Part shown: piece by piece, positions 1-64,000 of the stretch
Layout of the letters: each line of letters starts with the position of its first letter
Position numbering within the stretch: position 1 is the stretch's first letter
Assembly (NCBI GenBank): GCA_030272155.1
Contig: CP126195.1
Location: 248,001-312,000, forward strand
Source of the DNA: Tetradesmus obliquus
Lineage: Eukaryota > Chlorophyta > Chlorophyceae > Sphaeropleales > Scenedesmaceae
Reading direction: 5' to 3'
DNA length: 64,000 nt
Made by a program: the position numbers and the translations under genes
The notes under the pieces: model-generated
Seen by the model: only the letters and a program-made list of their open reading frames with translations
What the model was told of the DNA's origin: nothing
Databases searched by the model: none

Positions 1-80
1 AAGCTGCTTCTGGCCGGCACGGATTGCACTGCAGCAATTGTGGCGGTTTCCTGCAAGTGGAGACTTGGGCTCAAGCTCAC

Positions 81-822
81 CTGCGGATCTCGCTGACCTT
101 GGCGCCAGTGGCGAAGCCTGCGGGGTCGAACATGTCGGGGAATCTGCAGCAGCAGGGATAAGAGCACAGCAGAGACATGTCAGCAGCACGTGGAAGGATA
201 CTTGTGTTGGCTGAACTCAAGTGGTGCAAGGATACTCAGAAGTGCACCAGATAGATAGGCATAATTGGAGCAGTGTCTGCAAAATCAACAATCATATATG
301 TTGCTGAAGTGAAACTAGGTGAGCTGCAACACGGAGCTGAACCTGGGCCATAGGACACATGATGTGATGCTGTTCTGTGCTGCTCTGGAAGCTGTCTACT
401 GTTGCATAGCACTCACGGTGCACTGATGCCGGGCAGGGTCTTGCAGTCTGCAATTCAGAAAGGAACGAGCACAGCGAATCACGAACGTGTGAGCCAGGTG
501 CTTGACATGAGGGACCAGGAGGTGACCACGGGAACCACTACAACGGAATGTTCCTGAGACACCAACACCTTGAAGCATCTTGAATGCTGCTCAATTGCAT
601 ATTAATAGGTAAACACAAGTAAGCTTATGCAGTCGCTGCGGCAAGCGCTGTGGCAAGGACGATTGAGAGCACTGCTTGGGCGTTGCCCGGGCACTCACAG
701 TCAAGGCCGGACATGCCCACGGTCTCAGGGGCAGCTGCCCTTGCGGCCACGCTGGGGCGCACAGGGGCCGCGCTGCGGCCAACGAAGGCCTTAGTGGCGC
801 TCTTGCTCAGGACGGTCTGCAT
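81..822 (-). CDS. LHCSR: LHCSR/LI818-type stress light-harvesting protein, 5' exons only
   Basis: Three exons on the minus strand join in phase: 822-699, 447-417 and 143-81. The rest lies beyond the left edge of the window. The start at 822 opens a basic, Ser/Ala-rich stretch typical of an algal plastid transit peptide (MQTVLSKSATKAFVGRSA). Across the two junctions the protein reads GLDYCKTLPGISAPF then PDMFDPAGFATGAKVSEIR. This parallels the mature N-terminus of Chlamydomonas LHCSR3 (KNLPGVTAPF, FDPAGFLATASIKDVRR). LHCSR proteins bind chlorophyll and xanthophyll in the thylakoid membrane and carry out energy-dependent quenching under high light. The transmembrane helices with the chlorophyll ligands are outside the window. 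A longer reading from 879 adds 19 residues with no transit-like character, so I prefer 822. Introns use gtgagt-type donors. An ELIP or other LHC-like protein is the main alternative, but the LPGxxAPF...FDPAGF spacing favours LHCSR. Confidence 0.8.
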
Positions 823-924
823 CGCGACTGCTTGTTGGAGGATGCTGGGTAAGTTGTGAGGAAGTCTGAGCGTGTGCAAGTTGTCCTGTGAGCGTTCAGA
901 TGAGGAGCATGGGAATCCCGTGCG

Positions 925-932
925 CTATATAG
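925..932 (-). promoter_or_regulatory. TATA-like box upstream of the LHCSR start
   Basis: The palindromic octamer CTATATAG lies about 100 nt upstream of the LHCSR ATG, a spacing that would leave a 5' leader of roughly 70-80 nt. It is the only clear TATA-type motif near that start. No transcript evidence is available. Confidence 0.4.
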
Positions 933-2213
933 TCCCCCAAGCCTCCAACTGTTACACTGTCCTGAGCCACATGTCAAGGCAGCTCCTCATATCACCAACG
1001 CAAAGGACTCTCCAACCCCTCAAACTTCGTTCATTTGTCTTTAATAAGCTACTGAAGTGATGCACAGCGTCAGTTTGCAGCAGCCACTCAATGCGTCGAG
1101 AGCAAATCCTTCGGAGCTGACTGTAAGCGCAGCGGCTCCGTGATAGCTTCTGTCGGCTACTTTTTCGCCTCCAAATTTTTTAAGTTCTGTCAAATCTACA
1201 GGCATCGTAGGCGGTGCAAACCCGGAGTTGACCGTTCAGTCCCCATATCAGATACGAACAGCAGCATTGTGACACCATCAGATCGGCCAGTTGCCGCTTG
1301 CCACACGCATTCGCTTGCCAGCCTCCTACATCCGCTGTCTCTGAAAGCAGTAATGTGCGCGAGAGTGCTGCATGATGCAACAACTAGAAGTAGCGGGCTG
1401 CTCATGGATTACCGGTCAGCTGGTGTGAAGAGCTGGACATGCCATGGAGTCCATGATTGCTGGACACTTCAAGGTCTATAGCACCAACGCAGCAAGCCTC
1501 CCTCAACAAGGTTCAAAATGCATGGCCAACCCAGCAAAGATGAATTTGGAGGTCAACGTATGGAGAGCGCACCCACAGTTTGCCACCACATTGGTCATCA
1601 TTATCTGTGTGCGCAGCGCTGCACTGTTGGCAGCAGTCAAAACCATCAGCCAGCCATGCCGCAAGTTGAAGTCTGATTGGCATCCTGTTACACGGTGCAT
1701 GATGCATATGCGAACAGCATGAATTGCATGTGCCACAACCAGCCGCATCTCTGCACAATCGGTGTTCCCGTGCCTTCGTGCGAGTTGGTGGCCTAGCCCT
1801 GCCCGACGAGTCTCGTTTCTTGAAACGAGAGCCTAACGTTAGGGTGCAGCGTGGGTATAATGGTTTTGACAGCATGCAAACAACCCAAACCGCAGCTACT
1901 GCAGAAACAGCAAGACACCCACGTCCAGCTTCAGAAATACGGTGAGGGTGTGCCAAGGGTGGCATTGGACTCCAAATCAATATTTTTGTTTAATTTGTTT
2001 ATATATGTTTCAGGGTGAGTATGCCATGGGGAGCACCAGTACGCTGTGTCATCATCATCATGTTACGCTGTGTGCCCGTGTCATACGAACATCTACAGGC
2101 CCTTCATTTATAATTCATGGTGAGATCTGTAATCTTTGCCCTTTGCACTGTGCCAACTTTCATGCTATACTGGCCATGTGCAACATCGGTGATGGGAATT
2201 TGTCAGACAAATT
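933..2213. other. Intergenic region, no supported gene
   Basis: Only short reading frames in conflicting phases occur here, none with a recognisable domain or consistent splice structure. The part nearest 933 is presumably upstream control sequence of the LHCSR gene. Confidence 0.5.
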
Positions 2214-3042
2214 CAGGGTGCACTGCGGAGCCGATTTGCCCTATGCGGGCTGCGGGGCCCTGTTTGCGGGGTTTGCGGAGCCCTGCGGCACTTGCGGAAG
2301 GGTTTCTGAGCCTTCAACCTCTAAGTATGCACCACAGTTATGTATGTACGTGTTATACAATTACATAACTACCATCTGGACATCAACGGCCACACCACTG
2401 CACCTGTGCTACCTGATCACTGCTGCTGTATGGGTCCTGCTGCAGCAGTCATGCCAACTGCTGCAGCTGCTGAAGGACCCTAAGTGCCAAAGAATGAATA
2501 CACAGCAACCTGTTGCTGCAGCAAATGCTATTGCTGCAGAAACAGCTGCTATCAACCCTGCTGCTGCTGCTGCAAGCACAGCTGCTGTGTGCAGACAATA
2601 CCCTGCTGTGGCAGCAGTTGCTGGTGCTTCTTCAGGTTCTCAAGCGTTGCTGCCTTGGCTTCAATCTCCTGCTTGCAGTGCTTACACTTGGCACCAGGGC
2701 GCTTAGAGGAGTTGTTTGAATTTCCGACAGCAGTGAACTCAGCTTTGCGAAGACCAGTGCTCTTATCTTGCTGCTGAGAGGACTCATGAGTGGAGGACTG
2801 ATCTGTTTGGCTTGTGCCAACTTGGCTTGCCCTAGACGTCATTATGGCACGCACAACACTAAACTAAAAGTCAAAAAAGGTGTTGCAGCGCAAATATCTG
2901 AGTTCCGCAGCCTCCAGAGCGAGCTATGTTACATACGACATCTCCGCACTCGTCCGCAGTGTCAGACTCCCTTTGCGGGGTTGTGCGGCGCTGCTCCGCA
3001 AGCTGCGGGACCTGCGGGACTTCCGCACCGCAGTGCACCCTG
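2214..3042 (-). mobile_element. Short non-autonomous hAT-type DNA transposon
   Basis: The ends are inverted repeats: CAGGGTGCACTGCGG at 2214 and its complement CCGCAGTGCACCCTG ending at 3042. Just outside, GACAAAT/ATTTGTC also pair, so the true termini may lie a few bases further out (2204 and 3051). Inside both ends the short motif TGCGG/CCGCA recurs many times, the kind of subterminal repeat known from hAT elements. The interior carries one fragment with a BED zinc finger on the minus strand but no transposase catalytic region, so this is an internally deleted derivative of about 0.83 kb. An 8-bp target duplication could not be found with confidence. Confidence 0.75.
2552..2842 (-). pseudogene. 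hAT transposase N-terminal fragment with BED zinc finger
   Basis: The frame opening at 2842 (MTSRASQVGTSQTDQ) contains KRPGAKCKHCKQEIEAK followed by LENLKKH. This Cys-x2-Cys ... His arrangement is that of the BED zinc finger at the N-terminus of hAT transposases. The frame then enters a CAG-repeat (poly-Gln) and ends. The RNase-H-like catalytic core and the dimerisation region are absent. It lies wholly between the inverted repeats of the 2214-3042 element and is read outward from its right half. Confidence 0.65.
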
Positions 3043-4401
3043 ATTTGTCTGATGTACTGTCTGTTCTGCTGCTGGTGTTTCTCTGTGAGCGTCACGGTCA
3101 TAACTGGAACCTACACCGCGGTCTACCCTGGACCACATGAAGGCAGGGTGCAGCAGTCGCTGCTCAGTCGCAAGTGCCTTCCCGCCCGGGTCGTGCCACT
3201 TGTTGACATTGCTGCTGCCCTGTAAATCTTCTTTGCGCTACAGGTATGTCTATCGCATGAGAGACTTGGTGCTGGACTGCTGTGCCTGCATGAACAGCCC
3301 AATCGGAGTGCTAGGAGCCCTAGGGCGGGGGGCTTCTGGCTCAGCATCGCTTGAAGGTATGGATGTCGTTGGATGCTATGCCTACATGCCAGCCGAGCTT
3401 GCGACTGCCTGCATGCGTGCCAGCTGCAGCCCACGCAGATGGTCAGGAGACTTAGAACGAGAGGTCTTCTGGCGCAGCTTTGCTTGCATGTTTCGCATTC
3501 AATGCAGTCCGTGAGGACTCAGCGGATGTGTAAATTCGTTCTTATACAATCTCTGCTGATTGGCACGATTAACAGGTACTAGGATGCATAAAAACAGCTG
3601 CATCTGGCAGCCGCAAACCACCAGAGCTGGCTCGCTCCGACCTGATCAAGCACACGAAAACAGCTGCCAGCATGGTGGCAAGCTGTATCATGTGCGGCAC
3701 CCTGCAGCAGCATCACACCAGATCACTGCCAATGTTGGCCTCTGACCATGACAGGCATCGCACAGCTGCACTGAATTCTGTATGCGCAGTACCAAGCAAG
3801 AAAAGCACAAGAACGGAGGCGCGCACAACTCTCAAACACACGGGCAAGCGCACCGCGTGTAGTTGAAGTCACACGATGAAGTCACTGCGATGTGCGTTTC
3901 GGTTTTGCACCCTCTCCAACCAATTCACAACCAGACGGACCCAAAATCAAGACAACACAACACCACGACCAGTACAGGTAGAAGAATGTCCTGCTGTGTC
4001 AGGATGCATGCTCCCCACGTCAACATGCGCACACGTCAAGCAGTGCTCAAGTCAGCCCTCCAGTTCTCACCCCCACCCAACCTCAACACCCGGCAACCAA
4101 CCAACCAACTACAAGCCGGCCATCGTTGCAACACTCAATTGAGTCAGGATGCTCTACCTCCTAACAGCACACTGCACTCAGGTGCATATGCGTGCAAACC
4201 AGCAACGGCAGCCCAAAAGCCATGCAGCAGCATGCTCCTGTTGCTCCCTGGTGCCAGCAAAACTGGTATGTACACTGTGCACGGCACACACATGCGTGCA
4301 GCTGCTCCCTGCTGCGCCCTTCTTGAGCTGCATCCCTCCCGCTATCACTGCAATCCTCCCTGACCTATCTAGAAGCAGCTGTTGGTGGCTGGCTGGTCAG
4401 C
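3043..4401. other. Intergenic region with one dispersed-repeat copy
   Basis: No convincing coding exon was found on either strand. It contains a short copy of a dispersed repeat (3304-3357) and, near its right end, the presumed 3' end of the carrier gene, which is transcribed toward this region. Confidence 0.5.
3304..3357 (+). repeat. Dispersed repeat family, copy A (partial)
   Basis: Contains GGCGGGGGGCTTCTGG followed by TCAGCATCGCTTGAAGG, matching the first half of the copies at 6077-6175 and 55363-55448. The second half, seen in those copies, is missing here. Confidence 0.6.
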
Positions 4402-4406
4402 TTACA
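4402..4406 (-). terminator. TGTAA polyadenylation signal for the carrier gene
   Basis: TGTAA on the minus strand, about 430 nt past the carrier stop codon. TGTAA is the usual chlorophyte polyadenylation signal. Assignment rests on motif and position only. Confidence 0.35.
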
Positions 4407-4838
4407 CACACTCAAACGCTGCCGGCTGCCCACAGCTGCTGTCATGGCAGGCGACATGCAATACTTGGAGTGCTTAGTGCTTGGTGCAGCCCTGTGCAGC
4501 TGCTGATGGCAGCTGCAGGGCTGCCACAGAGCGAGGCTGTCTCCAATGCATACATGGCTTGCACATCTGGCTGCTGCTGCGCTCCAGCGTTGCTCGGCTG
4601 CCGCAACAGCCAACACCGCGGCTACAACACCAGCGTAACACACCTGCAACATCATCCCGCAGCCGCTGTGCACTGGTGCGCTGCCGCCACCACTGTTGCT
4701 GCATCAGTCAGTGCAGTCGCTGCTGCTCCAGCAGCTGCTCCTGCTGCTGCACGGCCTCAGCAGCTGCTGCAGGCGGCTGCTGCACTGGCTAGACATAGCT
4801 GTTGCCGCAGCAGCCTCACCCCGGCTGCTGCTGCTGCC

Positions 4839-7800
4839 TCACTCCTTGTTGAGCATGTGTGTGACCTTGTCCACAGTGTACAGCATGGCGCCGTTGGCTG
4901 GCGCTGCGCGGATGAGGCAGGGGCTGAAGCCCTTGTAGAAGCGCTTGATGCCGCCCTCCGCCCACAGCAGCTGCAGGAGCAGGGGTGGGAGGCAAAATAA
5001 AGTTTTATAAGCAGTGTTGACTGCGACAGCAGCAGCACCAGCGTGTGCGTGTGCGCGTGTGTGCATGTGCATGTGCGCGTGTGGGTGTGCATCTGCATGT
5101 GCATCTGCATGTGCATCTGCGTGTGCATCTGCATGTGCATCTGCGTGTGCATCTGCATGTGCATCTGCATGTGCATCTGCGTGTGTATGCATGTGCGTGT
5201 GCATGTGCCTGTGCGTGTACAAGCCCATGTGCAAGTGCGTGTGCATGTGCCTGCAGATCGCCGCCGCCGCACCTTGGCTGCTGTGACCATGTCAGGGAAG
5301 CGCCGCTGCCGCTTGATGATGTTGTCAGTCTGCATGGAGCTCTTGATCACGTCCACAGGGAAGATGGCAAACCAGTAGCCAAACGCCCCCAGCGCTGCTG
5401 ATGACAGCACCGCCCAGGCTGGCAGGTCTGCATTGCTCTGCGGGGTTGGTGGTCATGATGGTGCAGTGGGCATGTGTGCAGAGGGAGCAGGCAAGGCAGT
5501 GAGTAGCGTAGAGTGACGCGTGGGAGGAGGCACATGTTGTGGTGGTGGCCGCAGGAGACGAGCGTAGGGGCCAGGAGCAGCGGTACACATCGCCTGTGCA
5601 GACACATACTGCGGCTGTCAGATGCTGCTGCGCGTCAGCCCAATGACTGCTGCTGTGCACCTCAGAGCCTGCTGCTGCTGCCTGCTGCAACGGCCGCCAG
5701 CCACGCACCTTGCAGCCCAGCTGCTTTGCTGCTGCTCCCTTCAGCACCTCAAATGTGCCCAGGTACACTGCGTTAGCTGGCGTGTTGCGCAGGATGGTTG
5801 CGCCCAGGCCCTGCAGGAGGATAACAACGGCAAGTGCGGCGACAGCAGCAGCAAGAAATATCAGGCACACCGAGGCAGGGCAAGATGCAGTACTCAAAGT
5901 TGCATTTCCACTGCCGAGGCATGCACAACACAACAACGTCCCTTTCACCAGCACAACCCCATCACCACTGCAGCTGCATGCACAGCGCAAGCTGGCTGGC
6001 TGGCCCACGCCTCAATGCATCTCTGCCATGCCTGTTACACCTGCATGTCCGATCAGAGAACACACTCCAGCCCACTTGGAGCGCCAGGAGCCTTTGGGCA
6101 GGGGGGCTTCTGGACCAGCATTGCTTGCAGGTGAACGGTTGTGCATTTACCATGCCTAAAACTGTCATATTACACACCACGCACTCAGCTGCGCCGCGCA
6201 CCTGGAAGGGCCCCTTGAAGCCGTTTTCCCGGATGGTGGCCTGCACGCACGCGCTGACGGTGGTGTAGGGCGGCCGGTAGGCTGGGTCTGCCTTGCTGCG
6301 GATGATCTGCACCTGAATCTGGCTCTTGTAGAAGTCGATGGGGCCCTCTGGAGGTGTTATAACGTTTATGCCATGTTTGGAAGCAGGCAGGGAAGGGGCG
6401 ATGTACAATTGCAGTTGATGAGCTAGCAACCTCAGGGTTGTACAGGGGTGCTCCAGCGCATGCTGCTGCTGTGCATTATCTGCGCGCACGCAATAATGTC
6501 ATGCTGATCCCTGCCTTCACCACCTTTGATAAGCAATGTGCAATGAATCACAATGAGCCACACACCAGGCACACTGCCGCACGCTGTCCCACTGTTGCAC
6601 TCAGGCTCGGAACTAGCGTCATGCTCCCTCCCGCCCCTGCTGTCACTGCTTGCTTCAAACACTGTTCACCGGCATCAGCTGTGCTTTACTACGCGGCAGC
6701 CACACTGCTTCACCCGTGAAGGCTGCAGTGAAGCCGGCTGCTCAACGCATTGTATTCGTATGCATCAGCTGTGCTCCGCTACGCGGCAGCTGCACTGCTT
6801 CAAAATGCCTCACGCTGCTGTGCAATGCTGCCTCACCCGTGAAGGCTGCGATGAAGCCTGTGATGGCCCCGGCTTTGTAGTAGTCCGCGGTGCGCAGCCC
6901 GCGCGTGGTGCCGTCCGCGTTAGTTGCCAGCCAGCGCTTGCTCTCGCCAAACGCGCCAAACAGCGAGGCGCGGAAGAACATTTGACCTGCCAGCGGCGAC
7001 ATGACGCCCTGCAGCAGAGAGACACGAGCCGCAGGAAGCACAGCAGCACGGTGATATAGCTATCACTGACAGGCCTGGCAGTAGCTGCTTTGGCCTTGCG
7101 GCGCTGTTTGTAACTGTGGGGTTTAAATGCTCGGGGCGCACAACGCTTGTCACAAGCTTGTGCCTTCCAAAACAGCCGCTCACAGGTCACATGCAGGTGT
7201 CACATCACACGACCATGCAGCCACCTATGAGGACATGCATACCCGCTGCTCTGCTTCCGGAAACCCTGGAACCACAAGCCCCATCCCTCTGTCACGTGCC
7301 TTGAAACCGAAGCATCTGTGCAATGTCATGCAACCACTCTGGGGTGACGTGCAAGCAACTCTCATGCAGTTTCAGACTAACAGTGCCCTAACTCATCTGC
7401 AGGCGCTGCTGTGCCTGCCGAGCTTGCAGTGCTGCTCACCTTGTACAGGCCAGGCAGGCCCTCCCATTGCACTGTCTTCTTTGCACAGTCCACCACACCA
7501 GCTGCACACATACAACACACGCGACACAGCACGTGGCGATATGTTGAGTAGGTGCACTCACGATCGTGTTTGGTATAAATGCATGTACTTTGCTGGTGCT
7601 TGAATAGGCTCTGGCAGCGCAAGCTGCTGTGTGCAAGCAATGCACATGTGTAAGCACTAGCTCTGCGCTGGCACGCTATGGTACACCAAACAAGTCCCTG
7701 TGCTGCTGCCATGCGCCGCGCATTGACATAGCATTGCACAGATTTGACTATTGCGGCTCGACTGCTGATGCATCCTGCAAGACAAAGGGGTGCCTCACCA

Positions 7801-8260
7801 TAGATGGGCTTCTCCATCGACTGACATTGCAGCCGAACCTTGATTGTGTCAAAAGGATGGCCTACTGCTGTCACTGCTATGCCTCCTGTAGGTGCAAATT
7901 ATAACAACATATGCCGGCAGCGAGCGTTAGTAAGCCTCCCACCCTGTCCCTACCACCAGATGCTGCTTGGCTGGCAGTGCCTAGTCAGTGCTGCTTGCTG
8001 ATGTTGGAGACATGTTTACTCCTGCCTCGATGCAGGCTGGCAGCTGGAAAACAATTGAAAGAATGATAAGATAGCCCCTAGATTAGATGCGAGCTCAGAT
8101 CGCCACTGTCCATGCGAAAACGCACATTGAGCGCGTGGTAGCACTAGCGCTGTCGTATGATACCCAACTACGCACCGCAGGTGCCTGCAAAGACGTCCTT
8201 GACAAGCTTTACAAATCCGGTGGCTGGAGCCTTGGGTTGCTGAGTTATGTCGCTCGCCAT
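4839..8260 (-). CDS. Mitochondrial carrier (SLC25) family protein, BOU/acylcarnitine-carrier-like
   Basis: Eight exons join in phase to a 316-residue protein: 8260-8176, 7885-7799, 7501-7440, 7008-6837, 6347-6202, 5810-5709, 5437-5273 and 4970-4839. Length and threefold structure fit the SLC25 family of inner-membrane exchangers. Repeat 1 has the signature GHPFDTIKVRLQ and repeat 3 has FPVDVIKSSMQ. Repeat 2 is degenerate (EGPIDFYKSQIQ), with Glu-Gly in place of the usual Pro-x-Asp start. The GxxxG-type helices GGIAVTAVGH and GAITGFIAAF are visible. Overall it resembles the carnitine/acylcarnitine and A BOUT DE SOUFFLE subgroup, but substrate cannot be read from this. An in-frame ATG at 8290 would add ten residues (MAQAAAAPPA). 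It is head-to-head with hydroxypyruvate reductase, 325 bp between starts. Introns hold a TGTGCATCTGCATG minisatellite, a dispersed repeat and copies of the exon 4 end. Confidence 0.9.
5043..5240. repeat. Minisatellite of TGTGCATCTGCATG type in the last carrier intron
   Basis: About 200 bp of tandem 12-14-base units built from TGTGCATCTGCA with TGTGCG variants fill most of the intron between exons 7 and 8. Both strands read open as repetitive Met/His/Ala-rich frames, which are artefacts of the repeat. Confidence 0.85.
6077..6175 (+). repeat. Dispersed repeat family, copy B, in carrier intron 5
   Basis: The most complete copy: GGGCAGGGGGGCTTCTGG, CCAGCATTGCTTGCAGG, then GTGCATTTACCATGCCTAAA and ACTGTCAT. 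It lies between exons 5 and 6 of the carrier. Near-identical sequence occurs at 54282-54341 and 55363-55448 in introns of a second minus-strand gene, in the same orientation relative to transcription. Confidence 0.75.
6672..6836 (-). repeat. Tandem copies beside carrier exon 4, including its 3' end
   Basis: A 40-base segment (CATCAGCTGTGCT ... CACTGCTTCA) occurs at 6672 and again at 6762. GCTTCACCCGTGAAGGCTGC at 6707 repeats the junction of exon 4 and its donor, which sits at about 6832-6850. The copies lie downstream of the real donor within the intron. Confidence 0.65.
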
Positions 8261-8585
8261 GGCTGGTGGTGCTGCTGCTGCCTGGGCCATTCCAGTGCCT
8301 GATGACTGCAACAATAGTAACCCGTTTGTTGATGCACTATGCCCTTGTTCCTGTCGGTCCGAGTGCGCGTATGATCATCCTTTTACGGCATTGTAGCTTG
8401 TGTTATGTTACAGCACATGCTTGTGCGTCAGCACACAGCCCCATATGCAGGCCGTTCAACCGCAGACGTTCTCACTTTTGAATGCGAATGCTTTTGGGTG
8501 GTGCCTTGTGCGTATCTTAATCCTCTCACGCGCCCTGCACACAGGCATTGCTCATTGGCATCGTCTATTACTAAACTCAAAGATC
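8261..8585. promoter_or_regulatory. Shared divergent promoter region of carrier and hydroxypyruvate reductase
   Basis: Only 325 bp separate the two start codons, so both promoters and 5' leaders must sit in this stretch. I saw no clear TATA box. The interval is free of the CTG runs that fill neighbouring introns. Confidence 0.55.
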
Positions 8586-10043
8586 ATGGCGCTCCGGAAC
8601 AGTGTAGGGCAGCTTAATCGGCTGCTGGCTCTCCAGGCTCTCGGCAGCAGCAGTGCTCTGTCCAACAGCAGGATGTTCGCGTCAGCATCAGTGAACGGCG
8701 TTCCTGTGGAGGTAAGCTGCGCTGTTATGCTGCAATTAGGTATTTAGCAGTTAACTGGCTGTGTAAGGCGGGCTGATCAGGCTTGGGACGTGCTGGCCTG
8801 CTGGTTTTGCTGGGCTGATCTGCAGTTGTGGTAGGGCTTTGGCTAGACACATCACCCCACCCCCCCAGCATCAGAGCAGCAGGCGCCACATTGACTGTCA
8901 CCACATCAGTAACCACTTGCATCGCTCTGGCCTTCTCACCGTTACAACGCTCACTGTTACAATGGCAATCAGACAGTCACAGTGATTGATGGTTGTGCGA
9001 GTCTGTAAGTCAAGGTTGCACCATGGCCGTGGCTGACCCTATGACAGCAACCACACATGCCCTGTACTGTTGGCACACAGCTTCGGCTGCAACTGCGTTG
9101 TACAGTGTGGTACGCTGCGACCCCGTTCACTCAACTGCTGGCACACCGGCAGGTGCACAACGAGGGCGGCGCCAAGCGCATTTTCTTGTTTCATGTGTGG
9201 TACATTGTGTCTTGACCCATCCTGCTGTGTGTGTGGCGCGCTGCAGGTGCACAACAAGGGCAGCGCACAGCGCGTGAGGTGTGGGTGCAGTGCACTGAAC
9301 TGCTGCAGCTGTGTGGCCTGCAGGTGCACAACGAGGGCGGGTCCAAGCACACAGTTGCTTGTCATTGTGTGGTACACTGCGACTCCACCCATCCCACTGT
9401 GTGCACATGCAATCTAACCCCGCTATCATCTCTTTGCACATGTGCGGTGCGCTGCAGGTGCACAACGAGGGCGGGTCCAAGCGCGTGGTTGTCACCAAGA
9501 ACCTGCCTGGCGAGCGCTGGCTGCAGATCCTCACCGCAGCAGGATGCCGCGTGGAGGTGAGCCACACTGGGTGCTGCCACAGCATTGCTGGGCAGCTACT
9601 ACTGCAGGCAGCCGGCTGGAGCTGTGTGTGCTAGCAGTTGGGGCTGCTGCTGCAGACAGCTGGCTGCCATGCTGCTTGCATTGAGTGGCGCGGACGGCAG
9701 GGATGCTGCCAGAAACGCTGCAACTGGCTGGTACAAGTGCGCTGCGCATTTGGCACGCAAATTGTGCCGTGCACATGCAGCAGCAAGGCTCACCGCGGCA
9801 GCCTGTGTCGCAATCAGTGGACAGCAGTTGGAGCAGCCGGTCTGGCAAGCGCGGCCTGCAGGGTAGCCACACTAGCTACGCTGGATTGCCAACTGTAAAA
9901 CAGCTTCCAATTGACATTTCTGCATCAGATGCATCACATCCGTCAGGCCAGCGTGCTGCGCTGTGGCACTGTCTGCCCCTGGCATGCTGTTCACCACTCA
10001 AGGCAGCATGGACGTGCATGGCTCAAGGCCTCTTGTGGACTGC

Positions 10044-10079
<36 letters not shown>

Positions 10080-13000
10080 CGCAGGTGAGCCAGCACCCCG
10101 ACATCATCCTGGACAACGCCACCATCAAGAAGCTCATCGGGGACAAGTGCGACGGCGTCATCGGCCAGCTCACAGAGGTGAGGATTACGCCTGGCCCGCA
10201 GCACACGTGTGCTGCAACGCGCGCCTCAAGGTCTGTTTGCTTGCGGGCAGCTCACAGAGGTGAGGATTGCGCCTGGCCTGCACTGGGCATGGTGTGATGA
10301 AACACACGCCACTGCGTGACTCACACCGTGCTCAGCTAGGTCCGTTCGCTTGCTTTGCTGCGTGCTGCTCATTGCAGCGGCTGTGCCCCAGCAGCAAGGC
10401 TGCTTGGTGGCGCTGGCTAGCACTCTTCACTGCTTGTTGTGTGCTGCAGCGCGCTGACAGGTTGTCGGGCTCAACACCCCATGTCTGCTGCTGGCTCTAA
10501 CCACAGCTGCGCCTGGGGACAGATGGCTAGCAGCGTTGAAGCTGGCGCAGTCCTTCAGCTGGCAGAGTCTGGCGGTCTTGATGGTAGCCAGCATGCATGA
10601 GCTGCTGGCTGCGGCTGCGTCAGGTCTGGGGCTTCAATGATTTTGACGTTCTCACCTGTGCACTTGGTTTGGTGGCGCCTGAATGGACACACTCGGCTGC
10701 TGGGTGCCGCAGGACTGGGGCGCCGAGCCGTTTGAGGTAGTCAGCGATGCACTTGAATTGCCGGTGCTGAATGTGGTGCTTTATTTGACACACTCTGCTG
10801 CTGGCTGCTGCCGGTGCAGGACTGGGGCTCCGAGGTGTTTGAAGTGCTCAGCGTTGCATGTGATTGGCGGTCCTACCCATCATGCTCTATTGCTGCCACC
10901 GCAGGACTAGGGCTCTGAGCTGTTTCAGGCGCTCAGCTGTGCACTTTGGTTGGTGGTGCTAATTCGTCATATCATACTTACTTACTCATACGCTACTGCT
11001 GGCTGCCGCAGGACTGGGGCTCCGAGCTGTTTGAGGCGCTCAAGGCTGCTGGCGGCACGGCGTACAGCAACTACGCGGTGGGCTACAACAACGTGAAGGT
11101 GCCAGAGGCAACCAAGCGCGGCATCCCTGTCGGCAACACGCCAGGTGCGCGGCTGCCCATGCCCGACTATGCCTGATGTCGACATGCGCTCGCGTTCACA
11201 AGGCAGCGTTGCAGCTGCACTTGCCGTCTCTGGTGGTGTGCGTGTAGCTGGCACGCAGCGCACCGAGTCCAGATTTGCCAGGTCGTCGCTTTATGAGGAA
11301 GACACCCAAGCCATAAGCGGCTAGGTATCAGCTTCCCTGCCACTGCCGGTCAATCTGCAGAGGATGCCACAGCTGTATCCCTGGCTGCGACTCTGTCACC
11401 ACGCCAACCCTGCGCCTCACTGCTGCTGCTGGTGCACTCGGCTGTCTGTCTCTAGTTTGTTCCCTGCCCGCAGGCGTGCTCACAGAGACGACCGCGGAGG
11501 TCACTCACTGTCGCTGCTGCTTTTGGTGCGCCTTGATCTGATGCCTGGGGTTTGTCCTGCTCGCAGGCGTGCTCACGGAGACAACCGCAGAGATCGCAGC
11601 CGCGCTGACGCTGGCTGCTGCGCGGCGTGTGGTGGAGGCTGACAGCTTCATGCGCAACGGGCACTACAAGGGCTGGCTGCCCACACTCTTCATCGGCAGC
11701 CTGCTGCAGAACAAGACGGTGAGGACGCAGCCCTCCTGTTGATTACGCATGGCCAGCCTGCTGCTCATGCACCAGGTGCTGAGGCATGTGACACCGCATG
11801 CCTGATCGTGTCCTGGTTGTATGCAGCAGCACACGCCAGCAAGCCATCTGCAGGGCGCTTCCACCACTGCTGACTTGCCCGCTGCAACTCCGCGCAGGCG
11901 GGCACAAGGCGGATCGGCCCCGCGTATGCACACATGGTGGTGCCCTGATGTATTGCAGCGCCAGCTCACCAGCGGCTGCGACACGACCCTCTGCAGTACA
12001 ATGCTCAACCAGTTATGCAACTGCAATGCTGCATACGTCTCCACACGCGCAGGTGGGCATCGTGGGTGCGGGGCGTATCGGCGCGGCGTACGCGCGCATG
12101 ATGGTTGAGGGCCACAAGATGAACCTGGTCTACTACGACCCCTACCCCAACACGCGCCTGGAGGAATACATCAAGAAGTGAGCGGCTGTTGGCGACGTGT
12201 TATTCTTATTGGATGTGTTGTTGTAGGTTCATTGTTTGTATCGTTCCATTGTCATCGCGTGCCTGGAGGATCACGCGTCAACAGTGAACGCCCCTACTTC
12301 TGCTTTTATGCGTCAAACTATGAATGCATCCCGCAATTCTGCTGTGTATCTACTTATAACTGTGCGTGTGCTGTTTGATACGTAAGTGCTGCTACATCAG
12401 GATGCAAGATTCCTGCTGCAGCCCCTGAAAACCAGATCCCTGCGCTGTTCATGTGCACCTTGCTGTGCAGCGGCACACACCAGCGACTTCACTGCTGCCT
12501 GCTTGCCTTGGCTGCTCTAATCGTTTCCAGGTACTCGGAGCTGCTGCCCCACACCATCCCTTCGCATACAATGTGCAGCATTTTACTGCTCACTGACACC
12601 TGCCTGCCCTTGTCCCTTCCAGGTACTCTGAGCTGCTGCGCCACACCGGCATTGCCGTCCATCCACAGATCACATGTCGCACTTTGCCCTTGACTCACAC
12701 CTGCTTGCCGTTGACCCACACCTGCAGGTACTCTGAGCTGCTGCGCCACAGCGGCGAGGCGCCGGTGGCTGTGCGGCGCTGCGAGACTGTGGAGGAGGTG
12801 CTGCGTGAGGCCGACGTGAGTGGGGGGCCATGACTGATGGCGCCGACCAACAGTTGGCCATCTGCATTGTGTGCTCCTGAATCTGCTAGCTGTTGGAGGA
12901 GGTGCTGCACGAGGCGGTGTTTGGGCAGTCTGCGTTGTCAGAAGGCTATGGTTGGAGACCCACGGCTGCATGCACTGACAGCCACTACTGCTGCTGCTGC

Positions 13001-13459
13001 TGCTGCCCCTCAGGTGGTGAGCCTGCACTGCAACCTGGACGACAACACGCGCCACCTCATCAACAAGGAGCGCCTGGCACTGATGAAGAAGGATGCAGTG
13101 CTGGTCAACGCAGCACGTGGGCCCTGCATTGACGAGGCTGCGCTGGTGAAGCACATGCAGGACAACCCCGACTTCAGGGCAGGTGGGGGGGGGGGGGCTG
13201 TTTAGGGCTGCACGGCCCACTGTGATGTTGTGACGCTGTCATACTGATGGAAGTGTCGACACCTATAGTTGTTGGGGGTTGGCTGGCATGAGACAGGCTC
13301 ACGCCTGCGAGTAGCTCAGATGCTTGGGCCATGCGGTCGCTCCTCGATGCATTGCAAGCTGCTTGGCGCAGTTTCATGAGCAGGGATGGTGAGCAAGACC
13401 TGAATTGAACCAAACTTGCACGCAGAGCTCTGCAACAGCGCATGACCGCCGTTTTGCCC

Positions 13460-13506
<47 letters not shown>

Positions 13507-13578
13507 AGGCCTGGACGTGTTCGAGGACGAGCCCACCATGGCGCCCGGGCTGTCGCACACATGCATTTACACTGCTGC

Positions 13579-13618
<40 letters not shown>

Positions 13619-13923
13619 GCTGCTGCTGCTGCTGCTGCTGCAGGCCTGGACGTGTTCGAGGACGAGCCCGCCATGGCGCCCGGCTGTCGCACACATGTAT
13701 TTACACTGCTGCCGCTGCTGCTGCTGCTGCCGCTGCTGCTGCTGCTGCTGCAGGCCTGGACGTGTTCGAGGACGAGCCCGCCATGGCGCCCGGGCTGTCG
13801 CACACCATGCATTTACACTGCTGCTGCTGCTGCCGCTGCTGCTGCTGCTGCAGGCCTGGACGTGTTCGAGGACGAGCCCGCCATGGCGCCCGGGCTGGCG
13901 CACACATGCATTTATACTGCTGC

Positions 13924-13975
<52 letters not shown>

Positions 13976-14045
13976 GTCCCCAGGCCTGGACGTGTTTGAG
14001 GACGAGCCCGCAATGAAGTCCGGGCTGGCGCACACATGCATTTAC

Positions 14046-14122
<77 letters not shown>

Positions 14123-14536
14123 AGGCCTGGACGTGTTTGAGGACGAGCCCGCCATGGCACCTGGGCTGGCGCAGCTGCCCAACGCAGTCATCGTGCCCCA
14201 CATCGCCTCCGCATCCATGTGGACCCGCAGCGGCATGGTGAGCGGCAGACTGCATACACAATGTCACATATGCTTGCATGCGTGCAGCAGGATGTCAGCT
14301 GCGTACATGCAAATGTACATGAATGCAGGCATGATGTATGATCTTTGTGCAGTTCAATTTGTGCGACTTGACGTGATCTGGTGATGCAAAGTATTTTGCA
14401 ATAGCTCACAATGGGCCTCTGTGCCTGCCAGGCAGCAGTGCAAGCAACACCAGCTGTATGCACAGTCGCAGGGCACGGCTGTTCGGGCTTAATTGACTTC
14501 CCAGAACATGCCTGCTGAAATAACGTTTCCTCTCTG

Positions 14537-14578
<42 letters not shown>

Positions 14579-14739
14579 AGGCCACGCTGGCAGCCGCCAA
14601 TGTGGCTGCCTGTGTGAACGGGATGCCGGCCTTCAACCAGCTGGACATCACCGCCTACCTGGAGGCGCCCATCGCCAGCCTGCCACCAGCAGCACCCAGC
14701 ATCGTGAACGCCAAGGACATCAACATGAAGGTGCTGTGA
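8586..14739 (+). CDS. HPR1: NADH-dependent hydroxypyruvate reductase (D-2-hydroxyacid dehydrogenase)
   Basis: Ten exons join in phase to 418 residues: 8586-8711, 9458-9556, 10085-10177, 11012-11144, 11567-11718, 12053-12177, 12728-12815, 13014-13182, 14125-14237 and 14581-14739. The enzyme reduces hydroxypyruvate to glycerate in photorespiration. The NAD-binding fold shows VGIVGAGRIGAAYARMM. The catalytic Arg, Glu and His of the family are in NAARGPCIDE, LDVFEDEP and VPHIASAS. The N-terminus (MALRNSVGQLNRLLALQALG) is basic and amphipathic, suggesting mitochondrial import; the Chlamydomonas enzyme is reported as mitochondrial, and the C-terminus (DINMKVL) lacks a standard peroxisomal signal. 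Length matches plant and algal HPR1. Introns carry at least sixteen partial copies of neighbouring exon edges, described separately. The end of exon 9 is unambiguous because only the last of six copies continues into PGLAQLPNAV. Confidence 0.95.
9149..9350 (+). repeat. Three echoes of the HPR1 exon 2 start in intron 1
   Basis: AG followed by GTGCACAACGAGGGCGG (or close variants) appears at 9153, 9247 and 9324 before the real exon at 9458. Each copy holds the 3' splice site and about 25-30 nt of exon, then diverges. Confidence 0.85.
10248..10280 (+). repeat. Echo of the HPR1 exon 3 end and donor
   Basis: CAGCTCACAGAGGTGAGGAT and the following GCGCCTGGCC repeat the exon 3/intron 3 junction found at 10166-10198, about 80 bp downstream. 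Confidence 0.8.
10709..10945 (+). repeat. Three echoes of the HPR1 exon 4 start in intron 3
   Basis: CAGGACTGGGGCTCCGAG-like segments start at 10713, 10820 and 10904, before the true exon at 11012. Each extends about 40 nt into exon-like sequence (GAGCTGTTTGAGGCGCTCA) and then decays. Spacing is about 85-110 bp. Confidence 0.85.
11468..11508 (+). repeat. Echo of the HPR1 exon 5 start
   Basis: GCAGGCGTGCTCACAGAGAC at 11470 repeats the junction at 11563-11582, 93 bp upstream of the real exon. Confidence 0.8.
12523..12650 (+). repeat. Two echoes of the HPR1 exon 7 start
   Basis: CAGGTACTCTGAGCTGCTGC-type segments lie at 12531 and 12623, before the real exon at 12728. Each retains the acceptor and about 25 nt of exon. 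Confidence 0.85.
12891..12930 (+). repeat. Echo of the HPR1 exon 7 end
   Basis: TGTTGGAGGAGGTGCTGCAC and the bases that follow repeat the last 25-30 nt of exon 7 (12788-12815), in the intron downstream of its donor. Confidence 0.7.
13460..14124 (+). repeat. Five-copy array of (CTG)n plus the HPR1 exon 9 start
   Basis: Units of about 100-140 bp each consist of a (CTG)n run ending in CAG, then GCCTGGACGTGTTCGAGGAC and the next 20-25 nt of exon, then TGCATTTACACTGC leading into the next CTG run. Exon-like parts begin at 13509, 13644, 13754, 13854 and 13984; the functional sixth copy begins at 14125. Every copy keeps the reading frame through the catalytic VFEDEP motif. Confidence 0.95.
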
Positions 14740-16406
14740 GGATATCACAACCTTGGAACGCACCCGCTGAACAGTTACTAGTGCGCAGGCCAGCAGAGGG
14801 TTCATGCACAGCAGAGCGAGTTCATGACAGCTTGCCGCAGGCAGCAGATGGATGCTGCGCCACGTGTGATAACACGCATTCAGGTGACAGCGATGGAATG
14901 CTGAACAACACATGCTGCCAAGCAATAAGCGAGTATGCCCTGTCTGAGCTGAACAGTTGTTCAAGAGCTGTGCACTTGCGTGTGCCCTGTGCGCCATCAT
15001 GTGCACGCCCAGGGCATCAGCTTGGGTGTGCTCTCTTGCAGCAGCAGCAGCACCAGCACCAGCACCAGAATGAGCAGGTAGTTGTGCAGCGTGTGGTGTG
15101 TGCATGCAGCTGGCGGCTGCACATGAGCCACGAGCATCGGCGCATGCACCAGTGGTTCAGGGCAGGCGGCGTGGCCAGCAAGGGTTTAGGCCCCTAACCT
15201 TGCGTGTGCGCCCTGCAGCTCACTATGCTGAGGGCATAGCTGTGGAATGCGTGTGTCATACAAGGTCTTGCTATATCATTGCGTCAGTTTGGTGTATTAT
15301 GAGCTCAGGAAAGACGGCTGCAGCGTATGCTGCAGTTTGGTGGTGTTCAGGCAGCCCTGATGTGCTGTACAGATGAGGCAGCGCTTGCTGCATCTACACT
15401 TACAGAATTGTGACAGATTCTGTCAGTTGCAGCAGCTGGCGCGGCATGAGCGCAGAGCCATTTGCTGTGCTTGATTGTGCCAACCTTTTGTTGCTTCTGT
15501 ATGCTTGTGGCCAGCCTGGCCGTTCGGAACATCTGCTGCTGTGCCAGTGACGAATCGGCTGGCTGTGCAGAGTGGGCACACCCAGAGAGTCCTCAGTGCG
15601 TGACAGCTGCAGAGATTGGTGGCCGACGCGCATGCACTTGACTCCAAAGCGTTTTGGGGGTACTACAGGATTATAAGGTGGCTTCATTGTAACATCACAT
15701 GTCTTGATTGGTGTTGCTGGGCATGGCATCAGAGTGTTTGCTGAATCAGCAACTTGAAGTTCGCTGCGCATAGGTGATCACGATTGCTGGCTGCTAGTGT
15801 ATGAGCTTTTGTGCACCAGCTTGCCTGCCATGCTAATTCCGCCTTGCTTATTCCGTCGGTTGCCTGTTGCAAAGCTGGTACACTGAGTGGCAGGTCGCAG
15901 CCGAAGCCCTGCTGACGCTCAAAGACCTGCTGCCTGGACCTGCTGCAAGCACCTGACACTAGTGCCACTGGCAGGGCAACAGCTGAGCATTGTAGCTACA
16001 AGTTGAATATCTGCCACATCATACCCACACTTTCAGTTATTTTATCATCTTTCAATCGCGTAGGTAATTCGCACAGTTACGTGGCTGTGCCTGTACGGGA
16101 CTCTCGGCACAGCTTTCGGAGAGCGTTTGAAGCCAATGACCTGCCAAACACCATTGCATTGACAATCGTCTAGCTAATCTGTTGCAATCAGCAGGACCCG
16201 ATCCATTGGTGCTGCTGCACTACAACAGTAGCAGCAGCAGCAGCAACAGCAGCAGCAGTCGCAGCAGGACAGCACGTGTGCGCGGCGTCAATCGACAGAT
16301 TGAACATGTAGCTGCTTAGTTATGTCGCATCAACTTGCGATGGATAGGTATTCAGCAGCAACAGCAGCTGCAGCAGCTGCGCAGCAGCAGCGCTGAAAAC
16401 GACGCA
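14740..16406. other. HPR1 3' region and intergenic sequence
   Basis: No coding exon is supported. A TGTAA motif at 15688-15692 might end the HPR1 transcript but would imply a 3' UTR near 950 nt. CAG runs around 16230 and 16360 precede the sugar transporter start. Confidence 0.4.
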
Positions 16407-16709
16407 ATGGCGCACCCGCCGCGGCCGCCTGCAGCCACACCATTCACATGGATGGTGGTGTGGGTGGCCATGTCCACCGGCTGGCTGGTAGGCTTCACTG
16501 ATGGCGACTCAGCGCTGTTCATAAAGAGCTTCAGGGACAAGTTCTTCCCAGAGGTAGGGGGTATATTGAAGCAAGTGATACCATGCAAGCACTGCATGTC
16601 ATGCAAGCATGCTCTGTTGCTGCGGCTTTGTGGGCTGCTTGTGTGCAGGTGACGCAGCAAGTCAGAGAGCGGCTTAAGTAGCGTAGCAACAAAGAGCAGG
16701 TCGCACAAA

Positions 16710-16750
<41 letters not shown>

Positions 16751-19700
16751 TTTGAACGTGTACCTGCCCTTGCCTGCCGACTGCCGACAGCGCTGGTGCA
16801 TGCCGCCCCTCTCGCCTCCACACATACCTCAATGTAGTCCGTAATAATAACATTGCAGCGCACCAGCTCCTGAGCGCCCTCAATGCCCTGCATCATGCCT
16901 GTTTTGCTACCAATACACCACACGTACCTTGTGCGTCGCAGATCCAGGTTGGCCTGGGCCTGGGCAACCCCCAGGACAGGTTCTTCACAGGCATCCAGCC
17001 CTTCTGCACCTTCCACAGAACTGAGGTGCCGCTGTACCTGGCACTGCCACACCTGACGGCTGCCGGTGGCGCGCTGACAGCTGCACACCTGTCACACAGG
17101 CAAGTGACATGTATAGCCTGTTTCTGCTGCACTTCCTGCGTCGTTTTACAGACACCTGCGGGTGGCTTTTGTGATGCTGATTTGCCTGTGCGCGCTTGTT
17201 GAAACCTGTTGTTTTCCCTCTGTCGTGCAGGCGGGGCCGCAAGCCCAGCGTGTGGCTGGGCTGCTGCATGTTTGTGGCTGGCAAGGTGAGCCGCAAGTTT
17301 TCTTGCCCAGACAGCATCAAATGCAACGTCATGCCGATTGCTTGGCTGGCTGGCTGGCTGGCTTGCAGTGGCATTGCTGCATGTTTGTAGCTGGCAAGCA
17401 GCGCAGCGCTGTTTGTGAAGGGGGCAAAACCCACTGGCTGGTTTGCTTGCAGCTGCAGAACAGGCGGCTGCACTGGTGTCTGATGTGGTTTGCATTACAG
17501 TCATCAATGTGCTGCCTGATTGTTTAGCGGCCGCTCAGCTTGCGCATGCATGCATGCGTCTTACTATATTGTCAGGGCCGCAGCTTGTGCCTGCAGCTAC
17601 CCTTCCAGCTTGGCACAGAGCTCCGCGCATTGCTGTGTGGCGGCTGTAGTTCAATGACGAGCAGTGGCTGCATTAGCCTGCCGCCTGACTCCTCATGCGG
17701 TGCTGCCCTGTGCTGTGCCTGCAGCTGCTGCTGGTGTTTGCAGCTGGCGTAGCTCAGGTGTGGGCGGCGCGGGCCTGCACAGGCTTTGCAGTCGGCCTGC
17801 TGCACCAGGTGCGGGGCCACTGCCAGGCGGCAACAGAGCAGGGACCATGAGGGTGATGCCCCATGCAGCGCACAGGATGCGCAGCAGTGACACGCGTGCA
17901 AACAAGACTTGGCTGCTGCAAACCTAAAGCAGCTCCTGTTGCGGCTGTTGTGGCATGTGTTCGGATCAGATGAACCAATGCAATTGTATTTCCAGCCACA
18001 GCTTACTTACTCATACTGGCCACAGCTCATTACTTATGTGGGAGGGTGTGCTCACTTCAACTTGGAAGAGGCGTGGAAATGGCGCCGTCGGCGCGCTTAC
18101 CGGATGACTTCCGCCGCTGCTCTGAATCTCTTTGTCTACCTGTCTGGCCTGGCTTCCTGCACATATTGCACATGCTTACCCCAGCTTGCTTGAAGGTGCG
18201 CAGCCTCATATTCGCAGTTCGTCTTTATACATGCTGTGCCACAGGCGCCCCTGCTGGAGGTGCTTGAGCTGGTGCCGTTTGACAAGCGGGGCGCACTGGC
18301 GTGCTGCCAGAACCTGGGCCGCGCGCTGGGCTTTGCGAGTGCCGCGCTGCTCAGCTACGGGCTGGCCCTGGAGGAGAGCAGCTGGCAGTGGCGGCTGGTT
18401 CCGATTTTTGGCATTTGGTGAGCAGCAGCAGCAGCAGCAGCAACTGCGGCTGCTTTCACGGTACTTGTGCAGTAGTCGCAGTCACGTTGTTGTTTTGTCA
18501 CTCCCCTCAAGTGCATTATGCAAGGAACGTGTGCCTTCCATGCTGTCGTGTCTGATACCTGGCCACACAGTTGTGCTGAATTCCTGCTGTGCTCGCACCT
18601 TACCTACTGCTGTTGCCAATCCCTGCTGCGCCCCTGCAGGCCTGCGCTGCTGACGGTGCTGCTGCTGCTGTGGCTGCCAGAGACGCCCAGCAGCCTGCTG
18701 CAGCGCGGAAAGCTGGCTGAGGCGCGAATTGCGCTGCAGCGGCTGCGCGGCATGCTGCACAACACTGAGCAGGAGTATGGCGAGATCCTGAAGGCCTCAC
18801 GTCTGTTCTCAACAGTAAGTAAGCAGTGCTGTGACGGCAGGCACGTGAAGAATGTTGCATGGCGCTGAAACAGCCCCCGACCATGCATAGCAGGTGTGCG
18901 TACATGCTTGAGCAACCCTTAAAGCAGCAGCAGCAGCAGCAGCAGCAGCAATTGCTTCCGCTTGCAATGCCAGCTGACAACCATCATCACCACCTGTGCA
19001 GCAAGTGACATGCACCCCCAGCGCACACACGCATCCTGGACCCAGTTGTCCTGCTGCCTGCCTTGCACCTCCTCCCTTTCCCCGCAGTCTCGCACCCAGC
19101 TGCAGCCAGCCGCAGGAGGCATTTCCACCTACACTGCAACCCCGCCACAGCGCTCACACACCCTGCCATGCCCCGCCCTGCCCTGCCCTCCCCTGCCCCC
19201 TCCTGCAGTCTCGCACCCAGCTTCAAGCCTTGAAGCAGCAGCGTGAGGCGCAGCTGGCCCTGGCTGCGGGCCTGGGCCTGGTCACTGTGGCCAGCGCGAC
19301 TGGCGGCGCGCTGCTGACGGCTGCGGGCTTCCCTGTGTTCTATGCACTGGGCTATGGCCGGCTGAAGGGCTACACGATGAGCATGGTGATGATCGCCTGC
19401 GGCTGCGTGCTGGGTGAGTGGGAAATTGGACAGTCTGCTAAGCAGATAGATTCCTCTTAATGACATGTCACTCCACGCCATCATTGACGAAGCTTATCGA
19501 TCGCCTGCGGCTGCGTGCTGGGTGAGTGCGGCACGCTGAGCAGATCCTCGTCACAGCACGCTGATCAGATTGGTGCATTGCACGCTGAGCAGATTGGTGC
19601 ATTGCACGCTGAGCAGATTGGTGCATTGCACGCTGTGCAGATTCTTTGAGTGCAGCACGCTGAGCAGACTGGCGCATTGCACGCTGCGCAGATTGGTGCA

Positions 19701-22091
19701 TTGCACGCTGAGCAGATTGGTGCATTGCACGCTGAAGTGATCCTTGAAAGCAGCACGCTGAGCAGATCCTTGGGGATGAATGACTGTCTGCACCGTTGCT
19801 GGCAAAGGTCAATGCAGTTAAACTGCGCTGCTGCATATGTGCTTGCTTCGCTGTGGAGGCTGGAGTCAAGGATGTGATGGCTGCATGCTGCCAAGTTCAG
19901 GGCAGAGTGCGAGTGATCCCACACCCTGCTGGGTGGTCGTGTAGCTTGCAGCCGGCATGCTGCGGGCTGCTGGCCTGCGTCCCACTGCCTTGTTGTTCAA
20001 ACATAATGCAGCTCCAGGCGCAACTGCTGCCTTCCATTCCGGTGCGACCTAATTGCTCCACACGCAAACAAGTCAGATGGGGCATCTGTGTACAACCAAT
20101 GCCCTGCCTGCAGGTGGCGTTCTGGCTGTGCTGCCTGCCGACAGCCTGGGCAGGCGGTGCGGTACCACCCTGGGCTGCCTGCTGTCCAGCACCTGCTACG
20201 TGGCAGTGGCACTGGCCTCACACAAAACAAAGTGATGACATCTGCGTGCGTTGGCCTGCCTGCAGGTGGCGTGTTGGCTGTGCTGTTCGCCGACAGTCTC
20301 GGCAGGCGGAAAGGTACCACCCTGGGCTGCCTGCTGTCAAGCACCTGCTATGTGGCAGTGGCGCTGATCATCAAGCTGGTCTACTTTGATGCCGGAGGGG
20401 CGCGGCAGCTGCCCAACAGTTGGGCCTGGGCCGTGGGGGCACTCATCAGCCTCGCGTGTGTGAGTGTGTGGGGTTGCGGCGAGAGGATGCTTGGTTCTGG
20501 TGCCTGGTGATGCAGCTGCAGATTGTGCTTTGGTACCTGTACACCTGCAGCGGGCATGCATATGCTGCCGGCGTTGCCTGTGCTGCTGGTATATTGCGGT
20601 GCAGCTGCTCTCTGTGGACTGAGCAAACATGCATGCGACATGGGTTGTTGTTGTGGACGGGAGATGTGTTTCTAGTAGTCCTAGGGTTGGGACTTCACCA
20701 AGGCGCTAGCTTGTGAACAGTGTAGTGTGCTACACAGGCACGATTACACACGCAGGAGCCGTCTTAGTGTTGCTGGCAACACACTCGTTCTGCTGCTCTG
20801 CTGTGTTCCGCGACACCCTCATGCAGCCGCCGCTGTGGCGCTATACTTTTTGCACTGATCGTCGCTGTGCTGCTGCTGCTGCTGCTGCAGGGCTTTGACT
20901 TTGCCGCCAACACGCTGCTGTGGGTGTTCTCCTTTGAGGTGCAGCCGCTGCCCACGCGCTCCCTGGCCACAGGCAGCATCACAGCCTGGCACTCACTCAT
21001 GGTGGGCATACGCAAACTGAATGACATGCCTGCGTGTACGTCAATTTGACAAAAGCACCGGTTGGAGCTGCTGTCGGCAATGTGGCTAGCCCAGCTCGTC
21101 AGGTTGCACATTGCACACTGGCACATTGCACACTGGCCACTAACAGCATCACAGCCTGGCAACCGTTGATGGTGCGTGGCTGGGTGACAGGCCTGGCTGG
21201 GGCTGTACAAGCAGGCAGCACAGCTGCTGCGTTCCCTACGTGCAGCTATGTATACCGATCTGCAGGCCAACGTAACCACATGAAGAGCAATGTGCTGTAT
21301 GTGTTGGGTAGACGAATGTTTGCCATACTTGCGCTCCCAACATCTGCATGTACACGCAGCCTCCACTGGATGCTGATGCAGGCAGATGTTACGTTACATC
21401 TGCTGCATCTGGCTTCAAGCCACGGTTTCACTTATGCTTACCGGCTGTCTTGTGTCTTTGCACTTGCTGCTGCAGACGTTTGGCTGGTCCCTGGCTACGC
21501 TGCCGCTGCTGTGCCAGCTGCGTGGCTGGGGCCTGTTCCTGCTCTTCACTGCAGCCAGCATGGCAACAGCAGTGAGATGCTGGATTGGCTGCAGCATTTA
21601 TATGTGCATTTTGAAGGCAGCTAGGCTCAAGCTCGCCCCCATTTGCTGCTCAGATTGTACATGTTTTTGGTTTCCAGTTGGGTCCATGTCAACGCTGTCT
21701 CTTGTCAACGCTGTCTCTTGTCATTACGATACTTTCAAGGTGGCTGAGCTGCACTTCACATTGGGCTGTGCTCCTCTGGATGTCTGTGCTGCCTGCAGGC
21801 TGCAGCATGGTGGTTCATGCTGCCCACCTGCAACATCCCTCTTGACCAATTAGACACACTGTGGGCCAAGCACTGGTTCTGGCGCCGCTACTGCTGCAGC
21901 GCGGCAGCAGCAGGCAACCCCAGCATTAGGTCTGGCACCCTTTCTTCTGGGCTGGGCAGCATGCACCTGTCCCCTTGGAGCATACAGCCAGGGTCCGGCG
22001 GCACTTCAACCACAATCACAACAGAGCAGATGCTTCAGCAGCTGGCATACCTGCACCTGGCCAGGCCGCCTGACCCTCACCTTGCTGACCT

Positions 22092-22139
<48 letters not shown>

Positions 22140-22494
22140 CAGTGCAGCAGGGTCTGGGGCAGTAGAGCTGCACAGTCCAAGGTATGGCAGCTGGCAGCAC
22201 AGCTGGGGAGGTACCGAGGGCAGCCCGGGGGGCAGCAGTGAAGCAGGCGGCAGCACTGCTCGCAGCAGCAATGCAGGGCAGCAGCCTGGTGGTGCAGGGC
22301 TGCTGGTGGATGCAGCCATGTTCCAGCAACTGTCCATGCATACTGCATTGGGGCCAGCAGCGGCTAGCCGCACCGCAGCAGCAGCAGCAGCAGCAGCAGG
22401 CAGCTCCGTAGCATCGCCTGTTGCCAGCCCGACAGCGACAGCAGCGGCAGGTGCTTGCAGGCAGGCGTCAGCAGGCAGCGCTGCCGGCCAATGA
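16407..22494 (+). CDS. STP/HUP-like monosaccharide/H+ symporter (MFS sugar porter) with Gln/Ser-rich tail
   Basis: Eleven exons join in phase to 697 residues: 16407-16553, 16942-17099, 17231-17285, 17725-17808, 18245-18417, 18640-18814, 19209-19413, 20266-20459, 20891-21001, 21476-21571 and 21799-22494. N-terminal GFTDGDSALFIKSF then FFPEV matches the STP start. The loop 2-3 motif is RRGRKPSVWLG, the post-TM6 motif WLPETPSSLLQRG, and the loop 8-9 motif FADSLGRRKG. The end of the transporter core (NIPLDQLDTLWAKHWFWRR) is the STP/HUP signature, although the usual PETK before it reads PTCN. A cytosolic tail of about 190 residues follows, rich in Gln, Ser and Ala, with a CAG-encoded Gln run. Plasma-membrane hexose uptake is expected. 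Intron 2 starts with GC (gcaagt). An upstream in-frame ATG at 16335 would add 24 Gln-rich residues. Confidence 0.9.
17371..17398 (+). repeat. Echo of the sugar transporter exon 3 end
   Basis: GCATTGCTGCATGTTTGTAG and CTGGCAAG repeat the end of exon 3 (17258-17285) about 110 bp downstream, with the donor GT lost. Confidence 0.7.
19081..19112 (+). repeat. Echo of the sugar transporter exon 7 start
   Basis: CAGTCTCGCACCCAGCTGCA at 19085 repeats the junction at 19206 (CAGTCTCGCACCCAGCTTCA), 121 bp upstream of the real exon. Confidence 0.8.
19498..19530 (+). repeat. Echo of the sugar transporter exon 7 end and donor
   Basis: ATCGCCTGCGGCTGCGTGCT followed by GGGTGAGTG repeats the exon 7/intron 7 junction (19391-19420), with an intact-looking donor. 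Confidence 0.8.
19548..19770. repeat. Minisatellite, 25-base unit GCACGCTGAGCAGATTGGTG
   Basis: About nine tandem units of GCACGCTGAGCAGATTGGTG plus CATT, with variants, directly follow the echoed exon 7 donor inside intron 7. Confidence 0.85.
20111..20217 (+). repeat. Long echo (about 105 nt) of the sugar transporter exon 8 start
   Basis: From CAG at 20111 the sequence follows exon 8 (20263 onward) for about 105 nt: GTGGCG, GCCGACAG, GGTACCACCCTGGGCTGCCT, AGCACCTGCTA, GTGGCAGTGGC. Several substitutions are present. It is the longest 5'-edge echo in the window and keeps an open frame over most of its length. Confidence 0.85.
21132..21177 (+). repeat. Echo of the sugar transporter exon 9 end and donor
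   Basis: CTGGCCACTAACAGCATCAC and AGCCTGGCA ... TGATGGTG repeat the last 40 nt and donor of exon 9 (20963-21004). Confidence 0.75.
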
Positions 22495-22575
22495 TGTACG
22501 GCCAAGTTTGGGGTTTTTCTCTTTGACCAATGAGCCTTTCATTGGCTCCCCGTACAGGCGAGGTTACCCTAAGGG

Positions 22576-22580
22576 TGTAA
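22576..22580 (+). terminator. TGTAA polyadenylation signal for the sugar transporter
   Basis: TGTAA lies 82 nt after the stop codon of the sugar transporter, a typical distance for green algae. Confidence 0.5.
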
Positions 22581-23279
22581 TAAACAGAAACAACTTGCCA
22601 ACACCTGGCCACCACCAAACCTTGTTCGCACACACACCTGTGGCGCCAGCCGGTCAGCCACAGCAGCCGCCTGCTCCCCCAGCACCTGCAGCAGCGCCTC
22701 ATTCCTCACACCCTGCTTGGCAAAGGACCACGCCAGCAGGCTGCAGTTATGTTACCCGCGTGTTATTTCCCAAACTTTGCAACCGAGGCAGGCACCAGCA
22801 GCAGGGGGCTGAAGCTGCAAGCAGCCGGCGCACAAAGCATCAATCTGTCAACTCTACTTGAAAATAATTGCCATAGCCTTTCACAAGTTGTCAGCATCTC
22901 TTGACGTCTCCTTGATTCAATTCGTGAGCTGTGGGGTGGGTGTCAAAACATGTTGCACCATGCTTGTAATAATGTCTTCTACGGATCTTTTTTATGGTAG
23001 TTCGTTGTTGCTTGGTCCAGACCAATGCAACAAAATGACTTCCAAAATTGCAATGATAATATCTCTGAGATAATGCTCTGGCCCACCCAAGCCTTCAAGA
23101 ACACAGTCGCTCCTGAAGAGGCAGCGTCACAACGTGTGCATCTACCAGCTGCAGCCGTGTGCGGCTGATCACGCGACACACCGTGTGTGCCTTGGCAAGG
23201 CAAGCACCCAGGCTGCCGTCTGCTGCGTGGCTTTGTGTCTTTGTGAAACCCACCCCCCGGCCACTGGGCACTGCATTCG
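22581..23279. other. Convergent intergenic region with one unexplained minus-strand frame
   Basis: Between two converging genes. The only suggestive coding stretch is the minus-strand frame 23331-23095, listed separately. The rest shows no domain or splice logic. Confidence 0.4.
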
Positions 23280-23331
23280 TCAGCACGAGGCTTGCAGCAC
23301 TACCCGCTTCCTCAGCTGCCAGCTGCTGCAA
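23095..23331 (-). CDS. Possible 3' exon of an unrecognised gene
   Basis: An open frame of 78 residues, including LVLTNAVPSGRGVGF, ACLAKAHTVCRV and LQLVDAHVVTLPLQER, ends in a stop at 23095. The composition (Val, Leu, few Cys, no homopolymer runs) is unlike the repeat-derived frames around it. It begins next to CAGGTTGCAGCAG, which could be an acceptor. It overlaps the far 3' end of the glycosyltransferase in another frame. I do not recognise the family. Confidence 0.3.
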   Translation of the reverse strand: MQQLAAEEAGSAASLVLTNAVPSGRGVGFTKTQSHAADGSLGACLAKAHTVCRVISRTRLQLVDAHVVTLPLQERLCS

Positions 23332-23391
23332 CCTGCAGTGTGCAAGCTGTCTGGCTGTGGGTCGGTGTCACATGCATCACCTGCTGCACAG

Positions 23392-23439
<48 letters not shown>

Positions 23440-24880
23440 GATTTGGCTGCAGTGCCATGCGTGTAGGAACAGCTTACGCCGCGCTTTAATTGTTGCTTGC
23501 AAGCTTGGCAGTTCTGCAGGGCAGTCTTGCGCCTCAGCAGCCGCCGTGCTAGCCCGAGCAGCAGCAGCACTGCAGCTGCAGCAGCGACCGCCTCTGCAAC
23601 AGCCACTGCTGCCAGTGCTGCTGCTGCTGGGTTGTGTCCGTAGTTCTGTGTCATGGTGGGCCATGAAGAGCTCAATCTCATCAACGGCCCTGTCCAGTGG
23701 AGTGCGGTGGCTGTAGTGCAGCCTCAGGGCATGGCTAGCAGTAGCAGCAGCAGCCCTGTAGGACGGCTCATCCCGCACCTGCAGGGCAGTTGACAGGCCA
23801 CGTGATGGATGGGGGTTGCAGAATGTTTGACTTAGAAGGGAGCAGACTGACAAGCTGCATTTGGCCAGTGCAACAGCTACTGCGGTTGGTGCGGGTGTGC
23901 ATCGTCGGCTGCAGTCTAGGCAGCATGCCACTGCAACACATGGATGGCTGCTGCTGACCTCAAAACATCCACGTACATCCTTGCACTGCGCAGTCAATGC
24001 AAGTGTACTTTCCTACGTCAAACTCTGCTTGTGGCCAGCAGAGCAGCAGCACTGCTCACCTGCTTAATCAGGCCAGCCATGTACTGCCGCGTGTACTGCC
24101 TGCCATGCCCAGCCCTGCCCTTCTTGCGCATGCCAACCGCTTCAACTGCCACTTCTGCCATGCCCCTGCCAGCCAGCGCAATTGCAGTTGCTAGTTGCTC
24201 ATCCATGAATGGCACACCAACTGCAGGCACCCCATGGAATGCAGCCTCATAAATAGAGCGGATTCCGGCATGCGTCACAAACGCCTTGCAGTTGGGGTGC
24301 CCTAATGCGTCATTGTAATCCACCCAAGGCGCAATTAACGTGTTATTTCAAGCGGCAGGTCCTGCGAGGACAATTTGTGCGGCAGCGCGCGGACATTCCA
24401 GAGAACCTTGGACGGAGCCAGATCAGCAAAGGCGATCGCAAGCTGGGAATATTCCTATTCCGCAGATATCTGGGCTGCAAAGTGAGCAGAGGAGCCAACT
24501 GCCACCAGAATGAAGCCTGCTGAGGGGTCGGAACCGGCCAGAAATTGAGCCACCTCTGGAGGGCTGATGGTGGCGTGGGGTGGCCGCACCGACACAGGGC
24601 CCACCAGCACCTGCAGGCACACCACGCAAAAAAAATGCAGTGTGGCCACTGCTTCGAGCGCAAAATTTGAAAGTGTGGTGCATACAGCGGCACGTTGCTG
24701 CTGCTGCTGCTGGCAGGTCTGTGGCAGCACATTGCATTGCCAGAGGACGCTGGTGCTATTTCGTGCAGCATGTGTGATTGCGATGCGCGCCGCTCACCCT
24801 GTTGGCCCGCAGCGGCCGTGGCGGCTCCACCTGGAAGCTGTTGAAGTGCAGCTCAAGCAGCGGCTCACAGCTGGGCAGCG

Positions 24881-24928
<48 letters not shown>

Positions 24929-24968
24929 CCTTGGCGTCATTGCTGCATGATGCTGCACTGGATGCACC

Positions 24969-25019
<51 letters not shown>

Positions 25020-25960
25020 GGCATTGCCGCTGCATGATGCTGCACCGGCTGCATCTTGACGCTGGTGCTTGGTGCTGACCGCTGCCACAGCCCTGCCCAG
25101 CCAGGAGTGCTGCCGCAGCAGTGACCAGCCAGCAGGGTTGGCCAGCTGCGCCACTGGCGGCGCGCCACTCACGGGTTGCCCCAGATTCGAACTGCTAACC
25201 CCACTGCCGCGAGCCGCTTGTGGTGCATCTGGTTCTTGGCCCAGCCTTTCCAGGTGAGCAGGTCTGCACTGCTGAGGCCTGACCCAAACTGCAGCACACG
25301 AGTTACACAGCGAGCACCAGCAGGGCAGCAGGGGGTTTAGATAGCTGGCAAGCAGCAGCTGGTGACTGCTGAGGTGAAGAGTGTGTGAAGTAACACACAT
25401 ATGATGTGTTCTTGCATACCTCTTCATGGCACAGGAGCCACCAAGCTTGGTGGTGAACACAGCTCGCAAAGCAGACGTCACCGCCGCATCTCATCAACCA
25501 AAGCCGTGATATACATTGCTACGCAGCTTCATGAACCTCTCTGCTGCTGCTGCTGCTGCTGCTGCTTCCTGGTGCTAATGCATCCCTGGGTGAGCCTGTC
25601 ACTGCTGCACTCATGGGCGCTCGCCTGTGGCGATACCATCATGCTGCAGCGTGCATATCGCAGCTGCTCCTGCTGCTCTTGCACCTCTAGCTGCTGCCAT
25701 TGCACCATCCGCGGCTAGTTCGCAATACCTTGCTATGCTCACCTGCGGCGTGCTGGCTGGCCCGCTGACATGCTGCTGCTGCAGCTGCAGCTGCTACTGC
25801 CGCTGATCCCTGCTACTGTAAGGTCAACATCCTGCTGCTATGCTCACCTGCGGTGTGCTGGCTGGCCCGCTGACATGCTGCTGCTGCTGATCCCTGCTTA
25901 TTGTGAGTTTAACATCTTCCTGCTATGCTCACCTGCGGTGTGCTTGCTGGCCCGCTGAAC

Positions 25961-26013
<53 letters not shown>

Positions 26014-26516
26014 CCCTGCTACTGTAAGTTCAACATCTTCTTGCCGTGCTCACCTGCGGTGTACTTGCTGGCCCGCTGAACATGGCGCAGCCGTTGACCA
26101 GCACCCGCGGCAGCCCCAGCAGGTGCAACAGCACGCAGCTGCAGGAGTCATAGCTGCCTGGGATGGGGATGTTGGTTTCGAGCAGCGCATCCGCTCTCAG
26201 GTCACGGATGAGCTGGTGTGGAGGTGTACAGAGAGGGGTGTGGTGGGAGGGTGATGCGTAGCAGGCAGCACAGCAGCAGCGCGTGAGCAGCAGTTCAGGC
26301 TGGTGTAGGGTGGTGTGCTGCCGAGCAGCTGCCTGCTGAAGTATTCATTGAAACCCTGGCAGGTTGGTGTTTGCTGCTATCTGGGCCTTCTGCAGTTACA
26401 AGTTACAAGTCCTACGCATCAGAAGCAGGCGAGCCTGCGCCTTCTGCGGTGTCAGTTGCGCCTCATGACACAGCAATGCCTGCTAGTTTATGCATTCCTA
26501 ATTGCTGCCTGCTGCG

Positions 26517-26554
<38 letters not shown>

Positions 26555-26671
26555 ACCACCTCACCTGCAGTGCTGTCGCATTGCTCAGCAGCGCCTGGCA
26601 TGCCCCGGCTAGTGTGTGCTGCAGGTTGGCCATGATGGCCATGCTGCCCTTCATCTGCAGGCACCAGCCAG

Positions 26672-26729
<58 letters not shown>

Positions 26730-26896
26730 CGTGTTGAAACGGCGCACTGCACATCATTGCTGGCAACGGGGTGGCACAGCAGGCCAGTGCAGAGTGCATG
26801 TGCAGGACTTCTTTTGCAGCATCATGTCCTTAGCCCAAAACATAATGTGTGCATTAAGAGCTGGACGCTGACAGGCCGCCAGCAGCTGGCTGCTTG

Positions 26897-26943
<47 letters not shown>

Positions 26944-27682
26944 AGCTGCACTACGCTGCGTGTCAGCTGCACACCTGCATACACCTTCGCACACCTGCTT
27001 GTCTTTCCCAGTGATCTTCTTCACCAGCGAGCCAAAGTCCTTCAGCGGCGATGCAAAGCCGATGAAGTTCATGGTAAACTCATCTGGGTGCTGCGCGCGG
27101 TGACGCGCTGCGAACTTCTGCAGCTGCAGCAGCTCATTTTGTTTGGACACCACCGTCACTCGATGGCCCCTGCGGCAGTCGGGTGCGGTGGGCAGGCATG
27201 GCATAGCACGGCAGGGCACAGGATGCTTTGGTGAGAGGTCAGGCAGCAGTGGCTGCTGCAGTCACGCACGTTACTGAACATGAAGCTGGCCTATCCAGCT
27301 TGTCCGGCCATCTGCCGCCATCAATGTTGGAAAGGGTAGAAAACTACACTATTAAAGCAAGCCTGCACTTTGAGACAAGACAAAAATGTGTGATGTTTGC
27401 TGCGGCGCTGTCTCACCTTGCCAGCAGGTGTGCTGCTGCTGTCATGAGGTCCATGCTGGGCGAGTGTGTGGGCATCATCACCACTGCAACAAAGTGATGG
27501 CTGACACCAGCAGCAGCAGCAGCTGTTGGAACGCTTGCAGCATTTGGCAACACGGTGGCGTGCTGCTGCTGCTGCTGCTGCTGCTGAGTTGTCACTGCAG
27601 GCACCAGCAGCAGCAGCTGCTGCAGTGACAGCAGCCACACCACATGCAGCAATGTCCACGGGCATTTGCCCACTCTGGACAT
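23280..27682 (-). CDS. ER-type UDP-glycosyltransferase (GT1 family), frame-disrupted
   Basis: Exons on the minus strand: 27682-27417, 27169-26995, 26654-26565, 26212-26054, 25288 to about 25185, about 24880-24798, 24610-24060 and 23778 onward. The N-terminus is a signal peptide (CPWTLLHVVWLLSLQQLLLL). The acceptor-binding half has MMPTHSPSMDLMTAAAHLLA then GHRVTVVSKQNEL. The UDP-sugar half has HPNCKAFVTHAGIRSIYEAA and GVPAVGVPFMDEQ. Near the C-terminus lies a hydrophobic helix followed by RRLLRRK, the layout of ER-membrane UGTs. The frame is not intact: an in-frame TAG sits at about 24467, a one-base shift at about 24338, a shift at about 23650 before the C-terminal helix, and the join after 25185 is unclear. 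It may be a decaying gene or contain sequencing errors. Long CAG runs encode Gln in the middle and at the C-terminus. Confidence 0.75.
25736..25965 (-). repeat. Three echoes of the glycosyltransferase exon 4 end and donor
   Basis: On the minus strand GCGGGCCAGCA ... ACCGCAGGTGAGCA, the last 25 nt of exon 4 (26054-26080) with its donor, recurs at about 25926-25960, 25838-25875 and 25736-25770. Each lies downstream in the same intron, with a shared TACAGTAGCAGGGA-like stretch between units. All keep a good GT donor. Confidence 0.85.
26893..26943. repeat. (TGCC)n tetranucleotide microsatellite
   Basis: About twelve perfect TGCC units in the glycosyltransferase intron between exons 2 and 3. They create spurious Cys/Leu/Pro/Ala frames. 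Confidence 0.95.
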
Positions 27683-28431
27683 TGAATTGGTTGTTCCAGA
27701 CCGTGTGAGGCGCGTTATCATGGTTTTGCAAGCTGCAGTGCGAGGACCCTTGAATTGCTACCGCTGACTGAAGTAAACCTGTCGGAATGCCGGCCAGTGG
27801 GTTCGGTGTTTACATTTCAGCAGGTGAGAGTGATCAGGTGTCACCGCATTTACGGCAGTAGCAGCGAAAGCACCAAGCATAAGGCCAACCCCCGGCATTG
27901 CGTAATCGTGCAGGCACATTGTTCAGCCAGGTCCAGCGGAAGAGATTAGGCAATCCCCAATCCAAAACAAAACATTTGCTGCAGGGTTCAACATATCCCA
28001 GAGTTGTAGCATGTGTGCGTGTGTGAGAGCACTAGGAGCCCACTATCACACACCGACAGGTCCGTGTATCTCGTCGAGTGACCCAGGGGCTGGCGATGCA
28101 CAGAGGCGCGCAAAGGCTCATCTTTTGCAGAGGGGATGCTCATTAGAATAATAAGTTCCTTGCTTGTCGCACGGCCCACTGCCTGCCTGAAAATCCTGAG
28201 ATCCCATGCGCAGCAACTTAGTACTACTGTGGTGGCACCATACCACGTGCACAACACATCTGTCGCTGCGCATGTGCTCAAACAACGCCCAGCGTATCTC
28301 GGCTGTCATGCGGTGCAACCAGCCAAAGCAAGCGTGGACTGATGACCTGGCCGTGTCCTTGCACAATGTCCCGGGCTTGCACACGTGTCCTTGCACACTG
28401 TGCCTGTGACAGGCTGTACGGAAAGGAGAGG

Positions 28432-28851
28432 AGGAGAGGCTTGTTACAGGAGAAGGCAAGCTATCACCCGAGAGTGAGTCACTTGCCCTACTTTCAGCTC
28501 ACATATCGTATGAACTCGATAGCAAGCCACAAGACGCCACCAAAGAAAACTCCAGAGGCGTCTCGCAGCCCCTATCTCCCCATAAACGAACATGTACATG
28601 CAGGGCAGCAAGTGCGAAATGCAGCACGAAAAGCAGCATGTGCTCCACGCACCAGGCAGAAAGCGCACAGGGAAGGACAAGCATGGTCCAAACAGCAAGC
28701 GGGGTGCACAAAGGTGCTGCTCACCATAAATGTCTGGCATGATTGCATCAAGGCACTGCTGTACTCACCAGACACACACACACACACACACTGTACACAG
28801 GCAGCACAGTATGCACGTGGGAGAGGCTTGTTACAGGAGAAGGCAAGCACG
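28432..28851. repeat. 29-base direct repeat pair
   Basis: GAGAGGCTTGTTACAGGAGA followed by AGGCAAGC occurs at about 28433-28460 and again at about 28822-28849, roughly 390 bp apart. On the minus strand both copies end an open frame with the same ACLLL-stop and contain TGTAA. This looks like another duplicated 3' gene edge, though the gene is unidentified. Confidence 0.6.
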
Positions 28852-28927
28852 TAGCAATGTGCATGAACAATGACTTCCCACCCTGGAAGCTCCATCCTGC
28901 AGCTGCAAGTGCGCAAATCAGGAAACA

Positions 28928-29005
28928 GGCAATGAAACACAGAACGATTGGTAGAGCATCGGCCTTAGGTCGAGAGGTGCGGGTTCGAATCCCGCCGGTG
29001 TCGCC
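28928..29005 (+). other. tRNA-like sequence (degenerate, Leu-like) or tRNA-derived repeat
   Basis: The 3' half is tRNA-like: a perfect T arm, GCGGG-TTCGAAT-CCCGC, which includes the Pol III B box GGTTCGAATCC, followed by CGGTGTCGCC. Upstream are the D-loop-like TTGGTAGAGC and an anticodon-like CCTTAGGT, as in tRNA-Leu(UAG). The D stem, anticodon 3' stem and acceptor stem do not pair properly, so a functional tRNA is unlikely. A tRNA pseudogene or the head of a SINE are both possible. Confidence 0.35.
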
Positions 29006-29632
29006 CCCTCGCCTTCAGGAACCAGTGACAGTAGGTCGATCCCTACTGCGCTGACCGATGAAATGGGGGGCAAGCGCTAAAAACTGGTACGGGTTCGTCC
29101 CGGTAGGAAGGCGCGTATGGGGTAGAATGTAGGTTGCGTGATTCGCACTTGTGCGCACACACGTAGCCTCCAACGGGCGCCCCTGAAGAAAGGGTGAGAC
29201 CGCTCTCCACACTACCTTCGGGTACCGGTGGATTGCAATATGGTCTGGCTGCAGGTATCTGCCGTGGGTCGCTCTACATGAGTTGATGGCCATAGAGTGC
29301 CACTAAGCAGCCGTCCAGGCCCCCTCGGCCCATAAACTTCCGCGCCAGGCACACCAAAGCTCGGCCGCGTAGCTCCTATTCCTATTCCACACAGAACGAA
29401 ACTATGCATCAGCGTCACTGCCATATGTGCGCACAGCCCGCCTGCCCCAAACCGCAGCTGGGAGCCACACACATGTATATGCCCTGGACCAGCAGAGCTG
29501 CGTGCAATGCAATCACACAATGTGTCAGTGCATTGGAGGGCGCAGAGACGTTGCAAAACACTGCAACACGCTGCCACCTGCACTTCTACCTAGTGCTAAA
29601 TGCCGCATCATCACAGGCGGCGATGAAGCTGG

Positions 29633-29735
29633 CACGACCATCCACGGCAAGTACAACCAGATTGCTGGTGTGATAACCCAACTCACGACCATCCACGGCA
29701 AATACAACCAGACTGCTGGTGTGATAACCCAACTC
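29633..29735 (+). repeat. 51-base tandem duplication
   Basis: Two adjacent units of ACGACCATCCACGGCAAGTA plus CAACCAGATTGCTGGTGTGA and TAACCCAACTC, with two or three differences. The 51-base length preserves the frame, but no gene is recognised here. Confidence 0.85.
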
Positions 29736-30380
29736 TATGTTAATCTACAGAGGCAGGAGCATAAGCGTTGTGCCTCAGTCAGTAGCATTGCCTCTGCAAA
29801 GGCCCCCTCGCCAAAACCTAGAGACAGCACCTGATGCGACAGTGCCCAAGACAGCTTGCAATCTACACAACACGTCTTGAGCTGCAGCTGCTCAGCCTGT
29901 ACGCGCACATGATACAGTCAAATACACACCAGGACTGCAAGAGACATATAAGAAACCATGCAGTGCATACGCTCTCTCTGCTCTGACGCCGACTATTTGG
30001 CAATGTCTGCCTGTGTGCAACTACTGCAGCTGTGTAGCCGCGTGCATCAACAACACCTCATCAATCAAAGGCAGCACCCATGACTACATCACACCAGGCG
30101 CTGCACTACCCTGGAACACCTCAGCTCACCATGCCCATGCCAGTAGCAACTCCTGCACGTCGTATCTGGATGCAGCCACGCGCTTATGCTTGATAATGCG
30201 CGTGGCAGCAAGCAACACTAGTGCCTACGCCTACACTATTTGAACGTATTCACCTGTGTTGCAAAGTCATGACAAACCCATCTCCCAAGCAGCCTCCCAG
30301 CCATATGAAACTGTCTCTAGGTATGCCACAGCTGGAGATGCTTGTCTCTAGATATGTCTAGATATGCGTAGCAATATGCC

Positions 30381-30579
30381 TCACAGGATGCCGTTGAGCA
30401 CGCGCTGGTAGTAGTCGTACTGCCGCGTGCTCCAGGCATCCAGGCTGCCACTGATCAGCCTCAACACATGCTGCACACACCCCGCCTCACTCAGCTGCGG
30501 CACAAAGCGGCCTTCCAGCGCAGCCAATACCCTCTCAGGGCCAGCCCTGAAGCACGGCCAGCTGGGGGCCTGACCAGCC

Positions 30580-30617
<38 letters not shown>

Positions 30618-31174
30618 ACCACTGCTGCTGCTGCTGCCAGAGCTGGTAGGGATGTTGCCGGAGGGTGCAGCGCCAGCGCCGGCGCCGGGTGTGCTGGGGC
30701 GTGCGCAGTGTGCCATGATGGTGACGAGGCGCGTGATGCGCTGCCGCTCCTTGCGCGCCGCCAGGAAGCCTTGGATGCACAGCACCTGTGCGGCAACAGC
30801 AGTAAGCAGCGGCGGGCAGAGATAGTTGATTGGTGCAGTGTTGCACTGTTGACAAACGCTGCCAGGACTCCCTGGATGCACAGCACCTGTTGCACGGGAA
30901 GTGGGGCAGTGTGCGGCAAGCAGGGCTGCTGGTAAATCTGCTGCGCGCAGCTGACATAGTTGCGTGTCCAATGTAATGTTCCACACGCATGTTGCCAAGA
31001 AAAATGAGCGCAGAATGCTTGCCACAACATGACTGCAGACCACGATGCAGTGATATCTTAACTTGCAGCTGCCACAATCTAAGTACTGGTGTCAGTCGTT
31101 GGCTCATCTAAAAGCAGTCAAAAGCTCGCTAGACGCTTTTCCAACTCAACACCCACCATCCATATCTGCAGCTA

Positions 31175-31206
<32 letters not shown>

Positions 31207-34200
31207 GCAACTTCACACTGAGATAACGCCCTCACCTTGAAGTAGTCGAACAGCTCGCTGGGCTGCCCTTCGCTGTTGCTGTCCATGACCTCCATCAGCT
31301 CCCTGCTCAGCTTCATGGGCGCAGCCTCAAAGGCCAGCCAGCCGCCCCCAGGGGCGTTGCTCAGCAGGAAGCCAAAGTCGATGTGCACCAGCCGCCCGCT
31401 GCTGTCCATCATGATGTTGCCGTTGTGGCGGTCCTTGACCTGATGACGCGACGTTCGACACGGTGCAACATCAGCAGCAGCAGCAGCAGCAGCAGCAAAA
31501 GCAGTGAGTGAAGCCAAATACGATGTGCACTAGCCGCCCGCTGCTGCCCTTGATGATGTTGCTGTGGTGGTGGGCCTTGACCTGCAGGACAGGAGTAGAG
31601 CGGCGCCGCGAAGAAGCGCAGCAAAAACTCAGCGGCAGTAGAAGCACAGCCCGTGCTTCTTCATTACAAGCAGCATACGGCAGCAGCTTCCTTGCATGCC
31701 ATCCATGCCAGGCGTTTATTGCATGGACCCTAGGCCACCAAGACCTGCTGGAACACCATGCATTCAACTGCTGGCCAGCATACTCTGGGCCGCGCTGGTG
31801 CTGTTTGTCATACACCCCACCTGCAGCAGGTAGGTGACGAGGCTGTATGCAGCCAGGCTCTCCACAAAGCGCCGCTGCGCAGCCAGGCACTCAGGGCTGC
31901 CCCGCCGCCACTTGGCAAAGAAGTGCTCCGACAAGCTCACACCGCCGCTGCTGCTGCCAGCTGCTGCTGCTGCTGCACCTGCAGCTGGTGATGCGGTCGC
32001 AGCGCTGTCGCTGGCAGCAGAAGCGGCTGCAGCTGCTGCTGCGGCGGTGGCAGCTGCTGCTGCGCTGCGCTGCTTGATGCTGTGCACGCTTGTGGAGTCT
32101 GGGATGAGCTGTATGAGTGCTGTGCCTGCTGAGGTGACCAGCACCTCAAATGGCAGCACCCACAGCGGCAGCCCGGCAGCTGCATGCACACACACCAGGC
32201 AGGCAGAGAAGCAGGTGCAGATGTGAGGTGGCTGCTTATCACAGCCAGGGCACATGTCAATGCACAGGTGCAGGTACAAGGCAGCCTTGTTTCTCGGAGC
32301 CGTCCTGTACATATGCGCTAGTGCAGGCCAGCACTGCCTCACCATCTGGAGCAGATATCCATGAACCATGTCCCGGCTGGTACACTAGTGACTTGCGCGC
32401 GCGTTGGTAAGGGCAATTCATAATGCACACATACTGCTGCTGCACCGCATAGATCCCTGCCCAAGCCAGTATCATCGCCTCTCACCTGCCCAGATGTCTC
32501 CCAGCTCCCGGATCAGCTGCAGCGCCAGCAGCTCCTGCCTGCAGTCGTCACCGCTCTTCACGATGACGCCAGCCAGGCCCCAGCCGGGGCGGCAGCCAAA
32601 GGGCGAGGACGCACGCACACGCGCGCAGCGCGCCTCCCAGCTGCAGACACATGCCAGCAGCAGCAGCAGCAGCAGCAGATGCAGCAGCAGCAGATGCAGC
32701 AGCAGACACGTCACAGGTGAGGTAGCTTGCACATGCAAGCTCGTAACACAAGCTGGCAACAGATGATGCTTGGGAGCGTGGGTTTTGGGGCAGCTGAAGG
32801 TAGAGAGGTCCGACTGTGCTGTGCGCGCCAAGAACATGGCAACTCAAAACCCGGGTTATGAGCAACCAACGGGCCTGGTCACTCTCTGTCAGCTGCTGCT
32901 GCTGCACGCTCTTTAAAACATGCCCAAGAGTTGCGGCTCCTCTCACCTCTCGCCATACACAGCTTCTGCTTGCTGCGCCAGCTGCTCAGCAGCAGCCTCT
33001 GCTGACTCAGCAGCCTGCTGCTGCTGCTCCTGAGTGACCAGCTGGTCCACATGTGCTGCTGCTGCTGCTGCTGCTGCTGGCTGCTGCTTCCGCAGGAAGC
33101 CCCACCAGCCGCCACTGGCCTTCTGCTGCTGCTGCTGCTGTTTGCGCTGTCGCTGCTTTGGCGATGCTGCTGCAGCGCCTGTGCTGGCCACATCCTGCCA
33201 GCCGTCGTGACCTGGCATGACACGCACAGAGCCGCCGCCATCGCTGCTGCTGCTGGTCCTGCTGCTGCGGCTCGAGGTGCCTGCACTCAGCTCTGGCGCT
33301 GACACCCCATTGCTGCTTTGAGCCGGCATCACGCCATGACTTTCACCAGATGCAGCTGCCAGAGCTTCATGGCCACTACCAGCAGTAGCAGGAGCTGAAG
33401 CTGCACTCTGCTGCTCTTCTGTTTCGGGGGCAGCAGCAGCAGCAGCAGCGCCTGCAGCAGCACCTGCCACCTCCGCTTCATCTACAGTCTTGAGGTGGCT
33501 GCTGCTGGCGGATGCGCCGGTGACGTATGGGATGCATTCCGCGTCTCCGTCCATGCTGCTGCTGCTACTGCTGCTGAGCTCGCCAGGCAGCTGCAGCGGC
33601 GGGCCGATCTCAGTCGGTGGCGGGATGGCTGCCTTGCCCAGCTTGCCTGCAGGGCCACATCAGGGCAAAGCGCAGCATTGACCGGAACCATACATAACCA
33701 AATTGCTGAGTACAAAAGCTGATTGCTAGCGCAAGTGCTTACTGTAGTAGGCTTGTCGCTGCCCGCTACAGATAAGTGCTAACTTTTAAGTTACGTGACA
33801 GTGCTGTCGGGCACTATGAGTTGCTCAGTCGCGCAGCCAGCCAGCCGAATGCAGCACCACACTTCCGCCTTACCCGCAATGATGTCGATCGCCTCAAGCG
33901 ATGGCAGCCGCCGGCCCTTGCGGCAATGCAGCGCCAGGTGCTGCACCACAGGCGCAGCAGCCACCACCTCCAGATGCACCTGCAGCAGCTGACCCCGGCC
34001 TGCTGCTGCTGCTGCTGCTGCTGCTGTGCGCTGCCTGCTAGGCCCCGCTGCAGTACTACTAGTAGCAGCAAAGTATCTGCTGGCTGCCCTGCACATGTCT
34101 CCTGAGGATGAGGAGGCGGGCAGCTCACCAAACAGCCAAGGCCCTTCAACAGCATCATCACTATCATTGCTATGATCACTGCCATGTTTATTCACATCCC

Positions 34201-37200
34201 TGCTGCTGCTGCTGCTACTGCTGAGCCCTTTGTCCAGGAACCTGAGGTGCAGGCGCACCAGTTTCTCTCCTCGCAGCACGGCAGCAGCCTCCTGCATCTG
34301 CATCTCAACTGCTGTGGGTGGCGCTGCTGTTGCGTCTGCTTTGGATGCTACCTGTTCTGCTACAGTGGGCGCTGCCACTGACCTGGCTGCTGCTGGTGCT
34401 TCTACTGGTGACACTACTGCCGAGTCAGGGCCAGGAGTACCAGGCAGCTGCAGCTCCTGCCTGCTGCCAGGGCGGCTGCTGCTGTAGCTGCTGCTGCTCC
34501 ACTGCTCTGGGGATGCCCGCTGCTCCTCCTGCTGCTGCTGCTGCTGCTGCTCTTCTACATCACCACCAGCCTCAAATGCTGCTGTGCTATTACTGTGCCC
34601 TTCCGTTGCAGCTGCTCCTTCCTGCATGCCTGCACTCACTACTGCTGGTGCTACCGTGGCTGCTTTGCTGCTTTGGCTGGCCTGCGGCGCTGCTCCAGGG
34701 GCAGGGGAGGAGCCCCAGCTCAGTGGGGATACCCCCATGCCCCCACCCTTGCTGCTGTGTGGCCGCTGCCGCTGCTGCTGGTGGTGTTGCTGGTGCTGCA
34801 GCTGCTCCAGTAGCTGCTGCTGTCTGCTTGGCATCAGCCTGTCATGCTGCTGCTGCTGCTGCTGCTCAGCGTGCTGCTGGTGCTGCTGCTGGTCTGAGCT
34901 GGTGACCTGCACGTCATCTGTGCTGACACTCACACCAGCATCAGCATCAAAAGGCAATGCTGCTGCAACAGCACGAGCATCAGCAGCACTGTTGCCCTGC
35001 CTGCTGCTGCTGCTGCCGGGCAGCACCTCATCCACAAAGTCCTGATCCTGCTGGACCTCCAGCATCAGCAGGAATGGCGCCTGCAGCAAACCAATGCAAA
35101 CCTAATCGATATACGTGACTCATATACAGTACATAGTCATGTGTAGATGTATGAAGGAGAATGAAGGGGGAGGGCGACATTGCGGTGGCTCAGATGGCAA
35201 CCGGTTGTGGGTGATTATGCACATCTGGCTGCTGATCGCCCACACAGTGCTGCCCCACCACCAGCGCACCTTGTCTCTGGAATTGAGAATGGCTGCCTCA
35301 TTGACCAGCAGCCGCAGCACACGGGAGCGGCAGCCACCAATGGGGTACCTGCAAAACAGCCGGTAAACTTGTTGGTTGGCAGCTATATTGTGCGCGCAGC
35401 AAAGTGAAGGTCTACAAGAAGGAGAGGCAGCAGCACTGTACCTGCCTGCAGCCGCTGCACACGCTTTTGCTGCAACTACAGCTGCCACTGCACCTGCACC
35501 GGCATGTAGTACCTGGTATCAAGAGATGAGTTTGAAACCACCGTTGCGTACTCTGTTACGTCGCATGTTATGTCACGTTTGACCAGCGTTTGACCTCACC
35601 TGACGGCCACGCCCTGCTCCGCCGCGTCCATTACCTCCTGGTTGATGCGGCCCAGGCACTTGAGCAGCACGCGCCGCCGCTCCTCCTGCAGGAATGCACG
35701 ACCCATGCGAAGCACAACCAGCGTCCTGAGCTGCCAGCAAGTTGCAGCCTTGCTTGGCAACACAACATTCGGGCTGCGTGCAGGCAGCTGCATGAAGTTA
35801 AGGCGGGAAGCACATCGCAGCTGTAACTGGCAGCGTTCATGTGCACGCACCTGCGGGAAGCGCGTGAGGTTGGCGGATGTCTCGCACAGCGCGTCCACAA
35901 AGTCCAGGCTGGCCAGGAAGCTGTCACGACCCGCAGCGTGGCGCGGCGAGCTGCAGCAGCACGTTGCGGCAGCAGCAGCGGCGGCGGAGTTGGCACTAAG
36001 CTGCAAGGCAAGAGTGCTGCTGCATGCAACACTCGCTCAGTCAGGTCAGCATCAGTGCACATGTTCAGCTGCATGCAGCACAAGCAGCAGAGGACAAGCA
36101 GGGGCACGCACGCTACAAGGCGAAGCCTGTGGCCGTGCCCTCACCGTGGCGGCATCTCCAGCAGCATGCTGGTGCTCAGCAGCTCCTCCTCATGGCTCAC
36201 CAGCCAGGCAGCGCCCTGAAGGGCGGCAGCAGCCACACCAATGTCGCAGCAGGAGTGCACGCACTCAAATTGAGGCCCAAGCAAAAGCTAACACAAACAG
36301 CACTACTGTGCAGATGGCGCTGTACAGGGATGGTGTGTGCACACTCGTCCAACTGCTGAGAAGAGTGCAGCACTTGGTCGTCAAGCTGAGCAGCCGCAGC
36401 AGTCATGTGACGCCCCAATCCCTTTCTGCTGCTGCTGCTGCTGCTGCTAGCGCTGTGTGCGTACCTGCGGCCCATTTGCCAGCGCTGCCGCATGGCTGGC
36501 AGCGATCAGCGCGCTCACGCCTTGCCCAGGGCCCAACTCCACATACAGCTCGTACTCCCGCGCAGCAAGGTACTCCTCAAAGCAGGCATAGCGTGCTGCA
36601 ACAGAGCCTGGCACAGCCCAGCTGGCGTTGCTGCTGCTGCTGCTGCCAGCACTACCCGGCTGCTTGCCGCTGCTAGGGCGGCTACGCGTGCGGATGCTGC
36701 GGAGGCCGCTTCCTGCAAGCGACAACTGCTGGTCTGGCTGCTGCTGCTGCTGCTCCTGCTGCTGATGCGACGGGCTACCAGCCTTGCCCCCCTGCTGCTG
36801 CTGGCTAGCTGCAGCTTTGCCTGGTGTCCCGCCAGCTGCTGCTGCTGCCAGGTCCTGGGAAGCGTGCCGCATCAGCTCTAGGTCAAGCGAGTCCCTGAAC
36901 CTGTGGCTGCTGCTCAGGCTGCCGCCGCTTGCTGCTGCCAAAGCTAGTGATATAGCAGAAGAAGCAGACGCAACGCCCCCAGGCGAGCCTGCCCTAGCAG
37001 ACTGAGGGGTACCAGGGCTGCTTGCGCTGAAGCCGCATGCTGCTGTATGCGCAAATGGGCTTGCAGGAATGCTTGTTGCTGCGTCGCTATCTGCACCTGG
37101 TGTGGCTGGTCTGCTGTTGCTGTGTGGTGAGGCCTGCTGCTGCTGCTGCTGGTATGGCTGCACCTGGCTGAAGGTGTGCAGGTAGTGCGGGTGGCTCGGC

Positions 37201-38109
37201 TGCACACAGCAGACAGCAGCAAGGTGACACAGTTTTCACACTTTGACGCAGGAGTACAATGTGCGGCTGTACCTTGAGTTGAGCGAACAGTGGCATAGAC
37301 TAGGAACCCCCCTTTCGCGCTCACGCAATATCTCAGCTCACTACCGCCTGCTGCTGACATTGCCTGCGCGTGGGTGCCCCTGCAGCTGCAGCTTCTGCTG
37401 CCCACTGTGCAACAGCCATTGCAACAACGTCCACTTGCTACCGCTGCTGCCACTTCTGCTGCTGCATCCTATCTGCCGCTGCTGCATCTCACCGCGCCGC
37501 CCATTAGCGCGGCATGCTCGCAGGCGTCCCTGAATTGCCGGATGTGCCTGTTGCCGGGCTGGTCCTGCAGCAGCGCCAGCAGCAGCCACGACACCTGCAG
37601 CAGGCAAGGTGATACATATGGCAGACACCAAACTGTGGGCAGAGCAGCTTCAAACGGTAGTGCTGAAGGTGTGCTGCCTGCTGTTGCTGCAGTGGCAGGC
37701 AGCGGCAGGTGCAACATCGCTCACAGCAGAAAGCAGCCAGAGGGACTGCAGAACAGGGGCAGGTGCAGTACCAGCAACGAGCCCTTTGTTGGCAGGTGCG
37801 CAGCTGCTGCCGGCTCGTAGGCTGCTGGACTCAGCGAAGTTTCACTCAATTGCAGGACACGTGCAAGCAAACCTGAGCCAGACAGCCGCAAGTGTAAACC
37901 CCATGAGGGTTTCTGATTGTACCTGCACTGCTGTGTTGAAGCTCCTGCCGCAGAGCTCTGTGATGGCGTGCTCAAGCGGCCCACTGGGCCGTGACACTGC
38001 CAGGTACACATACTCAAGCAGGTAGCGGTTGATGCGCTCAGCTGGCAGCTGCAGCAACTCAGCACACAGCAGCTGTTGCTGATGTGTATCCTGGGTCGTG
38101 AACAGGGCC
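30381..38109 (-). CDS. PI4KB: Phosphatidylinositol 4-kinase, beta type
   Basis: Exons: 38109-37923, 37594-37493, 37199-36465, 36215-36145, about 35995-35851, 35685-35600, 35348-35270, 35080-33874, 33646-32947, 32640-32486, 32179-31821, 31439-31236 and 30785-30381, giving about 1,478 residues. The 5' end is unresolved; VSEAFLLCLEMLTSYS near 38240-38190 may be an earlier exon. The lipid-kinase-unique helical region has LPAERINRYLLEYVYLAVSR. The catalytic domain shows SPFGCRPGWGLAGVIVKSGD (ATP-binding Lys), PDSTSVHSIKQ, the catalytic loop VKDRHNGNIM, the metal-binding HIDFGFLL, and the C-terminal SLDAWSTRQYDYYQRVLNGI. It makes PI4P at the Golgi and plasma membrane. Long Gln-, Ser- and Ala-rich inserts separate the conserved blocks and make it larger than usual. 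The phase at 35995/36000 depends on which of two AGs is used. Confidence 0.92.
30865..30886 (-). repeat. Echo of the PI 4-kinase last exon start
   Basis: On the minus strand CAGGTGCTGTGCATCCAGGG repeats the acceptor junction at 30788-30769 (CAGGTGCTGTGCATCCAAGG), about 100 bp upstream of the real exon. Confidence 0.8.
31512..31579 (-). repeat. Echo of the PI 4-kinase catalytic-loop exon
   Basis: From an AG acceptor at 31580 the minus strand follows exon 31439-31236 for about 70 nt, reading VKAHHHSNIIKGSSGRLVHI then VFGF where the real exon reads VKDRHNGNIMMDSSGRLVHI then DFGF. Both key Asp residues are changed (DRHNGN to AHHHSN, IDFG to IVFG). If included it could not make an active kinase, and no donor follows. 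Confidence 0.85.
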
Positions 38110-38699
38110 CTGCGGCAGTAGTTAAGGCAGTAATGTTTTTAGATCGCCGTTAATGATACAATGAGCTCTTGCAGGAGAAGTGCTGTAGCTGGTGAGCATC
38201 TCGAGGCACAGCAGGAACGCTTCACTCACCACAAGAGCTCCCATTCCTTTGTTGCATGCCTGTCGGTGCTGCCATGCCTACGATGCATTTATGTTGATCT
38301 AGTGCACTGGTTTTGACCCGGAACAGTCTGCAGCATCAGGGCATGTTGATGATAGATGCTGGTGATCGACCACACAGTCATGAAGTCCACAAACCACACT
38401 CAAACAGTATCCAAATTGATCTGAATAAATATACTGTACAGGTGTACTGTGCTTCCGGCCGCTGTGGCTTGAACGAAACAGCAAGTGACAGCCAGGAGAA
38501 GGGTTCTCAAAAGGTCACGTACCTCAAGGCAGCCTAGGCAAGAAGCCACTTGCAAGTGACGCAAACGTTCGTATTGAGGTGCAGCACGAAATTGAAGCAG
38601 GTGCTGCTAGGGTGGACATACAGCACCTGATCAGATGAGCCTGTGTGTGCTGTAGACGTTTTGATCGTGTACGTTTAGGCCACCTCAAGCTGCAATAGA

Positions 38700-39082
38700 A
38701 TGGCAAACCCACAAGTAGAGCATTGGTTCCGCCTGGCAGATGAGGACCGCGATGGAGGTGTTGGAGGAGCAGAGGCAGTGCGATTCTTCACCAAATCAGG
38801 CCTGCCGCAGGAAGTACTTGGTCAGGTGATTGATTCTTGCTTCATAAACCAGCTCTAGGGTGTCAGCACGCGCTGCTACGGCACCCAGCAGCATGATGTC
38901 GTTGTGGCAGTTGACCCTTGCTGCTGATCACATCTGTTCCATGCTCAAGACGCACCTGGAACTGCTGCTTGCTGCAGATATGGGAGTATGCATCAGGTGG
39001 AGGCGCTAAGCTCAACATGGGGCAGTTTGCTGTGGCGATGCGGCTGGTAGCTCTGGCACAGGTGAGCCAACCAAACACGCAA

Positions 39083-39114
<32 letters not shown>

Positions 39115-42061
39115 GCTCTCAGCAGTGTGCTGAGCAGGCCCTGGCATCTGATGCGTTTGGCAACAGCCACGAATATGATGCATGCATCAAACCAGGACAC
39201 TCAAAGCTGCTTGGGGTAGCGCTGCGTCTGTAGCGAGCAGCTGCTGTAGCAAATAGCACATCTGAAGCCGCTGCATCAGGTAGCAGCCGTCCCGAGCCCT
39301 GCAGAGGCATCCGCAGCACGCAACAAACAGTACTGCTTATCAACTATCCTGGGCCTCATCCCGGCCTATGGCTAGCTCGCAGCCGCCCTGCTTTTAACAC
39401 CAGCAGCTCTCCAGCATTACACAGTAGCTTGTCCGCCTCCATGGTTCTGTGTACATCCATCTTGCAGGCCAGTGGTGGCAGGCTAATGCCAGACCAGGCG
39501 CGCGTAGTGGCAGCAGCAGGCGCTTGCACTCTCTACTTGCAACAATGTGGCTCGGTTGTATGACGGAGTGCGCACCTTTATGTTGCAGGCCAGTGGTGGT
39601 CGCCTGATGCCAGACCAGGCACGTGTGGTAGCAATGGGAGGTGGCCCGCAGCTGCCTCCACCGCGGCTTGCAGGAGTCACGGATGCGCCAGCGCCCCACA
39701 TACCCACCTACACGCCGCAGATAACCGGCCTGGCCCCGCAGCCCAGCTCGGGGGGCGGCGTGGGCTATTCACCGCAGCCTACCGGAGGCTACATGCCGCA
39801 GGTGACAACAGCAGCAGCATGCACAGCAGCAGCAAGATCGAGCAGCAGCAGCAGCAGCAGCAGCAGCAGTGTGCAATGTGCAAGGATTGCAGCAGGTGCC
39901 GGCAGCAGGTTGGCAGCAGCAGCTGAAGGACCTGGCTTCAGTACAACGACCTTGCAGCAGCTGAAGGATGCAGCACCCTGTTAGAATAATATTGTGTGGT
40001 GCTCTTGAGTGTATGTCTGCATGCGTTGTGCTTGCAAACGTGCGCGTGCACGTGTGTTACGCCTGCAACTGCATGCACATGCGTCGCATGCAGCCAGACA
40101 TGCACATGCTAGCAATCCCCTCAGGTATGACCCTGCCTGTTACTGTCCCCTTGCTCAACTGCCAGGTCACTGGCGGCTACCCACAGCAGCAGATGACCGG
40201 CGGCATGCGGCCACCAAGCCCCTACGGCACCCCACCCCCAGCAGCAGCAGCAGCAGCAGCAGGCCCGACGGGGCAATACACTCCGCAGGCCACAGGCTAC
40301 CTGCCTGCAGGTGCAGGACCCACAGGCGGCATGGCTGCTGCTGGCGGCACTGGTGCTGGTGTGGCTGCTCTGCCCGGCTTCCCACCTGTTACAGTGGCTG
40401 ACTTGCAGCGCTACCAGGCTACATTTGCAGCAGTTGACACAGACAGGGACGGCTTCGCCAAGGTGCGTGTGAGGTGTGAGCACGGCACGTAGCAGGTTGG
40501 GTTGCATGCTTCTGCATTGCGTCTTGCATCTGCCATGTGCGGCTGCGCGCTGCCTGCAGGGCGCGGAGTGCTTTTCCAAATTCATCAGAATGTGACTTAT
40601 GCCAGGCGTTTTACATCTGCATTGTGCACTGCACCTCAACATGGCGCTGCTCAAGTGTGGCTCAGACCAGGCGCCTTACATCTGCATCTTGCTCTGCTGT
40701 ACACTGCTTTTTATCTGCTGCCCGCAGGGCGGGGAGTGCTTCCCCGTGTTCATCAAGTCAGGGCTTGACAAGGCGCTGCTGAAGCGCATGTGGGACCTGG
40801 TGGCGGGCAATGCGGGCAGCCTGGACGCGCAGCAGTTCCTCAAGTGCATGTACCTCATGGACGGCTGCAGGAGGGGAGCGGCGCTGCCTGCTGCACTGCC
40901 GCCCGGGCCCTGGCCGCAGGTGGGCGCTGCGCTGCGCTGCGTGCTTGTAGTCTGTGCTGGGCATCTGTAGATTGTGCTTGGTGCGGTCTGCTTGCTGTGC
41001 TGGTGGGTGGGACCGGTCTTGCCGCGCTTGGCGTGCCAGCCTGACCAGCAGCATTAAAAAACGCACCAGCTGGCGGTTTATTGTGCATCCTGTGTATCAC
41101 TTTTTTGATGTGTAGTGGCATGCTGTTGCTGCGCAGGCGTCCATGGTCTCGCCAGCAGCAGCAGGCATGACTGGCCCGCCAGGCATGATGCAGCAGCAGC
41201 AGCAGCCACCAGCAGCAGCAGGCCTCACCGGTGCCATGCCAGGCCCTGCAGGCCTGCCGCCAGCGCCGCAGCTCTCAGCAGGTGGTGCCAGGGACAGCAG
41301 CAGCGGCGGCATGGCGCCCCTGCCTGGCACTGCGCCGCTGCGCGCTGAGAGCTGGAGCCTTGAGAACCAGTTTGGGCACAAGGGCGCGGTGAAGAGCATC
41401 AGTGAGGCATATGACCAGACGCTGCCGAAAATCCCCGACCTTCCTGGCAAGGTAAGTCGTGCAGCTGCTGTTGAAAAAAGTTACTATGATCCTTCCGTAT
41501 TGCCTGGCAAGGAAACACGCAGTTGCTGTGGTGCTTTGATATTTCTCGCATCATTTGCTGCGCATGCTGCACCCAGCTCATCTGTTGATTGCTGGCGACA
41601 CTGTGCGAGCAACACAGACTCTGCTGTGGGGCGCAAACTGCGCATTCTTGAGCTGCCGCTCACCTGGCTTTGTCTGCTGTGTCCTGCAATGCCCAGATCA
41701 CCTTCAACCCAGCGGCGCTTGCTGCTGCTGCCGCTGGGCCTTCCTCAGTGCCAGACCTGGACGCCACCATTGCTGAGTGAGCGTTACCCGCCAGCCTCTG
41801 AAGTGCAGCAGGAACAGCTGCATGCGTGCTGCGTGCGTGCCGATGATGAGGTGCTGTGAGGCAGCGTACTGGTCTTCAGGCCCATCCCATGCTGTGATGA
41901 TAGTCAGAAGCAGGCGCAACTGCCATTGTCGCATAATGCTCCTGTGGCTTACTCTGCACACCCGCCACTTTTGCACATGGTCAGATCTCTGCTCTTGGTT
42001 CAAGGTGGCTGGTGCTGTGTGCTTGTTGTCTTGCCTTTGTTGTTTTGCCAACCATCTGGTG

Positions 42062-42110
<49 letters not shown>

Positions 42111-45100
42111 TGTCGCTGCAGCATGCTGGTCCCTGCTGACAAGGCGCGCTGGGAGGCTGAGCGCTCAGAGGCGCTGGAGAAGGAGAAGCAGGAGCGGCAG
42201 GTGGCGGCAGATGCGGCAGCAGCAAAGGTGCGCAGCAGCGGCATTGGCAGCAGCAACGGCAGCGTCAACGGCAGCAGCAGCAGAGGCAGAAGCAGTGTGG
42301 CAGGCAGAATTGACAGAGTTGCAGCCAGCATGGTCCGCCATCTACTGGCGCACGCAAGCTACCTCGCTGCACACGCAGCAGCCAAGCTGTTTGGGCTAGT
42401 GCGCTATACAAGTACAGCACCCTGCTGCATGCTGGCAGAGGCATCCTAACTGCCTGCAACTTCAGCATCTTTCAGCTCCTGCATCCTCTGCTTCCCGCCT
42501 CCCTGCCTGCTGTGCACGGGCTGCAATCGCACAGGAAGGGACGCCAGCATTGCTGCAAGCACGCTACTTCTTGCTGCAGACTGCATGTACAGCATGCCGT
42601 GCTGCTGTGCGGCTGGTACATGCTGTATAAAATAAAACTCATGACACTGCTTGCTCCCCTGCATGTGTCGCGCTTTGACCCCTTGCACCCCCTGTCTCCC
42701 CCAGGCGCGCGTGGAGGCGTTCAATGCTGCGCTGTCTGAGCTGGTCATGTACAGGAGCAGGGTAAACGTGGCGCTGCTGCAGGTGGGCACAGCAGCAGCA
42801 GGCCTGGGCAACAGCGGTTAGATAGGTGCATGCATCAATCAACCCTGCTTGCATTGTGCTGCTGCCAGTTGTGGCAGGTAGACGTCAGCAGGCGCGCGCA
42901 GTTGCACCTACGGCATGAAGGCGCATGAAGGCGGCAAGTGCTATGCTGTTGTGGCAGCCGGGCTGCCTGGGCTCAAGCTTCGCCTATGTTCAGCAGCATA
43001 ACATGCAATCGTCCTACATTCTCTGCCTCCCTTGGCTTCCTTGGCTTTCTGGTTGACTTGCTGCTGCTGCCGCTGCTGGTGCTGGTGCTGCACTTCTACT
43101 GCGCCAGGCGAGCGACAGCGCTGCCCGCTTGGCTGCTGAGGCGGAGGACACTGAGCTGCGCTACAACAAGGCGCGCCTGGGTGAGCGCCGGTTGTTGGTG
43201 CACGGAGCTGTGGAGGCACTCACGGCACGATGCATCCTGAATCTGTTGCGTCAAGCACATGCAAGCGTGCCTGCATCACAATGCATCCAGCAGAAAAACT
43301 ACTAGTATTATGCCATGCCGTTGAATGTCACCTGACTCACCACTGGTGCTGCTGCTGCTGCTCCGCCTTGCAGCCGCGCAGAGCCAGGAGGAGGAGGGCA
43401 AAGAGGCACGCCAGAAGCTGCAGGCGCTGCTGGCGCGCAAGCAGGAGGCGGCCAACAAGCTGGAGCTGCTGCAGCAGGAGATTGCGATGATGGCCAACCT
43501 CAACCCTGCGGAGCTGGCTGCGCTCGAGAAGGAGGTCGGGGCGCTGGTGGCGGCCATGGCTGCTGCTGAGGCGCAAAAGGCGGCCATGGAGATGCAGGTG
43601 CGGTCTGGTGGAGTTGCAAAAGTAGTGAAAGTATGAAAACGTACATTTGCATGTTCGTTGGAACATTATTGATGGTGCCGGGGTGCTGCTGACTGTAGGT
43701 GCCGGTTGGCCGCCTGTGTGCGTAGCTGGACACGTGGCACACAGCGCTGCGGCAGCATAGCTGCAGAAGCATTTGCTGTTTCGCCCTACTCTAGTGCGCA
43801 CCGCTGCATGACGCTTCCCTCCTGCTGCTGCAGCTGGACAGCGGCAAGAAGCGGAAGGGCCTGCTCAGCTGACCTGCTGTGTGCTTGCTGCTGTCGTGTT
43901 TCTTTTTGCTACTGTTTGCAGCTGGACAGCGGCAAGATCAGAAACGCCTGCTGAGCTGAACTGCTGCGCACCTGCTGCTGCCGTGTTTTGTGTTTGATTG
44001 CTTGCAGCTGGACAGCGGCAAGAAGCAGAAGGGCCTGCTGGGGGAGCGCATCGCCGACCTGGAGCTGGCCGCGACTGCTGCAAACCTGCTGGCTGATGTG
44101 ATTAAGTTATGTTGTGCCTGTCTGCTTGTTGCCTGCAGCTGGACAGCGGCAAGAAGCAGAAGGGCCTGCTGGGCGAGCGCATCGCCGACCTGGAGCTGGC
44201 CGCAGCAGCGGGCGAGGGCGACATACGGAGAGCACGCGCAGAGCTGGCAGAGCTGCAGGTGGGGTGGGGGAGGGGCTGAGGGAATGTCTGCTGAGCTGTC
44301 GAGGTGTCATTTGTGTGTGACACATCAAGCGTACATGTGTGCAGGTTCTTGGGGCTGTCAGAAGGTCAGGGAACACCTGCAAGCTGGCCGCTGTTGCCAG
44401 TAGATGCATCACAGAACCTCTCCTCCAACTGTAAAGCAGCAAAGCAGCAATTTTGGCTTGCGCACGCCTCAAGTCAAGCAGCTGCACATAGTATCAAATT
44501 CGACCCCCTTTTTTGCCTATATTGCCTCCAAGCTTGCATCACCTGCCTGCAGGCCAAGCTGAGCGCAGCGCAGGCCTCAGCGCAGGGCGGCCCCGACCTG
44601 GGCGAGGTGGGCCCGCTGCTGGGCAAATTTGGGAGCAGACACCACGCGCTACTCACTCGGTCCTCATCCTTCCTCTGCAATCCCGCTGCATGTCTGCAGG
44701 CCAAGCTGAGTGCAGCGCAGGCCTCAGCGCAGGGCGGCCCCGACCTGGGCGAGGTGGGCCAGCTGCTGGGCATGTTTCCGGAGCACCAACCACATGCTAA
44801 TCACTGAATATTCTTCCTTCCTCTGCAATCCGGCTGCATCTCTGCAGGCCAAGCTATCAGCAGCGCAGGCCTCAGTGCAAGGCGGCCCTGATCTGGGCGA
44901 GGTGGGCCCGCTGCTGGGCAAGGCTGCCAGCGCGTACCGGCGGCTGTACAGCAGCGCTGCCGCTGCGGGGCTGGAGGTGCCGTATGAGGCGAACCTGAAC
45001 AACGTGGGCAGCCTGGTGTGGCTGGAGCAGCTCATGGTGAGTGTGACTGGAAGCAGGGTGTTGGAGGGCAGGCAGGTTGGTGTTCTTGTGCACGTAAAAT

Positions 45101-46499
45101 TGATTGTATCAGCTGGAGCGGCATCCGCCCTGGCGACCACAGCATGCATGCTGGCTGGATGCAGAGTATGATTGGGCGGTATGCGCGCTCACCAACGTAA
45201 TTGTTGCCAGTTAGTGCCTTGACACGCTGCCACACTGGCCGTGCATCACTGCTGCTGCTGTTGCTGTTGCAGGCAGGCACTGCCGACTGGGTGGACGATG
45301 ATGCTGCCTTGTCAGGCTACACGGTGGTCAATGCACTGCCAGACCTGGAGGGAGTGCCGCCAGCTCTGCTGCGCGCAGCAGCCATGGCAGCAGCACAGCA
45401 ACCGCCAGTCAAGCCGGCAGCAGCAGCAGGTGCCTCGGACGAAGCAGCTGCAGCAGAAGGCGCTGCTGAAGCTGCTGCACCTGCAGAGGCAACAGCAGCT
45501 GCAGATGGTGCTGCTGAGAAGCAGCCGCAAGCAGAAGCTCTGCTGGCGGAAGGGCAGCAGGAAACTGCACCAGCAGCTGCAGCAGTGGCAAAGGATGCAG
45601 GCAAAGGGGCTGTGGCGGCTGTGGCTGCAACCACAGCAGCTGCGGCGGCTGCTGGCGCTGCTGCTGTTGCACTTGGCAGCAGGGAGACCAGCAGCGATGC
45701 TGCTGCTGCTGCTGCTGAGCCAGCAGCTACAGCAGCAGATGCGGCTGCTGAGCCAGCAGCAGCAGCAGAGGCAGAGGCAGCACCAGTCGAACCAGCTGCT
45801 ACTGCTGCAGTGCCTGCTGCAGGTGCCGCTGGTGCTGATGCGGACGCCTTTGGTGATGATGCATTTGGGGACAGCGCGTTCGCCCCTGAAGCAGCAGCAG
45901 CAGCAGCAGAAACTCCTGCAGAACAGCCAGCAGCAGAGCCTGAAGCCAGCGAGGCAGCAGTCGCAGCAGCAGATGAGGCGGATGCAGATGCACTTGCAGC
46001 GCCAGATGCTGCAACAAAAGAGGCTGCGGCAGAGCTTCCTGCAAGTGCCGTGTCAGCTGAGCCCTCCCAGCTAGCCTCACCAGCAGATGCAGCAGCAGCT
46101 GCTGGCATCAGCATAGAGCCTCCTGCAGAGAGGCACTTTGCTGATGAAGATGACTCAGACATAACCTCCCCAATGGGCCACAACCTCATGTCAGCAGTGC
46201 CCGGCGCAGCAGGCAGCAGCGCTGCTGCAGGCGGTACGCCTGTTGTTATCGGTGGGCTGGCAGGGTTTGACCCCTCGCTGTACCGCCTCAACACAGATCA
46301 GCGCCAGCTGGCCACGCAGTACAGTATGGACAGCAGCTATGCAGGCAGCATGGCTGGTGGGGCGGCGGCAGGTGGGACAGGTGCCAGCAGCAGCAATGGC
46401 TTTGGTGATGATGCGGCGTTTGGTGAGAGCAGCACGCCTGGTGGGGAGGATGGCAAGGCAGCAGGCAGCCTCATGGGCTTTGAGGACAATGCATTCTAG
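38700..46499 (+). CDS. EH-domain endocytic protein, AtEH1/Pan1 (TPLATE complex) type
   Basis: Fourteen exons join in phase to 1,107 residues: 38700-38825, 38978-39061, 39589-39801, 40166-40462, 40728-40919, 41137-41451, 41697-41776, 42122-42227, 42705-42782, 43108-43180, 43374-43597, 44139-44258, 44848-45036 and 45273-46499. EH domain 1 is at the N-terminus (FRLADEDRDGGVGGAEAVRF); EH domain 2 is near residues 215-300 (FAAVDTDRDGFAKGGECFPV). Pro/Gly/Gln-rich linkers with TGGY/TGG repeats surround them. A coiled coil covers roughly residues 435-670 (ALEKEKQERQVAADAAAAK). A block resembling the plant EH1 region follows (GTADWVDDDAALSGYTVVNA). The C-terminal 400 residues are Ala/Glu-rich and acidic, ending MGFEDNAF. 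Plant EH1/Pan1 proteins work in clathrin-mediated endocytosis. The stop is TAG. Introns carry echoes of exons 3, 5, 12 and 13. Confidence 0.9.
39462..39519 (+). repeat. Echo of the EH-protein exon 3 start
   Basis: GCAGGCCAGTGGTGGCAGGC and ATGCCAGACCAGGC repeat the junction at 39585-39630 for about 50 nt, 121 bp upstream of the real exon. Confidence 0.85.
40551..40595 (+). repeat. Echo of the EH-protein exon 5 start
   Basis: CAGGGCGCGGAGTGCTTTTC followed by TTCATCA repeats the acceptor and about 30 nt of exon 5 (40725-40757), 168 bp upstream of it. Confidence 0.75.
43831..44100 (+). repeat. Three echoes of the EH-protein exon 12 start
   Basis: CAGCTGGACAGCGGCAAGAA-type segments begin at 43834, 43922 and 44008; the real exon begins at 44139. 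The third copy extends about 70 nt into exon sequence (GAGCGCATCGCCGACCTGGA). The two earlier ones break after about 35 nt. Spacing is 88, 86 and 131 bp. Confidence 0.9.
44547..44790 (+). repeat. Two echoes of the EH-protein exon 13 start
   Basis: GCCAAGCTGAGCGCAGCGCA and about 60 further nt of exon 13 occur at 44553 and 44700, with the real exon at 44848. Spacing is 147 and 148 bp. The spacer (CTTCCTCTGCAATCC ... CTGCAG) is also shared. Both copies stay open through LGEVGxLLG but lack a donor. Confidence 0.9.
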
Positions 46500-46819
46500 C
46501 GCTTTCGAAGTGCTGCAAGTTGCACATGTCGTCCTTGCCTGGGATCCTACTGGCATGCATTGATTCTGGATGCATCCAGCCATGGCTTGCGGCGCTCGCT
46601 GCGGCTGTTCTGTTGTATGTGAGGCTGGGTGCAAGCCAGTGGCGGCTGGGCCTGAGCGGCAGGAGGCCTCAGAGCGGGTTTCAGGCCGCCGACAGCAGTC
46701 AGGGACGGACACAAAGCCTTGCAGCATGGCGTGTGAGGTGACCATAAGGGTGTAAGCATAAGTATGCTTGTTACAGCGTGTTGTCTTCTGTCCAACACTC
46801 GCTTTCATCATCTATACGT

Positions 46820-46824
46820 TGTAA
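46820..46824 (+). terminator. TGTAA polyadenylation signal for the EH-domain gene
   Basis: TGTAA about 320 nt past the stop codon, in the first part of the gene-free stretch. Confidence 0.4.
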
Positions 46825-47359
46825 ATGAAGCTCGAGGCCGATGCGAACACCAGCAGCTGTTGGTCAGGGATCCAACCATTATCTACACTAAGCAGGGTCA
46901 TTCTGTTGCTGCTTGTTTAAACCTCAACTTGGGGTACAACACACACGTGGGGTACAACGTACTAACTGGCAGTCAGGTTCGCCTGGTTGCTGTGTATGGC
47001 CAGCCAGTAAGGTTTTGCTCCCCCTGGTAACATAAAGAACCCTCTAGATGACAGCCCATGCCAGCCCACCAACATATAACAACTAACCAGCAAACCCACA
47101 ATCACCAGCAACAAGGGTAGCGTGAAAAGGTTAGAAGCGCACCACTTTGGCGACGCGCTGCATGCTTAGACCGTCTATTTGTGACAAATTTGGAACAGCA
47201 AAACTTGGGCCATCTATAGAGGTGCACCATTCATCAGCTTGGCGAACTCCGCCAAGCTGATGAATGGTGCACCTGTATAGTATGCATGATAACAGTCTGG
47301 CCCTATATGACATCTGGCCCTCGCGTGCATCATGCAGGGCAGAAGCCGGTGAGCTGCGT
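46825..47359. other. Convergent intergenic region with a long hairpin
   Basis: No coding exon supported. Lies between the 3' ends of the EH-domain and papain-LRR genes, and includes the inverted repeat at 47214-47280. Confidence 0.5.
47214..47280. repeat. Near-perfect inverted repeat, 25-bp stem and 5-nt loop
   Basis: AGGTGCACCATTCATCAGCT plus TGGCG at 47220-47244 pairs perfectly with 47250-47274 around the loop AACTC. Outside it CTATAG and GTATAG extend the pairing to 31 bp with one mismatch. It lies between two converging genes. Confidence 0.95.
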
Positions 47360-47461
47360 CCCGCTCAGCACATGCCCTGCCACATCATCATCATGTTACC
47401 CGCTCAGCACATGCCCTGCCACATCATCATCATGTTACCCGCTCAGCACATGCCCTGCCAC
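47360..47461 (-). repeat. 39-base tandem repeat across the stop codon of the papain-LRR gene
   Basis: Units starting with CCCGCTCAGCACATGCCCTG lie at 47360 and 47399, with a partial third at 47438-47461. The third is coding (GHVLSG). The stop codon at 47437-47435 belongs to the second unit, and the remainder lies in the 3' UTR. Confidence 0.9.
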
Positions 47462-50400
47462 GTATGACTTTGCAGCTTCAAGGCTTGACTGCCAGGCGCG
47501 GGGCAAGCAGCCGGTGAGGCCTTGGTTACTGTGCAACCACAACTCACGCAAGTTCAGCATACTTGACCATGAAGCCGGCACTGTGCCACTGAAGTGGTTG
47601 TCTGCTAAGCCGATTGACACAAGTTGAGTAAGGGACTGGTAGCTCTCTGGCAGCGTGCCCACCAGCAAGTTTTCTTCTAGGCTTAGCCATTGGACTTGGA
47701 GCAGGCTGCTCAGCGTGCTTGGAAGCGTGCCTGTCAGCTGATTGGCATCAAGCGCGAGTGTCCTGAGGTTCCGCAACTGGCTCATTGTGGAGGGGATACT
47801 GCCAGTCAGCGCATTGTGAAAGAGGCTCAACTCGTGCAGGAATGCCAGCTTTTTAAAGCTGTCAGGGATATGGCCAGTGTGTTGGTTGTTGTCGAGGTAC
47901 AATGCCCGCAAGTCTTTCAGGGAGCCGAAAAAAGGAAGGAACGCTGCCCACCAAACGGTTGTGATTGAGACGCAAATCTTGCATGGATGTCAGCGCACCA
48001 AAAGTGTCAGGAATGCGGCCTGTGAGTTGGTTGTCAAACAGGTACAACCTTTGCAAGTCTTTCATGTTGCCCAAAGAGGCAGGGATAGTGCCCGCCAACA
48101 AGTTGGAAGACAGCAGCAAGTCTTGCATGGATGTCAGCGCACCAAAGTTGTCAGGGATGCGTCCTGTGAGTTGGTTGTCATAAAGACACAACCTCTGCAT
48201 ATGTTTCATCGTACCCAAAGAGGCGGGGATGTCACCAGCCAATGCGTTTGTGGACAGCTCCAGATCTTGCATTGCAGTTAGCGCGCCAAAGGTGTCAGGG
48301 ATGACGCCTGTCAGTTTGTTGCCGTAGAGGTACAGCACCCTCAAACCCGTCAGGTTGCCCAATGTCGAAGGGATGCTGCCAACCAGCCCATTTTGGGTCA
48401 GCCGCAAATCTCGCAAGGACCCCAGTGCTCCAAAGCGTGTTGGAATGCTGCCTGTCATCTTGTTGTTCCACAGGTACAGCAACCTCAGGTTTGGCAAACT
48501 GCCCCAAGAGGTTGGCATGCTGCCACTAACGCTGGTGTGACCTATTCGATGTCTTGCAGCTGCTGTAGTCGGGACCAGTCTGCTGGCAGGGCGCCGGAGA
48601 TGCCAGGCTGCTCAGCTAATGCAAAGGTTGTCAAGCTGCTCAAGCCTTGGAACGCAGCTGCAGGAGGCAGCTTCCCCTTCAGCCTAGTGGTTTGAGCTGA
48701 CCAGATTTGAAGGGCAGAGACTTGCCCGCTGGTAGTGCAAGACACACCTGTCCACGAGCAGTAACTGTTGTTGGCTCCAGCAGCTGCATACCATCCCTGC
48801 AAGACGCCATCAGTGTCGATGTGCGCCTTGATGCGCAACAAAGCAGCAACTTGACGATAGCCGTTGTCACCAGTGGCGCTTGCATCCAGCGCCGCCACCA
48901 GCAAGTTCCTTGCTGTGCTGCACACCCTGAAGATGCTGTGAAAGGCTGCTAAGTTGCGTAGATAGCCCGAATTATATGCCACTAGGTCCAACATGATCTG
49001 TGCTGGGTTGGCACTCGCCGATGCGCTTTCTAGCGTGGCCAGCAAGGAGTGCAGCTTCACAAGGCGCATCCGTCCTTTCACCTTGTACAGCACACACTGC
49101 GTACTGTTGACTGGCGCTGAAGCAGTCTGGTTGCCCGTTCGAATTCGTAGCAATTGCCGTGCTTTGGCCTGCTTTGCAGCTTCTGTCTTAGGCCCAAACT
49201 GGATGGCGTAAGTGTAGTCTGGAGGCATGCCATACGCTGCTCCATAGGTCATGCGAAACGTGCCATCACACCCCCAGGAAGCGCCCCAGCTGCATTCATA
49301 CAACGCAGTTTAAGGACAACAGAGTTCTAGTGTCAAGCTACATCCTGTTTTTGCTTGGATGTGCAAGGAACGCTTGCAAGCAAAATGGAGTAGAACCTCG
49401 CCTTCCTCTTTCTCTTCCTCCTCCTCCTTCCGCAACAGTAATGTGCGAGGCCCAATGGCGACGCTGCTTTGGTTGGATGGCAACATGCTGGTGACGATGA
49501 AAGTCCAAGCTCAGCATATTCTCTGGGTTGCAATGTGAGCACACAAAGCTATGCAGCAGAGTGTGCAGCGCGCGCACGGCGTGGCTGCTTCTCACTATGC
49601 TAGCTACATGCAGCCGCACCTGTTCTTGCAGAGCCACCAGCCTTCACCTGTGTTGTTCGCAGCGTCTCTCCAGCCATAGCAGAACGCTGCGTGCCAGTCA
49701 GGCTCTTCGCTAGCCGATGCATCTGCATCATAAGGCGTCGTGCAGTTCAAGAATTCGAACGCTGGCAGGCTGGCCAGCGCTGTGAGCACGCCTCCATTCA
49801 GCATGATGGCTTGTTTCACTTTGGCAACCGTGTCCACTGCACTGCCATCATAGGCCATGCTGAATGCTGCCCCTGCAGGTGCACACACGGTTTGGGGTGG
49901 TGTGGGTTTGTGTCATGCAAACGGCGCATTTTTTTACTGCTAGTGCACTTCGTGGTTCCACACAACGCATCTCGAGTGCAGAGGCTCATATGGCTACCTC
50001 AGCTGCCAATAGCTTTGTGATTATGCTCACATAAGTATCATGTATTGTGCTTGCTGATCAAAGCAGCCAGGCAGCCGTACTGTGCAGCCCCACACAGTCG
50101 GTGAATGGCAATGACAGCAATGTTGTTGTGTAGACACAGCACTGCATGCATGCGCATGAGCAGCCTTCAACCCGCCATCATTTTGGCAAAGGCATCGTCA
50201 CAACATCCAGTGAAAGCCAAATATTGTTCATTCGGCGCATTTGCGAGAGCATGTTCAGCTAGTTTCCTATGTTACCCTGTGTTGGCGGCGTCCCTACCTG
50301 CAGGCCAATCAGTGTTCGCTGCAGCGCACGTGTCGCCCACAACACAATTCCCTAGGGGGCCAGCTGCGTAAGGGTAGCAGTCACGTGACGCAAGGCGGCC

Positions 50401-52147
50401 AAGCCTGCGCACATTGCCTTTGAGCCCCACATAGGAACCTCCGCTGTTGCAGTCTATAGGGTCTGTCATTCTGCAGTACACAGAGACAGCAGGTCCTGAT
50501 AGAATACATGCTCAATGTGAGCTGCACATTGTAGCTTGTGGCAGCGGCAGACTGCAGCCACCTTCATCGCTTCGCATCGCTGTCAAGCAGCTGTTGCACC
50601 TGCCCATGTGTCTCAAGAACAGCTGGCCAGCAGCGGCGCATAGCGCATACACATATTTCATCACATGCAATCCACCTCAGAGACCATATGAGCCCCATGT
50701 CTGCTATGCACACCGTGCATTACATGTTTCGCACCTGCAAAAGCTGATGTATTGCTCTGACAAACTGAGGTGTGACCAGCTCTGCTGCTTGTAGACATTC
50801 ACTGCTGCCTCTGCAGCAGCTGTCAAGGCGAACCCAGTGCAAGCCGCACAATCCCTCTGATCCTGCAGCATGTGAGTAGCAACCCCATCTAGTGGTTGCA
50901 AAAGGGACGGGCAGTGCACAAATCCACAGATATCTGATGCTGCTGGACTGGAGCGAGCCACTGTTCTGCAGGCTCACAAGCACAATTGCTTGCACAAGAA
51001 CCCCTTGGCAAGCTGTTCAAAGACGCCAATACTTAAGAAAATTGACATGTAAGTGCAGCCGCTATTTCAGAGGAAGAGCTATGTAACATTAACACGTGTT
51101 ACCCAAGATCAACCTGTCGCTGTCAGTAGTGCATGCTGTAACAACCAACACATACATGTGCTTGTCAGACACGCAAGTGACGGCACAGCATGCACTGCCG
51201 CATCAACAAGATAGTGTGCTGCACTGCAAAGTATGCTGGGCCCCACCTGCGCTGGTGAGATGTAAGCAAAGCCTCCCGTATCTGCACTGCTGTTGGAACT
51301 GTATGCAGCAGGCAGCACAGCCATCAGCAAGGCATCCAAGCAGCTGAAGGAGACGCGAGTGCTGTTGCATGCCACTTCTGCCACCTTGGTCGCTGTTGTT
51401 GCTCCCAGATTCTGCAGTTTCCTGCGGATGTCTCCCCAGCGCATGTAGCTCCTCTTTGTTCGATTGCGCGGCGTCTTGATGAAGTGGTCATGGTACCTCA
51501 GCCCCGTCCCGCGACTGCAGTACAAGACACCCTCCGCCACTTTCTGCACAAAGCCCTTGTTGCATCTGACACCGCAGCTGTAGCCATTGAGGGTCCTCAC
51601 ACACGTGGGCTGGCCATTGGTGACTGGGTCGCAGGGCTTGCAGCTGCTCCCGCACCTGTCGGCTGTGCTGCAGTCCAGCGACTGCTCGAGAATACGTGAG
51701 AAGGCTCCTGCAGTAGGATGGGTGCGCAGAAAGCAGAGGGTATCTGATTGCAAGGACTAGTCACCGTTGGCACAGCTACAACGCTAGAACAGCCTCATAC
51801 AATCGCATGTGCTGGCTGATCTTTGTGGTTTCCAAAAGCTGCCGTGCAACAGAGTTCTGTGCTGAGCTAAAAGTGACGGCCGCCCCTGCTGCAGCACTGA
51901 CCACAGGCCTATTCCCAACGCTTCTGTCTGCGGCGCTTGGTGTGTGATGCCTCACAGCTGCACAACAGCACTGTCAGGCATTTGCAGTAAGACTAACAGC
52001 GAAAACTGCTGTGATGCTCACAGCAGGCGCACACCGTCGACATGCGTTTGGCACACATCTCTTGCTACACACCTGTCACCTCTGCTCCATGCACGCTGCC
52101 CTTGCTGGCCAAGGTGGTGGCTGCCAGGCTGCCCACCAAAATAACAC
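47435..52147 (-). CDS. Secreted papain-type cysteine protease fused to leucine-rich repeats
   Basis: Minus-strand exons: 51707-51247, 50862-50735, 50470-50298, 49872-49620 and 49289-47435; weaker candidate 5' exons lie near 52147-52080 (LVGSLAATTLASKGSVHGAE) and 51950-51790. A Cys-rich module (CGSSCKPCDP, CVRTLNGYSCGVRC) comes first. A C1A peptidase fold follows: DQRDCAACTGFAL with the catalytic Cys, CNSGG, DCYPY, the catalytic His in DWHAAFCYGW, and, across a splice junction, the catalytic Asn in WWLCKNSWGASWG. Then comes an LRR cap (GVLQGWYAAAG, YCSWTGVSC) and about eleven plant-type repeats such as LYLYGNKLTGVIPDTFGALT. Function of the fusion is unknown; extracellular or vacuolar is likely. 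Two single-base frame breaks sit in homopolymers at about 48540 (an A short) and about 47930 (a T extra). The reading on both sides is excellent, so sequencing error is plausible. Confidence 0.82.
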
Positions 52148-54036
52148 CTGCAGCTCAGAACAAACTTAATCATCATGTGACCTGATGATTGACGTGAGAG
52201 AATATTTTGGAACTGCATACAGTTGCAATGCTGCTTGAATGACATTGAACGTGACAATGAATGACTGCTCCACAACAGCAGTGCTGCACCGCAACTTGAA
52301 GAGACTTCACAGGCCACAATTCATAGCAACAGTTGATTCCTATTTTTTCTCAAAGCCTTCTGATAGGAAACGTCACCAGCACAGGATATACTCACCAAGC
52401 AGCAGCCTGAGGGTCACGCATCTCACAGCACCGACGCTAAGTGGACGCCATGTGGCCATCAAACAGCCACCAAACATGTTGCTACGGTCCTGCACTCACA
52501 GACGCGAGAGTGAATTGAGCTTGCAAGTGACTCTGCTGCTACATCTGCACACCCAATCATGGGCAACAAGATGAGCTGCACTTCTGCAGAATGAGCTGCA
52601 CTTCAGCTGAGGCAAGCTGCACCTGCAACCTTGCAGCAGTGCAGGCTAGCACCAGGACACTATTGTGCAACCACCTCCAGATGTTTCAGTGGCTTTGTGG
52701 ACTGTACCAGCTGAGATTCCTTAGAGGCAATAGCCCTTGACTGAACATGAACATGCCCCGTCTGCCGCATTGAAGTTCCGTGTGCTTGCCTGCACGCTTG
52801 CTGCGTGTTGGTGTAACCCGCTTGATCTAACCCAGGCGACTGAAACCTTTGTGGAAAGCCTTCTCCAGGGAACAACCCCAGTTCCTGCGGTTGCGTCTAT
52901 CCCGGGCCGTAAGGAGTGGTTTCGAAATGCTGAAGGGTAGTATGTGTAGCGGTCCGATTTAGCCAGCAATAACTAGGTGTTCAAATAATTGTGTCTTGCT
53001 GTGAAGCTTCCGGTATGTGGTGACGGGGCCCAGTAAAAAGTAAAGGTAGCCTCTTGCAGGAAGTCTGAACAGCACGTCACTTCTGCTGCACACACAGGTG
53101 TTAAACTTCAGCCACAAAACGACAATGCAGCATCTTGAATGTATAACAAGGACACCAACGGCAGCATTCATGCGCTCAGCTGCGCTACACCATCAGAGCA
53201 GCAATGCCACTTGCACTGTTCATCACCCTTGCTAGCGCTAGCAGTCAAGTACCCACGAAAAAGGTTGCAGGAAAAACAGCAAATTTGTGTGTACCTTGAC
53301 GCCTCTAAAGCCAGCCCTGGCCATGGTGCCGCCTCGTTCTTTAGCTGGCATGCGACAGAGCTCAGCTCTGTTCAGTGCCACAGTGAACCACTACCGCGTG
53401 CGGTATGCCGTCATCATGACTACGCACACGACCGATGCCTGCTTTTGCTGGTGCAGCAACAGCCCCACAGCACCTACAGCAGCTACAGCAGTCAGTAACA
53501 AAAGCTTATGAGGGTTGCAAGACTTGGTTGACAGCGGGACTGTATGCCTAGCTGTCTGAGCTGAACATGCCCGTGCCTAGGCTTCTTCCATACAGTAAAG
53601 TGTTATGAACATCTGGCCCCTTGGCTGACTGCTGCGCAGGCAGCAGCTCCTTCAAAGCCCAGATACAATGGACGCTGCAGCCGCGGCTGCACCCACAGCA
53701 GCTAATGCGGCTGTTGGCACGCCTGCTGTTGCGCTTAGCGGCAGGGAGACCAGGAGCAATGATGCCGCTGCTGCGGAGCTTGTCTTGCATGGTTTGGCTG
53801 ATGTGAAATGCCTTCGATATTGTGAAGCTCAGCACATAGCAATGACTGATTGGCACACCATTTTGTGCCGCCAGCCTGAATAAGGGCTGTTATGCACCAC
53901 CACCAACACTGCGACTGAGGTGGCTTCACTTGTTGGTGGCATGCACCAAGGCACCAACATGTTCTGCCAAGAGTGGCACAACATGATGAGCTGTGATCAC
54001 TAAATATGCAACAGCTGCCTGCAGAAGATTCGGCAA
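52148..54036. other. Intergenic region of unusual composition
   Basis: No gene assembled. Nearly free of CTG runs between 52300 and 53500. A minus-strand frame at 52969-52721 (SDRYTYYPSAFRNHSLRPGI) looks non-random but matches nothing I recognise. The right part holds a degraded copy of EH-gene sequence at 53668-53790. The promoter of the papain-LRR gene should lie at its left side. Confidence 0.4.
53668..53790 (+). pseudogene. Degraded fragment resembling the EH-protein last exon
   Basis: GCACCCACAGCAGCTAATGC, CCTGCTGTTGCGCTTAGCGG and CAGGGAGACCAGGAGCAATG align with 45625-45722 of the EH-protein gene (ACCACAGCAGCTGCGGCGGC, GGCAGCAGGGAGACCAGCAG). The peptide GTPAVALSGRETRSNDAAAA parallels GAAAVALGSRETSSDAAAAA. 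About 100 nt are shared at roughly 80% identity, without introns or further exon sequence. Confidence 0.6.
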
Positions 54037-54656
54037 TCAGAAGTTCCATACATTCAACGCCTCAACATCATAAGCAACTGCAGCGACACTGTCTGCTCCC
54101 TGGCCACAGAAAGCAGCACCAGTCAGCCGCTCGTTGTACTTGCAGACAGACAGCAGGCATGACGCCTGCAGCACAGCAGCAAAGAAACACAATGGTCAGC
54201 TGGCAGTTCATTGTTGTTGTTGCATACGCCAGTTTGCTCCACATGCGTTGAGCAGCTTCACTGCAGTTGTTGGTGAGAACAAGCAGCATTGCTTGCAGGT
54301 GAACGGTTGTGCATTTCTATGCCTGAAACTGTCATCTTACAAGCGTCTGCTGGACAAGGGCTGACTGACAAGCGGTATTTCTGCTTGCGCTCGAGGGGCA
54401 ATCTATCCCTGGGCCAAACCATGCCACACCACATACGCTGCCAGGCATGCACGGCAGCTTGCGTCAGCATCGTTCTATGTGCCTGCACAGCCCCCTCTCA
54501 CCTTCTGGCCACACATCGGCAGCGCCCACACGCCCAGTGTGCAGTCCTCTGCTGCTGTCGCCACCAGGTCCTTCACTGGGTGGATGTCCATGGCTGACAG
54601 CCAGCGGCTGGCAACAACCAGCTCACTGCGCAGGCGGGCATCCTTCTGTGGTGATG

Positions 54657-54691
<35 letters not shown>

Positions 54692-56540
54692 CAGCATGTT
54701 GACTGTTGGCACCTTTCACAGTGAAGGATTAGACGGTGGCATACAATGGTTGCAGTGTGTGACAGTGTGATCCCAAGAGCAAACAGCAGCAGACAACAGA
54801 GACTGCCAGTCTGCAAGCAGCTTGCAATGCACCTTGATGCTGTGCTGATATTCTACCTGCTGCCAGGGACAGGCTGCTGCTTAGTGTTGCTCATGCCATC
54901 CACACTCTCCTTTGCCTGCTGCTTTACAGGGCTATTCAAACTTGCAGTGCGGTCTGCAACCACTTATGTTGCGGCACTTACCATGCCATACAGCTGCACG
55001 CATCCGTCCACGCGCGCCGCCACCACAAAGCCTCGCCGCACCGCCACGCTGCAGCACGGCTGCCCTGCCTCCGCTGCAGCCACACACTGCAAACTCTGCT
55101 CATCCTTGATCTGCCACACGCACAGCCTGCCCTGGTCATCGCAGCTGACCAGCTCGCTGCCTAAGTCATCTGCCCACGCGCCCCGCCTCGACTGGTAGGA
55201 TGAGCCCAGGCAGGTGATGGGCCTGCTGTGCTGCCCGCTGAGAGTAACAGTGGGCCGGATCACAGGCCCTGGTGCCACGCTGAACACCTGCAGGGCAGCA
55301 GTGTGAGGCCATGTGGGAACAGGCGCTTGAGGTAGGGCCGTACTTGGGCCGCAGGTACAGCAGGGTTCGGGCAGGGGGGCTTCTGGACCAGCATTGCTTG
55401 AAGGTGCGCAGTTGTCCATTTACCATGCCTAAAACTGTCATTTTACAGCACACTGCTGTGAAAAACAGCACTCAGGAGCTGCGGAGCAGGAAGCACAATA
55501 TGCTGCAGTTGCAACAGTTTGATGAGCACCGCAGTTGCAATGCATCAACAAGCAACAGGCGCACAGCAGGATGAACTGCGCATGTTCCTGCAAGCTCCCT
55601 GGGCTGTAGCCCAGCACGCGTGCGCCTGACGCCCGCACCTGTATGTTGCCGCTGCTGCAGCCCGCGCACAGCAGCACGCCGCCTGCCTCGCTGACAGTGA
55701 AGCACAGCCCTCGCACGAAGTCTGCGTGCTGTGTGCTGGCTGGCTCTGACCTTGGCAGCTTCCACACGTACAGCAGGTTGGCGCCAGTTTCATCCCACAC
55801 CTGGCAGCAGCAGCGCAGTGGCAAGCTGTGGTAATGAGCTGCTGCATATGTGTGACAGCCGCCAGCTGAGCGTTGCGATTTTGGGACGCTGCTCTCTGCT
55901 CGCAGTGACTGAAACTGCTGGGCGGTACTGCCTCCAGCATGTTGGTAGCTGAGAGCTCCTATGCTGTGGTTGCCCGATGGTCAGGCTGATGCTGCAGCAC
56001 TCATGCTGCTGAAATCAATCAACTGTTGGATTGCACGAACAGCAGCTGACACACCTGCAGGCCCCCTTCATTGCCCAGCACCAGCAGGTTCTGCCCATCC
56101 ACTGTGCAGGATATGGCCGACTGCACCAAGCTGTTGTCTTGCGTGTCAACCTGAAGCGCATGCAGCTAGCTGTCAGCTTCATGCAGCAGCCCATGCAAAC
56201 AGCAGCATGCCAAGGAGCATGTTGATCACCTCGTGCAAGTGCTGTGGGATGGCTGCTGTGGTTGCGTGTTGTAGTGAGCTAAAATTCGACGTGACTGCGC
56301 ACCTTTTTGACGTCTACTTTGGCGTCTGAGTCTACTGGGATGCCTTGCAGCGCTGCCCCCTGCATGCACGGCTACCTGTTCAGCACCTGCAGTTCCAGGC
56401 TGGACAGCAACTGGTTCAAGGTTGCAGGCTGTGGTACCCACAGATCTGGTGTGCACATATGCTAGTCCGGATGAGCCCAAGGCGCATAAATTGTTGTAAA
56501 TCAGGGATGGAGAAGGCCTCAAGGCCACCTGCAGAAACAT
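54037..56540 (-). CDS. WDR54: WD-repeat protein, WDR54-like
   Basis: Seven exons join in phase to 352 residues (human WDR54 has 334): 56540-56376, 56359-56303, 56150-56055, 55800-55639, 55287-54982, 54645-54502 and 54165-54037. The N-terminus MFLQVALRPSPSLIYNNLCA parallels human MFRRERSIPLRGSAAALCNN. Blade sequences include SGQHSRPITCLGSSY, ELVSCDDQGRLCVWQIKDEQ, GFVVAARVDGCVQLYGM and VATAAEDCTLGVWALP; the C-terminal block RLTGAAFCGQGADSVAAVAY matches the end of the family. A single seven-bladed propeller is expected. The family's molecular role is poorly defined. Two introns (54166-54501 and 55288-55638) each contain a copy of the dispersed repeat. The intron between exons 1 and 2 would be only 16 nt as drawn, so that boundary, though frame-consistent, needs transcript evidence; the segment may instead be continuous coding with a small error. 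Confidence 0.82.
54282..54341 (+). repeat. Dispersed repeat family, copy C, in a WDR54-like intron
   Basis: CAGCATTGCTTGCAGGTGAA, CGGTTGTGCATTT, ATGCCTGAAACTGTCAT match copy B. The GC-rich first part is missing. Confidence 0.75.
55363..55448 (+). repeat. Dispersed repeat family, copy D, in a WDR54-like intron
   Basis: GGGCAGGGGGGCTTCTGGAC, CAGCATTGCTTGAAGG and CATTTACCATGCCTAAAACT follow copy B almost base for base over about 80 nt. Confidence 0.8.
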
Positions 56541-57797
56541 CAGCAACAGCAGGCCTGAGCACCTGCTTCACATCAATAGGTATCCAGCTGCATGCCGGCG
56601 TGTGCGATACTGCAAGTAATGCAACCTGGTACTAATCAGCAGACGGTTGAGAGTCCGAACGCACCCTTACGACATTGTCTTCTCGATACATGCTGCTGCT
56701 GATTGATGAGGATGCACTGCTTTTGTGCTGTCTGGAAGGGTAAAAAACAAGACATTACTGGAATACATGTTAAGCATAATTTATTCATCATCACCTCCGG
56801 CAAAGGGATGGGCAAACACCTGGTGCGTTCGAACTCGTCAGGTTTGACTGTTACACGCACGGTCCAGTTTCCACCGTGAACTGTTCAGCGTTTGAATGTA
56901 AAGGCATCAAGATATCTTAGATATATGACTAGATGCAGAAACCTGCAGTGAAGTCTGCCGGCAGTGGTCTTGGCAAAATGACCTGACGCAGGCTGCAGGA
57001 CCCTCCACCAACAGCTGGCAACAGGCTTTTGCTGCTGTACCGCTCAGTAAACGGTGTACAACTAGCTTAAACTACAGTGGGGTTCACCTCAGTAGCGATG
57101 TATGGGCCGCTCAGCAGATTATTGTCACCAGTGCCCAGCTGGTCTGCACACCCGGGTGTGCACCGGGCCCGGTGTGGCTGGGCCCGCCGACCGCACATGG
57201 CTGCCAGTTGCTGGACAGATCCTGCAACACCTGCAGGTTGGCCGCCGCCCAGGATTCTCAAGAGCCTTGATTTCAACACAATGTGCATCACTATTTGAAG
57301 TTCACTGAACACAAGATACACTGGATGCAGCGCCCCTGCTTCTGGTCACCAGACAAGGCAGGTTGCCACCATTGCACAGTTACCAGGTAGCACTCCCCTT
57401 TGCACGAAGGAGAGCCCCGTTCATACTTACCATCAGATGGTTCGAGGCTGTAAAGGTGCAGAGAAGGTCTAAAGGAACGACCTACAGCCAAGTAACGTGC
57501 ACACGCAGCAGGGTCGCCCCGGGGTTGTCACAACGGGCAAGCCACCCGACCGCTGTTCAATGTGGCTTCTTTGCAGAGGTCTCAGACTATGACACGAATC
57601 TATGCAACATTTGGTCAGGTACTTCGTCGAGAGGAAAGGTTCCTACTGTTCACGGTTTTCGGGACATCAACTCTTCCGCTTTACACACCGCTTGGCCCCG
57701 TAAACGCTAGTAATAAGTAGAAACCGTTTACCTATTGGCGCTGTTCACACAGCGTATTGATCAAGTGTTCGGTTCTGGGAGCAGCAGCACGGCAACC
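56541..57797. other. Intergenic region, repeat-poor
   Basis: No gene supported. The stretch lacks CTG runs and reads differently from the rest of the window. Minus-strand frames such as 56860-56636 (VKPDEFERTRCLPIPLPEV) look protein-like but could not be assigned or joined. It should contain the promoters of both flanking, divergently transcribed genes. Confidence 0.4.
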
Positions 57798-58438
57798 ATG
57801 GGGGCTTGCCACTGCTTCCTGGCGCTGCTGTTTGGCGTAGTACTAACGATACAAGCACACGGACAAAATCTGAATGTAGACAAACTACAAGGCAGCTGCT
57901 ACACTGGTGTGTGCAGCAGCAGCGCACACTTCTGTCAGCACTCCCATCCTCCACTGCAGTCCTCAGCCATACACCTTTTAACTCCCCTCATCACAGCATG
58001 ATCACCACCTGCATTCCTCCTTTCCTGCAGGCCTGGCTGTGCTGCGGCTGAAGACAGCTGCCAGCAACTGTCAGGACCGCGCACGCGACACGCGCCCGCT
58101 CACTGCCCCCATGGACTTGGCCACAGACCTGCCATGGGACTGCATGGAGTCACTGGTGGTGTCAGTGGAGGGCTGCAAGGTAAGAGCAGCAGCAGCAGCA
58201 GCAGCATTCAGCATGCCCAGCGTCACTTGCCTGCAGCATCATGGCATAGGGCTGTGCCCGGCGCATCCTCTCCTCATGTGCTGCATACGGCAGCAGATTG
58301 CGGACACAGCCGCTGCCGCAAGAGTGAAAATCATTGCCGAATCCGCTGGGTGGCACTGGCTTCTTGACAGGTGTTACAGCCGCCTGCTCAAAGCACATGC
58401 ACGCATATTGATCATCATCAACGTGTTGCCACTTGGTG

Positions 58439-58495
<57 letters not shown>

Positions 58496-61143
58496 CAGGT
58501 GTCCATAATCCCTATGCGCAATGCCAGCGCGCTGCTGCCTGGCTTTTCATGCAACTGGCTGGAGTACAGGGGCTACGTGGACTCAAGTAAGCAGCGGACT
58601 GCAGCAGCCAGCACACATGGCTCCACTGGCGCTTCTGTTGCAGTGTACAGATGCCAGTTCCACATGCCTGTCTGCTGGCCCAGCTGCAGCCCCCCAAAAT
58701 CTGCGTCATGAGTGCACCCCACACACAGCTCTCCCTGCATAAACACTCCACTGCTGTACCACCGCCTGCCATGGTTGGCCAATCCCTTCCCTAACACGCT
58801 GCAACACCTTATTACCTGCCACCGCAGCCACCAGCGCCCAGCTAGCCGCCTGGACGCGCCCCATCAGCGCCGCCAGGTGGGTACTGTACAACACAAACCT
58901 CACCAGCTGGCGCCAGCAGGGCGTGGGCACTGTCTCAATCGGCAGCCTGGTGCGCGCCTTAGAGCACGTGCAAAGGAGAGATCCCAACCTGCCCATCTCG
59001 CAGCTGATGCGTCAGCAGGAGCTCGTCGCGCTGCTCAAAAACTACCGCAACTTCAACATGCAGCTGGATGCAGATGAGGCAGCAGATGAGGCAGCTGCGC
59101 CAGGTCAGCAGCAGATGCAGCAGCCGCTGGCGCCAGGGGATATCAGGCTGGGCAAGAGGCTGCTGCAGTACAACAAACACCAGTCGGCCTCAGCTGCTGG
59201 TGGCGGGCGCGAGCCTGCACCTGCTCCTGCTGAGCAGCCTGTGCCTCAGCCTGCTGCAGTGCCGCCGCCAGCCACACCAGCAGCAGCACCCAAGGCGAGG
59301 GACCCCGCTGACATGCCTATTGTTGCACAGCAGCCAGCAGCGCAGGCACAGCAGCCAGCAGCGAAGGCACAGCAGCCAGCTGAAGAACATCCGTGGTCAA
59401 AGTATTTCGATGGTCCTGCAGCAAAACCAGCAGAAGCACCAGCAGAAGCGGCTGCTGCTGCAGCTGCTGCAAAAACACAGCCTGTAGCAGAACAGGAGCC
59501 AGCTGGTCCAGATCCGCGTGCAAAGTTCTTTGTCGATCCTCCAGCAAATGCAGCAACAGCACCAGCACCGGCAGGAGGGGCTGCTGGAGCTGCTGCTGGA
59601 ACACAGCCTGCAGCACACCAGCAGCCGGATTCCTCAGCAAAGGCAGGAGCAGGGCCAGCACCAGCAGCAGCGCAGCAGGCAGCCGAGGCAGACCCGCGCT
59701 CACAGTTCTTCATTGAACCTCCAGCAAAGGCAGCAGCAGCGCCAGCACCTGCTGCTGCAGGCAAGCCTGCAGGCAAGGAGCCGGAGCTAGTTGTTGACCC
59801 TCCCGTGTTCACTGCTGACCGGCCGCAAGGCCTGCCCGCTGCAGTAGCTGAAGTGGCAGAGGCAGCAGCAGCGCAGGCGGCAGCTGAGGCAAAGCCGGTG
59901 CAGTCTGACAAGCCGGTGCTGCCACCTGGCGTGGAGGCTGATGTTGGAACTGGCCTCGCGTCCAGTCCTGTTGAATGGTGGGTGCCCCAGCAGCAGTGGT
60001 GTGTCTGTGTGGGACGCATGTTGAGCAGGCAGGGGCACGATGAGCATTTGAAAGTGCTGCAGCATGTACCAATTGTACTCTACAGTATCGCAGTTGTCAG
60101 CAGCAGATGCACACGCTGCTGTGCCCACCCTGCCTGCTGCGAAAAGAGTGCCACTGACATCAGCGTATCCTGACGCAACCCTGTGTGCTGCCGCTGTGCA
60201 TGCTTTCCGCCTGCCCTCTTCGCTGCTGCCACCAGGCAAAAGAAGCTGGCCGACATGTTCAACGGCAATGGCTCGCTGCTGCATGCTGACGTGCCCAACA
60301 ACATCATCGTGCTGTTCCACAACAGGCGCTGCAACCTGACGTACGAGGTGGGTGGCTGCCGTGCTGCTGCTGATCACCAGAAAGGTCCATGCTGCTGTTG
60401 CCTGCTGCTGCAGCCTGCAGAGTAGACGGAACAGTGCATCTTGCTGCTATACCTGCTGGTGCTTTTTTTGCTGTTGGCAAGACTCGTGACAGCTGGTACA
60501 TGCTGCCATGCACACTCTCACCTTCGCAGGCTGTGCAGCACCAAGGGCGCACCTTAGCGCACCATGCCAAGCATGCCATGGCAGCAATTAATCAACAATA
60601 TCTCCATCCAATATCATGCTTCTTGTACACTGGAGCGCTGACCCCATCACACCTGCCGCACCACTGCCCCTGCTGCTTGCGCTGTGCGCAAAGATTGTCA
60701 GTGGCGGCCTGCTCACCCTAGGCGAGGTGGACAGGAGCACCGTTGGCAAGCTTGCCATGCCTGCCATTGAGCCTTTCAGGGAGCCCTACGTGCTCGAAGT
60801 GCAGCCAGACGCACTTGCGCAAGCAGCATCAGGCAGCTCAGGGGGCTGGCTTGGCCTTGGAAACATGTTTGGCCCCCAGAGCAAGTCTGCAAAGGTCTCC
60901 ATGGTGGTGATCATTGCCGTGCTGGGTGCTGTGCTGCTGGGGGCAGTCATGTGCCTGTGCGTGCGGCTGGCGCGCGCCGGAAAGCACAGGCATGAGTATG
61001 TGCGGGGCAGCATGTTTGATGATGGGGTCGGGGTGCGGCCGGTGCCTGGCGGGCGGCTGAGTCAGCGGCAGCCTGGTGCCACTGCCGGCATGAGCAGGCT
61101 GGAGAGACACGCACAGTCACTCAGGGAAACAGGTGGGATGTGA
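57798..61143 (+). CDS. Unrecognised type I membrane protein with Pro/Ala/Gln-rich ectodomain
   Basis: Seven exons join in phase to 714 residues: 57798-57906, 58031-58179, 58499-58586, 58828-59977, 60236-60347, 60530-60624 and 60702-61143. The N-terminus is a signal peptide (GACHCFLALLFGVVLTIQAH). The first 160 residues hold Cys-containing conserved-looking segments (ASNCQDRARD, DLPWDCMESL, NTNLTSWRQQGVGTVSIGSL). A low-complexity region carries a repeated motif: HPWSKYFDGPAA, DPRAKFFVDPPA, DPRSQFFIEPPA. Next is a block with NNIIVLFHNRRCNLTYE. One transmembrane helix near the C-terminus (VVIIAVLGAVLLGAVMCLCV) is followed by a basic cytoplasmic tail of about 65 residues. Exons 6 and 7 join only if a 77-nt intron (60625-60701) is removed. 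I do not recognise the family; a cell-surface or endomembrane glycoprotein is likely. Confidence 0.72.
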
Positions 61144-62980
61144 GGAATGGTGACAGCCTGTCTGTACTTGTCTGTCGGAGTGCTTGTGTTTGAACAGCCG
61201 CCGTGTACTTGTATGATCGGTTCCGGAGTAGAGGCCGGCAGCAGCTTGCGCTCTTGCTCAATGTGAACGAGAAGCTCTGCACTGTACAGTTCGCGCCCTC
61301 TGCAATGCTGAGCTTCATTGCTAGTGTCCGCAGTGAAGCCTCTTGGTGTCTCTCAGTGGCTCTCAGTGTCACCTGTGGCTGGCATTGTATGCATGCGCAT
61401 AGGTTTATACACTGCAACCAATCAGGTCGTTTTTGTGTGGCGTTGTGTGCAGGGCAAAGCACAGCTCACTCCTCCAGCATAATCCCCTGCCTCACGTGGC
61501 GGAGGCGCAAGTGATGCCAGGAGCGATGCTTTAGCGGTCCTCGGGACAACGTGGTGTTCAAGGTCACTAAAGCAAGCCCTCCTCGTTCTGTGCTACATTC
61601 CTTGTCGGTACTGGCCTCAGCAGTACTGCTGTGAGACGAGTCTGCAGTGCTGTGGCTTCAGAGGTGTCTGTTCGGTGCGCGAAAGGCAGAGCAGGGAGGA
61701 CGGGGCGTGATGGTTGGCAAGGCTACTGAGACTGTAAAAGCCGCTGTATATTCTTTGTTGAACGTTGTGTATGCTCTCCTGCGGGCGGTGGCTCATGGCG
61801 AGGGGTGCGGCACTAAGCCGTGCTGAGTCACATGTCTGGATGTAAGTTTTAGCGTTGCCCTGCACGAGTGTGAGGTTTGGGGTTGGCAGTGGGGTGGTGG
61901 TGACGCTTCCTGCCTTTGATCTCATCTGCTGTTGGCCATTCTGCTGCGTATATTTGAAGTGTGGATTCAGGTGGTTTCGGTGTCATCAGTGACATGATTG
62001 TCATTACACCTGCTGCCAGCATTGCAGCAGGCGTGCATGGTGTCAGGAGCCATGTCTCAACATTGGGTGTTGCTGCTTGCAAGCTGCAGCTGGGTGCTGA
62101 GCAGCACCGGAATCGGGCACATGCCCAGCATGGTGTAGACTACTTGCGATGCATCATTGACGAAACAAACTTGCACACACCTGCTGACAGTGACAACAGC
62201 CGTGTTATGTCCAGTGTACAGGGCGGAAGGCTTTTCAGCAGATGTGGTGCAGGAAGCAGACCATTTTTAAAAATTATTTGTCAGCATGTTGTGTGCAGGG
62301 TCTTGCAGTGACATGAACATGCACTGTCCAAGCTCTTGTTTGTGTGCAGCCTGCGTGCCGCCTTGCATCATGTGTGTTGGCTGGTGTAGCTGGATCCTAC
62401 TGCTACAAATCAGCACACAATTGCCAGGCTGGCAGCTTGATGGCAGGTCCACGAGGCCGCAGTCAAGCAGTGCTGCGCGGCATTCAAGTTCATGATGATG
62501 TTTCAAACCCTGTTACAACCAACACTGTGATGTTTTGCTGCTGCCAGCATCTGGCATGACACTGTCAACGGTTGACAGTGACTGTGCATGGCTGCTGTCT
62601 ACCATGCATACGTGCAGGCATGAGGCACCATCATCTGGTGTTGCAAATTTGTGTTCACGAGCTGTTGTTTTGCACTGGGCTTTCAGCCCTGCCTGGCAGT
62701 GCCAGGTCTGTAACCACCCAAGCCCTAGTGACACTGTTAGCTGGCCATCAGCTGGGAACTTTCTTCAGTGGTGTATGTTACAGCCGTTGCTGCGCTCCGG
62801 GCCTCACGAACTCAGCAGAGGTCGTCTCATGGCCTGTCCTGAGCAACACGGCTATCAGCTTCACAGTGACACCTGTCCACATGGTAGCAGCAACGACATG
62901 CTGATGATTGCATGCTGAGTTGATCGTAGTGTGCAGTCTTGTTCGTGCATACGAGCTGAATGCTCTAGCTTTAACACGAG
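61144..62980. other. Intergenic region, no supported gene
   Basis: A TGTAA at 61733-61737 may end the upstream transcript. Open frames between 62280 and 62900 show no domain, and their phases disagree. The last few hundred bases should hold the promoter of the coiled-coil gene. Confidence 0.45.
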
Positions 62981-63916
62981 ATGGCCTGGTTAACCAACAT
63001 CAGCACGCTTACGCAAAGCCTGCAGGCAGCAGCTGAACAAGCGACGGATGTAGTTCGAGCAGTCGGTCTGGATGGACACCTCGTAAGTACATGCTGCTGG
63101 CTGCACCTGCGCGTGTTCTCATGGTGCCTTGCTGTTCATTGCCCTGCTGTGCTTGCAGCTTCTTCCTGCAAGTGCTGATACTCTTGATTGATGCCCTGTG
63201 ACACACGCAGGAGCAAGCAAGGCATCAATTCACCGACCAGCTCAGCAACTTAGCCACCAGCGTGCTCACCATTGAGCCAGGCACACAGCCAGCTGGGACT
63301 GCAGCTAGAGCAGCAACAGCATCTCCAAGCGGCGCTGCCAGGAAGCATGCACAGCAAGGGGCAGTGCCAGCAGCAGCAGGATCTCCGCAGTCTTCTTCGG
63401 CTTCAGGGGAGGCATTTGATGCAGATGGCTTTGCCAGCATACCGCTGGAGCCTGCAGGAGATGAGGTGCGTAGCAGTTGGCGGCGGTTGCTGCTGCAGAC
63501 TCACAACTGCACACAACATGGAGCTACCAGTCCCTCAACACATTTGCTCCTGGCTGCAATAGCAGCTGTTTGTAAGCGCGGCATGCCTGCCCGTGATTTC
63601 ACAGTGTTGTGATGCACAAAATTTTGCTTTGCTCCACTCTCCACTATCTGAGCCTTCTTTGTCCCCTCCTGTCCTGCAGGGCCCCCTCAAGCTGCTGGGC
63701 TCGCCCACAGCAGCCCTGGCAGCCGCAAAAGCCCGCCTGAGCAGCAGCAGCACCACCGCCACCGCCACATCCAGCAGCCTGGCAAAGGAAAACGCAGCGC
63801 TTAAAGCAAGGCTGGCAAAGGTTGAGGAGGCGGCAGCGGAGGCGCTGGGGGAGCTGCAGGACGCACAGGATGAGCTGGATGCACACAAGGAGGCGCGCCA
63901 GGCGGCAGAGCAGCAG
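62981..63916 (+). CDS. Coiled-coil protein, golgin-like, 5' exons only
   Basis: Three exons join in phase: 62981-63082, 63211-63465 and 63680-63916. The gene runs off the right edge after 198 residues. It starts MAWLTNISTLTQSLQAAAEQ and continues with EQARHQFTDQLSNLA. A low-complexity linker of Ala, Ser, Pro and Gly follows, then an acidic DADGFASIPLE, and finally a heptad-like coiled coil (LAKENAALKARLAKVEEAAA, then LGELQDAQDELDAHKEAR). A short amphipathic N-terminus, disordered linker and long coiled coil are the plan of plant golgin-candidate proteins. The C-terminus that would settle the family (GRIP, TMF or transmembrane) is outside the window. Confidence 0.72.
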
Positions 63917-64000
63917 GTGGGCTCAGGTTTTGGTGAGACGGCTTGGTTGCTGGATGCGCTGCATGTTGTGGACTTTTACAGCAGCAACAGAGGGTGAGCT

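Follow-up and report, generated by a model that had tools for sequence, protein, structure and literature searches.

Partial copies of exon edges beside splice junctions are real and common in the green alga Tetradesmus obliquus. They are probably relics of ordinary short tandem duplications that straddle coding/non-coding borders, mostly splice junctions, and they can be accounted for without invoking a new, junction-centred way for introns to grow. Two misfits with the straddling model remain: junctions carry copies at a higher rate than mid-intron positions, and the intron half of the duplicated unit is lost beyond what a neutral simulation gives. The neutrality of the duplications, their mutational source and the manner in which the outer splice site is chosen are parts of the scheme that we infer.

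The window, that is, the whole 64-kb stretch of DNA analysed, contains five genes named by Pfam: a mitochondrial carrier, HPR1, a sugar transporter, a PI 3/4-kinase and an EH protein. Copies had been claimed in six genes; all five of these carry them, and the sixth, a supposed ‘glycosyltransferase’, gave nothing above a cut-off in a Pfam search of the pieces of it that were tried. For HPR1 and EH, exon positions come from database proteins (tblastn), and for the other three genes from gene-finder calls, of which short or doubtful ones were dropped by hand; together they give 90 junctions. At 20 of these we count 32 partial copies of the exon edge, as against 5 of 450 trials in which the same edges passed the threshold when set against the introns of other genes. 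Exon base 0 is the start of 27 of the 32, which therefore abut a junction; the remaining five start elsewhere, and some of the copies are weak. Both forms described in the first-pass annotation are present, namely acceptor-type copies (AG plus the exon start, upstream of the real acceptor) and donor-type copies (the exon end plus GT, downstream of the real donor). Acceptors and donors with copies number, respectively, 6/9 and 2/9 in HPR1, 3/13 and 2/13 in EH, 0/5 and 1/5 in the carrier, 2/10 and 0/10 in the PI kinase, and 1/8 and 3/8 in the sugar transporter.

The HPR1 gene (8586..14739, plus strand, as are all the features given for it) was located by tblastn of a database protein, by the gene finder and by the Pfam domain 2-Hacid_dh_C. 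Its exons 1–5 lie at 8586-8711, 9458-9556, 10085-10177, 11012-11144 and 11567-11718, and exons 6–10 at 12053-12177, 12728-12815, 13014-13182, 14125-14237 and 14581-14739. Three acceptor-type copies belong to the exon starting at 9458 (9153-9179, 9247-9276 and 9324-9357) and three to that starting at 11012 (10713-10750, 10820-10857 and 10905-10935); all were found by the exon-edge scan and two in each set also by tblastn. The same scan places one acceptor-type copy before the exon starting at 11567 (11474..11521) and two before that starting at 12728 (12531-12553 and 12623-12650), and, together with tblastn, a copy of bases 19–53 of the exon starting at 12053 (11908..11941). Five acceptor-type copies of 48–49 nt each precede exon 14125-14237, at 13509, 13644, 13754, 13854 and 13984 (range 13509..14032); four of them abut (CTG)n followed by CAG, and the fifth a CTG tract ending in CCCCAG. 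On the donor side, a copy at 12883..12915 leaves out the last 4 nt of the exon ending at 12815, and a weak match at 9837..9861, with a score of 15 that is barely at threshold, leaves out the last 30 nt of the exon ending at 9556. Self-BLAST adds a donor-type copy of 10162-10200 (exon end 10177) at 10244..10282, which is outside the 32.

In EH, on the plus strand, the exon-edge scan gives a donor-type copy of the exon ending at 39512 (39589..39633) and three acceptor-type copies of the exon starting at 44139 (43834-43865, 43922-43980 and 44008-44072); two of the exon starting at 44848 (44553-44626 and 44700-44772), found also by tblastn, belong to full units of about 147 nt. An acceptor-type copy of the exon starting at 40728 (40560..40587) is weak, with a score of 16, and a donor-side match to the exon ending at 42227 (42232..42268) is doubtful, being inside a 12-nt repeat. 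The sugar transporter, also on the plus strand, has an 80-nt acceptor-type copy of the exon starting at 20266 (20114..20193), donor-type copies of the exons ending at 17285 (17375..17398) and 19413 (19499..19521), and a donor-side copy of the exon ending at 21001 (21128..21161) that lacks the last 10 nt of that exon, all from the scan. On the minus strand, the scan finds a donor-type copy of the carrier exon with its end at 6837 (6714..6735) and acceptor-type copies of the PI 3/4-kinase exons starting at 30785 (30857..30886) and 31439 (31510..31581; 72 nt). The range first given for the copies ran to 47461, but its last part, 47360-47461, is a 39-bp minisatellite outside all predicted genes.

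The genome-wide sample comprised 324 kb, made up of the window and 13 further 20-kb blocks, three of which, added later, were chosen by hand from 50 script-drawn random blocks. Except for HPR1, EH, COX15 and a chlorophyll a-b binding gene, its gene models come from gene prediction that took this very sequence as its training set. Exons of at least 50 nt with a coding score above 10 supplied 190 acceptors and 177 donors, out of 228 of each. A direct-orientation copy was found within 400 nt at 34/190 acceptors and 33/177 donors, in a search that ran 400 nt past the edge and ignored labels, so that repeats in coding exons may inflate these counts; the control edges matched once and not at all when reversed (acceptors and donors, respectively) and never when foreign. 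Across the sets drawn from the 324 kb (junctions, codons, mid-intron and mid-exon), reversed or foreign edges gave 0–2 matches in each. With the search confined to predicted introns, copies were seen at 18/190 acceptors and 19/177 donors, as against 0/129 for exon ends compared with the upstream intron and 3/120 for exon starts compared with the downstream intron. The excess of flanking-exon matches that the first-pass annotation had anticipated is thus found beyond the window.

Orientation and spacing, two further parts of its description, were also measured. The copies were said to be in direct orientation, and local repeat clusters in 260 kb number 91 direct and 6 inverted, with none in shuffled sequence; they were said to be usually 80–150 bp apart, and the spacing in the 324-kb set is 82–476 nt with a median of 132, 38 of 42 values being at most 223. 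That assembly stutter or haplotype mixing produced the arrays is very improbable: repeats can make long-read assemblies stutter, and some arrays are 97–98% identical (for example, 19320-19859 in block L002), but 39 of 42 nearest copies are less than 97% identical, spacers and lengths vary, and events are present in 10 of the 14 blocks.

According to the scheme that we favour, the duplicated unit would be 82–223 bp in 38 of the 42 events. Where it fell over an acceptor, the segment of intron tail plus exon head would come to be present twice; splicing at the outermost acceptor would then leave the message unchanged and turn the extra unit into intron. A unit over a donor would give the mirror image, and serial duplication would build arrays such as the five HPR1 copies of one exon start. 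Exon-internal duplications would change the protein and mostly be purged. Those lying wholly within introns would be tolerated but would fade fast, because both copies drift, whereas the exon half of an echo would stay recognisable because coding constraint holds one copy. Consistent with this, the coverage profiles of acceptors and donors are mirror images, each with its peak over the first 30 bases of the exon; the copies lie 80–140 nt off, in the intron. At 17 of 33 junctions, with about 1.7 expected, the intron next to the copy matches that next to the real junction (p≤0.05), and junctions with such homology show lower exon divergence; the intron half is clearly duplicated in the 147-nt units of EH and in HPR1. 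Repeated tandem duplication spanning junctions, as originally proposed, is supported.

There is evidence from proteins that splicing passes over the copies. Database proteins of three genes, HPR1, EH and COX15, cross the tested outer junctions with the copies skipped and no extra exon, and by the same proteins no new intron was found inside a duplication in these genes. The predicted protein of the chlorophyll a-b binding gene, which has three copies, matches solved relatives in one stretch. The gene finder used here called echo exons. Introns with copies are 407 nt long, compared with 230 nt for those without; the proposal that the copies explain long introns thus has some substance, but the associated lengthening makes up only about 7% of predicted intron sequence.

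An alternative, to which we give a small though not trivial chance, is that splice junctions or exon edges are preferentially duplicated, each copy consisting of an edge, the splice consensus and a newly formed spacer, in a process separate from random tandem duplication. If so, introns would lengthen as decoy junctions accumulated in them, and the spliceosome would routinely separate identical tandem sites by position alone. Junctions do exceed mid-intron windows (67/367 versus 18/232, p=0.0003), but pairs within introns are less easily detected, and the search for them covered a shorter region (median 136 nt, versus up to 400 nt at junctions). It should be noted that the contrast is also uneven in kind, since a conserved exon is compared with its copy in one case and two drifting intron copies with each other in the other. 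A stronger form of junction targeting, drawn from a hand count of about five intron-only clusters against 42 junction events, was dropped as label-dependent; the ratio from that count fell below the 0.34–0.85 of the simulation, and the window-based test was used instead. Exon edges are 16–18% covered by repeats, compared with 5.6% of unlabelled sequence. Mid-exon tests match in 6 of 159 cases, and introns that have no junction copy still match in 14 of 174 mid-intron tests.

The junction-centred alternative also draws on the intron half. No more than 20 nt of intron homology is kept in 29 of 42 events, which is above all six simulated neutral settings, uniform tandem duplication with neutral decay leaving 11–39% of detected junction events in that state. 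At 16 of 33 junctions no homology can be recognised between the flanking introns, for example at 15006/15119 in block L008, where exon identity is 96%. At 19246/19356 in block L014 the exon is copied to its very end at 98% identity with, at most, faint similarity of the flanks (p=0.21 and 0.04). The pair 19096/19241 in block L002 (96%) resembles it by eye. Against such a process, about half of the events have intron homology, and it is these that are less diverged. Predicted stop codons also have copies of the end of the coding sequence downstream of them, in 4 of 39 cases, and no difference from the rate at junctions is detected (p=0.27); the matches are few and some are in doubtful models, two of the four lying in the same block (L010) and another, in L008, terminating a low-complexity protein. 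For start codons the count is 5/30, although predicted starts are unreliable and one of them (19250 in L002) is probably an acceptor. Contrary to what had been stated, copies are thus not always beside a parent junction, and the existence of a distinct junction-centred mode is unsupported. Duplication that happens to straddle coding/non-coding borders is, for us, the likelier description.

It is also conceivable, though quite improbable, that the copies are functional and under selection, whether as decoys or poison sites in splicing or as alternative starts for exons. The decoy splice sites remarked on earlier are indeed mostly intact (23 of 26 donor copies keep GT, and 24 of 28 acceptor copies keep AG), but this is roughly what a drift of 9% per site would leave. 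Mismatches between copy and exon number 45, 31 and 116 at the three codon positions, and the third-position excess first suggested selected copies; that suggestion was given up when a two-branch neutral expectation and a bootstrap over events placed the value at the edge of neutral. The synonymous share is 0.56 (0.47–0.64), where a neutral copy facing a conserved exon predicts 0.39–0.55; it is 0.63 for acceptor copies, and the overall share equals or exceeds the upper limit of what neutrality predicts. Five of the 84 non-synonymous differences are stops, the frame is not kept (10 of 42 spacings are divisible by 3), and none of four read-through peptides was found among the best 120 proteins of each listing. 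Between two non-coding copies, pooled drift is 84/878 in the exon part and 102/1107 in the intron part. The apparent equality of the halves was set aside, as it is carried by one array (6466 in L014), without which the figures are 60/618 and 95/712; 7 of 10 arrays then show more drift in the intron part, as selection on the exon part would have it, but not significantly (p=0.19). Gaps number 4 in the exon part and 34 in the intron part with that array left out, the copy finder barring gaps within the exon part.

If the sampled rate holds genome-wide, near-identical splice sites in tandem provide natural experiments by the thousand in this alga. Where checked, only the outer site is used, even beyond five copies of one HPR1 acceptor, and position-based splice choice, exon definition and branch-point proximity become testable with RNA-seq. 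The copies also show an ordinary route to intron lengthening, and warn of echo exons in gene-finder output.

Introner elements are dispersed families from which algae, like other eukaryotes, gain intron sequence, and in other algae they create introns with terminal repeats. Insertion of introners or other mobile elements next to exon edges is nevertheless extremely improbable here: a single unit searched genome-wide occurs in one place only, and spacers in the 324 kb match locally and mostly weakly elsewhere, the strongest non-local match (67 nt, 82%) coming from a CTG-rich spacer. No clear dispersed spacer family appeared when the event spacers were compared with the 324 kb and one unit with the whole genome. 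Unlike introners, the T. obliquus copies stay close to the exon from which each of them comes.

A genome-wide pattern of junction copies, which had been thought undescribed, was not found in the literature searched, which is weak evidence of absence given that subscription papers were outside the search; the main text of two Sphaeropleales/S. obliquus genome papers (PMC12571836, PMC7590803) has no word beginning with ‘intron’. A junction-spanning duplication is in print for a potato gene (PMC4974935). Also comparable is internal gene duplication, in which segments within genes are duplicated; it is called common (Gao and Lynch 2009, cited by PMC3443670 and PMC4974935), and no description of serial partial copies at nearly one in five junctions was found in the available parts of that literature. 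Intron gain of the Rogers type (PMC3443670; Drosophila cases in PMC2891723) is similar in that a short direct duplication by splice signals is hidden by splicing; in that model, as set out there, an exonic AGGT is duplicated to give a new intron, whereas the units examined in T. obliquus hold an existing acceptor or donor. The nearest anatomy is that of the potato RdRp gene (Ma, Lan and Niu 2016, PMC4974935), in which the 3' part of an intron and the 5' part of an exon are described as tandemly duplicated in a direct unit with branch site, pyrimidine tract and acceptor. In that single instance, activation of a cryptic donor produced a new intron; in T. obliquus, by contrast, splicing passes over the copy and the existing intron becomes longer, at many junctions and at both acceptors and donors.

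Partial copies of exon edges beside splice junctions, the central claim of the first-pass annotation, are present in the window (C5:248001-312000): 32 copies were found at 20 of the 90 junctions tested in five genes, against a chance level of 5/450. Comparing the window with itself gave 49 local repeats in direct orientation (within 3 kb) and three inverted ones. The HPR1 exon start at 14125 is preceded by five copies of itself, and the EH gene has similar acceptor arrays upstream of 44139 and of 44848. The HPR1 copies (13461-14122) are set apart by (CTG)n tracts that differ in length. Tracts of this type also occur upstream of other acceptors, which they may make unstable. A dispersed repeat (6085-6174, 54284-54341, 55358-55447 and also 3295-3358; 83-93% identity, 1-52 kb apart) differs from the local exon copies. 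The segment 47214-47280 is a near-perfect 67-nt palindrome (92.5% match to its own reverse complement), and 47360-47461, where no gene is predicted, is a perfect 39-bp minisatellite of 2.6 copies. On the minus strand, an array of ~145-nt period (47814-48487) lies within an open frame, reads like leucine-rich repeats and, from its sequence, looks like a genuine in-frame protein repeat.

The T. obliquus genome (GCA_030272155.1) comprises 104.66 Mb in 17 contigs; PMC12571836 gives 104.70 Mb and 17 contigs. Outside the window, 13 blocks of 20 kb were sampled: ten contigs supplied one each, at position 1.0 Mb, and three came from 50 places drawn by script; the first ten and 60 kb of the window form a 260-kb set, and the full set is 324 kb, on which a self-trained gene finder predicted 288 exons and 228 introns. 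The finder's gene model for COX15 matches a longer public T. obliquus protein, a UniRef entry, at 99% over all of the model. The EH model is 89% identical to OEZ86_012415 [Tetradesmus obliquus] across 90% of the model, and an exon elsewhere in the genome is identical across 61 residues to the D1 protease of PDB 1fc6, an entry from Scenedesmus obliquus. The excess of flanking-exon matches expected beyond the window was indeed found: the 260-kb set gave 91 direct clusters, six inverted and none when shuffled, and in the 324 kb copies lie inside predicted introns at 18/190 acceptors and 19/177 donors, with 0-1 for reversed or foreign edges. Counted within 400 nt under any label, the figures are 34/190 and 33/177. 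Junctions with a detected copy number 12/102 in the window and 30/354 elsewhere; they fall in 20 of the 60 predicted genes and in 10 of the 14 blocks. Among these genes is one for a chlorophyll a-b binding protein (LHC), in which two acceptors and a single donor have copies. Scaling up 30 events per 260 kb gives, by extrapolation, a genome total on the order of 12,000. One block (L002/L003, 19320-19859) holds a very young array of 118-nt units at 97-98% identity, every unit with an exon end and GTGAGT. Three consecutive matches to almost the same model stretch (8-33, 7-31, 7-59) in a mitochondrial carrier gene (G000 C16:3700227-3700780) are probably serial acceptor copies at the protein level. 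Larger repeats are a tandem satellite of >10 kb with a period near 180 nt (block L032/L033, 9364-20000) and, in block L020/L021, long tandem arrays of about 275 nt (1-3959) and 350-370 nt (4086-6039 and 15230-17183, whose alignment figures mirror each other).

The HPR1 protein P0001 (418 aa, 99% identity to its own gene model) apparently derives from transcripts, since its source contigs are at most 2.3 kb and the gene spans 6.2 kb. Six tested HPR1 junction peptides occur once apiece in it, database protein records for EH and COX15 span the tested junctions without copies, and none of four read-through peptides was found among the proteins listed. AG is retained in 24 of 28 acceptor copies and GT in 23 of 26 donor copies; introns thus do bear intact decoy splice sites, as had been proposed. 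The further proposal that copies make introns long holds in part: introns with copies are longer (median 407 nt in 39 introns with copies versus 230 nt in 189 without, p = 4e-5), but the extra length is 4.6 of 68 kb.

Neutral tandem duplication would strike anywhere and survive only where harmless, so that copies would be expected within introns and at borders of coding with non-coding sequence. In the 324 kb, copies were found at 4/39 predicted stop codons and 5/30 predicted start codons, in 18/232 mid-intron tests (median region searched, 136 nt; 14/174 in introns without a junction event, 4/58 in introns with one), in 6/159 mid-exon tests and at 67/367 junctions. The higher rate at junctions than in mid-introns (p = 0.0003) would suit a copying process centred on splice junctions, which we nevertheless consider unlikely: the rate at stop codons is not detectably below that at junctions (p = 0.27), and the excess over mid-introns is owed in part to detection, because a junction copy has the conserved exon as its partner and intron pairs drift on both sides and must fit within the intron. 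At 17 of 33 junctions the intron flank of the copy is homologous to that of the real junction, and exon divergence is lower in this group. Mismatches between copies and exons comprise 107 synonymous and 84 non-synonymous changes, five of the latter being stops.

A junction-centred process would also suit the 29 of 42 junction events with at most 20 nt of intron homology, above the 11-39% of detected junction events in a neutral simulation run under six indel settings. With tandem duplication, the missing homology may be due to turnover of CTG tracts and to large indels within introns. By eye, the first acceptor unit of the LHC gene looks like a tandem unit with a single gap of roughly 17 nt, although its intron homology was not called by the alignment tests. 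In ten arrays, copies differ from one another at 84/878 positions in the exon-derived part and 102/1107 in the intron-derived part, an equality that hinges on one array (60/618 versus 95/712 without it). The intron part drifts more in seven of the ten (p = 0.19) and has 34 gaps against four, comparisons that favour the exon part because the copy finder required an ungapped exon match.

Tandem duplication is an accepted origin of introns (PMC3443670; PMC2891723), and in potato RdRp a tandem duplication at an acceptor is described as having yielded a new intron (PMC4974935). From that description, the acceptor event is of one kind in both organisms, whereas the outcome is a new intron in potato and a longer intron in T. 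obliquus. What is unusual in T. obliquus is the density of copies, their serial arrays and the lengthening of introns in place of intron gain.
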